This document shows, one piece after another, positions 1 through 64,000 of a stretch of 64,000 nt of DNA. The stretch covers positions 3,726,305-3,790,304 of the forward strand of contig JARUPZ010000037.1 of assembly GCA_031213475.1 (NCBI GenBank). Reading direction: 5' to 3'. Each line of letters starts with the position of its first letter. Position 1 is the stretch's first letter. Under the pieces are notes generated by a model. It did no database searches. It was not told the origin of the DNA and saw only the letters and a program-made list of their open reading frames with translations. This stretch comes from Nereocystis luetkeana. Taxonomy: Eukaryota; Sar; Phaeophyceae; Laminariales; Laminariaceae. The position numbers and the translations under genes were made by a program.

Positions 1-504
1 ACATCTCTCCTATCGAGTACACCCCCTCGTTGACATAGCTTTAAATCTTCTAGACCGTCCTCGCGGAACCGCCTGCTCGGTACAAAATTATCTTCCCGTA
101 CCGAACCTGAGACCAGCTCGACGCGGGATGGTGCAGACGAAATGCCGTGTAACCATGGTGCTGTCGTATAAACTGTTGTGACCATAGAAAACAACAGAGA
201 GTGCATATCACGACACCCCAAACAACTAACTGAAGCACCTCGCACACCCCAAAGAAGAAAATCTGAAACCAGCGTGTACGCATGTATGCATGTATACACA
301 TACTTAAAGTTCCTCTTTTCCTAAACTTACTTGATCATAAGAACCTGCCTCACGCTCAGCGAGTCTCCCACGATTTTTAGTCGCTTCTACGATCTTTGCT
401 TTCTTCGCGTTCTTTGCTTTCTTTGCGTGCTTGCTTGTCGTGCCACACTTTTTCCCCCGGAACAATAGAAAAAAAACCCCGGAAAAAGAAAAAGTCGATT
501 TTGT
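1..504. other. No gene seen; left edge of window
   Basis: I find no supported gene here. The first 30 bases (around ATCGAGTACACCCCC) resemble the edge of the dispersed CATGCATGG repeat described at 31.6 kb. The stretch from about 360 to 600 is T-rich with short TTCTTTGC repeats and leads into the 1.1-kb dispersed repeat. Open frames on both strands are short and compositionally biased. Confidence 0.5.
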
Positions 505-1500
505 TTTTTCAGCGGTTTGGGAGGCTCTCTTTCGCTTTTTTTCGGCTGGTTGAAATTTCTTTCGCACTTTCAGTTATTTTTTTCTTTTTTCTTCTTCCGT
601 TTCGTGTGCGTGTGTGTAGTCGGAGCACTGCGACGCGGGCGAGCCCGGCGCCGTCGCGGGTGTCGGCGGATGCTGGCGGGTAGAGGGGGGGTTGCAAGGA
701 ATTCGGTCGCGGTTTTCGTGGCTAGGCGTCGTGTGTGCCTCGAGACACAAGGGAAGCATGAATGGGCTCTCTTTTGCCTCCATCTGAAAAATTAGACTGA
801 GTATGTACGAGTCCATAAGGGTCGTTCGGGATTGCAAGCTAACATTCAAGCGGTGCTTATTATTGCGACCACGCTGAACTATACACATAGACGAACGCCC
901 GTCTGACCATCAAAATCGTCGAGCTGGCGCACGAGGGTCACGGTGAGCACCGGGCTTCACGCGGGGCGAGCAACGGGGATCACTGTGACAGATAGGGAGG
1001 AAAGCTATACCCGGACCGAATCGGTGGCGAGGTGGTCGAAAGAGGGGCGGGCGGCGTACGAGGCTGAGAGAGAAGCTCTGCTGTTCATTTTTTTTTTGTT
1101 CTTTGACTGGTGCAAGGTGTTCCAGGGGCAGACAACTATTACATGAGAGGGGACGGGGAGTTTTTTCTCTTTCCAATTTTTTCGGTTTCATTTTCATTGT
1201 TTTTGCGGTGCTGCTGCTGTGCCATACTGTGCTTTCTCGCACGAGCATACATACCAGGTACATATCATACAGCATATCGAAAGAACAAAATCAGTACCCT
1301 ACCTGGGGTATGTACGTACGTAGTACGTACGTAGACTCTTGGCATTATCAAGTCGCCAATTTGCAACTACAACAATAATCATAAAAATATATGTTCAATC
1401 ATCGACCTTCTGTCCGCTTCGCGATATTCGATGTACTTTTTCTTCCAGAGCGAGCGTAGCGGGCGGCGTAGGCCGCCCGCGGAGCGAAGCGCCTTGTAAA
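505..1500 (+). repeat. 1.1-kb dispersed repeat, copy A
   Basis: This stretch matches 56555-57695 (copy C, same strand) and 22055-22805 (copy B, opposite strand) along most of its length. Its 3' part also matches 16850-17200 (copy D, opposite strand). Shared landmarks are a CGCGGGCGAGCCCGGCGCCGTC block, a block around CTCGAGACAC, the GGTGAGCACCGGGCTTCACG block near 940, and a 3' hairpin formed by GGGCGGCGTAGGCCGCCC followed by GGAGCGAAGCGCCTTGTA. No reverse transcriptase or transposase is visible. It could be a solo LTR or a non-autonomous element. I could not find convincing target-site duplications, so the class is open. Confidence 0.75.
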
Positions 1501-1668
1501 TACGTAATTTTACGTACGACTTACGAGTACAGAGTTTATACGTTAATACAGAGGAATTTCAACCGAGGGAGGGCAGACGCATACGGAGAGAAAAAAAAAG
1601 TACGTATGGCTTCTCCGATTGGTTCAAAGTTGGCCAAAATCAATTGAAAGCTAAACAGAGTAGAAAAA

Positions 1669-1800
1669 ATCAGGTATAGCTTGGCCTTTTCGAGCCAACA
1701 CCCGTTGCCCAGGCCAAAACAGGGCTCCTAGGGTGTGTTTTGTACTTGTTTTTAGCATGTGAATAATTTTGGCCGAAAAATGGCCAGGTATACCTGATTT
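1669..1800. repeat. Short inverted-repeat segment with TACCTGATTTTGGC ends
   Basis: The segment begins with ATCAGGTATAGC and ends with GGTATACCTGATTTTGGC, so its ends are inverted copies of ATCAGGTATA. The interior repeats GGCC-rich words (CTTGGCC, CAGGCC, TTTTGGCC, ATGGCC). The end word TACCTGATTTTGGCC recurs twice near 63580-63626, which suggests a small dispersed inverted-repeat family. Confidence 0.45.
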
Positions 1801-2342
1801 TGGCTAAAACCCTTTTTCGTATGATGCACTACTTATTCTGCCGTCTGCTGCTGCTATTATGTGGCAACAATTTGTGGCTGGCTTACTGAATCAGTGTTTT
1901 CTTTCTCTTTTCACTCTGCCACGCCCTTTTTAATGCATTCATTGGCAGTACTCCAGTACTTGGCCTGTACACATCCTCGATTTGCCTACATCCTTGGGAA
2001 CTAAGGGCGTATGCGGAGCCGCAGGCGGGCGTCAGCCCGCCGCGGCGAATTGTCCCTGTAGGTATATGGTAGGATGTTAATCCGTAGACATACCACGCCA
2101 TTTTTGGCGATATGTATTATTTCTTCTGGAAGAACTTCAGCTGACAGGCAGTTTTACCGACAGTACCATTATTTTTTTCTCCATGAATTTGTTTTCGTAG
2201 AAACTCATAGTCGCACTGTTAAACACGTAACGCGTCTGTCTCATGAGTGGTCAACAACAGAAGAAGAACTGCGAAACAAAATTTCAGTGAATACTTCGTG
2301 GAAACAACTTCTTAGTCATTATAGGTAATGGTACTGCTTAGC

Positions 2343-2600
2343 ATGAAGCTGAAAGCCCGGTAATTACCTGGGTTCAGGCACTGGGATCGTATTTATTATT
2401 TGTAGTACTTGTGAGCGTATCTTAGATGGAAAACTAGGGGGTTTTTTCCAGCGGCACGAGCTTGTCTCCCAGTCTCCGCGTGCACGAAAAGAATAAAGAT
2501 GCTCTGTTTCTATCTCTAAGCAAACAACACATGTGAGTGCCAACGAGTACCGACTTAATAGGCAAACCTGTCCAGGGACACAAAGTGTCCTTACCTTGAT
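2343..2600 (+). repeat. Dispersed repeat (CCCGGTAATTACCTGGGTTC type), copy 1
   Basis: This block matches 11251-11450 and, in its first half, 45655-45830. Shared words are GCCCGGTAATTACCTGGGTTCA, a TTTGTAGTACTT block, a CTCTAAGCAAACAACACA block, GAGTACCGRCTYAATAG and CTGTCCAGGGAYACAAARTGTCC. No coding capacity is visible. It is non-autonomous mobile DNA or an LTR fragment. Confidence 0.6.
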
Positions 2601-2836
2601 CTTAACACCTTGCTACGGTAGACAGGCCGATCATATTAGTCTGCCTTTATGTCTGCCCCGTACGAGGAAGACGCGTGGCGCTACTTAAAAAAAAAACTGC
2701 ACAAAAAACAGCTTTTCCACCACCCTCCCGTGCAAAGAAGACATGCGGTGCTATCGGAACGAAACAATCTTGCCATTAAGTTGGCGCGACCCCGGGCGAT
2801 AGAATTTTTCCTTTCTGGCGATCCAGATAGATGATG

Positions 2837-2934
2837 TTGACCCATTTAGAACTGCAGTCCCGTTTTGGGGACAATCCACTCAAATTCCAAGTAGTTTGTC
2901 CCCAAAACGGGGCTGTGGTCCTAAAAGGGTTAAT
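2837..2934 (+). mobile_element. piggyBac-like MITE (TTAA site), copy 1
   Basis: The element has inverted arms of about 35 bp, roughly CCCWTTTAGAACYGCAGTCC on the left and its complement on the right, around a short AT-rich middle. The flanks are TTGA on the left and TTAA on the right. Other copies have TTAA on both sides, which together with the CCC start is typical of the piggyBac superfamily. It has no coding capacity. Confidence 0.7.
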
Positions 2935-5431
2935 CAATCCCAAAAACGAAAATTCCCGTTCAGTTCCAAGCAACGATGATGTCCAGCGACCCCAGCGGCC
3001 ATAAATGATGAAGATGCTATTCAGCGATTATTTCAGAAGCGTTGTTCCAGCAGCCTTATTATAAACGGTATGCAATGATGTCCTGCGACCCCAGAAGGGA
3101 CAATCCGGCGGCCTTAAACGATCGGCGATGACGAGGCGATTCCAGATGCCTCAGCAATCCCAATGGATAGACTGCACTGTGACCCAATGCCGAAACTTGA
3201 ATACTTCTCCGGCGACTCCACTTTGCTCTTGTTGTGGCGACCCAGAAGCCCCGGCAGCCCCAGTGAACTGCTGTCACAATTCCGGCATGTGGTCATTCTG
3301 GAAACTCAAGTGCCAGTTTGCAGTGATCCTGTGAACCGTCATCCCAGCGACCCCACGTGGATACGACGAAGCCTTCGATACTCGCACTCGGATGTTTCCG
3401 AGTTCCGACGATCCCCGGTGCGTAAAATCTACAGATTTATTGGGACGACCAGGTAGGTCACGTTCTACTCGGGGTCAGCACTGCTGTTACACTCGAGTGA
3501 GATGATCACTCTGGCCGACACGAGTAAAAGACGTGTACCCGGTATATTATTCCCTTAAACAGACCTGACTTGGAGGTCCGGACCGGACTGACTACTGTAT
3601 GCCATGTTCCCAGCAGCAAACTGCAGCATCCGTTATACCCCAAGACCCATATCCACCTAGTAAACCCGGGGATATGCCCCGGATGTCCCTTGACCACCAC
3701 TGACCGCTGGGTGACCGGGCTGTCCAAATAGTGACGATGATTACATTTTACTAACTAGAACCCATGCCCCCTTTTGAAGTATAGTTCTGATCGCGAAGAA
3801 GCAGGTCTTGTACCACAAGTCCGCTGAAAGTGGTCGGCGTTCTGATATCACCGAAATTCTTGATACCCCTCTTGACGCAAGTAAGGCTGCCTTTGGTTCT
3901 CGTCGGTGTCTCTCATAGTTCAGTACTACGACTACGTTGCTCCTCTCGTACGTACCGTAGGTGCACGATGCACCTACAATTAATTACAAACTCCTTCGTG
4001 CGAGTTGGATTTTACGCACAACATGTTTCCTCGCTACCAGCAGCAGTGCAGCAGCGGTAGTGTCGAACCAGCCCATCGCGTACACACGAACGGAGTCGAA
4101 CCTGACGTACATGTCGCACCAGACCTTGACGAACTCGAACAGAACAGTCGATGTATTGTGTACTCGGAAGCAGTTGCACCAGACGCGATCAGCCGCGTGG
4201 CCAACCATGTACTCGAAATCAGCTGTACAGATCTTCTGTTGCAGTTCATAGCGCCAGCTTCAGATGTCGTCGATCGTGGCCGCCCTGTAGGAGTACAGTA
4301 GTTACTTTGTTTTCCGTACCTGTAGCAGGCCATATCTGTAGCAGTATTATTATTAACAATAGCAGTGGTTAAATCGACACGCGACACGTGCTCTAAACGT
4401 GGAAGTACGGTGTGCTTAAGCTACCTGGTATATTTTTACCTATACGCCGGAGGATAAAAAATATGTATTAACAGTGGTAGTTGCAGCTCGCAGCAACAGC
4501 AACCCCAGATGGGTAGATGGGTGGCGAATATGGCAGCTCCGTCCAGACCCTCACGGCAGAAGCAGAAGCTCAGGGTTCTCAGGCGTAGTCTCTCTCGACG
4601 TACTCCGTGACCCGCAGCGTTGAAGGCTTGCGTGAATCGAGGCTCATAACCTATTGGCGAGATACTCGCGTGTGGGTTGTTATAGACCTCCTGAGTTACG
4701 CCAAACAATCTACAAAAGAGGCAAACACCCCAGTCGATCTCACCAGACTGGTAGAATCAGCTCCAACTCCGCAGAGCTGGTGAAATAAATGGCGCTTCAA
4801 GACCAAGTGTATTGACTATGGTGGGTCTCGAAGAGAAGCAATTACATATCTCTCGAAGAGTCCCTCACCAACAGAAGAGGATAGAGAGAGAGTGCGCTAT
4901 ACGTACGATCGATCACTGCTAGCAAAAACAAAGAAGAGAAGAGGCATTGGAAATGCGGCACGTCCCTAAAAATTTATCTGAAAACCTCGGGTAAACTCGA
5001 ACCGGATTTTTGAGCTTCCACCGCACATAAAACCGTAGTATCTTATCCCACGATCTGAACACACGGCTACCTGCGCAGCAACTCCATGTCGAGTACGAGT
5101 ACGCCGCTGCGCTCTACGTACGAGTTATATCACACGTGGTATGCCATATGGCTACTTTATGTCCCCGGCAGGCACCGACAGGCTACTGACTACTGTTGTA
5201 TAGCAACGGATCTATTTTCAGTACAACGGTCGTCGTGGAATCCATCCTTCTCTTATCAACGCGTCCCACGCACAGCAAAACGTTTGCGTTAGAGTAAGTC
5301 AAGATCGTCAACCGTGTGGTGATGTGTGATGCCATGTCGAGCGATTCATCTTAGAGCGTGTGGCTGATCGTGTCGCCCGCTGTCCCTTTGGTGCTTGATG
5401 CTTCGTGCTTTGCGCTGATGCGCGGGAAAAG
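2935..5431. other. No confident gene; non-coding or unrecognised
   Basis: I see only short overlapping open frames on both strands. From 2960 to 3420 words such as GCGACCCCAG recur about every 60-90 bases (2988, 3087, 3237, 3348), which looks like a decayed tandem array. A minus-strand frame at 4436-4708 is open for 90 codons but matches nothing I recognise. A TACCTGGTA motif lies at 4422-4430. A GTAAGT donor-like site at 5294 could end an upstream exon of the next gene, but I could not find a matching N-terminal coding exon. Confidence 0.4.
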
Positions 5432-7287
5432 GTGGAGGGAGAGAAAACATGCGTGAGTCGAAACACCATCGCTCTCGACGGGGCGACGCTCATCATCCAC
5501 AAGCAGACGTTCGCCAACAACTTCACCGAAACGTGAGGAAAACCAGCTTGTTTTTTTTGTTTTATTTTCTACTGTACTATGTCTGGTACGGTAGCTGACA
5601 TGGTCTATGTCTATGGGGTATGCCGGCAATATACATACTCCGTGCATTTTTCTGCTGTCATAGCCCATAGGTTTATGTATCATTGTTCAAGGTTGCGCTC
5701 GTTTTGTGATCTCTACCGATGTTTGAGTTCGCGCGCCCGCCCGCCTGCGCTTGTGTAAATATTTTCTCGGTTTCGTCACATTGATATTTTATTAGAAAGC
5801 ACTGGCTGCAGATGCCGCACACGCACCCACAAAAGATCGCCGACGACAAGCAAAGTGCTCACGCGCAAGTTGCTCTTCGGATATGCTCACGATGTTTCGC
5901 AAGCCCCCCTGTAGAAAGTAGACGAATGCGATAGGGAGAAGTGTAGTACACTACAGTAGATACACGCGAAAAAAATCATCAATAGGAGACAGATGGTGGC
6001 CACAAAGGGTAAACTTGAAGGGGATAAGGCAGGCAAAAAGGTTGATATAATATATGGAAAAAAACGTAATGAGCGCCCAATCTCGGAGGTGTCTCTACTA
6101 GGAGTGCGAACGATCCTCCGTCTCGAAAGGGATGCGCAGTCCATGGGTTAATGACTGAGGCAAGCCACAAATGAGTACGCCCCCCCCCACCCCCCATGCG
6201 CATCCCTCCATTCCCGGGTTTAGGGCCGTGATCAGCTCGACGCCTGAACCAATTTCGCTGGGTCGGGTCGCATGCCGAAGAAGACTGCCACCGTGTGACA
6301 GATCCAGCGGTGCGAGAGTGCGCAGTTTCTACAGCTTGAGCAGAGCGTTTGTCAAGCATTCCCCCAAGAAGGCTCTCGCTACTCGTTTACCAAGAACGCA
6401 CCGTAGTGGCACTCTGTCCGGAGATATAAATATCGTTTGGGTGATACATCTATAGGCAAACGTTTCTCCTACATTTACGGACGCAATCAAATATATGCAC
6501 ACCCCGCAGTACACGCGAACGTGGTATCACGCGAAGCTTGCAAATATAAGTTTTGAGCAGAATCCCGGTCTCACAGCTTTGTCTTGTTTTCCCGATACAT
6601 ACTCGTACAGCAGCACAGCACGTAGTACCGGCTGGTTTTCTCCCGTCAACCCGACGAGCAAACTTGATATTGAATATTATCTCATAAGCGTTGCTTGCTT
6701 GAACCCGGGCAGCTTCAAGCTCGGCGCGGAGAAGAGATCGGAGAGCATCAGCGGCACCAAGCGATCCACGGCATCTCTTGCGATACCGGGGCGCCTGGAC
6801 GGGTTGGTGATCGTGGCGTCCGTGCCGACCGCCAGCTCGGGAGAGGTGCATCTCGTCGAGAGGCGCTGGCTCGAGCCGGGGGGGAAATACCAAACACAGG
6901 TAAGAAGTGGATACAGGGAGAGGGGCCCTGCTACTGTGAACAGCGGTGCTTTCAAGTCCTGGCTCGCGGCCATGATTTTTGCTTTCCTTTTGTCGTTTTT
7001 TATTTTTCTTGTCGGTTGCCTTTTTTTTTTCTCTCTCTTTCGCGGGCCCAAAAACAAATCAAATCCTGGTACACATGATCGTCACCGAAAATTGCAGTCA
7101 ACAGCATCTCATCTACCTTTGGTTGGTTAATACCAGATAGGGACTACCAACGTACCTGCTATTTTTTCTTGCCTCTCACCAGGAACTGATGCTGAGCAAC
7201 CTAACCACCGGGGAGACGTGCACTACATGGCGCTCGTGGGAACGCGTCGTTATGACTCTTGAGGAGCGACAGCAACTCGCGCTCTAG
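5432..7287 (+). CDS. Fatty-acid-binding-protein-like (calycin) gene, three visible exons
   Basis: Three exons join in frame on the plus strand: 5432-5532 (donor GTGAGG), 6713-6899 (acceptor after GGGCAG, donor CAG/GTAAGA) and 7183-7287 (acceptor after CTCACCAG, stop TAG at 7285-7287). The first junction splits a Thr codon as AC plus C and the second is in phase 0, so both close exactly. The joined product is about 130 residues as seen. It reads TIALDGATLII, then FTET joined to FKLGAEKRSESISG, then GEVHLVERRW, then TGETCTTWRSWERV. This order matches the second half of the intracellular lipid-binding (FABP) fold: the DGxxL strand, the FKLGxE motif, and the final C-T-x-x-x-x-x-R-V strand. Such proteins carry fatty acids or other small lipids in the cytosol. 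The first exon with the N-terminal strand and helical lid was not found, and the 5432 start is only the nearest AG acceptor. The family call rests on motif order alone. Confidence 0.6.
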
Positions 7288-7472
7288 GGCAGGCGCGAGC
7301 GGACCGCCATCGAAACGAAGGGCGGGCATTTCGCCCAAAATTGGTTTGACCAAAAATGACAAGTGGGAGGTGACCCCGTACACCATGAGCTTACGAGCAA
7401 GAGACAATCCAGTAGTAGGACTCTGAGGCTCAACTTTTTCGAGAGCGCTCAGAATTTTTGACAAAGCAAACT
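7201..7472 (-). CDS. Hypothetical exon, antisense to the end of the FABP-like gene
   Basis: On the minus strand a frame opens after a CGCAG acceptor-like site at about 7473 and runs about 90 codons to a stop at 7201. The predicted peptide alternates hydrophobic and charged residues (LSKILSALEKVEPQ, then LARKLMVYGV, then LERELLSLLKSHND) and could be helical. It would overlap the last exon of the plus-strand gene tail to tail by about 87 bases. Further upstream on the same strand another open frame (about 7510-7690) is separated by a stop. I recognise no family. It may be a shadow frame. Confidence 0.25.
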
Positions 7473-7794
7473 GCGAGGCTCAGTTTCTTTCGGGGCGCTA
7501 CGTATTAAATTTTGGATTAAGAGTCCATGTCCAGCGGCGAAAATGCGGCAATTGCCGAAGAATAACCAGGGTATGTTTCAAGGCCGGCGTCTCAATTTTG
7601 GATTCAACGTTGTCTAGAGTAGGTTTTCGTCGTAGTTGGCGGGTCCATACCACTGTATAGCCCCTGGTTTTACTTCGCAGCCATTGTCGTTACAGCAACA
7701 GCAGCCGCCGCCGTGCACGTTGTTTTCAGAGTGTATAACTGGTTTATTTTGTCGCCCACTATTTACCGCATTAGGTAGGTTGTTCGGTTAGGGT

Positions 7795-7866
7795 ATGGTG
7801 AAGAGAAAGGGTCCCATTGGTGTAATTAAACTTCCAGGCACACATCACATTATAGCAAAAAAACAG
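7795..7866 (+). CDS. Possible first coding exon (24 codons)
   Basis: An ATG at 7795 opens a frame reading MVKRKGPIGVIKLPG and ending at a strong donor, CAG/GTGAGT, after 7866. The basic start and the good donor suggest a first exon, but I found no downstream acceptor that extends the frame convincingly. It may be a non-coding coincidence. Confidence 0.25.
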
Positions 7867-8274
7867 GTGAGTGTGTCGCGGTTTCGTGCGTTTCGCAGCC
7901 CCGCGCTGTTTTTTTTTGCTGTTTTACCGGTCTGGTCGGGCTGGCGCTTACTGATACAAATGGCGTGTTTTCTTCTCTGGGCCCGTCAGTTCAGAGTAAG
8001 AACCCAGTCTATTCGTATAGCTCTTACTGTTTTGTTGCCGGTGTGTATTTACCTTGAGATGGGGAGTTCTTTCGTGTCTTTAGGCACTTTTTTGTGTACG
8101 TAGTATGGAGTAAATTCTCCCTTGTGCGAGAAAGGTCTTTGCCTTACGAACAGTACAGTAGTACCGTAGTACTCGTACAGTCTTTGAAAATGTAATGTAC
8201 TGCTGCTGTAGGTCTTTCCAAGAGTGTGTTTTGTAGGGTATGTACTATGAGGTACCGGTGCCCGCGTATCAAAC

Positions 8275-8405
8275 CTGGCTATGCTGGTCGTACCCGGGTA
8301 GAGACACCCGAGTACATCCAGAGAATATACCCGGGTACATTCAGACTAGATACCTGGGTACATCCAGAGTGTACAACCGGGTACATCCAGAGAACATACC
8401 CTGCT
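8275..8405 (+). repeat. Imperfect minisatellite of about 27-32 bp
   Basis: Four or five units carry the core CCCGGGTACATCCAGAG with variants: GTACCCGGGTAGAGACACC, CCGAGTACATCCAGAGAATA, CCCGGGTACATTCAGACTAG, CCTGGGTACATCCAGAGTG and CCGGGTACATCCAGAGAACA. Unit spacing drifts between 27 and 32 bases. The array contains no gene feature. Confidence 0.75.
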
Positions 8406-8449
8406 CAACGGACTCTTGCAAAAAAACCTCCCCTTTTTGTTTTAAGTAC

Positions 8450-8582
8450 GTCCTAAGCGACAGATCAGAGGTCTTCAGGGGCCCGTGAAAACGGCGTGAA
8501 GACGGCATATATATGCTGCTACGTAGAAAGTACTCGAAGGTGTCCTCCAGGATTATCGTGAACAGGTAGCGCGAGGGGTCGG
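8450..8582 (-). CDS. Possible minus-strand exon, product unknown
   Basis: A minus-strand frame follows an acceptor-like ACCTCAG at 8583 and reads DPSRYLFTIILEDTFEYFL and later FHGPLKTSDLSLR. The local sequence is richer in GC and less repetitive than its flanks, as coding DNA here tends to be. The surrounding open frame continues past 8450 into the minisatellite, so the true 3' limit is unknown. I recognise no family. Confidence 0.25.
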
Positions 8583-8589
8583 CTGAGGT

Positions 8590-11250
8590 ACGACTACTTT
8601 TTGGCACGGGAATTTTCACATTTTCAAGTGAAGACCCCTCGACCGGAGAGCACCCATGTGTGCCTGGCACGTTTTTTGTTTTTGTTTTTTTGTATCCATT
8701 TTTTGGTTGTTGTAAATCCGGGCCGCGGTTTTCCCCCATGGCGGATGTTTTGAGACAGCAATGTGAGTAGTCGTCATGCTTTCGGAACCTGTGAGGTGAC
8801 CGGTACGTATCGCGGTGCACGCACGGGAGTGGTGTACGTAGTAACTCGCTCAATGCTCAAGTAAGTGCTCTTCTGTTGGGAAGAGGTGATAATATCTTCC
8901 ACAAACTAGTGAAAGTTTGGAAAGTTTGGAAGTTTTGGAAGGGCGCGAACGGGCAGGACGGGTGGGAGGGGATGGGGGATTAAATATCAAAGATCAGCGC
9001 TGTCATAGCAGAGCCACGTAGCGGTATGATGTTCTGCTGAGAAATTTGCACGTAGTAAGCTCTCCTCCTCTGCTTTGATCGGGCTGCATCCATACATACA
9101 TGCCGTACGGAGGAGGTCGGAAATCCCACCGAAAACTCGTACGGTTCAATCAATATATGTGCGCAGTTTGCCTTTTGTTGTTGGCGCGTGAAAAAAATGC
9201 GATACCCTGGAGTATATAGAGCCGTTGGAGATTTCGCGGAAGAAGAGCGTGAAGCGACCTGGATAATAGAGGAGTCGGATTTTTCGCGGAAGAAGAGCGT
9301 GAAACGACCTGTCTCATTACGAGTTGAATTCTCCACCCGAGCAAAATATTAGCATGCAGCAACCCTCGCTCCTTGGTAGAGAAGGGGTGTAGTGCACCGC
9401 TACGTAGCGTGTAAGTATAGTATATTTGTGTGTACCCCTTAAGTTCCGTGTTCTTAACCCGTTGTGCCATTCGTTGGCTTGGTTGGGAAATTTTATGTTC
9501 GCAGCAAGAAGCAGCGCGTACTGTGACTGTACGGTAGTGACGTTTTGCTTGATTTTTTTTTGGATAACTGCCAACATGACCCTACACTAATTCCAGGTGT
9601 TTTCCTCCCCAAAACACGTGGGTACAGTGCCAAAGGGGTAGTTTGAAGAGGGTGCTGCGCATGCCGAAATAAGGGGTGGGTGGGTAATGTTAAGCCAGTC
9701 AGGGGTCGTGCACCGCAGCAGCAGCTCTCTTACAGCTCGTGGGGGGTGGGGCGGCATTGTCCCATTTTGTTTCGGTGAATCAAGAGGTGTACTGTTTTCG
9801 AAGAGCGCTTCGAGATGCAATTCATACTTCTACCGGGTACGAGGCGCAAGCAGCATATAAGCTCTACGAAGCAGGTAGCCAGATAGCTGTCTACATTTGT
9901 GTGGTGAAAAACAAGATTGGGCCGCCCCTGGAAGGGAAGGAGTAAAGCAGCTGAAACACAAGGTGGCAAAAATAATAAAAATAGTATCATACCTCGTGAG
10001 TCAAATCAAGTAAAACTACTGTAGCAAAATAGTATCACCACCGTAAACGAAAATAGTAAAATAATAGTAAAACAAAAAGCTGCCTGGCCACAGCTGGTAG
10101 TTTTTGTCAACAGAGATGATAAGAGTGCCATCATAGGTCGACTGTGGAGGGGCACGTTCATTCTAGCGAGCGGTACGAGTTGTAGGCAAAAGAGAAGAAG
10201 AACGTCGTACCTCTCAGTCGATCACATCTTGGTGTGGAAGTGGTAGCGGTGGTTGTAGCGGTGATGGTGGTGGTGGTGGTGGTGAGGGTGGTGTGGGTGG
10301 CGTTGTGGTTGGGGTAGTGTGGGGGTTGGTGCCGCTATGATCGATGCCCGCGGGTGGTCGCCCATCCATGCATTCTACGCACCCATACACACACCAGACA
10401 GAGCTGGTAACAATCAATGTAATCTTTCCATACGGTTTGGGTTTGTAATCGGGTCTACAGCTATCTGGAGCTTTCCAGGCTATTAGGCTACGAGTGGACA
10501 CGGATAGGCTGTTTAGGTGAAGCTTTTCAAGCTCCCTCGGAGTGGTCTCCGGCGAATGGCTCATTGATGCTTCAAGGGTTGTTTTCTGTGATGATAGTGT
10601 TGTTGTATGTCACCCCACCCAGAACGAACGGTATAATCCTATAACAGCCTATCTGCGCTCACTCGTAGGCTGATAGTCTGGAAAGCTTCAGCTATAGCTA
10701 TTCACCAAGTACGCACAATCACAGTATCGCAAGACACCATGCACGGAGAGCATACATCCCCGTTCCACGGCGGCAGCTGGGGTCTCTTATCAATAGGAAA
10801 CATATCTGTTTGCATTTTTGTTCTATCTCCGACTCCAGGCGCGGCGAGTCTCACGCACGTTTCATTTTCCAAGTAAAATAATCCGAAACGATCGACGCCC
10901 ATTCCACGACGACCATTGATAGCTGACAAGCACTCCCAGCAGTGGCGTGCGCCAACGCTCTCAGCTTCTCGGGTGCCCTAAGGTGCCCTGCACGTTGAGC
11001 TCTTACACCTGATACCTGATGCCCTCGTGAACACCATCGCCCTTTTTTCCTTCTCGTTTTTTTTTGTGTATATCTCAACATCGCACACCCACACAGCGAC
11101 CAGTGAACACCTCGTCACCACGCCCCCCCCAGTATCAGGACTTGGCTTCCTTTTTCATACCTAGTACGAGCTTACATACCGGGTGTATACGCCCCTCTCA
11201 CAGCACAGCACTCTCAGAGCACAGCACAATGTTACGATGCTGCCTTGAAT
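8590..11250. other. No confident gene
   Basis: The stretch holds short open frames on both strands and simple repeats. There is a duplicated block of about 30 bases, TTTCGCGGAAGAAGAGCGTG at 9233 and again at 9273. Between 10240 and 10320 a GGTGGTGGT tract lies on the plus strand. A 116-codon minus-strand frame at 10214-10564 is open only because of that CCA/CCT tract. None of these is a supported gene. Confidence 0.4.
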
Positions 11251-11450
11251 GAGCAGGCTGAAGGCCCGGTAATTAGCTGGGTTCAAGTATTAATTGGGGT
11301 CGCATTTATTTGTAGAACTTAAAGCTGCTCTTTAAACTTCTTCTACTCGTATCTCTAAGCAAACAACACACACACGTGGTGAGTACCATCGAGTACCGGC
11401 TCAATAGCTAAATCTGTCCAGGGATACAAAATGTCCCGACCTTGATTTTT
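11251..11450 (+). repeat. Dispersed repeat (CCCGGTAATTACCTGGGTTC type), copy 2
   Basis: It matches 2343-2600: GAAGGCCCGGTAATTAGCTG, TATCTCTAAGCAAACAACAC, GAGTACCGGCTCAATAG and CTGTCCAGGGATACAAAATG occur in the same order. It is shorter because the middle part is deleted. There is no coding capacity. Confidence 0.6.
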
Positions 11451-11512
11451 ACAACAGCAGCAGCAGCGCAACAACATTGTTATCATCACAACAAAATGTG
11501 TGTACGTGGTAT

Positions 11513-11635
11513 GTATGTATGTATGTATGTATGTATGTATGTATGTATGTATGTATGTATGTATGTATGTATGTATGTATGTATGTATGTATGTATGTAT
11601 GTATGTATGTATGTATGTGTGTATGTATGTATGAA
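11513..11635 (+). repeat. (GTAT)n microsatellite
   Basis: About 30 tandem copies of GTAT run almost without interruption, with one GTGT variant near the 3' end. The frames it opens on both strands (repeats of YVCM or HTYI) are artefacts of the repeat. Confidence 0.97.
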
Positions 11636-11639
11636 ATGA

Positions 11640-12000
11640 AGGTATTCCCTGAGCTATACCGTAGGGGTAAAATACCGATCGACTACCCAGCCAAAGGTAA
11701 TTCTTACAACACACTCCCCTCGTCTGAACGGCGGGATAGTTGGGGCGTCGGTACGTAACGTATACGGCCGTACGCTGACCTACCGGCGTCGTTTCAATAC
11801 CTGGGGATTCAGGGGGATATATATGTGTGTTCAGGGACGCACGCGCAAGCGCTCTTCTAAAAAAAAAATGTTCGAAGTGTTGTTCGAACCCGTGTCCTGG
11901 ACGACGTCAAATATTTAATGTGAAAAAAGTACCTACTGAGCGATAATAGGCGTAAAATACGGATCGACTATTATACTCGGCCCAGGGAAATCCTTAGATT
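11640..12000 (-). mobile_element. tRNA-related SINE-like repeat, family B, tandem copies
   Basis: Two partial units follow each other. Each has, read on the minus strand, a pol III A-box-like word (TAGCTCAGTAGG in better copies; degenerate here) and a B-box-like GGGTTCGAACAAC. The shared body runs through TCTGAACGGCGGGATA, CGTACGCTGACCTACC, GACGCACGCGCAAGCGC and GTTCGAA. Matches lie at 16250-16580, 52950-53205, 53455-53505 and 60395-60475. Copies are too degraded to fold as a tRNA. Confidence 0.6.
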
Positions 12001-12023
12001 ACATGAGATGTATGTGTACCATG

Positions 12024-14585
12024 TACCTGGTATGGGTTTTACTTGAGCGATTCACGCCCGATCCATACAATATTTTGTCTCTGTATACATATCGACAAGA
12101 GATACCTGGTATTCGGTTATTCGTTACCAGGTACTGGTATATATTAATAAAAGTAGTAGCATCACCATTCTGTCTGGCGGAGCACATATATATATATGAT
12201 AGCCCTCTGGCAGAGGCAATCAATTAGATGCAAGCTTCGATTACAATATAGTATTCCCTCGTATATAATATTATACGGTCGTACCTGTTCATTAATAGTA
12301 CCTGGTATGTTGTTTCTCGCACAGTATTATTATTGTTGTTGTGGTGTTGTTGTCACATATCACCCCAATCATTGTAGATGTTGTTGTCTGTGGTGTTGTA
12401 TATGTCACCCCACAGCCAACCGCGGTGCGTATTATACCAGGTAGGTACGAGTACACATAATAGTTCAAGTAATTTTGGCAGTTGCTGCATGCACACAACA
12501 CGCTTATTATGCATGCATTGCACATTGATTGCAGCATGCGTATCGCATGCAACTATTAAACTGCCAGTACATCAAGCAAAAAAGCAACTTGCATTGCAAC
12601 TTGGATGCTGGGTGCAAGTTCCATTCTAGTGAGTGCACGGAGTGCAACCCGGCACTTCAAAATACCCTTCTCCTGAATCGGTCACAACAGAGAGAGGCGC
12701 GCACGCAATTCGTGTGCATCATACGTGCTCGCTTTTCTTATCGTTCTGTTCCTAAGAAAACAATTTTACAACGGTATTTTAAACGACCTGAATCGAAAGA
12801 TACTGGACTGTCAGAACGAAGACTTGGATTTCACAGACTGGAAAATCTGAAAAATATTCTGATATTCCGAAATATGAAAATATTTTGAAATTAAAATCAG
12901 ATCCAGGCCGCTGATTGGCCAATCGTGCCAGTCCCGCGAACGTACCCCCGTTCGGTTTGAGGACCTAGGCAGTAGCGTAGAAGAAGACAGGTCACCTCCG
13001 GTACTTCCCACCTCCCACCTCCCACCTCCCACCTCTAATCTCCCAGCTGCCATCCTTCCCGACTTCCCCTTCGCTAGGGGCTAGGAAAAGCCAGTGGCAT
13101 CGGACTCATCCTGCTACTATATCGTACACGCATCGACCCACAAGTTCAAGAAAGTGGAACAAGTGGCGCGCGGAATCGCATCCCACGTCTGGTACGTACG
13201 TACCAGGTATCAGGTACCTGTTGTACGTCCTACCTGACCTGGTACGCCTCTGACCAAGCGCTATAAACCACCCTCCCGCAGGTGAGAGAGTCCACACAGC
13301 GGTAGTGGCGCGGTTCCTTCGCGACCTTCGTTAACGAGAGTGCATGTATACTGTATGTTTTCTCCCTACGAGACCCGCCAGGTAGGGTCTATAGGAGGCC
13401 GGGCGCAGGTTACAGCAGGCGAAGCACCCAGGGTGTTTGTTACGTACCTGGTACAGGGTATATGCAGCACCTACCTGGTATGCAGTACTGATATATACAC
13501 CTGGTCAAACAGCAGTAGTAGTGTAGTCGTAGTAGACTCAGTCAAGGTGAATTAACATTTATTTTCGTACCACCTCCTGGAAACCAGTGTGCGTTGTGGC
13601 CGGTGCTCATCTTCGTCTCTCTTGTTGTTGTTTCTGGTACCCACTCCTTACCACCCATGCTCATCACGGCAAGGCAACAGGGTGAACAAGCATTGCCAGA
13701 GGGAACTTACATTAGCTTCGTACAAGATTAATATTGCAGTACCAGTACTCTGTAGCAGCCGCCCCCTGCGGAGTAGTAGGTTCATACTCTACCGCCACAC
13801 CACCAGTGTGGCTACTTTCGTGTACTGCTGTACTGTTGTAGACTCATACCCTGAGATCCTACCAAAGCTGTGCATTCCGCGTTTCATCTCAGCGCCTTCC
13901 AGGACAACTCCTCGCCCGTATCATAGGATGGCGAGTGTGAGTTCAGTATCATCGTTAAAAAAAACAACCAACAACTGTTAGCTGTGAGATCGAGGATTTT
14001 GTCGAAGAACTCATCTTTGCAAGTTGTGTGTTGTGATACTCCGATGTGGCGCTTATTACGTGGTTGGTTATATGTTACCGCATGCTACGTATAAATTTCT
14101 GTGCATTCATACTGCATTCAAAATGTCAAGCGTCGAGCCCGTAGTATAGAGATTCCTACGGTGCATGAGGTCATATACAACCCATAATACATACCGTAAT
14201 ACATACGCGCGATCTACTATTATTACGGGGGGCCGTAGTTAACAAGACCTATGGTATACATAAAAAACTTTATTACGGGGGGCCATAGTTAACAAGACCA
14301 AATATTGTTAGTAAACATGGTTAAACATATAGGTTTTTATGTACACCATAGGTCCTGTTAACTATGGTCCCCCGTAATACCAGGTATATATTTAATCATT
14401 TTTACCTACTAATACTATATCCTACCTGGTATTAACTATTCGTATGGCCCCCCGTAATAGAAGTACCACACACTTTTTAGCTTTTGCAAATATGAATTTC
14501 GACGAAATTTCCCCCAGCTCATCAGAAAACACAGCTGATATTCTTTTTTGGTTTCTTCATGTACGCATGTACCTCGTACCTGGTA
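12024..14585. repeat. Cluster of TACC(A/T)GGTA motifs (11 or more copies)
   Basis: Exact 9-mers lie at 12024, 12103, 12125, 12299, 12435, 13201, 13445, 13472, 14378, 14423 and 14577, all in non-coding sequence. The two forms TACCAGGTA and TACCTGGTA are reverse complements, so only one motif is involved. Two of these copies sit inside a TA-site MITE whose relatives lack the extra seven bases. The spacing is irregular, so this is a dispersed and not a tandem repeat. Confidence 0.9.
14222..14460 (+). mobile_element. TA-site MITE with a second copy nested inside
   Basis: The outer copy starts at about 14225 (TTACGGGGGGCCGTAG) and ends near 14457 (TATGGCCCCCCGTAA). A complete inner copy of about 105 bp occupies roughly 14273-14377, from TTACGGGGGGCCATAG to ATGGTCCCCCGTAA. 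The arms are long perfect or near-perfect inverted repeats and the flanks are TA, as in Tc1/mariner-type MITEs. Related copies are at 55100, 56321, 58303 and 59366. The outer copy carries two TACCWGGTA motifs. No transposase is encoded. Confidence 0.85.
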
Positions 14586-14599
14586 TACAGATGAGAAGG

Positions 14600-15180
14600 A
14601 GGCATCGGCAGAACGGCATAGAATAGCTGCAACCACGACCACAGCCGTTGACGCCAACGCGAGTGTGCAGAATGGCAGGGAAGAGGGGGGGGGCGAAAGG
14701 GGGACGAGGGGGAATGGCGGGGGGGGGGAGGGGAGGCGGTCTGCCCAACAGACTGAAGCCTGGTTATGGCCATCATCGTCATGATGCACTCCTTTCTTTG
14801 GGACCCAAGTAACTAGCATGGTGCCATCTGGGCAACTTTGCGTGTCTGTATGCTCCAGTGCCTGCCTTTGGTATTTTCTTTCCCCCCCGCCCGTGATTAT
14901 CGCTTTTTTGTCCCTTCTTTTTTTTCATTTTTCTTTCATTCCCGTTTGTACCTCTTTGTGTCTTTGTTAGTATGGTCCGTTTTGCTTTTTTTTTGCGTTT
15001 TGCTATCTGCGTCTGTTTTAGTTTTGTTTTTGTTTTTGTTTTGCTTAGCTTCATCTTCTTTTTTTAGGTTTTTGTCTGCTATTAATAGTCTCCTTTTTGC
15101 TTCCCTGGTGTCCGCAGTGGTGGAGTGCGTATGCTTGTTTTTTGTTTTTTTTTGCCTCTGTTTTTACTTGAGGTATTTCT
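14600..15180. other. G-rich then T-rich non-coding stretch
   Basis: Bases 14680-14745 form a purine tract dominated by G, and 14880-15180 is a long T-rich tract with TTTTTGTTTT runs. The resulting open frames (for example Phe/Leu-rich on the plus strand) reflect composition. I see no gene. Confidence 0.5.
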
Positions 15181-15440
15181 TCCACTCCAGAGTTATTGGA
15201 GCCTGTCCTGCGACCACGGACTGCATTGAATTGTGAGTTAATGTGAGAACAACAACAAACAACAACAACAACAACAATACACACATCGTAGCATCATTTC
15301 ATATTAAAGCAGCAGCATGTATGTATGTGTAGCTTTCCCGCCGTTTGTATGTTTCCTTCCTCGGAGGCAACCCACTCCTACGAGTAGGACCTCCAGAGTT
15401 ATTGGAGCCTGTCGTGCGACCACAGATTGCATTGTGTGGC
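15181..15440 (+). repeat. Duplicated 55-bp block, also at 62.46 kb
   Basis: The block CCAGAGTTATTGGAGCCTGT followed by CSTGCGACCACRGAYTGCAT occurs at about 15187-15236 and 15390-15440. A third copy lies at about 62470-62520. Between the first two lies a CAA-rich tract. The function is unknown; the spacing of about 200 bp suggests remnants of a terminally repeated element. Confidence 0.6.
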
Positions 15441-15762
15441 GATGAAATCATCCGAGAAGAACTTCTACTACTACACAGCAGAAGGTATAGCAGCAGAGAA
15501 ACTACAGAAGGAGTACGTGCGTACGCGTGTGCGCAGCCATGTAGCCATTGTTAGTAATATCATGTCAGGTGGTAGCTGGTAAGGAGCGAATCCGTTGCGT
15601 ACACATAAGACTGTCAGATTTTGTGTAGTACTCTAAAACCTACATACACACCCCGTACGTACGAGCACGCGGGATCGAAGCATCACATCGAGCTCGCAAA
15701 AAAATGAGTTTTGAATGAATTCGCGTTCTCACAGCTGAGGTTTTTAATTGTTTCAAGACTAT

Positions 15763-16085
15763 GCGCGTCCCCGGTGGCTTGGTAGGTGGTCCGCGTGCCT
15801 ACTAGGATCAATTTCGTAGGTTCGAGTCCCCAGGAGTGCATACTCGTACTACTGCTGTAGGGACTTTTTCTTGCATGAAAAAAGTGGAAAGCGCGAGAGA
15901 GTGAGTTCGCAACAAAACAGTCGATGAAAATCGACGAGCGGTGGGAACGCTGAACCCTCTGCGCGATAAAGATGAAGGCACGTACCGGGGGGGAGAAAAG
16001 GGAGAAAAGACGACACCTGTGACCACGGCTCGTCCAGAAGATCGCTGAGGGTAAAACTTCCTAGGAGTTAAGCTGGAAAGTCAGA
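15763..16085 (+). mobile_element. tRNA-derived SINE, family C, plus-strand copy
   Basis: The 5' part resembles a tRNA: TGGCTTGGTAGGTGG fits a pol III A box and GGTTCGAGTCC fits a B box exactly. A body follows with AAAGCGCGAGAGAGTGAG, GATAAAGATGAAGGCACGTA, CCTGTGACCACGGC and GTTAAGCTGGAAAGT. The same sequence runs in reverse at 49930-50255, where the T arm folds perfectly (CGTGA, a 9-base loop, TCACG). Part of the body is shared with SINE family A. Confidence 0.75.
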
Positions 16086-16249
16086 GTGATGATACCAAAA
16101 AAAAGTTGAAAAATGATTATATAAAAATAGTGATAGTGCTGCTGTTCTGTATGTATTTTACTATCTCAACATTACATCGTTTCTTTTACATCGACATGCA
16201 GCACGTCCTCCTCACGCATCTTGTGTCTTCTCTTACAGTTATGCAATGC

Positions 16250-16580
16250 CTAGATGTGAAGGTGTTACCTACTGAGCTATAGGGGTAAAAGATCGATCGA
16301 TTACCCAGCCCGGGGTAATCCTTACAATACTCTCCCCCCCTCTGAACGGCGGGATATTTGTGGCTTCGGAAATCGTAGACGTCCGTACGCTGACCTACCC
16401 GCTTCGTTTCATCACCTACCTGGGGAACCAGGGAGATGTGTTTTTAGGCACGCGCAAGCGTTTCTATAAACGATAAACGTTCGACCCGTGACGACGCCAC
16501 ATGTGGAGGTGTTACCTACTGAGCTATCGGGGTAAAAGTTCGATCGATTACCCAGCCCAGGGTAATCCTTATAATATAGA
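16250..16580 (-). mobile_element. SINE-like repeat, family B, about one and a half units
   Basis: Read on the minus strand, the unit has CCTATAGCTCAGTAGGTAAC (A-box-like) at both ends of the block, near 16265 and 16520. The shared body with CGTACGCTGACCTACCC and GCACGCGCAAGCG lies between. The two heads are about 245 bp apart, so the block is a tandem of one full and one partial unit. Confidence 0.65.
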
Positions 16581-16849
16581 TGCATGTCCAGTGGCGTCTC
16601 GTATTCGTCCAGGCATGCACGTCCTTCCACTACCCACGATCAGGAAGGTCTCTACACAAGAGCCAAGGCATAAACCTCACTCACAGCCCTAACAATAACC
16701 CAAGTAAGACATGTGCCTTATTCACCGCCCTAACAATTCACACAAGCAAAACACGCCTTACGAGCTCAAACAAAAACCGCGAACATTCTGGCCGAAAACG
16801 TAGCGGACCGTTTGCGCATTCACATCAAAATCTTCTTGGCATGTATGTA

Positions 16850-17200
16850 TGATATGTACCTGGTACGGTATATAAGGCGCTTCGCCCCGCGGGCGGCCTA
16901 CGCCGCCCGCTATATACGCTCCCTCAGGAAGGAGGAGCACATCAAATTATGCGAAGCGGACAGAGGTCCATGATTGAACATAGTTTTTTTTATGATCGTA
17001 GTTGCAAACTGGCGACCTGATAATGTCAAGAGTCCCGCCGCCATGCTTCAGGAGAAAACAGGTCGGAAGGCACATGCGCTTCGCGACGCGGGCGGTTCGC
17101 TCACATGCCGTACGTATTTACATACCCAAGGTGTTGTAGGGTATTTATTTTCTTATTTCGAGCAACTGCTGTATGTACGAAAGAGAAACCACACCACGGT
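16850..17200 (-). repeat. 1.1-kb dispersed repeat, copy D (3' part only)
   Basis: On the minus strand it matches the last 330 bases of copy C: the GTACGAAAGAGAAA edge, the GGCGGTTCGCTCACATGCCG block, the CTTCAGGAGAAAACA block and the hairpin with GGGCGGCCTACGCCGCCCGC. The 5' three quarters of the repeat is missing. A TACCTGGTA motif lies at its end (16857-16865). Confidence 0.7.
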
Positions 17201-17365
17201 GGCTCAGCTAGGGGCGGATTTGCTTTAGACCTGTGCCAAGGGAAACGCGAAGTCCGAAAGTTTTTTTTTCAAACATATTGCTTTCAAAGAGCAGCCGAAA
17301 ATTTCATCGTACCGCCGCTGTGGGGAAAAAGAGAAAAAATCAGGGGTTTTCGCTGGCCAGGTCAA

Positions 17366-17665
17366 ACCTCACGGGTCGGGTCGGGTCGGGTCGGGTCTGA
17401 CCCGCGAAAAAATTGAGATGTGTTGACCTGACCCGACCCGCGAGATTTTGAAATCCTCTTGACCCGACCCGAACCGACCCGCGAGATTTAAAAGCCTCTT
17501 GACCCGACCCGACCCGACCCGTGATATTTCAAAACCCTTTGACCCGACCCGACCCGACCCGTGAGGTTTTCAACACTTCCTGACCCGACTCGCCACCTTC
17601 CGATTGACCCGTGAGACACGGGTTTCATGCGGGTCGGGTCAACTGGACCCATGACATATCTCACG
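17366..17665 (+). repeat. GACCC-rich minisatellite, left array
   Basis: Units of 35-41 bp consist of three or four copies of GACCC followed by a spacer like GTGAGATTTCAAAACCTCTT. The first 25 bases are in the opposite orientation (GGGTCGGGTC), so the array starts with a hairpin-capable inverted repeat. The array lies inside the hAT-like element. Confidence 0.9.
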
Positions 17666-18060
17666 GGTCAACGGCGAAAGCTCACGGGTCCAAAGACATA
17701 AACATTGGAACGTTGGTCGGTTGGATGATCCTTGGTCCCTTGACTTTTCCGAAAATGGCGTATGTATGATACGTTTGTGTTCGGTTTTTCATTTTTTTGT
17801 ATTTTTTTGGAGCATTTTGTGGTGTGCGCTTCAAAAAGGACCATGATGATCAGAAGGATGACGACATGGAGAAAGTAACACACCCGCACTCTGCCGGGCG
17901 GATATCTCCCGGCCCCTGAGTCGACCCTATAGCTCTGACCCGATGGCTTCTGTTGGCGCCCCGGCGAGCGACCTAGCTGTGCAGACTCCAGCAGCAAGCA
18001 CTGAAGCGGAGGTTCTGACAGCGGGGGCCACGATCCGCGAGGATCCGGGGATTGCTCCTG

Positions 18061-18111
<51 letters not shown>

Positions 18112-18424
18112 CGACGAGCGCGGGCTTCCTACACTGCTGTCATGTCTTGTCTTCATTGTTTGCACCCTGCATGAGAGTGTGGTCGTTTTTTTGTGGAAAT
18201 GGATGGACGTGAACATGAATACAATAATACACTATTGTACGGCTTCATCCGACCCGGGATTCGCGTGTGATTATTCTACACGCTATTATATGCTCTCGGA
18301 GGTCTACGTTTCGGCACGAGAGAAGCCTTTGGGCGGCAAACGGCGAGTATTTTTTGTTGTACAATGCCGGACCCGCGGGTCGCAAAGGCGGCCTTCCGGC
18401 AGGTAGCTGCACTCGTTAGCAAAA

Positions 18425-18795
18425 ATACTGGTCCGTGGGCCAGACCCGCGGGTCGGACGTGCGGGTCAGCCGGAAAAAAATCGCGGGTCATGATGACCTG
18501 ACCCGCGAATGACCCGTATCTCACGGGTCATGGCCCGACCCGACCCGTGACTTTTTGAACACCTCCTGACCCGACCCGACCCGCGAGATTTCAAAACCTC
18601 TTGACCCGACCCGACCCGACCCGTGAGAAATCAAAACCTTTTGGCCCGACCCGACCCGACCCGTGAGATTTTTTAAAAATATGACCCGACCCGACCCGCG
18701 AGATTTTGAAACAAATTGACCCGACCCGACCCGACCCGCGACATTTTGAAACCCCCCTGACCCGACCCGCGGGTCGGGTCCTGACCCGCGAAAAG
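18425..18795 (+). repeat. GACCC-rich minisatellite, right array
   Basis: The same 35-41-bp unit as in the left array is repeated about eight times, with spacers such as GTGAGAAATCAAAACCTTTT and GCGAGATTTTGAAACAAATT. It ends with an inverted GACCCGCGGGTCGGGTC. Both arrays have the GACCC strand on the plus strand, so this pair is direct except at the extreme ends. Confidence 0.9.
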
Positions 18796-19365
18796 CCCTG
18801 GAAAAAATGTTTGTTTGTTTGTTTGTTTTTTTCCCCAACGGCTGCAGGCGGCGCAATTTGTTTTTTCTGGTTGCAAATTGTCAACACGCTGATAGAAACC
18901 AGCTCGTGCGACGATCGACGCTCGATCCCAACATAGACTCAGCCCACGGCCAACCCGCTTGGTGCACGGCAAGGCCAACGAATACAGATGACGGCCTCGA
19001 AGATATCAGGTGGATCCATGGTCTAGGGGGCGAGAGCTGGCGGCGGCGTCCTACGGTATCCTCCCAAACCTGAAAAAAAAAAACTGTTGTTTGCCATTCG
19101 AGACGGATGGAGAAGTTTTGTCTTCTGTTGCGTGCACACCAGCGGCCAATTGTTTTTGTACCATACTCCTGATCAGTTCCCGCCACATGACAACTCCTGG
19201 TCAGCTCCCGCCACATGACACCGGCCATGATGTGAAGACGGTGACCCTAGGGTGGATCGGAGCCCCTAACGAGTGCACTCTGTTCAGAATTCATGACGCA
19301 GGTGTTGGTTTTGTCGATCGATGTCTGTCAAGGACTCGGAATCTCGCCGCTTCGAACCAAGGATT

Positions 19366-19575
19366 CAATTGTTGAGAGCGCCTTGCAGCGTGGGTAGGCA
19401 AAATTCGATGCGAGTCGACGAGGGAAGAAAAGGCTGAAATCTTCTCGCGATAAAAATGAAGGCACGTACCGTAGCGGGAAGGGGGGAGAAGAGCCTGCTA
19501 TGTGACCCCGGATCTGAGTTACGAGTTGGAAGGAGAGAGAGAAGAAGATGTGCGAAGATAATGAATGGGATGAGA
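19366..19575 (+). mobile_element. SINE family A, 5'-truncated copy inside Harbinger-like element 1
   Basis: The copy starts at GATTCAATTGTTGAGAGCGC, lacks the tRNA-like head, and ends in the A-rich tail after AATGAATGGGATGAG. It interrupts the sequence ACCAAAGATCGG, which is intact in Harbinger-like element 2, so the insertion is younger than the element. Body words shared with the other copies are GTGGGTAGGCA, CGAGTCGACGAGGGAAG and GTAGCGGGAAGGGGGGAGAA. Confidence 0.85.
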
Positions 19576-19732
19576 AAAAAAAAGAAGAAAAAGATCGGCC
19601 TGAGTTTTTAAGCGTGTTCTAAACAAATCTGGAGGGTATCTTTGAAATTCAATCTTTTTATTGATACTTCGCTTGCCCATTGGCATAGGTCTTAGTACGT
19701 GAACAAATCCCAAGGATATCGCGTGGTCGTTA

Positions 19733-20564
19733 GACCTATGCCAATGGGACAGCGAAGTTTCAATAAAAAGTTTGAATTTCAAAGATACCCACCAAAAAAA
19801 ATCAAAACACGCTTCCTATGGGCCACGTAAAAAAAAAAAGTTCCTAACTTTTGGAAAAGCCCGAAAAAAGCAAATCTGGGGCCGATGTTGCCGATGTTGG
19901 GCCAACATCGGCTTGAGAAAAACTCAGGCCGATCTTTGGTTCGAAGCGGCGAGATTCCGAGTCCTCGACAGACATCGATCGACAAAACCAACGATTGCGT
20001 CATGAATTCTGAACGGAGTGCGCTCGTTAGGGGCTCCGACCCACCCTAGGGTCACCGTCTTCACACCATGGCCGGTGTCATGTGGCGGGAGCTGACCAGG
20101 CGTATGATAAAAAAACATTTGGCCGCTGGTTTGCACAAAACAGAAGACAAAACTTCTCCATCCGTCTCGAAAGGCAAAAAATAGTCTTTTTTTCAGGTTT
20201 GGGAAGATACCGTAGGACGCCGCCGGCAAGCTCTCGCCCCCTAGACCATGGATCCACCTGATATCTTCGAGGCCGTCATCTATATTCGCTGGCCTTGCCA
20301 GTTACCGGGCGGGTTGGCCGTGGGCTGAGCCCATGTCGACAACGAGCGTCGATCGTTGCACGAGCTGGTTTCGATCACCGTGTTGACAATTTTCAACCAG
20401 AAAAAACAAATTGCGCTGCCTGCAGCCGTTGGGGGGGGAAAAAAAAATCAAACATTTTTCTCTTTTTTCCCCACAGCGGCGGTACGAGTTTTTTTTCGGC
20501 TGCTTTTTTTAGGCAATACGTTTGGAAAAAACTTTTGAACTTCGCGTTTCCATTGGCATAGGTC
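19733..20564 (+). mobile_element. PIF/Harbinger-like element 2 (832 bp, uninterrupted)
   Basis: The terminal inverted repeats begin GACCTATGCCAATGG (left) and end CCATTGGCATAGGTC (right). TTA flanks both sides (19730-19732 and 20565-20567). It is the uninterrupted reference for element 1, which lies 41 bases away in the opposite orientation. The pair therefore forms a large imperfect palindrome centred near 19712. No transposase is encoded. Confidence 0.85.
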
Positions 20565-20639
20565 TTATCTGGGGGAAAAAAACTTTAGGAAATTAACCAA
20601 TCCGTGAGTGGGAAAAAAAAAAGTTCGCCACCTAAAAAT

Positions 20640-21340
20640 CCGTTCTAATAAGATGCTGCCTCTCAAAAATGAAATAAAAAGCAGTGCCGACATCGATGTT
20701 GTGGTGCTGAGCTATTGTAGCTGAAAAAAAGTCAGCCTTGCTTTGTGCACGACACGTGCTGCAGGACAGCGCACAACCAAGCCCAGAGCGTAGAGCAGCA
20801 GCGTAGACACGGACGCGCGAGCGTGAACGGATAGCGCGTTCCTGGGGAGGCCTTGAGATTGGCGACCGGCAGCACGAGAATGCTGCCCCCCCCTGTGAAA
20901 CACATCTTGTACATATCAAGTCGCAGTATGTGGCCTGCTTTGCTGCTGTTGGGCACGTGTAAACAAGAAGAACATACCTACACACAGCATCGACAATCGG
21001 CTATGTGTTGCTATACTGCACCTTGCCTAGACCGAGATTTCGACGGCGCTGCCTGCACTTCCGTGACAGCGCGCCCCACCTCGAGCTCGCGGGCAAGTTG
21101 TTGCTGTGCGTGCAGCTAGGCTTGAGTATTGCGGCCAAGGCTGCATTCACCCCGCGCCTGAAATCTGCATTGTGCTGCTGTATGTACTCGTACGTACCTA
21201 CCACTCTATCCGGAAATGTAAAGAACCGCTTATTTGCATATTTATGATTAAACCATCATATATTTCTGGATTGGGTGGTACGATAGAGTTTTTTACTCGA
21301 TCGTTTTGTCACGTGAGACAACAAAAGTGATGCGCTCGCA
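20640..21340. other. No confident gene
   Basis: Overlapping frames on both strands (for example 20632-20985 minus and 21005-21247 plus) contain Ala/Cys/Arg-rich peptides without a recognisable motif. The GC content of 20750-21180 is above that of its neighbours, so an unrecognised exon cannot be excluded. Confidence 0.35.
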
Positions 21341-21494
21341 TCTGAACGCTAGGGGTAACTCGCTTCCTGCTGCATCAAGGCCCGATCGCAGATGGTCTCC
21401 GCTGCTGCGATGACACCGGGTGTGATGGCGATCGCTCGGCGTGCGGCCGCTTTCATGTCTGGCACCGTTTGCCCGATAAAAGACTGGAGGTCCT

Positions 21495-21911
21495 TTGTTT
21501 TTATCTCGGGGATATTTTTTGTTGAATTTCTCATCAACAAGTGACTCTTCAAAAGAGGGTCAACTCGTGCACCATATTTCATATCGCCTACATGTCGGAT
21601 TCAGACACGGATTGCATTGCTGTGTGCGTAAAGCCCTGTCGCCTCGGTTGACTGGTTTAGATTTTCTAGAAGAGTCAAACAGTTCTTCCCTAGACAAAAA
21701 GATACGAATGCAACCTGAAAAATCGAGTTTTCCCGCGTGTTCCACAAAAATTGACGGAACAAAAGTCTGCAGATCAAAACACAACCAGTCAGTCGATCAC
21801 TCTCCATTGAGTGGAGATGTCAGTCGAACTTTATCATGTAATTCGTTTCCCGCGTCAATAAGTAAGGTGCTTGGTGCCACACGTGAATTTAGTCTCAAAC
21901 CAAGTAAATAG
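21495..21911 (+). CDS. Hypothetical ORF, possibly a fragment of mobile DNA
   Basis: The plus-strand frame is open for 138 codons to TAG at 21909-21911. Its later part is Ser/Lys-rich and hydrophilic (GLDFLEESNSSSLDKKIR, then KVLGATREFSLKPSK). The opposite strand is also open in two pieces, 21349-21582 and 21560-21784, the first ending in a plausible helical segment (DMKAAARRAIAITPGV). I cannot decide which strand codes. The lack of introns and the break between the minus-strand pieces suggest a decayed transposon gene. Confidence 0.25.
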   Translation: MFLSRGYFLLNFSSTSDSSKEGQLVHHISYRLHVGFRHGLHCCVRKALSPRLTGLDFLEESNSSSLDKKIRMQPEKSSFPACSTKIDGTKVCRSKHNQSVDHSPLSGDVSRTLSCNSFPASISKVLGATREFSLKPSK

Positions 21912-22054
21912 GGTGGTGGCAGACTATTTTGAAAAATTGTTCTTTCGATTTTTTTTGAACGGATTCTCGAATAGGCTGGACATTTTTTTTTGACGCCTAA
22001 AACGAATCCATTCCCATGCCTAGAGGCAGCAGCACCGCTAAAACAATTTTAAAT

Positions 22055-22805
22055 GAAACCGAAACTTCGGAAAGAAAAAAATCCCCGTCCCCTCATGTAA
22101 TAATTTTCTGCTTGATTGGGACACCTTGCACTGGTCAAAAGAGAAAAAATCGCACAGAAGAGCTTCTCTCTCAGCCTCGTTCGCCCGCCCCTCTCGCGAC
22201 CACCTCGCCACCGATTCGGTCCGGTTAAAGCTTTTCTCACTCTCTGCCACAATCAGCCCCGTCGCCCGCCTCGCGTGAAGCCCGGTGCTCACCGTGGCCG
22301 TCGTTCGCCAGCTCGACAACGTTGGTTCTCAGTCTGCGCAGCTCCCTGTTTCAACTTCAACGTGGTGCTAAATAAGCACCGCTTGAATGTTGTCTTGCAA
22401 TCCCGAACGACCCTTATAACTCGTACATATTCTATTCAAAATCATAAATGGAGACCAGACAGAGCCCGTTCATGCATCCCTCGTGTCTCGAGGCACACGC
22501 GACGCTTTGGCACGAAAGCGGCGACCGCGCGTCTTGCAACCCCCCCTCTACCCGCCAGCACCCGCTGACAACCGCGACGGCGCCGGGCTCGCCCGCGGTG
22601 CCGCACTCCGAGTACACGTACGCACACGAAACGAAAGGAGAGGAAAGGAAGAAAAGAAGAAAGGACCTAGAGTGCGAAGAGAAATAGAGAAAACAAAAAC
22701 CCGCTGGAAAGGTCAGGCAAGTAATGAATGGAGGCGATTTCGAAGTGGGAGCCCTGAGAGGCCAGGGATGTACCAACCGAGCACTCTCAGAGAGTGAGAT
22801 CTAAG
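22055..22805 (-). repeat. 1.1-kb dispersed repeat, copy B
   Basis: Read on the minus strand, it matches copy C from GCTCTCTGAG (22800) to the CGGTTTCAT block near 22055, and then stops, so the 3' 350 bases with the hairpin are missing. It shares with copies A and C an open frame of about 50 codons reading roughly ESVARWSREGRA followed by EAEREALL (22160-22300). The antisense frame is open too (NKHRLNVVLQSRTTLI). Confidence 0.75.
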
Positions 22806-22809
22806 AAGT

Positions 22810-23205
22810 GGTTTTATATCATGTATAAGCCCTACCGTGGAGTGTGTTGTTCACATAAGCTCGTTCATTCTATACACTACCCATCCGTGTACAATACGAT
22901 GCTCAGATACAAGCCCAGTGGTGTGGTGTTTTTACTTGCGCATGGTAGATCTGTCCGCGCAAGCACGTCCATCCACCGCCCACCATTGTCAAGGCCTTGG
23001 ACTCGCTTCCAGAAGCAGGCGTCGTCAGACTCAGACCCGGAAAGTATGTTGGCTTTGGCATTCGGCGGCCACCACCCCGACCCGGAGCTCTAACCCTCGC
23101 CCCAGCACTCCCCGGAGATGTGCCGTTGGGTCGCTGCACTTGGAAATACTCTACGTCGCTGTTGCGGGCCCCGAAAGATGGATCGTGCCTGCGCGGCAAT
23201 GATGG
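22810..23205. other. No confident gene; part repeated near 24.66 kb
   Basis: A 50-base stretch near 22990 (AAGGCCTTGGACTCGCTTCC and GGCGTCGTCAGAC) recurs near 24670 (AAGGTCTTGGGCTCGCTTCG and GGCGTCGTCAGAC). A minus-strand frame at 22903-23199 is open for 98 codons and Pro/Gly/Arg-rich, without a recognised motif. Confidence 0.35.
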
Positions 23206-23209
23206 ACAA

Positions 23210-23860
23210 TATTGCGTGGTTTACCGTGGGAACACGGGTAATCCCCATGGGTTCCCGTCGGAACCCACGGGAACACATGGGACTCCCAATGTAACGCGTG
23301 GGGCGGCGCACGGAAACCATGGTATACCGTAAGTAATCCCAACTGCTCCAGTGGGGTCCCACGTGAAGACACCGGGACTCCATCGTATACCGTGGGATCC
23401 CGTGGGAATTCCCTCGAAATTTCGCGCGAAATCCCACGAAGTCTACCCCTGGAGCGCCCCATGAGATCTCATGCGTCCCCACGACAAGTCCTTCGGGATG
23501 TCCGTCCCATCATCAGGCTGACTTTTCCTCAAGAACTGGTATCCTGCGCCGTCACGTAGAATCAAAGAGCTATGAGCGGGCTCATAGCGTAAAGTCTCTC
23601 GTGGGGAAAGCGGGAACCCACATGAACCCACAGGAACAATCTACAGCAGTACCGATGGTTTCGCTCTGGGGAATCCCTGTTCGTGGTACCCCATTTACAA
23701 TTTCCACGGTACATCGCGGCTGGGGGAAATTCCCACGGGCATCCATGGTTTTCCGCAGGAATCTTCACGATGTTTCGCGGCACCCACAGCAGTCTTCTGG
23801 GAATACCCATGACGTTTTCAAAGATCTTGGCCCGGCCCGGCCCGGACCAGCGGCCCATGA
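23210..23860. repeat. Degenerate array of GGGAACCCAYGGG-like words
   Basis: Words such as CCATGGGTTCCCGTCGGAAC, AACCCACGGGAACACATGGG, GAACCCACATGAACCCACAG and GGAATACCCATG recur densely, with many local palindromes (ACCCATGGG, CCCACGTGAA, GGTATACC). A unique stretch of about 100 bases at 23490-23590 separates two halves. Unit length is irregular. Open frames within it are not coding evidence. Confidence 0.6.
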
Positions 23861-24156
23861 CTAGCCTTGAAGAAATCCTCACATTCAGAAAAATCTTAAG
23901 ACGCCAGACAAGGGGCGTATAAGCCCACAAACTTGCACCCACTTTCATACACCCCTCCGCGTGAGGGTACGGAAAGTGTGAGCGAAATTTACTACAGTAT
24001 TCTGACTCGATGTCCTGGATCATTTGATGCAAGTATTTTGTTATTTTGGATGAGGCCTCCTGCGTCGACCCGTGGTCTCGCCCATACTACGTTGCGTCGT
24101 TGGATAGTATCTTGTTGTGTTTTCTCTTAAAATACCACTGGTCAGATACGTAGTTG

Positions 24157-24341
24157 TCTCACCCAAACTTCTCTACGCTTGCCTCAACCCTGTCTCGCAC
24201 ATGCTGCGAAATCTTTCTCAAACTCGGGCGACCGAGGAAGCCGGCTAGCGTCCGCGCGGGACCGGAGCCGTCGCGTCCTCCGGAGGCGGTGGGGTCGGTG
24301 TCGACCGCATGGTCCGAGGCATCTCGTTCTACCTCTCAATG
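24157..24341 (-). CDS. Possible terminal exon, product unknown
   Basis: On the minus strand a frame starts at an AG acceptor-like site near 24342 and reads VERDASDHAVDTDPTASGG, then LAGFLGRPSLRKISQ, then VRDRVEASVEKFG before a TGA stop. The GC content rises sharply relative to both sides, as expected for an exon. The frame ends cleanly in a charged helical segment. No upstream exon was found with matching phase, and no family is recognised. Confidence 0.3.
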
Positions 24342-25559
24342 AATATTTCGTGCCCACCTCTGCTCACGAGGACTGAAATGACGGGTGATCGTAGCCGACC
24401 ACTCCACAATACAAATTCAAGACATTTCTGATGATACACCTAGTTCCATGATTCGTGCCAAATCATTTCCTCTATTGCCATCGCCAATTTTACGGTCTAA
24501 ATAAAACATACGGCGTGAACTCATGATGTAAAAACAAAATCTGACGGAATCCCTGAACCAGCTCGCAATAGTCTTTTGCCCGCACATACACCTTCCAGTG
24601 CCCAAAAAATACTGATATTGCTACAGCAGTTGCAATGCTTGTATATAACGACCACCATTCACATCATCAAGGTCTTGGGCTCGCTTCGATGGGCGGGCGT
24701 CGTCAGACGCAACCCCTTGCACAGGTACACTATGCATTTCGTCCTTGCCGTAGGCTCGAGCTTCGTGCGTAACTAGTGCCACCTCCTGGTTGGTGTCAAT
24801 TTTGTTTCGCGCTTGCCTGTTGAGTCTGCTCTTTCACAGGACCCGCCCGAGTGCCCGCAGAAAGGGCGTCTGCAGCCTCTTCACGCACAGGGTTGCTGTC
24901 GTGTGTTGGAATGCCAAGGCCGGCTCGTTGGCGGCCACCCCCTTCCCCGCCAAACACGAAATCATACGTACGTGGTATATATCACCATCTGCCGCTGCTG
25001 CTTACCGGTGCAACGTACCAATAGCACGTGGGGCATTTCCCGTCCGATGAGAATGTTACGTGCAAGTAAGGGTCAAAACGAAAAATATTGGCGAGCGCGT
25101 CCGCTTGTCCTCCGTATTCGTCTGCGTGTTCGCCTTGCTGTCAGGATACCTGGAGGCGTGAGCTATTATTGTAGTTGCTCGCCGGTCTGTTGACACTCGA
25201 AATTAAATGCCTTACATGTGTCAAGTAAAATCAGACTACAACTACAGTACCTGCCCCGGTATCAGTGGAGTGTTTTTACGTCGTAAAAGACGTAGCGCCA
25301 CTACTACTTGTACTACCTATACTACAGTTACTACTATTACTACTACTTTACTATTACTACTTACTTCACGAGCTGCAACGCCTACTTCAGCTCTTACGAT
25401 ATCAGCTACATCAGCAACACCGTCTTCGGTGGCTTTTGTCCACAGCCAAGTATCATAATTGGAGCATATCTGGTAGAGAATATTCGTGCGGGCATTTATC
25501 AATATACCGAACGCTGACACGTAAATAATGTGCGGCAGTTACAGCAGATGATTGATCTA

Positions 25560-26428
25560 TTTTCGAGTTCAGCGACAAACACCATGGACTGAGAAGTTTG
25601 AACCCTTGCGATTAAATGGTTGCGGTTCTACTGACTTTGTATAGTTCACGGAACAACTTTTGGTAGCACCTAAATCAACATGCATTGGATTGAGTCAATA
25701 CGATCAAAACAGAAAAAAGACACATGCTTGCTTCGTCAATTCACTGAAAAATCTTGCGATGACCTCAAGGCAAAATTACAACGGCATTGTTTGCGACATA
25801 ATCGGTGTTAGCAGATTCGACTTACCATTGAGGGGGAGTGTTAAGAATTAGCACCAGCAGCCTACCGGGATCAATGTTTACTAGGGACTGCGGTACAGCT
25901 TCATAGCGCATAGTAACAATAGTTTGTAGAATCTGTACTGAAGCTTTTTGTTGCGATGTCGGGGTACAAAAGCAACGGTGCACTCATTGTTGTGACTGTT
26001 CACAACAAGAACTCTTGTTTCTACACAATATTTTGGAGGTAGACGTCTACGTAGAGCGCAAATAGAAAATATTCTTTACATAGCTGACAAGGATCGTTCC
26101 TCGCGGTTCAAAACTGCTGTGGGCGTCTAGAGCATAGCAGTAGTATAGACAACGTAGGCTTCTGAACCATACCAGACGTCGAGGCACCAAAGTGCAGCAC
26201 CCACTCTGCCCGTTATATATGCATTACTTTGCTCTACTAGACTCTTCGCCGAGCACGACTTCGTGAGGACTTCGATAGCCCATAGATACATCGTTTTTTC
26301 GGGCCCGCAAGCGGCAGATTCAGCATCACAACTAAAAGCAGCGAGCCGAACAAGCGGGACCCCGCCGCTCCGCCGTCATACAAGAACTAAACGTCACCAG
26401 GTACATGATATAATAACTTAACGTTACA
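25560..26428 (+). mobile_element. Possible end of a Copia-type LTR retrotransposon (relic)
   Basis: At 25833 a purine run GAGGGGGAG is followed by TGTTAAGAATTAGC. This is the usual layout of a polypurine tract next to a Copia 3' LTR. The preceding frame reads SRFDLPLRGSVKN up to that point. An LTR end may lie near 26428 (TTAACGTTACA). No second LTR occurs in this window and I see no reverse transcriptase or integrase, so the call is weak. Confidence 0.25.
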
Positions 26429-26439
26429 GAATATTACAA

Positions 26440-27632
26440 CGATGGAGATACAAAGCTTCTCTATTTCTTTGGGCTCACGGCGACGTCCACCCCACTTTTT
26501 TGTATGTCATACGAAACTTACAATCGACAGTCTGTTCTCAGATTGTTATTTTTGTTGCCGACCCGACCCAACCCGACCCCTACGATAGCCCTGACTCGCT
26601 CTACCTTGACCGTAGACCAGCTCCTAAGTGGACAGTGCGGTGATCAGGATTTTTTATTTTCAGCTGTAAATCGTCCACTCAAACAGTGTCGGACACAGTA
26701 TGTTTTGTGATCGACGCTGCGTGTCTGTCTCCTGCATGCTGCGAAGTTTTCGTCAGCGCTGAATCTTCAATGAACCCTGTGGGGGGGGGCAGTTTTGAGG
26801 GCCAATAACGCGAGACTGCCGTCATGCTTGACCGACGGCAGTCAGTTCAGTTTATAGCGGCTTGCCTGAAACCTGACGCAACACACATACCTGCGTAGAG
26901 TCTTCCATTTTCAACGGTATTGCTTCGTGTGGTAGTAAACTGTGCATGACCCCTGACGCTTTCTACGATAGACGTAGCACATTTCCGCTTTTTTTGTTTC
27001 TGACTGACGAGCCTCCTTAACCCAAAATCGTCGGAACGTCAATCTTGTTTCGAAAAATGACGTTTTTGTATACTTGGGCCATGGGATTTTTCATCGGGAA
27101 GCTATTTGATTATTGCTGAGGTCGTTTGTCGGATGAGATATGGAGCTCCTCAAGTGAGGAGCCTCGGAAAATTTAAGGTGAACCTATACCGTAGAACGCC
27201 TCCCCTCTGCCGCGCGACAGATGAACGCCACTTATCTGCCCGGGTTCAACAAGGATCCCACCCGACGCACTTGTTGCGTTTCTATTTTTCCGCCGACGCA
27301 AGGGCACGAATTTCCTCCCGGGCTTTCGTCGCACAGTTGCGCCCGCGGTAACATTTTCAAAACATGAAAGCGTTCCCTTTGCCTTCTGCGTCGTCGAATC
27401 GAATAGCGCAAGTTTTTTTTTTTTGTTTCGCGGTACAGGTAGGTGTCGAATACCTGGTACATATTTGCGGATGGCTGCTCCTGTGTGACACATGCCAGCA
27501 CATCGCTCTGTTGGATAGTTTGTATCTCCAACCATAATTGCCTTCCCCTTATGCTTCCGCTCTCCACCCTGGCGATCCCCCGTTGTTCCCTAAGGAGCAA
27601 GATATTCCAGGAGGTCGGAAGGTCCCGCCGTC
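26440..27632. other. Upstream region of the 27.6-kb gene; no confident exon
   Basis: A short GACCCGACCCAACCCGACCC block lies at 26560. Minus-strand frames at 27173-27600 are open but unrecognised. An acceptor-like ATTCCAG at 27606-27612 shortly before the ATG at 27633 could end a 5' untranslated intron of the next gene. A TACCTGGTA motif lies at 27451-27459. Confidence 0.4.
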
Positions 27633-30593
27633 ATGCCCGACCCAGTGGCGCTGTCGGACACCTGGACGTGGAGGGGGCCAGTCGACAGGTCGAGCTCGGT
27701 ACAATTATCGCGAGTGATAAATGATGTGCCGCCGAGAGAGAGTACAACCTCGGGCAGCAACGTTTGCGAATGGGTGGCTTCCCCGAACTCCAGCAGCGGA
27801 GAATACGGCTCTGACCTGGACGACGCGATTACTATGTCCCTTAGCGAATACAGCAGCGGCGATGGCGGCAGCGGCGGCGGCCGCGGCACCGGCAGTGGTT
27901 TGGGTCGTGGAGACGCGAGGAACCTTTTCGACGAAAACTTAGCCTCACCCCAAGTAATGGCGCCCCGAAGTGGCGCCGGCCGCTTGAATGCCGCGGAGAC
28001 ACCACCCTACCGCCGCGGCGGAGGTACTGCTACACATAGCTCTACATGGGCGCCTTTTTGTGGCAGTGTCCGCGTCAAAGGCGCCGCTTTCATCGACCAG
28101 CATGAAGCGGCCGCTGCGATGGTGCAGCAACCCGCACGCCTGCGACCATCGGAGACAAACAGTGCGTCAAGGTACACCAGACCTCGTCAAGGCCACAGAT
28201 CCTCGCTGCCGGCTCGACAGCTCCCCCACTTTTTCCCCGACGATGGCAGCAGCAGCAGCAGCGATGATATCTTGGAGCATACTCAAGCCGGAATCTGGGA
28301 CTATGCCGCGAAAACCGCCGGCGCAGCCCAAAAGCGACAGAGCGAAGGTAGAAGAGGTAGTATCGATAACTATGACATACATCCGGGCCGACAGAATCCT
28401 CGTGGCCTTCTAGCGAAGCCACCCTGCGCCGCGATTGGTATCCTGCGCGGGCGTGACGAGCGGCGGCGGAGACAGCGACAGCAGCGGGAGCAGCAGCGGC
28501 TGCGGCAGATGGGTCCAGAATTGGGCCGTTCAGATTCAGACCAAGAGCAGGCATGGGGCTGCTGGGCGAGAAACGCTGGCTTGATTCGCCATGCGAGTAC
28601 TGAAAGCTTGGAGATATCGCCGGGCAGCAGTCCGATTCTTCTGTCGCCCTTGAACTGCAGGACGCACGCCTTCGAGAAGCTGCGCAGCGCTTGTCTCTCG
28701 GCTGAGACTATGGCAAATGCTAACGATGATAGCTTGTTCGAACACGACGACTCTGAAGGTTCTGCCAGGGGCACAACCACGACCAGCTATTTTCCTTCCA
28801 CGATGATCTCCAGCACAGGCGAGCTCCTGCGACACCGTACCGTAACGCGTGGTTCATCGGCGGAGCGCCTTCCTGAGGACGGTTTGCAACGTGCCGATCC
28901 GAGCGCCGCCCAGGAGCTACTGCTGTGTCCGGTAGAAAACATGGTGCCGGGGAAGGAGAACCCGGTATCCACAATCGCTGGGTCCAGGTGGGGCATTCGC
29001 TTGATGGTGGCTACGGATCCCCGCGCCGCCACCGTCGCCGCTGCCGCTGCTGAGAGACAATCTTTGGTAGAGTGCTCCGGCCTCAATCCAGCGGGTGCCG
29101 ATAGCTCGGGTTCGGTTGCTGGCTTTGGCTCCATGGGCTTGCGCCTTCGCGACGGTGTGGTTGCGGTGGCCCGAGAACCCAAAATTGTTGATCCAGCCGC
29201 CGCGAGCACCGTGGACGACATCCCCCACGGGTCGCTCGCAACCATCGCCGCCCCTCCTTCTATATCGGTGGGCGTCGCCAGCGCGGACGCCATTGCCGAA
29301 ACCAACGCCGAGCTTGCCCCGCCCCGGCACGTTGGTGGTGGTGGCGGTAGCGTGGGTGGCGGGGGTATCGAAAAGCAAGAGATAAAAGCGAGAAAAAATC
29401 GACGATTGGACAACGGCCGCGGCTTCGGCTACCGATACGACCACGATTACGACGTTTTCAGGGCAAGGTGGTCTCCTAGAGGAGGAAGAGGAGGAGAAGG
29501 AGGGGGGGAAGTGGGGCCGGGGGGGGGGGGGGGGGCAGAGGGGTGGAAGAGGCGGAGGTGGAGGTGCCGGTACTTCTGGTGCCCGTAATAACCACCGCCG
29601 TTGCGGGACGGTGAAAGGACCAGGACGTTCCAAGAGCATTTGGCCGTCATCCCCAACGTCGTCGCAACAGCAGAAGACGAAGTCGGGTCCGTGCCCCCGT
29701 AGAGGAATGATTTGGGGCAACGATGACAACGGTACGTCGGTGATTTGTTGGGCGCCGTAGACATCGTAGTGCTTGTGGCTTATCTAGTTTCGAAGTGCAC
29801 CCACCTTTTTCGCGACAAGCTGCTTGGATTTGGCGGTGGATAGTTTGGGCTGTTCTGCTAGGGTTAACCGCGTCAGCTGTACTCTTGATCGCATGAGCCA
29901 GAGGAGAGTAAATAAAAAAGGGGAGCCATAGGAGAGTAAATGCAGAAATAAAAAATGAACAGGCGCAGGCAAATCTCGCACTACCCAGGTAAAAGACAGA
30001 GCAAAATGAGTGGTTGATTCCTGGGTGGCTATCCCTACCTCTCTCTTGATCGAACCCAAAAGGGGTCGACCAAAGAGGTCCGACAAGTTCATGACATGTA
30101 CACTGGCGGAGTGTCATGTTAAAGCCTGTGTCCTACAGATGGACTAGAACCGGTACACAAATAAGAAAGTGTGTCGGGCGTAAGCTTTTTTTACCCAGAT
30201 CTCCAAGGAAGATGAAAAAAAAAAAACTTGGTCGCATGGGCCGAAATGCATCGTTGTTGGGCGCCTTCTTGATCCAAACTCTGTGCTGGTGTCATTTATG
30301 ACCGGCAAGCGAGCTCTCCGCTCGTCTAAGGGGGGGTTAATTTTCATTTTTCCTTGTTTTTCTTTCGCTGTCTATCAGTTGAGCTGCTTGCTCTTAGTGG
30401 CTTGCAGCCCGCTAACCTTCCCAGCCAGGAGGCGGAACGGCTCTACTTGTATACCACGTCCCACTACACACTTGCTTCCTGGTCCTCCTCCCTGGCTTGC
30501 AGTACTTACAACTTTCTCCAGATGAGGATGCGGGAACCCTGGTCAGCAATTTACGCAACTCCCAGCCAGTTCGAGCACATTTTTGAATACCTT
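27633..30593 (+). CDS. Large disordered Ser/Gly/Ala/Arg-rich protein, at least two exons
   Basis: The first exon runs from ATG at 27633 to a donor at 29731 (ACAACG/GTACGT). It is open for about 630 codons, is compositionally coding (GC-rich, with Ser, Gly, Ala and Arg runs), and has no transmembrane or catalytic motif. It includes Ser runs near residue 205, an Arg/Gln-rich basic stretch near residue 280 and Gly runs near its end. As written, the frame ends at 29588 just after a 17-G run at 29519-29535. One fewer G would instead keep a Gly/Ser/Lys-rich frame open to the 29731 donor. That donor phase (AAC, then G) matches the acceptor at 30379 (TT GAG), forming Val and then ELLALSGLQPANLPSQEAER. 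The second exon ends at 30593 (CTT/GTACGA) and looks globular, with EPWSAIYATPSQFEHIFEYL. The function is unknown, and the exons beyond are ambiguous. Confidence 0.65.
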
Positions 30594-30689
30594 GTACGAT
30601 ACGTAGCTAATTATAGTTTTTTTTCACCTGCTCGTAAAAACAGTTGTGTGTTGTTTTTTTCCTACGCTCGCTTCCTCAATTCGCTCTGT

Positions 30690-31405
30690 TGGATGTATAC
30701 CCTGACCCCTTCCCCCCCGGTCCTCTCCGCATGCGCTTCCTCTCTCGATGCGGCGTGTTTCCTACCCGTCTTTACCCCCCCCCCCCCCGTCCACCCTTTC
30801 AGGCAGCACTTTCCCCCCGCCCCCCCCGAGTCTGCTACGCTTGAACGAACGCCATCTGCGGGCGAACTTGCGCGACCGGGCCGGAAACGGTTTGTCAGGG
30901 ACATCGACGACAGGTCTTGGGGTTATTGTAGAGTCGGGGACAGGCGACTTTGTCGGGGCGCGCACCGCGCCTCCGCTCCCTGGGCGGCGAAAGGAGGATG
31001 GGCGAGGCTTTGGGCGTGAGTTCACCAACAGCAGCAGCAACAGCCGCAATGACAACAACAGCAACAGCAGAAACATTAACAGCAACAGCAACGACAGTGT
31101 CAACCGAGCGGATACACGAGAGGAATTCCTGTTGACGGAGTGAAAACGACAACACCAACAACACAACGACGACGACAACGACAGCAACAACATCGTGAAC
31201 AAGGACAACAACAACAACATCGACACCAACACCAGCAATGCCAACCGACAGGAAAAAGAGGGTCGAGGAATTCGCGTTGTCGACGGAATGAGAGTAGTAT
31301 TGAAGTAACGACACGGGGCGGGACTAAGGCTTTTGCGATGCCCTCCAATTTGTGGTCCTCGCTGACTGCATTAGTGAATAGCATACCAGTGTAATATAAT
31401 TTGCC
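30690..31405 (+). other. Possible 3' coding part of the previous gene, frame unresolved
   Basis: A pyrimidine tract with a 16-base C run ends in TTTCAG at 30800, a good acceptor context. Three readings follow. The phase-0 reading from the second AG gives about 70 codons to TGA at 31017-31019 (PSAGELARPGRKRFVRDIDD). Another frame is open to 31143 and passes into an Asn/Ser-rich CAACAG tract (31020-31140). The minus strand is also open. From 31020 to 31260 the plus strand is a long CAACAACAG-type low-complexity tract. I cannot choose between the readings. Confidence 0.3.
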
Positions 31406-31611
31406 CCCCGGCGAGCGACCATTACAGGTGCGACGAGGGCGAAGGGGGGTGGGAGTGTGGGGGGGGGTAGCGCATGATATTTTCACGATAAAAGCGGTAG
31501 GGCTGCCAGGAGCCGGGGGGGATGATACATACACGCTCTTTCCCGGTGCAGGGCATCGTTGCGCCTGATACGTAAGCGCGTATCGTAGTTGCACGTTGGA
31601 GGGGGGGGTGT

Positions 31612-31825
31612 ACTCGATAGGAGAGCTGTACTCGATCTCATGCATGGCCGTAGTCGTATGACCATAGACCCTCGCATCCTTACAATGCCGGGACGGAGCA
31701 TGTCGGGTTTTCGCCGACCAGGCAGACATTGCTTGCACCAAGGAGGGGGGCGGGGGCGTACTCATTTGTTGCTGGCCATAGTCATTTTGCCATCGACCAC
31801 GCATCCCCTTCGAGACTGAACACCG
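31612..31825. repeat. Dispersed CATGCATGG repeat, copy at 31.6 kb
   Basis: The unit contains GTACTCGATCTCATGCATGG, CCATAGACCCTCGCATCC, AATGCCGGGACGGAGCA, GTCGGGTTTTC and CAGGCAGACATTGCTTGCAC in this order. Copies or parts occur at 6110-6190, 38215-38265, 40590-40905, 45920-46085, 47518-47625 and 47737-47865. Most have a C or G homopolymer run at the edge. Five lie in introns or 3' flank of the kinase gene. Confidence 0.7.
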
Positions 31826-31829
31826 TTCA

Positions 31830-32843
31830 GGGGGCGAGCAAAGCCCCACAAGCTATTACTGCAGGGTGTATGCGGTGGAGTTCTTTCCAATATGATGCAG
31901 GGGGGATAGCACTTTTACTAAAGAAGCACGTACGAAGTACATGGTATACACCTTGGTGTAACAGTTTAGCCGTCGACATAAACTTATCAACCTGTTGAAG
32001 GCTTTTTCGATTGTTTCGCCTTAGAGCGGAGGGAGGTGCGTCATGAGCGTTTTATGTTTCCCTCGAAAATGTGTGGGTTTTATAACGGCAGCTAAGGTAC
32101 GAGAGCGCCTATTTGTAAGCGTAGGTAGCAACATATGATGGTGTATTATGGTGTGCTGTAGGGAGCGATGGAGTATCCCAGTGCCTGCTGATGTTTCTAT
32201 GAGATAAATGCAAATATTGTCTGTCTGCCTGTCCCCCTTTTCTTCGGTTCACTTTCTTTCGAGCGGGACTCTCAATTTTGTTTTATAAATTTATAGAATA
32301 AATAAATGTACGTCAGCTGTGAGTTCGACCGATTGAGCGGTTGATACTCAACTCTGGAAGCTGCGTGATAAGTCGGGGGCGTTTGTTATGTCTTCCATTT
32401 GTAATAAGAAGGTATTTGTGGTTGCGATTTTGAAGCCACATCGAACGATTTCGCGAGCTGTTTGATTGACGCTTATGCCGGTATGAAGGTCGCCGCGGGC
32501 CGAGATGCCTCCCAGCTATTACTAGCGCATTCCTTTTGGCCCCCTTCCACTCTCCTTTGGCCGTCCCTATGAAGTCCTGGTTCTCCCCCCTTCGAATCTC
32601 TTTGCTCTCTAGATAAACCATGGTCACTGGTGCCTTCCCTTCCCTCCCCGATCCGTATGCATTTACTTATACACTGTAGTGCAGCGCCAGGGATGTCGTT
32701 GACCTGGTTTCCTTCGCTGTTCCATTTTTAAACCACCCCCGGTATATGTACGGTATATTTTTTCTGTCTTAATGGTAGACCAGACAAGCAAATGCCATAG
32801 TTTCTGAAATAGAGACCCTGATTACCGTACCGTAGGTTAACAT
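31830..32843. other. No gene seen
   Basis: Frames are short on both strands. The minus frame at 32313-32627 (104 codons) is basic and low-complexity and matches nothing known to me. From 32100 to 32220 there are GATGGTGTATTATGGTGTG-like repeats. Confidence 0.4.
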
Positions 32844-32945
32844 CAGGGCTGTTGGTGGGCCGGGTCAAACCTCGCGGGCTCCGTCGAGTCGGGTCGGGTA
32901 AAGGTGACCCGACCCGTGAGATATAAAAAAAAATCCTGACCCAAT
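32844..32945 (+). mobile_element. Truncated relative of the hAT-like element
   Basis: It starts CAGGGCTGTTGGTGGGC and continues GGGTCAAACCTCGCGGG, then GAGTCGGGTCGGGT, then GACCCGACCCGTGAG. This matches the left 100 bases of the 17.3-kb element, including the inverted GGGTC/GACCC start. No right end is present. Confidence 0.6.
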
Positions 32946-32999
32946 GTAATGATATCCCCGTTTTCCGTCTACTGTTGTGGAGGCGTTACTATTTATATA

Positions 33000-34002
33000 C
33001 TCCATTGAGACGAGGAAATCTTGCCTCCCTGCTCAGAGCCCTGGAGCGGCAAATTAACCGCGACTATGAACCCAACACATTTGAGTGAGTGATCAAGGGC
33101 AACCAGAATAAACTGCAGTGCTACTGTTCTGACTGCCAGGCTAAGGCACACCGAAGGTGGTAAGCGCCCGCGATGTATCATAGGTTGGGTCCCTCGGGTG
33201 GTGTTGGTACAGTATGGGTATGTTGTGGCATGGTGTATGGTGTGGCACGGTATGTGATATCGTATGTTGCTATGGTATCATGACGATGACGGTTTGGTGG
33301 ATATCCTATATGGAAAAATCACGGTATCTTATATTTTGTGGTGGTACGGTGTGATGGATACTCCATATATTATATGGCTAAATATTGCCCGGTGGTACGG
33401 TGTGTTTTAGTTATACAAGGTCTGCAAGAAGAGTCGAAAACGTCGTACGAGTATCATCTGTAACGAACTAATATAACTGGTATCGATCTTAAGAACGAAC
33501 TAATGTAAGGCCAAAAATATAAGGGATGCGGACGGAAAGACAGACAGATCTGCAAATACGAAATAGAGACTCAGTTTTACAAAGTGAGAATTCTCCTGGA
33601 GATAAACTCTCGCACTGTTCTTTTTTTCAGTTTCAACTTCCAACACCCAGTCTGTGCCCGTGATGGCTCACGCCAGCCTGACTCGACAGACTCATTTTGC
33701 CTCATCGGGTCGTCCTTCGATCGGTTTCACCGGCACAACGTCTGGTTGTGTCTCAAGAGCGGCCACACGAGCCACCCCCACGCCAGAGCGTACGACACAC
33801 ACAGGGTGGACAGATTCAAAAATACAGCAGATGAAATTGCCACAGGAATAGGAATATGGTGCCGCGTCATTGTTTCATTTGATAATTTGATCAAAGCGTT
33901 CGCGAAAGTTTCTTCCATCCATTATTTGAATCCGGCGGACGGACGGACGGACGGACACCGGCACATTTTCCGTCAGAGAAACCCCAGTAAACTGGGGAAC
34001 TA
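33000..34002 (+). pseudogene. Cys/His-rich protein fragment, two exons, one in-frame TGA
   Basis: Exon 1 (start uncertain, about 33005, to 33159) reads LRRGNLASLLRALERQINRD, then YEPNTFE, a TGA at 33086-33088, then VIKGNQNKLQCYCSDCQAKA. It ends at a donor AAGGTG/GTAAGC. Exon 2 starts at 33631 after a T-rich tract and TTTCAG. The junction TG plus T makes a Cys codon, continuing FNFQHPVCARDG, then FDRFHRHNVWLCLKSGHTSH, up to a stop near 34002. The spacing C-x-C-x2-C with later Cys and His residues suggests a zinc-binding module such as those near DNA-binding or transposase domains, but I cannot name it. The last 60 bases hold (GGAC)n. The single TGA suggests a pseudogene, a transposon remnant or a sequence error. 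Confidence 0.45.
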
Positions 34003-34019
34003 GATGAAACGAAACTCTA

Positions 34020-37000
34020 CTATTAACAGGTAAAGTATAACATGGTATCTCCAGACCCCACGACGGTAGGACGGTGGGTATAGAACCTGGGGGGATTTTT
34101 TTTTCTTCAAGTCAAATGAGTGAGAAATATTGATATGCTGTTATCGTGCCGTCAAAAATCATCACGACCGTGGTAAAACATGTCCTCCTACACACCACGT
34201 TATATACGGCAGGTGCCAAGGCGCTATCCAATTCTTTTGGGTATCAGAGCCAACGGCAACCGGAAAAAATACGACAATTTGACAGAATCGACCGCACTCC
34301 AACACGCTCTCCGGCTGGTGTACTATTATAGGGGAGGTGTTTCAACAAAGTGTATCGGAGGGAAATGTACGGCACGCGCGCAGCATCGTGGCACTAGAAT
34401 CGTGTGTATACAATATCATACAAAACTCGTTACTGCTTCGCGCTCTTCCCACTACCTGGTACCAGGTACGTGGTATGGCCGACTAGACTAAACTCTACAC
34501 ATTTCGGGTATAGCTACATCTGGTCCCCCAAAAGGCGTGAATATATAGTTGTTGCGAAGCTGGCGCAACTCTCGGGTCGGACTGCGGCTTTTGTGCCCAG
34601 AGACCAGGTACTCGCTCCGGAGACAAAAACATACGTAATCAAGAGTGGGCAAGAATAATATCGTATTATCATAAAAATCAGAGAAGACTAAAAACTCTCG
34701 ACCCCGGACACTGGACAAAACAACAACAGCAGTATGGTACCAGGTAGGACTAACAGCCAACCTACACTCTGATTTGTTGACTTGGAAAACAAGAATAGCG
34801 TAAGGAAATGGTGCACTCTCGCTCTCTACTAAACGTGGTCACCGTCTAGAACAACCGGTTACGTACGTATATTATGTACGGCGAAGTACCGCGAGGTTTT
34901 TTCGGGGTGTCCTCATAAACGAGCCGCTGAAGAAAAACGAGAAAAATAACACAACCCCGCGAGGCGCGAAAGAGGCCGGTCGGTCTGCTCAACAATATTT
35001 GGTGCAGGATGCACGACAGACATGACACCTAACAACAACGAGAACGCCACCCATTGGCACGAAGAGAGGAACCAAAAGAAGCGCTGATCAATAATATCAT
35101 AGCCTGAGAGACAAGAGGGGCACGAAACGAGCGCCGCCGCAAAGACACATTACACCGATTCTGTGCCGGCAGCATAATCAGATCATCACCACTACCCTCC
35201 ATACTCAACTTGAGCTTGCAATCCAATGCTCACCCCTTTTTATGACACTACAGTTTTGACTATTACCAGGTGAAAAACTGCTATACGGAGGCGTTACTTG
35301 TAGAGATATATCGCTTGCTGAACGGGCACGAACCTTTCCGCCCCCGACCCCTCATCCTTTGCTCCTACCCACCCCTTCGGGGTAAAACGTAGGGAGAACG
35401 CTTCCATACAAGACACCATAACAATAGTATTTCTACCTCCCCTAACCCACCCCGCATTCCTCCCCGGAAAAACAGCACGTGCCAGGAATCGCAAAAGTCA
35501 TGACCGCCCGACCGCCCAACGGAGCAGAACGACCGATCAACCGAACATAACAGACCAGCCGAACCGAACAGACCGGGCCGTTGCCGGGGGGGGGGACGTT
35601 GAACATACCGATAAACAAACGAGAAACTTGTCTCGTACAACAAACAGCAAGGCCGTTCGATCCATCGATCGATCGAGCCAAAACGTGTAATCTCAAAACA
35701 AATGCGATCGATCCCTCTCCGAAACTTCCATGTGCCGTACCGCCCTACCGCCCGCAACGATGACACGCGGCTGGTTCGCAAAAGAAAGCGACAAGCGCGT
35801 ACGCCAGGTCAAACGGGTGGGGAGTACTTGTACGAGCTGCGAGCGTATGTATTCATGGCCGGGCGGGCGCGAACAGCAACAGTGTCTTCCTCTCTTAATA
35901 ATAGCCAAAAGCAAAGTTAAGGCACAAGGTGCATACACAACAAAACACACACACCTACACTTCCGTGTCAATCGTGCTCTCGCTTTGTTTTTTATTGAGG
36001 GAGGTGGGGGCGCACGCCCACCTGCTCGCCCGCCCCACCTATCTTGGGAAAGCACGACGATTAACGGCTTCCCTCCATCCGGACCAAAAGCCTAAACGTG
36101 TTGAAATCCTAAAAACCGTGTATTATTTTTGTGTCTCAGAACTCGATTCAGATTGGGGATCCGAATCTACAACGGAACGAAATCGGTCGAAAACCAAAAA
36201 GCGAAGCAACACCGAGACAGATTGAAAACAAAATCCAGATCCAAAACCCAACCGCGCCTGTGGGATGCACATGAGACAAAAACGGAAGCAACGCGAAAAA
36301 TCAGGAGGATCCTCGCACGCAGCTAGTGCCCAAGCTGGCGGTGAATCTAATCGCAACCCTCCCCCTCCCCCCTCCTCCTTCCACCACCCTCCCCCGTCCT
36401 CCTCTCCAACTCGTACAAGAACAAGAAAAAAGCAGGGGGTTTAGTATATTTTAGGGCCACCAAGCACCTCGCTCCTCGCTAGTTTTCATCAGGGTCATCA
36501 AACCTGTAGCACGCTCGTGATGAACTAAAAAAACGGGGGCCCTGCAGCCGCGGCGAGAGGACTCAGCCTCCTAATCGACCCTACCCACCCACCCACCCAC
36601 CCACCCCGACCCAGCCCGCTCTCGTCACGCATTACCTAGAGAGCTAGTGCGAGGTAACGGGCGCGCGCGCGCGCGGGGGGGGGGGGGGGTTCCGTTGCCA
36701 CATGCCCCCTTTCGTGGCATGCCTTTCGCGGGTACCAAGCGAAGTGACTTTTCTCCAAACAGTTTGCCCGAGACCTCCTCCTTCGTTTCGTAATCAAGGA
36801 CCGTTTTTCTAACAAGACAAAACATATAATTTCGGCGAGCAACTCTAGCGTACGCCACGCACTCACTCTACTCATCCCACCCACCTATCGGAACCCACTC
36901 GACCCAACCCCACCCACCTATCCACCCCGAACCAATCACCCACCCGCCCAGCCAGCCAGCAGAACACCCTCACCGCACCAACGAGCCCATTAAGTTACCG

Positions 37001-38600
37001 TCGAACTCACGAAATTACTTGCTTTTCACAGGCCAACTATATAGTCACAGCAGCGCGTGCCCGGTACATATGAACGTCACACCCCTGCCGACGACAAAAG
37101 AAAAAAAAGGGCGCCAAGTTTGACAACTGTGCCCTGGAAGTACTTCCCCTCTCCTCCCCCCCCCCCTCTCTCCCCCCCGACTCACCCAACATACAGATAA
37201 AAAAAATGCAAAGAAAAATATGACCGAAGGTATGCCACTGACAAGGGCACGGAAATAACGGTGGCTGAACCCATGAAAAATTAGAAGGAAAAAGGACGGA
37301 TCTGTACATCGACGAACGTACAACAAGAATCATAAATAAACACAACGACAAAAAAACAACCAGGACGATTCACCGTGAATCCCAGTGTACTCAAAACTCT
37401 TAGCGTGACGATGGTAACACACGTCGAGAGGGGGGGGGGGGGGGGGGGGGGGAGGGCGGGGGCGCTGTTCGCAGTCAGCGTTCTCGTGCCTGCTTGACAC
37501 CGCCACGATATCGTGCACATGGTAGTGTCCTTTTGCATTCTCCAGTTTATCAACAGCCGCGTTTCGGTCCACATCGGGACAAAAACCGCGGAAAAAGAAA
37601 ACGATCCCCCCAAAACGTGGAAAAAAAAACAAACAAACACTTTTATTTTTTTTCCGAATACAACAGTACCTGACGCCTGGCACTAGACATCGTACTGCCG
37701 CGCCGCGAGGGGGTGTCTCCCCTCTCGCTGTACGCTGCTGCCACCACCGCCACCGCTGACGCTACCTCTTTCCGCCGCGATTAGCGCTGACACCTCTTCC
37801 GCCACCGGCAGACATGTTTACAAAGCGCCATTTCCGAGGCGCCATACGTAACGAAGTGGTTGGGGCCACCAGCCTAACGGGACAGTCAACCAAAAACCAA
37901 AAACCCACGCGGTGGCCTTTCTCCTCCCCGCATCAACAAAATACAAGAACACGTAAAAATAAAACGCCGTTCGTAGGCGAGAAGCGCGACAAACGAAACC
38001 CACACCCCGCTCCACCCTTCGAGAGGCCAAAGCAAATCAGAGAGAACAAGAGAGAACACTTCCTCTCTTGTTCCGCCCGCTCGCACGTACGTCTTCAACT
38101 CTGGGCGTGGTCCGATACCGAACGACCCCCTTGCTTTGTCCGTCCGTCCCGATGCGAGGTTTCACATGTCTAACATCGATCGATTAATCAATGTCTCCTC
38201 TGCAATATTCAAGAAAGCCCCTATGGTCATACGACTACGGCCATGCATGATATCGAGTACACCCCCCCCCCTCCTCCCTCTCCTTACCCTCTTGTACCTT
38301 ACCCCCCCCCCCTGTCTCGAATGACCCTAGCGATGCCATAAAAACACTTTCCACATGGTGTCATCATGATCGTGTTCGTCGGCATCATCTGAGACAGTCC
38401 AGTCACTCCTTCCTGTGTCATTTCGGATCGTCGTCGTGATTGGTCACAATGAACCAATCAAATCAATCAATCAACCGACCAAAACAACCAACCAACCGGT
38501 TACACACCCCATCCACCAAATCGCCAAAAAAACACCACAAAATCAAGGGAAGAACCATGTATCACCACACGACTATAAAAGTATACCCGTATTTGTATAC
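34020..38600. other. 4.6 kb without a supported gene; low-complexity
   Basis: TACCWGGTA motifs lie at 34453, 34460 (overlapping pair) and 34738. From 35450 on, the plus strand is rich in A and C with ACCGAACC, CCCACCCACC and CAACCAACC runs. There are homopolymer G runs at 36680 and 37430-37452 and a GC dinucleotide run at 36661. A short piece of the CATGCATGG repeat lies at 38215-38265. Open frames such as 35693-36055 (minus) or 37281-37640 (minus) lack any recognised motif. Confidence 0.4.
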
Positions 38601-38605
38601 ACGAG

Positions 38606-41600
38606 TCATATCATACGTATCGACGCTCCTTTCGCCGAACTGCTTTTCGACCCCCGCCCCGGTATCAGCCGCGAAAAAATGCCTCCCACGGTGGACGAAG
38701 AAGGTTTGCGTTCGTTCGGGATGCTTCGAGCGGCGGGTGCCGGTGCCGATGGCGGCGGCAGGTCGTTTTCTTCCACCAATGCTTCCAAAGTTTCCTAAAA
38801 AAAAAAAAAGAAGCGTTCGACGGTCGGTCAATCGTCTACACGATTTGACAAAAGCACGTCAGGGGACAGGGGACACCAAATGCCTCCAACGGTTCCTGTT
38901 TTGAAAAGCGGCGTATGTCAACTGGTCAATTGACTACAAATCCTCTATATGCCCATGATGTATTGTCATTGGAGTGCATGCGTGGTACGTGGCTTTTGAT
39001 ATAGGAACTCATGGTTACCTGTGTACGGTTCTTAGATAGTTCTATCGCGCTTCTAACTTTTCAACAGTCTAGTCGGCACGCGTATCCAAAGCAGAATAAC
39101 TTATAAATAGTCTGCTGGAGAACGTCAATAGTCTACTGGAAAATTCAATAGTCTATCGAGAACCCCAATAGTCTACTGAGGTGTCCCCACTTCCCGCACT
39201 ACTCCCGCATCCCGCTGCCCTCACAATGTATATATATGTACTTCGTATAATAGAGGGACTGCATAACGGCACGATAGGGACCACTACTGCTGTACTACAA
39301 GTAGATTACGTGTATAAGGCTGGCGCATGCCGACACCGCCTGTGTAGAGGGTCCACTACTACTGCTACTGTGCTACAGCAGTAGCTCACGTGTATATGGC
39401 AGAAGCCTGGTCGCTCCCGCGGATCTTCGGCCCAGCACGAGGATAGAAGGCTCTTGAAGGAAGAATCCCACCCGAACTGCATCAGCGGCCGCTGGCCATG
39501 CTGTGGAAGTATCACATGTCCGGCGGCCGCGGCGGCGACGGGAGAGAGAGAGCACGCAAAAAGAAAAAGAAAAAAAGCAAAATCAACAAAAATAAAAACT
39601 GGCGCGAGGCGGAGCGGGCGGTATAAAGACGAGAGACATAGAGGAAGAGCTCCTATCATATAAGAACGCGGAAATGGGAGGCCCCGGGACGGGTGGAGGG
39701 GCTCCGTTCTTTTTGTTTGGGGGGGGAGGGATCGTCGTCATTAACGAAGGGGGGTGTCGAGCAGCCGACGCATGCATCAAGCGAACACAACGACGGATTG
39801 TATCAAAACTACGAGAAGTATCATGCCACCGTCTTTTCCAATCGAAACAAAACGCCAAAGCGGAGAAAAAAAATCCCCGCCTCCCAACAAATGTACTGCT
39901 TCATTACACGGTTCTGCCGAGATGGCTGAGATAACGTTTGCCATTTTTGGCGAGCCCAAGCTCCAAGCCCCAGCGAAGAACGAAACAAAAGGGAGCGACC
40001 CAAACCCCAGCAAGCGAACCGAACCAAACCGAACCAAAAGCCGGCGAGCAATCTGAAATAAAAAAAACGCTGGTCAAGTCGCTCGCCTACATGGCGTTCT
40101 TTTCTACCCGCTAAACAACCCGGCAAAAGCAAGCGAAAACCTCGGCAAGGTTGCTGCCTCCCCCCCCCCCCCCCGGTATCCCACAGCAGCGAAGTTACAC
40201 ACTAGTTAAGCTCTTTAGGACATAGCGCTCCCGTTGTAAAGGAACAAAAAAATGGAATTAGAGTCAGATCTGGGTTTCTGCACAATCCACCAGCACTAAA
40301 GTTAGAACCAGCGGAGGCGTGTCGGTGGGGGGCGACCAGGGTTGGCCTCTGGGACGAGGGCGGTGCTCCACCTGCACGGCCTGGAACATGAACTGGTCAG
40401 AAGAGAGGCCCGAGTACGGCAGCCAGCCCGTCACAAGCTCCCACGTCACGACAGCGAAGCTGTGAACGTCCGTCTTCTCGTTGTACCTGGCGCGCCGAGA
40501 GGCAAGCGATAACGGAGGGGGGGAGAAGGGAGTGGGAAGGACGGAGGGAGGGAGATTTCTAAAGGCGTAGACGAGGGGGGGGGGGTGGGGTGTACTCGAT
40601 ATCATGCATGGTCGTACCGTATACTATAATCAAGATAACACGGAGGGCGTACTGAATACGACGAGCGATGCGTCTATGCAACATTCTCGACGAAACCTTT
40701 CAAAAGACACCATTTTCGTCGTGTGCGGCTCCCATGGTTTGGAGGAAACCGGGTCGTTCGTCCGAGGGGGTGTGTTACCTTGATTATAATGTACGATGGT
40801 CGTAAGACCATAGACTCTCGCATCCCCACAACGCCGGGACGGAGCACGTCGGGTTTTCACAAACCGGGCAGACATTGTGTACACCAAGCGCGAAGCGCCG
40901 TGAGGAGATCGGTGAGTCGCATGAAGAGTGAGCTGCATACTGCTAAGAACCGCTTGTGAGGCGGACTTTGCACATGGATGGCAGCTTCAACGAATTTATT
41001 TATCTCGCGGTGTGGCCATTTCCAGAGACAGCAATGGGGGTATTACGTAACTGCCTCGTGGGTGCTTCACCATAAACACTACGTGATGCGATCACCCCCC
41101 TTGGGCGGAATGAAGGTTCTCCACCCCGCACAAACGATCTGTAACTCGATCGCGAGCTGTGACCGACCGCCAAAAAAAAACGGTACCCTGATTGTCTAGC
41201 TCACGTAGTGAGCGGCATGTTTTGCAGTGCCGTTGCCAACCGACGCCAACCCAACCTATGTATACCTACTGTATGTATAATATATAGGCGGAGAGGGGGG
41301 GGGGGAAGGGGGACGACAAAACGGGAGAGAAAAACACGTCGATCGAATAAAGAGAAGGCGCACAATACACGAAGAACACACACACACAAAAACGCTGGAT
41401 GAACACAAAACACACGCACGCCTGTCGCCCGGAAAAGGCGTTCACGACGCTCAAGTGACTGGCGCGTAAGCTGGCGACGACAACGACCTAGGTTCACAGC
41501 AAATATAACACAGACCAGGCAGTGCCGTGCGCGCGCTCGCGCCCAGAGGACTTCGTGGGGTGGGCCAGCGTTGAGAGAGTGGTTTATTGGCGCTACCGCC

Positions 41601-44600
41601 CGCGGGGCGAGGAGGGGCGGGGTTGGGGTGGGGCGGGCGTAGGTGACGATTTTCGGGGGAAGGGCTTAGAACAACAACGACGGGTCCTCGAGAAACGTTG
41701 CGCGGGCAGCCATTGGGTCGGTCGGTCGGTCGGCCGGCCGGTCGGACGGGACGTTGGATGCAAGCGCTTCGGCTGTGTGGGTAGGGTGGTGAGGTTTTCC
41801 AGGTCAGACGTGCTGCATACTTGTCCATGGCGTCGTGCGTCTTACAGTACAGTGGGACGTTTGTAGTCAGAACGTACGATGGGCGCAATGTATCCCCGCA
41901 TGTTGACACATCACAGTGCGTTCTGACTACCATGTTCCCCCCCCGTAAAAGCGGCGAATTTAGCTTCTGCTGACAGATATTTTCTTTGAGGTCGGTGATA
42001 GCGAGTGGGTCACGCAACAACGGCGACGAATGACAGCTTGGTCTTTTTCGCCAGAGTTCGAGGGGAATGGAGGCGTTTCAAATTGTAACGCACACACCAG
42101 CGAGTGAAGGCTGCTAGCTCTACAACTGAGCGGCGTTTTTTTTTACTGTGGAGCTATGTTACCTGGTAGTGTATATTGCTATTTGTACTTTCAAGCCAGT
42201 ACGCGCTCCTTAAGCACTCGTAGAACGAACAAGCGCTTGCAGGGCGAACATCTGAGCACGTGATACCACGACACGTGAAAAAAAAACTCAAGGTACACAG
42301 ATGGTGGCGACGGCACGCATCCAAGCCAGCGTTAACAACATCCATCTACCGCCAACATCCAACGCCTACGCCAACGACAACATCGAACCCCAATACCAAC
42401 ACGCTACATTTTTATTTATTTTTTTCTATCCTCCGGCGGAGGGGTAAAAATGAACCTTAAGCTCACTACTATTCCACGTTCAGATTTTCGTGTCGTGTGT
42501 CAATTCAACCTAACCCCATAGCTCCCGTTGCAACAGCAGGGCAGGCTACTGCTACCACTGGCGCTTGCGCACGATGACCCGACCTGACCCCCGAAAGGGG
42601 CGGGTGTGGATAGCCACCCGGGGGAGTCATCTCCGCCGGGTAGAGGGGCAAGTGCGGTGGAGATAGCCACCCGGGGAGTCATCTCCCGGTAGTGTGGGAC
42701 TCGCACGTTACAGTATCACGAAAGACCGACACCAACGCCAGCACCGTCACCAACACGACAGCCGACAGCATCTCTTTATCAACACCGACACCAGCACCAA
42801 GAACACCAACGTCAACGCCGATCCTCAAATGGCAAAACCAACACCAACAACGAACTTCAGACAGCACGCAGGCATGAAGCCAGACGACGCGCGCACGCTA
42901 GCTCCGCCAAATCCGAGACACTCACGGCTGCAGGCGAGCCACCTCAGGAGACATGTACCGGAGCGACCCCACCTCGCCGCTCATCCGGTAAAAATCGTTT
43001 ACCCCGGCCTCCGACCGCTTGATCAGCTTCGCCAAACCTAGGTCTGTTTCGTTGCAATACCGACGCGACGTGGAGCCATGGCGGTGAGCACGGGCAAGGG
43101 AGCGGGGGGTTGGCGGTGGTGGTGGCGGCAGCAGTGGTGGTGGCGATGGAGTTGGTGGCGGTGGTTGTGTTAGTTTTTGGTGTTGGTAGTAGTGTTGGTG
43201 TAGCTGGTGTTAGTTTTGGGGTTGGTAAAATGCAGTAGTATTAGCGTTGTTGGTGCTGGTGTAGGTGTTGCCGGTGTTGTCGGCGGTGGTTGCGGCGGTG
43301 GCGGTGTTGGGTGTTGTTTTTGGTGTTGGCAACAGTGTTAGCGATGTTGGTGCTGATGTAGGTGTTGTTGGCGGTGGTTGTGGTGGTGATTACGGTTGGT
43401 GGTGGCTGGTGGCGGTGGCGGATCACTGCCCAAGATTCGGCGCGCTTCCACGCCAAGTGCGCGTGTAGCTCAGACAGAGAGACCGAAAAAAAGCGGACTG
43501 GCTAAAATCGGGAGGAGTATGAATGGGGATACACCAAAATGATCAACAGCCCCATGGCTTTGAACCAAACACCCACCCCGAGGGCAGCAATCACGTTCAT
43601 AGTTTATCTCTTCGCAAAAAGTCACGCATCAGCCCTCGGCTGCCGACGGCGACGCGAACTGATCACAGCGAAAAAACAACTGTCGAACTTTACACTCCTT
43701 TGGGCCGCCCATATACGTTGACAACCGGAGAGGACTCGTGAAACAGAGCAAGAGCACAACAACGAAAAAGAGAAACCGGAGGCTGGGTGGAGCCCCTCGT
43801 TGCCCACCCACCCCTCCCCCGCCTGCCCCCCCACCGCGCCTTCCCTCCATTCCTGAGTATCCACCCCCCCCCCCCCCCGCGCGCGCTCAATGAGTACACC
43901 CCCCCCCGCGCGCGCTCGCTCCCCCTCCCGCTTGCCTCTCTATGAAACCTATTTACTACAAGAAACCCCGCGCAACAGCTCACCGAACTGTGTTGTAGCG
44001 CCGATGAGGGTTCGTGTTTGTGTCCAAACCCAAGCGGAACCGGGGTGAAGGCATGACGGGGGAGGGAAGCGGGGGGGGCAAGGGCGAGTCGGGTTGCGCA
44101 CATGGGACACGCTTAGGTTGGGCAGGCAAATAGTAACTTCGAGACTAGGGCTCAGAAAAGACAAAGTCACATCGGGAGGAACGCTCTGCCGCGGTGCTGA
44201 ATGAAGCACGCACGCGGGAAGGAAGCGGTGAGAGCAAGATGCACGACGAGCACTGAAAACACCAGCAAGACCCACGCATGGACACCTTGCATGCATATAT
44301 ATCAGCCACGCCAGCTACTACAAGGGGATCAAAATCCACATCGACCCATCTAGAATACACACCGACATTCACTAACTTCAACACCAACACTACGCAAGTC
44401 CCACAACAACGTAAGCACGACATAAAAACTACCCCTGTTTCGTAGTAATGCCCTGTACAGAAACATCAATCCAGTATGTACTACATAAATTCCCAAAAGT
44501 GTTTTGCCTCGCCGCAACGGCGGTGCAGCCCTTAAGGCCTAGAAGGGTTATAAACCCTTTTAAGGAAAACCGCAGTCCCGTTCTGGGGACGAGCCACTCT

Positions 44601-47600
44601 AATCCCAAGTACTTTGTCCCCAAAACAGGACTGCAGTACTAAATGGGTTAAGACCACCCCGTGACGAGCCCCAAGACAAATAAAAAAACACCGCTAACAC
44701 CAACGCCAACGCCAAGCCCAACACTAGCAAAACCACCAGCACAACAACCACACTGGCACCCGACGCAGGCGGGCACCGATGTCGATACCACTCCCCCCCC
44801 CCTCCCTCCCCCCAAAATAACCCAACACGGGCAACAAGGAGGGCAGCACCATCAACGATACCAGTATTGATCAACAACAACGTCCCCATCGACGATTGGA
44901 ACAGCACCATCGACACACTCGACGCTAACACCAACATCAGCCCCAGCGATAGCAGCCGCGCGTCCCCGTACCAGCTTCATGACGTTCCCGCTGAACCCCA
45001 AGTTGTCGGGCTTCAAGTCCCGATGCATGACGCACCTGGTGGCGAATGACGGGAAAGAAAAACGGCACCGTTGAGAAGGTCGTCTGAAATGGTCGGGGGG
45101 AAGATTGTGCGAGGGGTGCAGCAGACATTGATCACACATACATGTGGACGAAGCAAGCGAAGCACTTGCGAGGACGCAATCTTTTACCTAATTATTGATT
45201 CGGAGCGCAACCGCCGCGGATGGAAGCCGGACACAGCGCTAGGGGCAAGCCGAAAAAAAACACACACATACACACAAAAACCAAACACACCAGCCTGTGG
45301 ACCCTGCTCTTACATATCAGACGTGTGCACGCCAGCAGCCGCGAGAGCCCGCGGCTTGCTCATGTTGTTCGCTGCAGTTCGATGGACGAGCCTATCACAG
45401 TAAACAATATACTCCCATCGTGGTGCAACATGCATATACACTTACTTCAACAGAAACCGTCCAAACCCAGCCAATAAACCATTGCGAGCAAATACGTACC
45501 CTGTTACGTACACTCCAGTGATGCAAAACGATATTCATTCGCAGTCACCTAACCAGGAGTCCGAAATCGAAAACCGAAACGCACCACCGCATATTCCATT
45601 TGATTTATCAATCAATGTCGATTTTATTTCGTAGCGTGCTTGTGTTACGGGATTGCCTTGAAAGGCCTGCAGAAGTCGATAATTACCTGGGTACAGGTAC
45701 TGTGTACTGGGATCGTTTTTCGTAGTAGTTGGGGAGGCTTGTTGAGGATGGGAAACCGGGGAGTTTTCCGGTGGGGCAACCAGCCTTCCGTCTTTCAGTT
45801 CTCCATCGAGCGGAAAGGAAATTAACTGCTCTTCTTCAATCTATATCATACCACCGCCATAGAGGACCCCAGCAGGACGCAGTCCACCCTCCATGCGACT
45901 CGCCCAACACCTCACAGCGCTTCGCGCTCGGTGCAAGCAATGTCTGCCTGGTCGGTGAAAACCCGACGTGCTCCGTCCCGGCATTGTAGGGATGCGAGCG
46001 TCTACGGGCATACGGCTACCGTGTAAGGGATGCGAGGGTCTATGTGGTCATGCAACCTACGCCCATGCATGAAATGAGTACAAACACACCCCACACACAC
46101 TGCTGTGACCCCGAGATCACCACAGCCATCGCCTGACTCCAGCAACGGCTTTCAGCCCGTGTCCTAGGGTACACACGCCACTGCTCCACTACTCTTATCC
46201 ACGACTCTTACCCACCATCCCACCTCCCCCACTACTATCGACACCCCACCACGACGCTACCCAATCCCATCACCGCTCCAAACCCCTCCAATACCTCGAT
46301 CACTCCCACTACCCAAATACCCTAGAACCCCGACACCGCTCTATATGCACCAACTCACGTTCCAGGGATGGCCTCGCAGTGCAGGTACTTCATCACGGAC
46401 GCTAGCTGGAGGGCGTGTCGAACCGCAGGCCAGAAGCCCAGCCCGCCCCTCGCCGCGTCCAGCCGCTGCCGCAACGTACCTCGGTCGAGGTACTCCAGCA
46501 CGATGAAACTGTTGACACAATTGTTGTCGAGGAGGAAAAGGAGGAGGAAAAGGAGGAGGAAAAGGAGGAGGAGGAGGAGGAGGAGGAGGAGGAGGAGGAG
46601 GAGGAGGAGGAGGAGGAGGAGGAGGAGGAGGAGGAGGAGGAGGAGGAGGAGACAGGGGGGGATGGGGGCGCATCGGTGGGGTCGAGCGATCGCCGATTCA
46701 TGCCGCAGCGTTAGAATGATGTGCTCTTCGACATATTTAGCATACATACATACCACCTTCTCCAGAAGTGTAGGGACCGTTTGGGTGCTGATAGGAGGAC
46801 CCAAGCCGTTCTCATGTTTCAGCGTGGCTGTTTTGCAGTGTTCTCGTATATGTATATCATCCTCACAACCGTGGCCCGCCGATCCCGAGGCACAAGGCGC
46901 TGACAACAGAAGCGCGCTACAAATTACCTGGTATGCATCCTACACGCTGCGTCCGCTTCTTCCCCCTTCGTCGTCGGGGATAGGTGTGTCAGTGCCACCG
47001 TCTACTTGCAGAGGGTACTGCTACGCATGCACCCCGTTCGATCTCTGGGAGTGCTTCTATTTTCCTGTACAACGTCTCGTTGTACGTTTCTCCAGACCAT
47101 ATATACACGCGCCTGCCCCCGATGACTTCATTCCGTTCGGGAATCTCGTCATAGCCCAACGATAACCCCAACGGTAACCCCAACTGTAACCCTAACGGTA
47201 ACCCCAACGGCAACCATACCGGCATCCCTAACGGTATCCCTAACGGTATCCCTAACGGTATCCCTAACGGTAACCCAACGGTAACGCTAACGGTAACCCC
47301 AACGGTAACCTCAACGGCAACTCAAAGGGTATAAGAAAAACAAAACGAAACAAGTTATGTTATAATTTACCAAGCGCCTAACGAATCCATAGGGAGGCAA
47401 CATGGCGGAAACAGGACGCTCGGTTCTTCGTGGCTTCTATCTTCTCCATCCTGGGGCACATTACCGTTGCACGCGCCTCACGCTCTCCTCTCCGGGATCA
47501 ACCCCTTCCCCCCCAGCCTGATCGGTGAAAACCTGGCGTGCTCCGTCACGGCAACGTAGGAATGCGAGGGTCTATGGTCATACTATTTAATACTACGGCC

Positions 47601-48372
47601 ATGCATGACATGAGTACACCCCCGCCTCCCCTCCCCCTCCAAACACGCCTCCTATAAGCTCTCTTCTGAGACACAGGCAGTAATGAGGGACGCGTTTCAT
47701 ACACAGCCCTTACGGGGTCACCCCCCCCCCCCCCCCCTGCGCTGGGTGCAAGCAATGTCTACCTGGTTGGTGGAAACCCGACATGCTCCGCCCCGGCATT
47801 GTAGGAACGCGAGGGTCTACGGGCATACGGCTACGCGACTACGGTCATGCATGACATGAGCACACTCCCCCCCCCCCCCCCCCCTCTTTCCAAAACGCCT
47901 TCTATTTTCTCTCTGTCCCCCGGGGGGCAAAAAAAACAAACACTGCCTGTTGCAAGCGTCTCACGTTCTCCCCTTCGGGGTCGACCCAGCACCGAGAAGA
48001 CAGGCCAGGTTGGGGTGTCTGAGGTTCTGGAGCAAGGCCAGCTCCCGGTTAAGGTCGCGTTCCGCTTCCCTTGGGCCGTTCTCAGTCGCCATCTTCAACG
48101 CCACAGGGCCGGTCCAGAGAGGGTTGCCTCGAGCGACGAAGCACTTGCACATGGCCCCCTTTGGAGTGGCAAGCAGCGAAAAACAACGACAGAGATGGCC
48201 AAAACAGCGGCGGTGGAGGAGAAGGAGGGGGAGGAGGGAAGGGAAGCAGGTGAGGGGGGGGGGGGGGGGGGGGGGGGCAGGAGGAGGAGGGGACCTTCAG
48301 AGTGACACCAGGTACGTAAGCACCAAGGTATCCTGAGGCACTGCCAATCCCCTTGCCGCACCAGCAATCCAT
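38606..48372 (-). CDS. Tyrosine-kinase-like (TKL) Ser/Thr protein kinase, eight exons
   Basis: Minus-strand exons in order: 48372-48316 (start uncertain), 48143-47965, 46508-46359, 45035-44972, 43043-42926, 40486-40372, 39500-39390, 38794-38606 (stop TCA/TGA side at 38606). Together they give about 327 residues, nearly a bare kinase domain. Visible landmarks: a weak glycine loop (ASGYLGAY joined to CFVARG), VALK with the ATP-binding Lys, NRELALLQNLRHPNL with the helix-C Glu, FIVLEYLDRGTL, HRDLKPDN with the catalytic Asp, DLG in place of DFG, SLRYMSPEV in the activation segment, YNEKTDVHSF, and CWAEDPRERPGF. A Ser/Pro-rich tail with FSRLIPGRGSKSS follows. Six junctions close in phase with GT-AG borders (the first is GTACCT, weak). 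Only the one before DLG misses by one base. Introns are 172-2439 bp and full of repeats. The protein would phosphorylate Ser/Thr targets in signalling; substrates are unknown. Confidence 0.8.
39100..39180 (+). repeat. About 22-bp tandem repeat, four units (kinase intron)
   Basis: Units read AATAGTCTACTGGAGAACGTC with changes: TAGTCTGCTGGAGAACGTCA, TAGTCTACTGGAAAATTCAA, TAGTCTATCGAGAACCCCAA and TAGTCTACTGAGG. The array lies in the last kinase intron. Confidence 0.85.
39270..39400 (+). repeat. Local duplication of about 65 bp touching a kinase exon end
   Basis: GGGACCACTACTGCTGTACTACAAGTAG with ACGTGTATAAGGC at 39277-39325 resembles GGTCCACTACTACTGCTACTG with CAGTAGCTCACGTGTATATGG at 39350-39400. 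The second copy contains the donor of the seventh kinase exon (39389/39390). Confidence 0.6.
40590..40905. repeat. Dispersed CATGCATGG repeat in kinase intron
   Basis: It contains GTACTCGATATCATGCATGG, CCATAGACTCTCGCATCC, CAACGCCGGGACGGAGCAC, GTCGGGTTTTCAC, CCGGGCAGACATTGTGTACA and CCAAGCGCGAAGCG. The unit is interrupted between 40620 and 40790 by unrelated sequence. Confidence 0.65.
42345..43420. repeat. Complementary CAACACC and GGTGTTG tracts around kinase exon 5
   Basis: Plus-strand CAACACCAACGCC-type tracts lie at 42345-42415 and 42728-42860. GGTGTTGGTGGTG-type tracts lie at 43095-43420. Kinase exon 42926-43043 sits between them. In the transcript the two tracts are complementary and could pair across the exon. 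Confidence 0.75.
44549..44651 (+). mobile_element. piggyBac-like MITE in kinase intron
   Basis: Left arm ACCCTTTTAAGGAAAACCGC, GTCCCGTTCTGGGGAC; right arm GTCCCCAAAACAGGACTG and AAATGGGTTAA. The flanks are TAAA and TTAA. The CTTAAGGCC block just before it resembles a second, decayed right arm (GGGTTATAAACCC). Confidence 0.7.
44655..44935 (+). repeat. CAACGCCAACACC low-complexity tract in kinase intron
   Basis: The tract consists of CAACACCAACGCC and CCACCAGCACAACAACC words with a C run at 44790-44800. It resembles the tract at 42728-42860. It has no gene content. Confidence 0.7.
45655..45830 (+). repeat. Dispersed repeat (CCCGGTAATTACCTGGGTTC type), copy 3
   Basis: It matches the first half of 2343-2600: GATAATTACCTGGGTACAGG, CTGGGATCGTTTTTCGTAGTA, GGAAACCGGGGAGTTTTCC. 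It lies inside the third kinase intron. Confidence 0.55.
45920..46085. repeat. Dispersed CATGCATGG repeat in kinase intron
   Basis: The unit runs in the reverse order of 31612-31825: GCTTCGCGCTCGGTGCAAGC, AATGTCTGCCTGGTCGGTG, AAAACCCGACGTGCTCCGTC, CCGGCATTGTAGGGATGCGA and CGCCCATGCATGAAATGAGT. The middle word GGGATGCGAG is duplicated. Confidence 0.7.
46527..46652 (+). repeat. (GGA)n microsatellite next to a kinase acceptor
   Basis: About 35 GGA units with a few AAG variants run up to 46652. On the minus, sense strand of the kinase this is a CTC/TCC pyrimidine tract. It ends 19 bases before the acceptor CAACAG at 46509, so the microsatellite appears to supply the polypyrimidine tract. The Glu- or Ser/Leu-rich frames it opens are artefacts. 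Confidence 0.95.
47158..47335 (+). repeat. 12-bp minisatellite AACGGTAACCCC
   Basis: About 14 units of AACGGTAACCCC or variants (AACGGTATCCCT, AACGGCAACC) run in tandem. On the sense strand of the kinase it lies inside the second intron. The unit resembles a degenerate telomere-type CCCTAA word but is 12 bp long. Confidence 0.9.
47518..47865. repeat. Two CATGCATGG repeat copies in tandem with C runs
   Basis: Copy 1 (47518-47625) and copy 2 (47737-47865) share ACCYGRCRTGCTCCGYC, GTAGGAAYGCGAGGGTCTA, ACTACGGYCATGCATGACAT and GAGYACAC. Each is followed by C-rich sequence; the runs at 47718-47737 and 47867-47884 are uninterrupted C. Confidence 0.7.
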
Positions 48373-48993
48373 TGTTTTCGCAGCCGCTACTACAGCTCTC
48401 CGTGCGGTACATGGTAGATATGTCGGCGACCTTCGGCCAGTGGAAAGAGTACGCCGGAGCCTGCAGAAACGACGATACGCCATCCCCCTCCCCCCCCTCG
48501 CTCAAGCAACACCCCTCTTTCAAGGCGAAACCCACTACCTTACATAATCATACCCCCCCCCCCCCCCCCCTCTCTTACCCCCCGTTCAAAACCATCTCTC
48601 TTCCTGAGCCGCCCTCACCGCCCTCACGAATTATTTGTCTAGGACAAGGTTTGGAAGTAAGAGAATTTGGCGTGGCCCGCCCGAGTGTGGTTTCAGTGCA
48701 AAGAGAAACAAGTCCAGCAGTTCACCACGACCCTCGTTTAGGCAACAACAAGGCAATTCGGGCGAGCGCCTCTGGACCTCTCACTCAAAAACTGGGCTTG
48801 AAAACTCTGTACCTCACTCGGAACTGGACTTGAAAACAGTTTGTTGCCGATCCGAAACGAACAAAAGCCCATGGGGGGTATGACACACACCCGCGAAGCC
48901 AAACATTCACACCAGGCAAAACCCAATGACCTGCAAATAAGCGGGGAAAAGTTACAAGGCCGAGTGACCCTGCGCAGTCGCAGAGCAAAGACC

Positions 48994-49304
48994 TTAACCC
49001 CTTTAGAACCGCAGTCCCGTTTGGGGACAAAACTACTTTAAATTTGACTGGTTTGTCCCCAGAACGGGACTGCGGTTCTAAAAGGGTTCAGTTACCCCCC
49101 CCCCTTAACCCCTTTAGGACCGCAGTCCCGTTTTGGGGACAAACCACTCAAATTCTAAGTATTTTGTCCTCCAAACGGGACTGCAGCCCTGAAGGGACAA
49201 TCAACCCTTATAGAACCGCAAGTACCGTCTAGGGGACAAACTACTCGGAATTTGACGATCAATAGTTTGTCCCCAAAACGGGACGGCGGTCCTAAAAGGG
49301 TTAA
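48994..49304 (+). mobile_element. Three piggyBac-like MITEs in a row
   Basis: Copies at 48994-49093, 49105-49200 and 49202-49304 follow head to tail. Each has the GCAGTCCCG arm, a GGGGACAAA step and the complementary right arm. The first starts TTAACCCCTTTAGAACC and ends AAAAGGGTTCA; the last ends AAAAGGGTTAA. Sequence differences between the three argue against a recent tandem amplification. Repeated insertion near pre-existing TTAA sites is more likely. Confidence 0.8.
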
Positions 49305-49309
49305 GTGGC

Positions 49310-49930
49310 ACCGGTCTACGCCGGCCAAAATTGGCTTCCATGAGGACGTATGCCGAGCAAAAGAGATCGGGCGAGCAACTATATTGACGCAGGGCAAAAA
49401 ATATTTGCATACCATGTCCGGAGGTATCGCTATTAATAGGGCGGTACTGATGTTTACCTCGTACTTTGTGAGCGTGCCCGTTGTCTCTGGCGTTCTTCGA
49501 GATAAACAAACAAAATTGTGTACTACTCAGACGCAGTACGACGCTGAAACAAATGGCAATAATCTGAAAAAAAAAATAGCGGGCTTAGTTGAATACCTGG
49601 TATATTACACCTACGTAGGTCCACAGCTACTGCCTCTATCGCAGGTTGTCCCGGTGCAACGCTGTTGAGCTGGACGTCAGGTCAAAGCTTGAGAGAAAAA
49701 ATAAAGCCGTGGGAACACGAAAGAACACACACACGTTCTCTCGCAGCTTCCAAACCTAAAGTCAGTAGGGTGCTGGGTTTATACACGGCTGAATAGTACC
49801 TGTATAAGGCGATAGGTGCTACCTGGTATTCGGCTATTTGGCGAGTTAGGCTATAAGGCGACATCAAGCCGCTTGTCCCTTAAGTAGGTCGCCCTAGCAC
49901 CACTGCTGTAAAATACACGTATTACTACCT
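49310..49930. other. No gene seen
   Basis: The plus frame at 49252-49668 is open for 138 codons but starts inside a MITE. I recognise no motif in it. TACCTGGTA motifs lie at 49594-49602 and 49820-49828. Confidence 0.4.
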
Positions 49931-50255
49931 TGACTGTAATCATTACTACCATGGTATCACTTTCCAGCTTAACTCGTGGGAGATTCTACCCTCACAGCGA
50001 TCTTCTGGACAAGCCGTGGTCACAGGCGTCGCCCCTTCTCCCCCCCCGGTACGTGCAATCATTTTTATCGCGCATGGGGTTCAGCTTTCCCACTGCTCCT
50101 CGGTTTTCATCGAATGTTGCTAACGCACGCTCTCGCATTTTCCGCTAATCCTTTTTTTAAGCAAGAGAGAGTCCATCAAGTATCGTGAGACTCGAACTCA
50201 CGAAATTGACCGTAGTAGGCACGCGGACCACCTCCCAAGCCACCGGGGACACCGG
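49930..50255 (-). mobile_element. tRNA-derived SINE, family C, minus-strand copy
   Basis: Read on the minus strand it begins with the tRNA-like head: CCCCGGTGGCTTGGGAGGTG (A-box region), then CGTGAGTTCGAGTCTCACG (a perfect T arm with B box). The body follows with GATAAAAATGATTGCACGTA and CCTGTGACCACGGC, ending GTTAAGCTGGAAAGTGATAC. It matches 15763-16085 along its length. Confidence 0.8.
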
Positions 50256-50887
50256 CTATACACAGGGCATATATTGATTTTCGCAGCAGATATATAGATG
50301 TAGATAAGATCATGGTCAGATACTCAGGAGAATAAATACTTCCCTTCGGAGTAGCAAGTAACGATCAGACGATGGAAGACAATCGAGTACACGCAATGTA
50401 CGAGTATTGCTTTATACTTGTACCAGTCAGTCAGTGCACAGGAGCAATCGACGACCACCGCCACATAGCAGAGTGCCGGCGATTACAGCGATAGCCACTG
50501 CGGCGTGATTGGAGGAAGGTACAAATTGGCGTCCGGTGTCCGGGTCACAATGCAAGGGCTCGTACGGCACGGGAGGGCGCAACATCATTCTACAGGTATC
50601 ATAGGTGCTGCTGGGCGCTGGTGACATCAAAGCTATGGTAGGTACAGTCAGCAGCAGTGGGTACCAGGTATAAACGTACGTATTCCATGTCGAGAGACTC
50701 GGGTAAATGAAACATGAAGGAGACCGACAGGCCACGTCGTAACAATCAGACATTACGCAAGTATAGACACGATAATGTTTATTTTCTGAAATCGGGGAGA
50801 CGAAATAAGGTGTCGTACGGTATTACTTTTCAAAGTGCAGTAGGTACGAAAGGCTCTAAACCACGGCACGACGAAAGTTACGGGTTG

Positions 50888-50985
50888 TTAACCCTTTTAG
50901 GACCCCAGTCCCGTTTTGGGGACAAATTTCTTGGAACCAAACTGGTTTGTCCCCTGATCGGGACTGCGGTATTAAAGGGGTTAAG
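50888..50985 (+). mobile_element. piggyBac-like MITE, near-perfect copy
   Basis: TTAA flanks both ends (50888 and 50982). The arms are CCCTTTTAGGACCCCAGTCC and its partner GGACTGCGGTATTAAAGGGG. The length is 98 bp including the duplicated TTAA. Confidence 0.85.
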
Positions 50986-50989
50986 TCTA

Positions 50990-52730
50990 ATGGCTTACCG
51001 GTAGGTTCTGAGAGGGTAACCCAAGAGACATGCCACTATAAATATAAAATAACTTACTTAGATGCTACCAGGTGCTTCGGAGTTCGACGTCCCAGAGGTA
51101 TGATCAGTCAGTCAATCAGTGCACACAAAAAATTCCAACAATCCCCCAGCACCAGAAGTACCCTTTGATGGGGGTGGGGTCGTCTGCTGGAAATATCGTC
51201 AACATCGTTAAAACACCCATCTTCGGACGCTGCCAAATACTTTTTTTTTTTTTATATATACCAGGTACTTCTTATTTCGTCTCTAGTTTACCAAAAACCT
51301 ATAAATCACGTTCCAGAACTGCTGGTTGTTGTGTTTCCCACCCAACTATTCTGATTACGTTTTCGGACAGCTCTTGGTACGTGGGATTTGCGATTTCGTC
51401 CGGTTTTATTTTTTTCAACGAAAAGGAGATATGGGCGAAAAGGTGGGGGTCTTGGAGGCCGTGTGACTCGAGAATCCCCGTAAAAACCACCTCTACGAAA
51501 TGGAAAATGGAAACATCAAACACTTTATCTCGCCGATGAATGATTGATATAAATTTTGTCTGACCGATAAAGCGAAAAAAAAACTTGAAGATATTCCATC
51601 ATTTTGTCCAAACCGACTGGTTTTGGGTGATTTGGAGGAAGATACCTGGTACATTTTTTTTCAATGTCTTGACCTTTTTTTTCCGGAACTCGTTATACTC
51701 TATTATAAGACGTGGATAGAAACACTGCCCTGTATTGACCGCATGTACCAGGTACTCGTAGCGAGGAGACTGCTGTACCGCTGTCCGTACTTGCCGTCGC
51801 CCAGCGGCACCAGGAATGATCCTATTAATAATAATACTATACTTCAAGTACGAAGTCACAGCAAGTGCAGTCTCAGGAACGGTACACAAGAACAAAAAAA
51901 ATCGGGAAATCACATTCGGAGCTGTTGACGCTGGGGTTTCTACTATGTGGGTACGCGTGTTGGTTCCGGGGACATGGTATCCACAGAAACCGCTAGTATA
52001 TATTTTTCAGTCCCAGAGAGGGGGGGGGGTATGGGGGAATACTAAAATCAAGTGAAGCAAACTGAAAAAAAAACATCTGGAATTTCACGAATACCTGGTA
52101 TTATTAAAAAAAAAAAATGTGTTTTTTCAAGAGTACGAGCTGTTCTTCATGCTGCCTTGTTGATTCTCGTTGGTGTGATTTTTGTTCTGCGTTTGCTTGC
52201 TCTCGACCGTCGCCAACACTGGTGCTGTTTTCGTATGGCGTAGTTATTGCCCTGTATTCGTGTCACACCGAGAATATTGGGGTAATGTTGCTGCTGCTGT
52301 AGTTGGCTTCGGTACTGGGGTGTTGGCGAGCTGTCCCGCTCTGTGCTGTACCAGGTACGTGCTTTCATGGGTATGTGCTTTTATTGGGCGTCTATTTTGT
52401 CCGGCTTTGGAAACCCACCAGGCGTGTGTTCGAGTCACCGTTTTTTCAAAAAAAAAAGGAGTTTTTTTCCGGCTTTAACCAGTTGAACGGTCACCGGAAA
52501 AAACGGGAAAAAAACGCGGTAACCGGATAACCGGAAGAGCCGCCAAGCTCAGTACAGTATTAATAGTATTTGTGACTACTGTACTTTATTAATACTGTGG
52601 TCACGCTCGTAGCACCCACAAGCACAGCAGTAAAAAAAACGGAGCACAAGGTAGTGAATAACAACCTACCAGGTAATGTTCAAAGGAATGCCCTGGGCTG
52701 GAAAATCGATATTACCCTTTTTCTTTTTTT
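50990..52730. other. No supported gene; AT-rich with many TACCWGGTA motifs
   Basis: Plus-strand frames at 51072-51539 (155 codons) and 51623-51928 are open but show no recognised motif and contain homopolymer T or A runs. Seven exact motifs lie within 1.4 kb. I found no splice-supported exon. Confidence 0.4.
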
Positions 52731-52734
52731 CTTG

Positions 52735-52965
52735 TTTTTTTCTCATCCCATTCATTATCTTCGCACATCTTCTTCTCTCTCTCCTTCCAACTCGTAACTC
52801 AGATCCGGGGTCACATAGCAGGCTCTTCTCCCCCCTTCCCGCTACGGTACGTGCCTTCATTTTTATCGCGAGAAGAGTTCAGCCTTTTCTTCCCTCGTCG
52901 ACTCGCATCGAATTGTGCCTACCCACGCTGCAAGGCGCTCTCAACAATTGAACCCTGGGCTGGGT
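52735..52965 (-). mobile_element. SINE family A, minus-strand copy
   Basis: The T-rich start (52710-52742) is the A-rich tail on the minus strand. The body is the standard AATGAATGGGATGAG, AGAGAGAGAAGAAGATGTG, GTAGCGGGAAGGGGGGAG, GACGAGGGAAG, GTGGGTAGGCACAATTCG and GAGAGCGCCTTGCAG, ending at CAATTGTTGAGAG. It abuts family B at 52950. Confidence 0.85.
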
Positions 52966-53204
52966 AATCGATCGGCATTTTACGCCTACACATTTAGCGT
53001 CGACGGCAGAACACGGGGTTCGAATCTCACTTCGAACGTTTCTTTTATAGAAGCGCTTGCGCGTGCGTCCCTCAACCCATGTATCTCCCTGGTTCCCCAG
53101 GTGATGAAACGAAGCGGGTAGGTCAGCGTACGGCCGCATACGGTACCGACGCCCCAAATATCCCGCCGTTCAGAGGGGGGGAGAGTGTTCCAAGGATTGG
53201 ATTA

Positions 53205-53205
<1 letters not shown>
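52950..53205 (+). mobile_element. SINE-like family B, plus-oriented unit
   Basis: From GCTGGGTAATCGATCGGC it runs through GAACACGGGGTTCGAATCTC (B-box-like GGTTCGAATC) and GAAGCGCTTGCGCGTGC to GTACGGCCGCATACGG and CCCGCCGTTCAGAGGGGGG. Because the A-box segment TATAGCTCAGTAGG is deleted here (TTTTACGCCTACACATTTAG), the head is incomplete. The right end joins a second SINE A copy. Confidence 0.65.
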
Positions 53206-53236
<31 letters not shown>

Positions 53237-53510
53237 CCATCCCATTCATTATCTTCGCACATCTTCTTCTCTCTCTCCTTCCAACTCGTAACTCAGATCC
53301 GGGGTCACATAGCAGGCTCTCCTCCCCCCTTCCCGCTACGGTACGTACCTTCATTTTTATCGCGAGAAGATTTCAGCCTTTTCTTCCCTCGTCGACTCGC
53401 ATCGAATTGTGCCTACCCACGCTGCAAGGCGCTCTCAACAATCTGGACTGGGTAATCGATCGGTCTTTTACCCCTATAGCTCAGTACCAGGTAGGTAACA
53501 GCTTCACATA
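53206..53510 (-). mobile_element. SINE family A copy joined to a family B head carrying a motif insertion
   Basis: A 30-base T run (53208-53236, tail on the minus strand) leads into the standard family A body up to 53445. Next comes GACTGGGTAATCGATCGGTC and CCCCTATAGCTCAGTA, then CCAGGTA, then GGTAACAGC, which is the family B head. The extra CCAGGTA splits the pol III A box TAGCTCAGTAGG that is intact at 60400-60425 on the other strand. Confidence 0.8.
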
Positions 53511-53676
53511 GTTGTACTCTGTACTTGTAGTCGTACCTAAAAGCTAATCTGGTCGTACCGACCGATTGCCAGGTGTACGAGTATACTCGTGTCTATTTTT
53601 CACCTGGGCCGTTAGCCGCTAGCCCGAGTCGGAGGCCGGAGTGACCTTTCGCGCTTGCACTTCCCCTGCTACGCCA

Positions 53677-53785
53677 GTTTCAAAACTGCAGCCCCGTTTT
53701 GGGGGGTTGGGGGGACAAAACCACTCCAATTTCATGCAGTTTGTCCCCCCATAACGGGACTGCAGTTTTTGCCCTAAAAGGGTTA
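53677..53785 (+). mobile_element. piggyBac-like MITE, diverged copy
   Basis: The arms CAAAACTGCAGCCCCGTTTT and AACGGGACTGCAGTTTTTGC match a subfamily seen also at 60870-60967 (both have TGCAGTTTTTGCCCT or GCAGTTTGCCCTC before the right end). A GGGGGGTTGGGGGG insertion lies in the left arm. Confidence 0.7.
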
Positions 53786-54094
53786 TACCATACTCGCACA
53801 GAGGAACTCAAAATTGTGATATGATATCCAGATAAAAGGTACCAGGTACCAGGTACCTGGTACCAGAGAGAGGCACGAACGTTCGGCTATTCAAACTATT
53901 AATAAACAACAGAACCATTGAAACTTTTTTTTACCCAGATCTCCTAAAAAAAGGAGGAAAAGAAGAAAACAAAAAGAAGAGCGTTGAAAAAGCAAGAACA
54001 CAGCAGAGAAGAGCCGAATCTGCGGGTTGTTTTGCACGAACAGTCACACGATTGTTCATTTGTTGCTCAAGTACCCCCCGGGACATAGACGATA

Positions 54095-54215
54095 GCCGAC
54101 GGCGCGCATACCGTAGCGGGAAGGGGGGAGAAGAGCCTGCTATGTGACCCCGGATCTGAGTTACGAGTTGGAAGGAGAGAGAGAAGAAGATGTGCGAAGA
54201 TAATGAATGGGATGG

Positions 54216-54245
<30 letters not shown>
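54095..54245 (+). mobile_element. SINE family A, 5'-truncated, with 30-base A tail
   Basis: It begins within the body (CATACCGTAGCGGGAAGGGG), continues through ACCCCGGATCTGAGTTACGA and GAAGAAGATGTGCGAAGATA, and ends in an A run at 54217-54245. The long uninterrupted tail suggests a recent insertion. Confidence 0.85.
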
Positions 54246-54246
<1 letters not shown>

Positions 54247-54349
54247 GTTTTTACCTGAGGGGATCCCTCCGGACGCCTTTTCGACTCCGGGACGATATCC
54301 CCGGGACTCATACCCCGGGACTGAACGGTACTATTTTCTATCGGATGTG

Positions 54350-54745
54350 GTCACCGCGGGAAGGGTTTGCGCGGGAACGGGATTTCACATTTATCACGAG
54401 ACCGCGAGATTCCTCGCTGATATCGACCGCCGCTGTGTGGCCCATCCGACGCCTTCACACACCTCAAATCACAAACCTGAGGTACTCTCGTCCGTCGTGG
54501 GGGTTTGTTGTGGGGAGCTGTGGCTGCCCGCAAGAGAAGTGCAAACGTTCAGTTAGGGGCAGTCTTTTTCGCCTTTTTTTCTTCGAGCGGGACGTGTTTG
54601 TGAGGGAACGGGATAAATAGTGTAATTTGAGCGGGACGCGTTTGTGCGGGAGCGGTATTTATAATTTTCCTTGGCGCGGGAGCGGGAAATTATAAGTTGT
54701 GCGGGACGCGTTAGAGCGGGCACGGGATTTCACAGCGATCACGGG
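54350..54745 (+). repeat. GTGCGGGANCGGG repeat cluster
   Basis: Units GTTTGCGCGGGAACGGGATTT, GTTTGTGAGGGAACGGGAT, GTTTGTGCGGGAGCGGTAT and GTTAGAGCGGGCACGGGATT are spaced 60-70 bp apart from 54590 on, preceded by an isolated unit at 54365. The pattern is a weak minisatellite. Confidence 0.55.
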
Positions 54746-55099
54746 ATCACGCGATTAATCCGAATCTCATACAAAGCCGCGGGGAACTCCGCTGGGCAAA
54801 TCCCCGAGGATTGCCCTGCCGTCCACCACACCCCACACCCCCCGCGAAGAAAAATGGGGTTCTAACAACCTCATCACTCGGTGTGTTACTCTCCGCGTTG
54901 TGATTTTATTCAGCATAATAGTCCGAGGTGATGAAATGGGTGTTTTATTTCAGGTTTAGAAAAAGAGTACCTGGTATATATAATCGGGGTGGTAGATAGA
55001 TGGTTGATTAAATGGGTGTGGTAACGGGTTCGGTTGCAAATGAGTTTGGCTGCCACACTCTAAGCACAAGCGATGTGATACCTGGTAGCAGCTATTAAT

Positions 55100-55207
55100 A
55101 TTACGGGGGACCATAGTTAATAGGACCAAATATTGTTGGTAAAAATGGCTAAATATGTAAGTTTTTATGTACACCATACGTCCTATTAACTATGGTCCCC
55201 GGTAATA
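55100..55207 (+). mobile_element. TA-site MITE, uninterrupted copy
   Basis: It has TTACGGGGGACCATAGTTAA on the left and TTAACTATGGTCCCCGGTAA on the right, flanked by TA. No TACCWGGTA is inside it, although one lies 13 bases upstream. It serves as an empty reference for the motif insertion (CCTATTAACTATGG at 55185). Confidence 0.85.
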
Positions 55208-55209
55208 GT

Positions 55210-55780
55210 GGTTGAAAGTTTTGCAGCCACAATCCATGCACGCAACAAGAGGTGTTGGAACACGGGGTGTGGTAGCAGCGGATGGAGCTTTTGCTACTAA
55301 AATGAACCATCTTGTTGTGGGAGCCTCAGCAACACATGTAGCAGTGCCCGACCTGTCGGCGTGCTCTGCTGTAGGAGCCTTGGTGGCAGACGCTTGCGCC
55401 GGCTTGTAGGTGAGCTGTGCAGTGGAGGACGTTGTAGCAGCAGAGGAGGCACAGGCAGGTGTGGTTTCCCGCGAAAAAAGTGTGATCGAGCCTCGAGCAC
55501 CGGGAGCAGTAGTCACAACTGTCGCTGCAGAAGGTTTTCCCCACTACTATGGTGGACTCCACGCTCGCAAGGCCTTCGCACCTCCTCCACCTCCACTCTG
55601 CTGGTCTCTACAATAGACTGTGGCACGCTCGCGCACCTGGGGGTACTGCGCGCTTGCTCACGTCACGGTATCATCCCTGCGGGTCGGTGCATTGGGGGTG
55701 TTAACATGATCGTGAGGCGTGACACCGCAGAGGGGGTGGTACACAACGCACCCCGGTGGTAAACCGGGTGCCTGGTACTC
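55210..55780. other. No confident gene
   Basis: Frames on both strands between 55190 and 55620 are open (about 108 codons minus, 133 codons plus) and GC-rich, the minus frame reading VAEAPTTRWFILVAKAPSAA. The plus-strand codons of that region are GTA/GCA-rich. I recognise no family and cannot choose a strand; an unrecognised exon is possible. Confidence 0.3.
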
Positions 55781-56320
55781 GTAGTTGTTTTGGGATTCAA
55801 TGCATCACCCGAGCGGCATACTCGGGGTGTACGTTATACAACATGCGGAGGGTGGTCTTAAATACCAGGTACACCGAAATATACGGTACATACACGGCGT
55901 TCGCGACGCGTGGGTGAACACTACAAGTAGAAAGGAAAGCACCCGAGTGAAATCAGGGGACTGCTACCTCTCACCGGGGTACGAAGGTCTACTTGGTTGA
56001 CTTGTCGTGCTTTTGGCACGAAACCAGAATTCAGTCATGATTGATCCATCACGTTCTGTACCAAGGTACACCTCACGGTGGACATGTTCATAATTTCAAT
56101 AAAATTCGAGTGCCAACATCCATCACGTACGCAGTCTACGACGTTAAATACCAGCCCACTCTGTACAGCACGACTATTACTACTTAATACTGATCGTAGA
56201 ATATATACCAGGTACTATGTTGGCGACTGGCTGGGTGATGCTTGTTTGGGGGGGGCGGGAGACGGGGGGGGGTTGTGATGAGTCACAGCGTGGTGAGCGG
56301 TGAGTGACGGCTGCAGTAAC

Positions 56321-56429
56321 TATTACGGGGGACCATAGTGAATAGAACCAAACACTGTTAGTAAAATTATCGAAATACATTAATTTTTGAGAGTACCGTA
56401 GGTCCTATTTAATATGGTCCGCCGTAATA
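56321..56429 (+). mobile_element. TA-site MITE, diverged copy
   Basis: TTACGGGGGACCATAGTGAA on the left and TTTAATATGGTCCGCCGTAA on the right, flanked by TA. The arms have several mismatches, so this copy is older. Confidence 0.8.
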
Positions 56430-56554
56430 GTGGGAAGAAGTGCTGGTAACACATTAGACTTGTAGAACAAACTAACTCTGTCCGCTGCCAATATACAGGT
56501 ACGCCTGGTGCGTACAATCTCCTGAAATATTATCGTATATAGAACTATATACAG

Positions 56555-57695
56555 ATATCTCGCTCTCTGAGCATGCTCGGTTGGCACGTACCTGGCCTCT
56601 CAGAGCTCCCACTTGGGAATCGCTTGATTTTCTTACTTGCCGGACCTTTCCAGCGGTTTTCTGTTTTCTCCATCTCTCTTGGGCACTTGAGTTATTTTTT
56701 CCTGCTTTTCTTTTGTTTCGTGTGCGTGCGTGCACTCGGAGCACGGCACCGCGGGCAAGCCCGGCGCCGTCACGGGCGTCAGCGGGTGCTGGCGAGTAGA
56801 GGGGGGGGGTTGCAAGGAGCGCGGGCGCCGTTCTCGTGGCTAAGCGTTGCGTGTGCCTCGAGACACGAGGGAAGCACGAATGGGCTTTGTCTGGCCTCCA
56901 TTTGCGATTTTAGATAAGAGTATGTACGAGTTTATAAGAGTCGTTCGGGATAGCAAGATAATATTCAAGCGGTGCTTATTTTTGCGACCGGGCTGAAGTT
57001 CAAGAGAGAGCTTCGCAGTCTTAGCACCGACCTTGTCGAGCTGGCTGCGAACGAGGGCCACGGTGAGCACCAGGCTTCACGAGAGGCGGGCGACGGGGCT
57101 CACTGTGGCAGGGAGGGAGGAAAGCTTTACCCGGATCGAATCGATGGCGAGGTGGTCGCGAGAGGGGCGGCCGGCGTGCGAGGCTGAGAAGGAAGCTCTG
57201 CTGTTCGATTTTTTTCTTTTTGGACTGATGCAAGGTGTTCCAATCGGGCAGAAAGTTATTACATGAGAGGGGACGGGGATTTTTTTTTCTTTCCGAATTT
57301 TTCGGTTTCATTTTCATTATTTTTGCGGTGCTGCTGCCGTGCCGTGCTGTGCTTTCTCTTTCGTACATACAGCGTATCAGAAGAGAATAAGTACCCTACA
57401 GGGGGTATGTACGTACGTACGGCATGTGAGCGAGAGTAGCGGGCGGAACCGCCCACGACGCGAAGAAGCGTATGTGGTGTCCGAGCTGTTTTCTCCTGAA
57501 GCATGGGGGCGGGACTCTTGGCGTTATCAAGTTGCCACTTTGTAACTACGATCATAAAACAAAAACTATATTCAATCATGGACCTCTGCCCGCTTCGCAA
57601 AGCATAATTTGATGTACTTTTCCTTCCTGAGCGAGCGTAGCGGGCGGCGTAGACCGCCCGCGGAGCGAAGCGCCTTGTATGTATGATCATACGTT
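56555..57695 (+). repeat. 1.1-kb dispersed repeat, copy C (most complete)
   Basis: It begins near CTCGCTCTCTGAGCATGCTC, shared with copy B, and ends after GGAGCGAAGCGCCTTGTA. It holds the GCGCCGTCACGGGCGTCAGC block, CTCGAGACACGAGGGAAGCA, GGTGAGCACCAGGCTTCACG and the GC-rich 3' hairpin. A plus-strand frame at 57033-57266 reads RATGLTVAGREESFTR and RWSREGRPACEAEKEALL and is alignable with frames in copies A and B. A donor-like GGTGAGC is conserved in all three. Confidence 0.8.
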
Positions 57696-57699
57696 AGAA

Positions 57700-58300
57700 T
57701 TTCTTAGTTTTGTCTTTTTTCCTCTGCGGGTTTCAGTGGCGCTTCTCTGGAGCTCCCACTTGAACAAGGCCTGATTCTATCGCTTGCCGGCGGCGGGAGC
57801 TTTCGGCAAGCTCTTTTCCCCCTCCTTCTAGCAAGGAGTTTTCCCACTTTTTTGTTTTTTTGGTTTTCTTTGTTTAAAAAAAAACACCCCGCGCGCTCGG
57901 GATGGTCGCCAAAAGTCAAAAGTGTGTTCTTTTAGGTTCTTTTAGAGACCCGTGGCTTGACCATCATCTCAAAATCGGACGAACTTCACAAATACGAGAG
58001 ACGCCTCGACACTACGGCGTACAACACTTCCCTGCCCCACCCGCGGCTTTATTTGACCCATTTTTTACTACTGGGCACCGGACAAAGAAACGCGGCTTTT
58101 GGAAACTCGGCAGGCGTTGGCAAGCAAGCCGGTTTTCAAAACGAAAACACGTTTTGAATTATACCTGGTACCATGTAATTTCTGTTTATTTTAGGCTATC
58201 CACATCTCCACTATAACGAGCGTACAGCAAAGGACAACGTGAGCGTAAAAATGACGGCGTGGACGCAAACAAGGCGACGAAGAGACCTAGGTACGCACTT
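57700..58300. other. No gene seen
   Basis: GAGCTCCCACTTGAACAAGG and CGCTTGCCGG at 57750-57790 resemble the first 60 bases of copy C, so part of another repeat copy may follow in tandem. The rest shows short frames only. A TACCTGGTA motif lies at 58162. Confidence 0.4.
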
Positions 58301-58302
58301 GG

Positions 58303-58411
58303 TATTACGGGGGACCATAGTTAACAGGGCCTATGGTACACATAAAAACCTATATGTTTAACCATTTTTACCAACAATATTTGGTCCTGTTAACTATGGC
58401 CCCCCGTAACA
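58303..58411 (+). mobile_element. TA-site MITE, near-perfect copy
   Basis: TTACGGGGGACCATAGTTAA on the left and TTAACTATGGCCCCCCGTAA on the right, flanked by TA on the left. It shows the consensus interior AAAACCTATATGTTTAACC without motif insertion. Confidence 0.85.
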
Positions 58412-59035
58412 GTACACAACAAGGTATAAATCGAGGGAAAACTGAAGAATATTTTTTCGGTTTCCCAAAAAATCACCAGTGGTTTGCATTGTTTAGGAGG
58501 CTGCCAAACGAAAAACGGTTTAATCGGTTTTTGAGAAAACCGCCTCCTATCCGGTCTCGATGTTTCGAAAATGCTACGTGCGTATCCGATGCCCATCTCT
58601 CGTCCCCGAACAACATTGGCGCAGTTCTGTGCATCTCTAGTATTTCGCCCCCAAAAACATTGGTGCAGTTCTTGTTTTTGTCAGTGGGCAGAATCCGTGC
58701 GGGGTCCAAAAAACTCCGTATCCCCTTCCTCATAGGGGTGAAAAAGCCTTACAGATTACCGTAGTACTCCCATACCAGTGAGTCCCGAAATACTTCGTAT
58801 AAGGTATGTTTTCATTCAATATTTATATACGAACGATGCTTATATTGGGGACAGAGTCGTAATGAAGAACTATAAATACCTCGTATTTCAAAAACTACGA
58901 CGAGGTCTGGTAAAGGCTACCAGGTATTATTTAATATAGTATGTACCTGGTATCAGTCTGTCCGTAAATAGAAGCAATGTCTCCGTGTAATTGAAACGCC
59001 CACTCGACATTTATATAGATACACCATATGACTCT

Positions 59036-59245
59036 AATTTGGGTAGGCACAATTCGATGCGAGTCGACGAGGGAAGAAAAGGCTGAAATCTTCTCGCGAT
59101 AAAAATGAAGGCACGTACCGTAGCGGGAAGGGGGGAGAAGCGCCTGCTATGTGACCCCGGATCTGAGTTACGAGTTGGAAGGAGAGAGAGAAGAAGATGT
59201 GCGAAGATAATGAATGGGATGAGAAAAATAAATAAATAAAAAAAT
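59036..59245 (+). mobile_element. SINE family A, 5'-truncated copy
   Basis: It starts at GGGTAGGCACAATTCGATGC and ends in an (AAATA)n tail at 59222-59245. The body is nearly identical to the copy at 61535-61750. Confidence 0.85.
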
Positions 59246-59365
59246 ATGAACACCCCGGCTCCCGCTCGGCAGCCTGAGTGAGTGAGGGCCCCTGAGTGCG
59301 TAAATTGTCGTCGGCAGGACCCACTCTGGCACCTTGTTCTTACACCGACTTGAAATGAAATATTA

Positions 59366-59582
59366 CTATTACGGAGGACCATACTAGGTATTAACCCATT
59401 TAGAACCGCAGTCCCGTTTTGGGGACGAACTACTTGAAATTTGATTGATTTATCCCCTAAACGGGGCTGCGGTTCTAAAAGGGTTAAATAGGACCTATGG
59501 CACCGACGAAAACCTACCAGGGTATATATTTACCTAACAATATTAGGTCCTACCAGGTATTTATTATGGCCCCTCGTAATAA
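59366..59582 (+). mobile_element. TA-site MITE carrying a nested piggyBac-like MITE and motif insertions
   Basis: Outer ends are TTACGGAGGACCATAC and TTATGGCCCCTCGTAA. A complete piggyBac-like MITE occupies 59395-59483 and is flanked by TTAA on both sides (59391 and 59484). It sits exactly in the TTAA of the consensus word CATAGTTAATAGGACC. The right half has CTACCAGGGTATATATTT and CCTACCAGGTATTTATTATGG, both absent from the empty copies. Confidence 0.85.
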
Positions 59583-59689
59583 TATCAATACAGAGCATTG
59601 CTTTGAGCAAATAGTCTACACAGCAGTAGTATGTACGCACGTATGAAACACTTTTGTCAGTTACTAACATTTAATGCTAATACGAGTAG

Positions 59690-60803
59690 TGTGGAAGCCA
59701 GGGTCGGTAACTATCGTAGATCTCGTAACACGCACGCGCGAAGGACACGTCACCGGTCAAGCAATATCAAAATCTCGGGCCACGAGCGGTCTCACGTCAT
59801 TGACGGTGTAGACCCGTCCTCGGGACGATAGTCATCGGGAGATACGTAATCCGCCGCAGACTCTGGGCGGCCAAAAAGGCCCCCCACCGACTCAGTCTAG
59901 CACTACTCTGTAGCATCTCCTTGCCAAATATCAAGGAAGAATTCTGCTCGGCTTACGTAGCATCTCCGCGACGACGGCGACATCTCCGCGACGACCTCGG
60001 TACGAACGACCAGCGCAGGTACTACATTTACATTGGTGACCACCGTGAGATTCGAACCCTGCCCGTGATTCTCAAAACAGCAACCACGGGAGCGCACCAA
60101 GAGTACGTGTGGCCACACGGAATTAATGCGTTGAGATAAAGTTTGGATTTACCAAACAACTTCAGCATACGCTGTCAGCGTGTGAGCTTGAACATGTGAG
60201 CATCTTCGCCGGACCGGTTTTTTTAAGACCCGTGTTTACTCAATACGTCGGCTATAAGGAGTGGATGCACGCATGTGAAGACTGCGGTGTTTCGATCGGA
60301 TAAATCAGCACCCTGCTTCCTAACTAGTCATCCTCCCGATGACCGCCACAAGACCATCCCTAGCTAAGATGGCCTTGCGGCGAATAAAGACGCCAAACGT
60401 GAAGGTGTTACCTACTGAGCTATAGGGAGGGGTAAAAGATCGATCGATTACCCAGCCCAGGGTAATCCTTGTAACAGGGGGCGATGTGGAAGCCAGGGTC
60501 GGAGATATCGTAGATCTCGTAACACGCACGCGCGAAGGACACGTCGCCGGTCAAGCAATATCAAATCTCGGGTCACGAGCGGCCTCACGTCATTGACGGT
60601 GTAGACCCGTCCTCGGGAAGATAACTATCGGGAGATACGTAATCCGCCGCAGACTCTGGGCGGCCAAAAAGGCCCCCCACCGAGTCAGTCTAGCACTACT
60701 GTAGCATCTCCTTGCTAAATATCAACGAAGAATTCTGCTCGGCTTACGTAGCATCTCCGCGACGACCTCGGTACGAACGACGAGCGCAGGTACTACATTT
60801 ACA
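59690..60803 (+). mobile_element. TRIM: short LTR retrotransposon, complete
   Basis: Two direct repeats, 59690-60032 (343 bp) and 60485-60803 (319 bp), both start TGTGGAAGCC and end TTTACA. The 4-bp target duplication GTAG lies at 59686-59689 and 60804-60807. One base after the 5' LTR a primer-binding site starts at 60034: TGGTGACCACCGTGAGATTC, followed by GAACCC. Read in reverse, this is a tRNA 3' end with a TTCGAAT loop, a 5-nt T-arm strand, a 7-nt acceptor strand, a discriminator base and CCA. A purine tract AGGGGGCGA precedes the 3' LTR. The interior is only 452 bp and includes a family B SINE piece (60395-60475). No gag or pol is present, so it depends on another element. Confidence 0.85.
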
Positions 60804-60869
60804 GTAGTTGTATTTATATAATAGATGGTGGTAAATTCTCGATATTGGCCATTAGTGTTGTGAGATCAG

Positions 60870-60967
60870 GGCTCGTAGGACCGCAGTCCCGTTTGGAGGT
60901 CAATTTACTTGGAAATTGACTGGTTTATCCCACAAACGGGACTGCAGTTTGCCCTCAAAGGGTTATT
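60870..60967 (+). mobile_element. piggyBac-like MITE, diverged copy
   Basis: The arms CGTAGGACCGCAGTCCCGTT and AACGGGACTGCAGTTTGCCC surround GGTCAATTTACTTGG. The left TTAA end is lost; the right end is AAAGGGTTATTA. It belongs to the same subfamily as 53677-53785. Confidence 0.7.
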
Positions 60968-61421
60968 AGGTGGGTCCTGCCGGCGGCAAACTATACATCC
61001 ATGGGGTATATGTGGAGGGATCCGGTCTGGGTAGGATCAGGGCGTCAAGCAGGAGCAGGGGTGTTTGGAAGCAGAGCTCTCACCTATGGTACCTCCTGGG
61101 CACCAGGTGAAGCTAACCAGAGGGGAAACAAATCTCTGGGGGGTGGCTAACTCCTCCAATACAACATGGAGGATGCGGACTACAGAGTAATAATACACGA
61201 ATGACAGCAGCAGTTTTCTTTTACGTATTATATTATTTTCGTATTTCGTAAGAAGGTGCGGAGTTTTTTTGGTCTGCCGTGTGCGGTTGATTGACCTGGA
61301 GGCAGCGCGCAGCGTGGATCCTAAAACCAGAGAAAAAACTCTCCGCTTTGTGAGCTGTCCGCTCTCTGCCGCTCGTCGGGCTCCGACTTGAGAACATGGC
61401 TGGTAGAATATATTTATAATG

Positions 61422-61775
61422 CCGGTCGCCCCGGCGGTTCAAGTGGTTAACCTCGAATTCTACTTGTTTGGGTCCTGGGTTCGAGCCCCAGGTGGGTCGG
61501 ACTTTGACTTTATTTGCAAAAATAAAAAATGATTCAATTGTTGAGAGCGCCTTGCAGCGTGGGTAGGCACAATTCGATGCGAGTCGACGAGGGAAGAAAA
61601 GGCTGAAATCTTCTCGCGATAAAAATGAAGGCACGTACCGTAGCGGGAAGGGGGGAGAAGAGCCTGCTATGTGACCCCGGATCTGAGTTACGAGTTGGAA
61701 GGAGAGAGAGAAGAAGATCTGCGCAGATAATGAATGGGATGAGAAAAATAAATATATATATATATATATATATAT
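61422..61775 (+). mobile_element. SINE family A, full-length copy with tRNA-like head
   Basis: The head has CGGTTCAAGTGGTTAACC (A-box region) and CCTGGGTTCGAGCCCCAGG, a perfect T arm with a consensus B box. The body runs from GATTCAATTGTTGAGAGCGC to AATGAATGGGATGAG and the tail is (TA)n at 61750-61775. This copy shows that the truncated copies elsewhere belong to a tRNA-derived SINE. Confidence 0.85.
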
Positions 61776-61779
61776 AGCC

Positions 61780-62455
61780 CGCTCTCCCTTGTGTTTGGTT
61801 GAGACTACTGGCAACCATGCTATCGGACCTTGCGTTGACTGACGGCGTACCACGTACGAAGTACTGGTACCACGGTACCACGTGTTTGTACAGCAGAATA
61901 GCGAAACGCATGCATGAAGCAGCTTTTCTACCGTCACAATTCACAGCCAGTCTCCAGCTGGAAGTAGCACAGACAACAATCCTGTAGTAGCAGCAGCGGT
62001 GGGGACGGCGATCGCCGAATAAATGTTTACTACGGAATCCACTTGGTATTCTATATCAGTATCGTATTTACACTTGTTCAAGTACTATTATACAACCACT
62101 ACTGCTGCTGTACCGTACCTGGTATACTATTAATAATATTAAAAATACTGTTGCCATATATTGATAGTGTCGAGTGTTAGGCTCATTCTTATCGGAGAGT
62201 GTTTTTTTCCATAATTTCCAAAGTTTGGAAATAATTGGAGATATGTATCGATGTACGGAGGCGTTCTGTCACTATTCGTGAAATTCTCGAGAAGCAAAAA
62301 TATCAAGTTCGTTAACATTTCAATATTTGGAAAAAAAAACCCAGGAAAATATGAAAGATTGAAAAATTGCGCGAAAAAAATGTCGAAAACTTGGAAAAAA
62401 AGCTCTCCGATAAGAATGACCCTTACTCGTTTATAATTGTTTATTATTTTTACCG
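61780..62455. other. No gene seen
   Basis: The sequence is AT-rich from 62030 on. Around 62165-62440 there is an imperfect inverted repeat: TCATTCTTATCGGAGAG at about 62182 and CTCTCCGATAAGAATGA at about 62401. Their arms are about 50 bp, so a decayed MITE is possible. Confidence 0.45.
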
Positions 62456-62457
62456 AG

Positions 62458-62525
62458 TTATTCTTCCACTCCAGAATTATTGGAGCCTGTCCTGCGACCA
62501 CGGACTGCACTGTATTGTGGCGAGA
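62458..62525 (+). repeat. Third copy of the 15.2-kb duplicated block
   Basis: CTTCCACTCCAGAATTATTGGAGCC and CTGCGACCACGGACTGCACTG match 15180-15236 with few changes. Confidence 0.6.
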
Positions 62526-63019
62526 GAGCCACAACAACATACCACTATAACAATTGTTGTACGGGTGCTCGTTACCAAGCGAGGTGTCTACGCCCGAGCC
62601 GGGTACCTACCTCCTCTGTGGCTGTACGTACGTTATCCATTGAACAGGAAATTCGAAACTGCCAAATAGGAACCTGCAGGTGATGCCTTTTCCCTCTCTT
62701 TTTTTACTTTGTCACCAAAGGTATGATATGATATGATGTCAGGGGTGCGTATTTCCCGGTGACGGCAATCACCCGAAATAACTATAAATATTGATATTAA
62801 AATCATACTTCGAAGAGTGTAAATAAAGTTCGGCTTTTTCTTTTTGGAGGAAACCTGGCTATCGCCTATCCCCTCCCACCGAAACCGAACCCCGAAGCCG
62901 TACTATCCAACTCATATTCTCATGCTAACATTGTTGACAGTTGTGTACCAGGTATGTGTAGGATTTACCAGGGCTCACTTCGGTATGCCTTTTTTAGGTT
63001 GGTATCGATCGTTTACGGC

Positions 63020-63200
63020 GGTATCCAGCCACCACGGGAATGCACGGTAGTTATTGGGTGGCAACTGACCATCTCGGTACTCATTGGTACAGGAACCAGC
63101 CACCACGGTAATGCACAGTAAATTTTGAATGGTAACTGGCCGCCTTGGTTCTCATCGGTACAGGAACCGGCTACCACGGTAAATACACGGTAACATAATT
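63020..63200 (+). repeat. Minisatellite with CCAGCCACCACGGTAATGCA units
   Basis: About two and a half units of 72 bp contain CCAGCCACCACGGGAATGCA, GGTAGTTATTGGGTGGCAAC and CTCATTGGTACAGGAA. Each unit has short GGTAAC-type inverted words. Confidence 0.75.
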
Positions 63201-63385
63201 TCGTGCCGAGCAGGCGGTTCCGCGAGGATGGTCGAGAAGCTTCGAAGCTGGCAATATAATGGGGGGGGGGTTCCAGAATAAGTACTCTAGGCGCTCCCGC
63301 CGTGGCGGAACAAACGAAGCCTGGTGACTTTCTGCAGGTCCAAGTGGAGCTCGTGGTACCTATTATACGTACGAGTACAGCGAGA

Positions 63386-63430
63386 AACAACAACAACAAC
63401 AACAACAACAGCAACAACAACAACAACCCT
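63386..63430 (+). repeat. (CAA)n microsatellite
   Basis: About 14 CAA units with one CAG variant. Asn-, Gln- or Thr-rich frames here are artefacts. Confidence 0.95.
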
Positions 63431-64000
63431 GAAGAAAACAAAACAATTCAGATTTTGGAGGCCACACGCTTGATATTTATTTACTACTGGTAATATGTAC
63501 GAGGCGCTTGTGAAGAAAAAAAAATAGATTTCATGGATAAAACACCGATCGTGGTGCGTTTTTTTACTCGATTTTAGTATTACCTGATTTTGACCCAAAT
63601 GGATCCGGCATACCTGATTTTGGCCACATCCCAAAAAAATGACAGGTTTGTTTCCAGTCCAAACTATACATACATGTATTCAGAAAAAAATAAATATATA
63701 TATATACATATACTGGTATAATCGCCAAAAACAATGTAGAGTCGCCAAGAGCGAATTGAACTCTGAGGCTATTAGTAGCAATTGATTAATAGTCCATCAC
63801 AATTGGCCGCCTCACCCACTGACGTGGATGGTCATAACGAAGTGAGGTCGGAAATTCATTTTTCCTTCCTGTACGGTAATTGGGAACTGCTGTACATCCG
63901 CGCGGTATTTGGCAGGGATGCGTATTTCCCGGTAGCGGTAATTACCCGAAATTAATAGGGCTCGAGGTAATAATTTTTTTCAGAGGAAATTCTTTGCGTC

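Follow-up and report, generated by a model that had tools for sequence, protein, structure and literature searches.

A TACC(A/T)GGTA motif abundant in Nereocystis luetkeana: a candidate excision footprint of a TA-inserting element

Described TA-inserting systems and the motif in the window

The footprint of Sleeping Beauty and other Tc1-type elements reads TAC(A/T)GTA, and the overhangs behind it pair with themselves around one central mismatch. PMC7827188 describes Sleeping Beauty footprints as equal to the element's 3-nt overhangs. In the ciliate Euplotes, as PMC3464196 describes it, TA-bounded Tec elements and short IESs related to Tc1/mariner are excised in large numbers by a programmed process; the excised circles carry two TAs 10 bp apart with partly heteroduplex DNA between them, so that the extra bases leave with the circle and one TA stays behind on the chromosome.

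The motif studied here, TACC(A/T)GGTA (TACCWGGTA), resembles the Sleeping Beauty and Tc1 footprints in its TA target, its TA on both sides and its odd palindrome with an A/T centre, but differs from them in its residue of five bases instead of three and in its abundance. Unlike the ciliate junctions, its sites retain two TAs, separated by five bases. The same heptad unit also occurs in bacterial heptamer tandem repeats (40 MAG loci), whose arrays differ in having a nearly homogeneous centre (87 of 93 pairs).

In the window, the whole 64-kb stretch of DNA analysed, we counted 43 exact copies (centre A in 20, centre T in 23), with starts from 1252 to 62946, in agreement with the preliminary description; 41 of them fall within 12024-62954, the span it gave. 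About 0.8 copies of both forms together are expected under a third-order Markov model, and 1,306 order-2 Markov resamples of the window held 0.71 on average and 6 at most. The over-representation claimed from the window extends beyond it: the surrounding 465-Mb genome holds 182,395 matches, compared with 1,744 for the reversed-pattern control (~105-fold). Expectation, resamples and genome-wide control together rule out a chance origin of this abundance. Besides the window, our ~0.28-Mb sample took in small loci of ~3 kb and, from the same contig, 16 informative stretches (L049-L062, L067, L068). TACCWGGTA was its commonest non-simple-repeat 9-mer, in a ranking made without L063, which is 98% N, and without the satellite loci L064-L066. 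The L064-L066 arrays contained no motif copies. A literature search for the exact 9-mer and its tandem words returned no paper with either.

The copies form clusters within the window: their variance/mean is 3.0, a value never reached when they were placed 5,000 times on random TA sites. Of the 43, 38 stand singly, not in the tandem arrays of near-identical units typical of bacterial heptads. A and T account for almost every central base (C 1, G 1), and the remaining 24 one-mismatch neighbours together number 30, against 14.6 expected. The copies, to which no strand is assigned, are as follows.

1252..1260, TACCAGGTA copy, exact match
4422..4430, TACCTGGTA copy with a 7-bp gap relative to paralog 42411-42510, exact match and alignment
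12024..12032, TACCTGGTA copy adjoining a TACCATG unit (possible decayed neighbour)
12103..12111, TACCTGGTA copy, exact match
12125..12133, TACCAGGTA copy, exact match
12299..12307, TACCTGGTA copy, exact match
12435..12443, TACCAGGTA copy, exact match
13201..13209, TACCAGGTA copy adjoining TATCAGGTA (possible decayed tandem)
13445..13453, TACCTGGTA copy, exact match
13472..13480, TACCTGGTA copy, exact match
14378..14386, TACCAGGTA copy at a D9 MITE's right-hand TA
14423..14431, TACCTGGTA copy in a D9-related repeat, where it aligns with copy 59551 at one TA position
14577..14585, TACCTGGTA copy adjoining TACCTCG
16857..16865, TACCTGGTA copy, exact match
27451..27459, TACCTGGTA copy, exact match
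34453..34468, tandem of two copies with one TA in common, centres T and A
34738..34746, TACCAGGTA copy, exact match
42160..42168, TACCTGGTA copy, exact match
46925..46933, TACCTGGTA copy, exact match
49594..49602, TACCTGGTA copy, exact match
49820..49828, TACCTGGTA copy, exact match
50662..50670, TACCAGGTA copy, exact match
51259..51267, TACCAGGTA copy, exact match
51643..51651, TACCTGGTA copy, exact match
51746..51754, TACCAGGTA copy, exact match
52092..52100, TACCTGGTA copy, exact match
52349..52357, TACCAGGTA copy, exact match
52667..52675, TACCAGGTA copy, exact match
53485..53493, TACCAGGTA copy with four block-less relatives in the window, exact match and alignment
53840..53862, tandem of three copies, centres A, A and T
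54968..54976, TACCTGGTA copy, exact match
55079..55087, TACCTGGTA copy, exact match
55863..55871, TACCAGGTA copy, exact match
56206..56214, TACCAGGTA copy, exact match
58162..58170, TACCTGGTA copy, exact match
58918..58926, TACCAGGTA copy, exact match
58944..58952, TACCTGGTA copy, exact match
59551..59559, TACCAGGTA copy within a D9 MITE copy, exact match and alignment
62116..62124, TACCTGGTA copy, exact match
62946..62954, TACCAGGTA copy, exact match

Rfam and tRNA scans of the window returned nothing. Pfam scans of its reading frames gave kinase matches (best 5e-7), seen again in a separate scan, weak matches to SCAMP (0.0011), BCMA-Tall_bind, PRIMA1 and BRX, and, in two further scans, no matches.

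Gain of the block and its target sites

Paralog alignments across the sample favoured the site without CCWGGTA by 80 to 12, whereas decoy TA-N5-TA sites gave 184 to 1,789. Counted by sites, the same test gave 16 to 9 for the motif and 38 to 184 for the decoys (Fisher p 1.7e-6), with 4 sites of the motif and 17 of the decoys standing in both columns. It left out L063, L064-L066 and L045/L046 (which overlap L044); because L047 and L048 have ~1.2 kb in common, it may count a few paralogs twice. The repeat-alignment check proposed in the preliminary description thus comes out for gain as a block, and for the sample rejects an ancestral motif later lost. The alignments show insertion at TA with the TA duplicated, as in Tc1/mariner (IS630) footprints, and exact TA gains occur both inside the D9 MITE family and in other repeats. 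On this comparison of sequences, the reading of CCWGGTA as a 7-bp block inserted at a duplicated TA is well supported.

The empty/filled example given in the preliminary description proved correct: copy 53485 has block-less relatives that align without gaps around the junction. The listing of such relatives kept L063, L064-L066 and L045/L046, whose overlap with L044 caused three physical sites to be listed nine times. The following were found by alignment.

16254..16311, minus strand, block-less relative of site 53485, 95% identical, with the TA retained
16501..16560, minus strand, relative of site 53485 without the block, 90% identical
60399..60460, minus strand, relative of site 53485 without the block, 89% identical
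11918-11970, relative of site 53485 without the block, 75% identical
42411..42510, minus strand, block-less relative of site 4422, 75%, with the TA not retained

A stricter alignment test, which kept L063 and L064-L066, gave a less clear picture. Of its 87 motif alignments, 11 (from 3 sites) had a single clean 7-bp gap, 9 were ungapped, and the other 67 had gaps that fitted neither pattern. TACWGTA and TACSGTA show roughly twofold enrichment in the window, but paralogs lend no support to their being gains (empty versus filled 5 to 30 and 16 to 316, respectively). Variants with both overhangs filled (TACCAGGCCTGGTA, TACCAGCTGGTA) number zero in the window.

The flanks share a palindromic target preference, which the preliminary description did not mention: W at -7, A at -6 and avoidance of T at -1, mirrored on the other side. 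Among 225 flanks, including those from L063 and L064-L066, W occupies -7 in 83% and TA occupies -7/-6 in 25.3% versus 5.9%. The logo was replicated outside the window alone, with those loci left out (145 flanks; W at -7 83% versus 52%, p 2e-15). This preference points to TA-specific DDE-type integration. Within the window C was also depleted at -9, but this did not replicate outside it, and we read the window's enrichment of TA at seven as coming partly from neighbours one mismatch off CCWGG. When 120 copies were oriented by their centre, no clear asymmetry appeared, which is what a central mismatch open to resolution in both directions would predict.

Copies decay through ordinary mutation at ~4% per site. 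The decay looks neutral, with transitions in excess (55 versus 16 expected), and decayed copies also carry the target logo. L063-L066 were left out of both analyses, and L045/L046 of the one on the logo of decayed copies.

Tandem copies sharing a TA, as nested insertion would produce, number 15,917 genome-wide (control, 2), and the sample holds 10 tandem pairs where random TA sites predict 1.2. The TA seven bases out in the target logo is what each copy offers to the next insertion. Among the matches listed, 59 tandem pairs (plus strand, all in the first 2.9 Mb of contig C1) comprise 40 that agree in centre and 19 that differ; this agreement exceeds independence (p 0.009; 8 of 10 in the sample), so part of the tandem pairs may be slippage.

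The D9 MITE family and the search for a source element

A MITE family of the same genome, D9, provided a positive control. Its copies in the window are listed below.

14271..14379, plus strand, D9 copy (TTACGGGGG...CCCCCGTAA, TA-flanked), no internal motif
55099..55207, plus strand, D9 copy, no internal motif
56321..56429, plus strand, D9 copy, no internal motif
58303..58411, minus strand, D9 copy, no internal motif
59487..59584, minus strand, D9 copy with the motif at 59551

TATTAATA is probably the footprint of this family: its four added bases (TT+AA) are D9's first two and last two, and its flanks read outward C 61, A 62, T 45%, compared with C 46, A 65, T 52% at 48 distinct D9 ends. This comparison left out L063-L066 but kept L045/L046, which overlap L044; the alignment of D9 copies kept both groups. 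Like the CCWGG block, TATTAATA is a short, TA-flanked palindromic residue with a palindromic target logo, and paralogs favour its empty form (14 to 4). Unlike that block, it has its source family present (50 ends in the sample), adds four bases and targets TACTAGTA, not WANNNNRTAYNNNNTW. Viral contigs searched with the D9 end and a three-unit motif array gave no match.

A transposon ending in TA-CCAGG or TA-CCTGG, whose existence the preliminary description had proposed to check, did not emerge from the ~0.28 Mb examined. TIR pairs with TA-CCWGG ends numbered zero there, where the same script gave 23 for D9 (elements >30 bp and <6 kb; L063-L066 and L045/L046 left out), and a TIR scan of the window found no intact element. 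One-sided ends, counted with the same loci left out, numbered 44 for TACCAGG and 53 for TACCTGG, against 23 to 54 (mean 34) for nine other 7-mers, which leaves room above that mean for up to ~30 single ends; in the sample their outer flanks were without the target logo. In the window alone, one-sided TACCTGG occurs 17 times, about twice the base-composition expectation. An outer-logo scan of TA-adjacent words matched no repeat family in the sample (L063-L066 left out, L045/L046 kept).

A DDE/D transposase of the superfamily behind Tc1/mariner footprints is present: pogo-type DDE_1 transposases (PF03184) have 28 matches in the genome. PF13358 has none there, and PF01359 likewise none, but control genomes were also silent for it. 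The 12 pogo loci read contain no CCWGG-ended TIR pair; L079 has a TA-flanked TIR beginning CAGTACCGGCC.

Competing readings of the block

We hold with moderate confidence that TACCWGGTA is the excision footprint of a TA-inserting cut-and-paste element acting in the Tc1/mariner (IS630) manner, a reading favoured by analogy with Sleeping Beauty and with the D9 footprint, whose source was traceable. The element would begin TA-CCAGG... (or TA-CCTGG...), and at excision its transposase would leave each flank with an overhang of five terminal bases. One CCAGG could then pair with a second through the outer C/G bases, with a middle A:A (or T:T) mismatch; joining followed by repair or replication would place CCAGG or CCTGG between two TAs. 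The residue CCWGG is palindromic about W and implies a five-base overhang if this model is right; that would exceed the three bases of Sleeping Beauty, which speaks against the model. Scars would vastly outnumber intact copies, either through highly efficient ("touch and go") excision or because the element has mostly vanished. Of the original suggestion of a footprint from an undescribed TA-site element, the block at TA stands and the footprint is its best reading by analogy; the element itself was not found in 0.28 Mb.

Tentatively, the block might instead be a micro-insertion that spread on its own, with no larger resident element ever having left it as a scar. Either a TA-specific integrase or a touch-and-go element, which joins and departs immediately, could possibly have written CC(A/T)GG up to ~182,000 times, and TA sites seven bases from another TA may have been favoured, each copy supplying one. 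The stricter form, in which five or seven bases were themselves inserted by an integrase-like activity and no longer element ever existed, appears unlikely. The exactness of the block and the contrast between its genome-wide abundance and the lack of a detected intact source in the sample speak for it, as do the tandem-pair excess and a logo whose distal TA copies supply, since the block may favour its own copies as targets. On the other side, overhang annealing predicts just such an odd palindrome centred on A/T, the example of D9 shows this genome to be rich in ordinary footprints, and we know of no enzyme that inserts so short a duplex.

Expansion of a CCWGGTA heptad by slippage, as in bacterial arrays, is very unlikely. 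The identical three-unit array at the bacterial MAG loci and the prevailing centre agreement in algal pairs would suit it, but most window copies are single, the block is entirely absent from relatives at a unique TA, and centres differ in 19 of the 59 listed algal pairs versus 6 of 93 bacterial-array pairs (Fisher p 7e-5), a discordance that disfavours it. Equally improbable are scars of programmed DNA elimination, with the vegetative assembly showing junctions and the germ line keeping TA-bounded, ciliate-IES-like elements. Such numbers of TA-bounded copies without intact elements in the sample would fit, as would the mass excision through partly heteroduplex junctions described for Euplotes in PMC3464196, where, however, short IESs leave one TA and no extra chromosomal bases. 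Decayed copies that carry the target logo also count against elimination. We know of no report of such elimination in brown algae.

A host protein-binding site multiplied under selection would account for the palindrome and the non-random clustering, but it has very little probability given gain as a 7-bp block at TA, neutral-looking decay, tandem nesting and the flanking logo. An assembly or sequencing artefact, for which we found nothing in favour, is hardly credible in view of diverse flanks, target logo, mutational decay, fit to repeat alignments and the motif-free satellite arrays.

Transposon scars are usually a minor by-product. The motif may represent mobile DNA visible almost solely through its scars, its intact form not having been found in the part examined. 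If the footprint reading is confirmed, the genome would hold a datable record of up to ~182,000 insertion events carrying a target logo, would show that excision can far outrun residence, and would offer a case for tracing a transposase by the scar it leaves. Should a larger element never have taken part, the block would represent a new class of genome insertion.

Abundance of the motif and gain of the block

Exact counts over the 465-Mb assembly (1,987 contigs, the window lying within contig JARUPZ010000037.1) returned the TACC(A/T)GGTA class 182,395 times, versus 1,744 for its reversed, uncomplemented control, so that the over-representation put forward in the preliminary description extends genome-wide. 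Its figure of 43 exact copies in the window was reproduced (20 with an A centre, 23 with a T centre), against an expectation of about 0.8 under a third-order Markov model; the maximum in 1,306 order-2 resamples was 6. In the open-access library searched, exact queries with the 9-mer and tandem words matched no paper, and a survey there of titles and abstract openings (footprints, brown algae, heptamer repeats, Euplotes) yielded no description of the motif.

Judged by sequence comparison, the CCWGGTA block is inserted sequence. Window position 53485 reads CTCAGTACCAGGTAGGTAAC; in its place, CTCAGTAGGTAAC stands in three relatives of 89 to 95% identity. For 139 motif copies from a sample of about 0.28 Mb (the window, further loci of its contig and small loci of about 3 kb), 80 alignments to paralogs (16 sites) favored the empty form and 12 (9 sites) the filled one, with four sites in both columns and the rest having no usable paralog; this supports the earlier proposal of gain over ancestral presence and loss. 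At 1,020 decoys (other TA-N5-TA sites), by comparison, the empty form was favored 184 times (38 sites) and the filled form 1,789 times (184 sites). Motif and decoys differed by Fisher's test at p = 1.7e-6 by sites and 3e-63 by alignments, the latter not being independent. A stricter alignment-gap test was less clear: clean 7-bp gaps, gapless alignments and other outcomes numbered 11 (3 sites), 9 and 67 for the motif, and 26, 2,999 and 586 for decoys.

Members of D9, a MITE family of roughly 105 bp (TTACGGGGGACC...GGTCCCCCGTAA) with TA on both flanks, provided a further comparison. Among its 26 copies, the block occurs at differing TAs (window 59551, L060 near 1517, and L059 near 5650, there accompanied by four extra bases), and in some copies it sits at the flanking TA. 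Single other insertions in D9-related copies, read from alignments, end in TA or repeat it: TTCGTA, CTGCTGTA and TGTA.

D9 copies (palindromic target TACTAGTA) and alignments with other insertions in D9-related copies
Window 14271-14379, D9 copy
Window 55099-55207, D9 copy
Window 56321-56429, D9 copy
Window 58303-58411, D9 copy
Window 59487-59584, D9 copy
Algal loci L043-L068, 21 more D9 copies
Window 14423-14465, other insertion
L060:9857-9975, other insertion
L054:4986-5100, other insertion

Target preference, tandem copies and decay

To characterize the insertion context, 225 flanks were scored outward on both sides after removal of those running into a tandem copy. Position -7 was T in 46% and A in 37% (background 23 and 27%), position -6 was A in 46% (22%), and position -1 was A in 45% and T in 4% (28 and 16%); a TA lay exactly seven bases outward of the motif in 25.3% versus 5.9%. 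This signature, first noticed in the window, was replicated beyond it in a set of 145 flanks (W at -7, p = 2e-15; TA at -7/-6, p = 3e-11; TA at -2/-1, p = 6e-9), while a depletion of C at -9 was not replicated in these 145 flanks. A palindromic target preference centred on a fixed TA is known from DDE integrases; neither a binding site nor slippage readily accounts for it.

The tandem form TACCWGGTACCWGGTA occurs 15,917 times genome-wide versus 2 for its control. TA-sharing copies in the sample number 10 versus 1.2 expected from random TA use, an excess that agrees with the preference for a TA seven bases off. Their paired centres are AA 4, TT 4, AT 1 and TA 1 in the sample, and AA 23, TT 17, AT 14 and TA 5 in 59 plus-strand pairs among the matches listed. 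The 19 discordant pairs of these 59 listed argue for independent insertion, while the excess of concordant centres among them (p = 0.009) leaves room for some slippage. The heptad arrays of bacterial MAGs show a different, slippage-like pattern from the algal tandems, with a 3-unit array in 40 loci and concordance in 87 of 93 adjacent pairs. These loci (L001-L040), several of which share a MAG, carry tandem CCWGGTA heptads, in some cases mixed in runs with related heptads such as TACTTGG.

Across 224 kb, 123 exact copies are accompanied by 106 one-mismatch copies (48 expected), comprising 55 transitions versus 16 expected and 51 transversions versus 32 expected; mean divergence of the copies is about 4.0% per site. 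The target-logo score is 0.50 for exact copies, an intermediate 0.10 for one-mismatch TA-N5-TA words and -0.39 for those with at least three mismatches. From this decay and the intermediate logo, we infer that insertion continued over a long period and that individual copies are without visible protection.

Search for a source element and genomic distribution

Of the proposed footprint of an undescribed element, insertion of the block at TA stood, while an intact source was not found in the roughly 0.28 Mb sample. Inverted CCWGG ends beside TA, 30 bp to 6 kb apart, gave 0 pairs there; the same scan gave 23 for D9, and 60 random words averaged 0.48 pairs, with at most 6. Single-sided TACCAGG (44) and TACCTGG (53; 17 one-sided in the window) had counts bracketed by those of nine other 7-mers (23 to 54, mean 34), and the sequence flanking them on the outside carried no target logo; these counts may be compatible with single ends in the low dozens. 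The logo was likewise present in none of the other repeat families of the sample.

Profile searches of the genome gave 0 matches for PF13358, 0 for PF01359 (its control equally silent) and 28 for PF03184; none of the 12 PF03184 loci read had a TIR pair with CCWGG ends. One pogo transposase is 55% identical to its nearest named relatives, from Ectocarpus sp. CCAP 1310/34, with other relatives reaching 94%; this makes a brown-algal host likely. Two pogo-type loci had further features. At L079:235-2422, a pogo-type element encloses a DDE_1 match with one stop between inverted ends, CAGTACCGGCC, that adjoin TA. At L071:1194-1223, adjoining a pogo locus, TACCAGG and CCAGGTA lie just 23 bp apart, below the 30-bp minimum of the inverted-end scan. 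Either excision is nearly as frequent as insertion, or the element is rare or lost, or there was never a longer element.

Motif clustering in the window exceeds TA content (variance/mean 3.0 versus 1.05; 0 of 5,000 placements reached 3.0), and 10-kb stretches of the contig hold 0 to 11 copies each. No copies occur in three satellite-like arrays, TA-rich though they are, nor in L049. Local hopping, sequence age or selection could each alone produce such clustering. Other features of the contig are as follows.

L064-L066, same contig, 2.86-3.25 Mb: TA-rich satellite-like arrays, 0 motif copies
Window 27633-29588 (+): 651-aa ORF without Pfam match; two database relatives, 99% and 72% identity
Window about 45025 and 48104 (-), and 46358-46939 (-): protein-kinase motifs HRDLK and VALK in separate frames, weak kinase matches; probably exons of one kinase gene

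A probable D9 footprint and a proposed mechanism

About 0.25 Mb contains 55 occurrences of the word TATTAATA, whose flanks, read outward, are C 61%, A 62% and T 45%; the 50 D9 ends (48 distinct flanks) show C 46%, A 65% and T 52% beyond the duplicated TA. The four extra bases of TATTAATA, TT+AA, match the outermost two bases at either end of D9, and over 61 sites paralogs favored the empty form 14 times (5 sites) versus 4 for the filled form (4 sites). Because flanks, termini and paralogs agree in this way, TATTAATA is most likely the D9 excision footprint, two bases remaining per side, and outnumbers intact D9 copies about two to one. A further over-represented TA-flanked word of the window and L049-L068, TACGAGTA/TACTCGTA, appears in 15 distinct contexts in the window (2.7 expected) and in 48 in the sample (9.1 expected); its paralogs show the empty form 7 times (2 sites) versus 3 filled (3 sites), and it is possibly an additional footprint.

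By analogy with D9, the element leaving CCWGG behind would end in TA-CCAGG or TA-CCTGG. Its overhang of five bases would pair with its twin (C:G, C:G, mismatch, G:C, G:C), and the central mismatch would account for the A/T centre and for the lack of clear orientation bias among 120 copies oriented by centre. The TT overhang of D9, unable to self-pair, would have both ends filled, so that four bases remain. Both overhang lengths are ones we infer. The three-base overhang of Sleeping Beauty pairs around a central mismatch; the CCWGG model shares this self-pairing, with five bases in place of three. According to PMC7827188, Sleeping Beauty footprints correspond to its 3-nt overhangs. Tracing TATTAATA to D9 indicates that excision scars are abundant in the Nereocystis genome, and gives the pattern expected for CCWGG.
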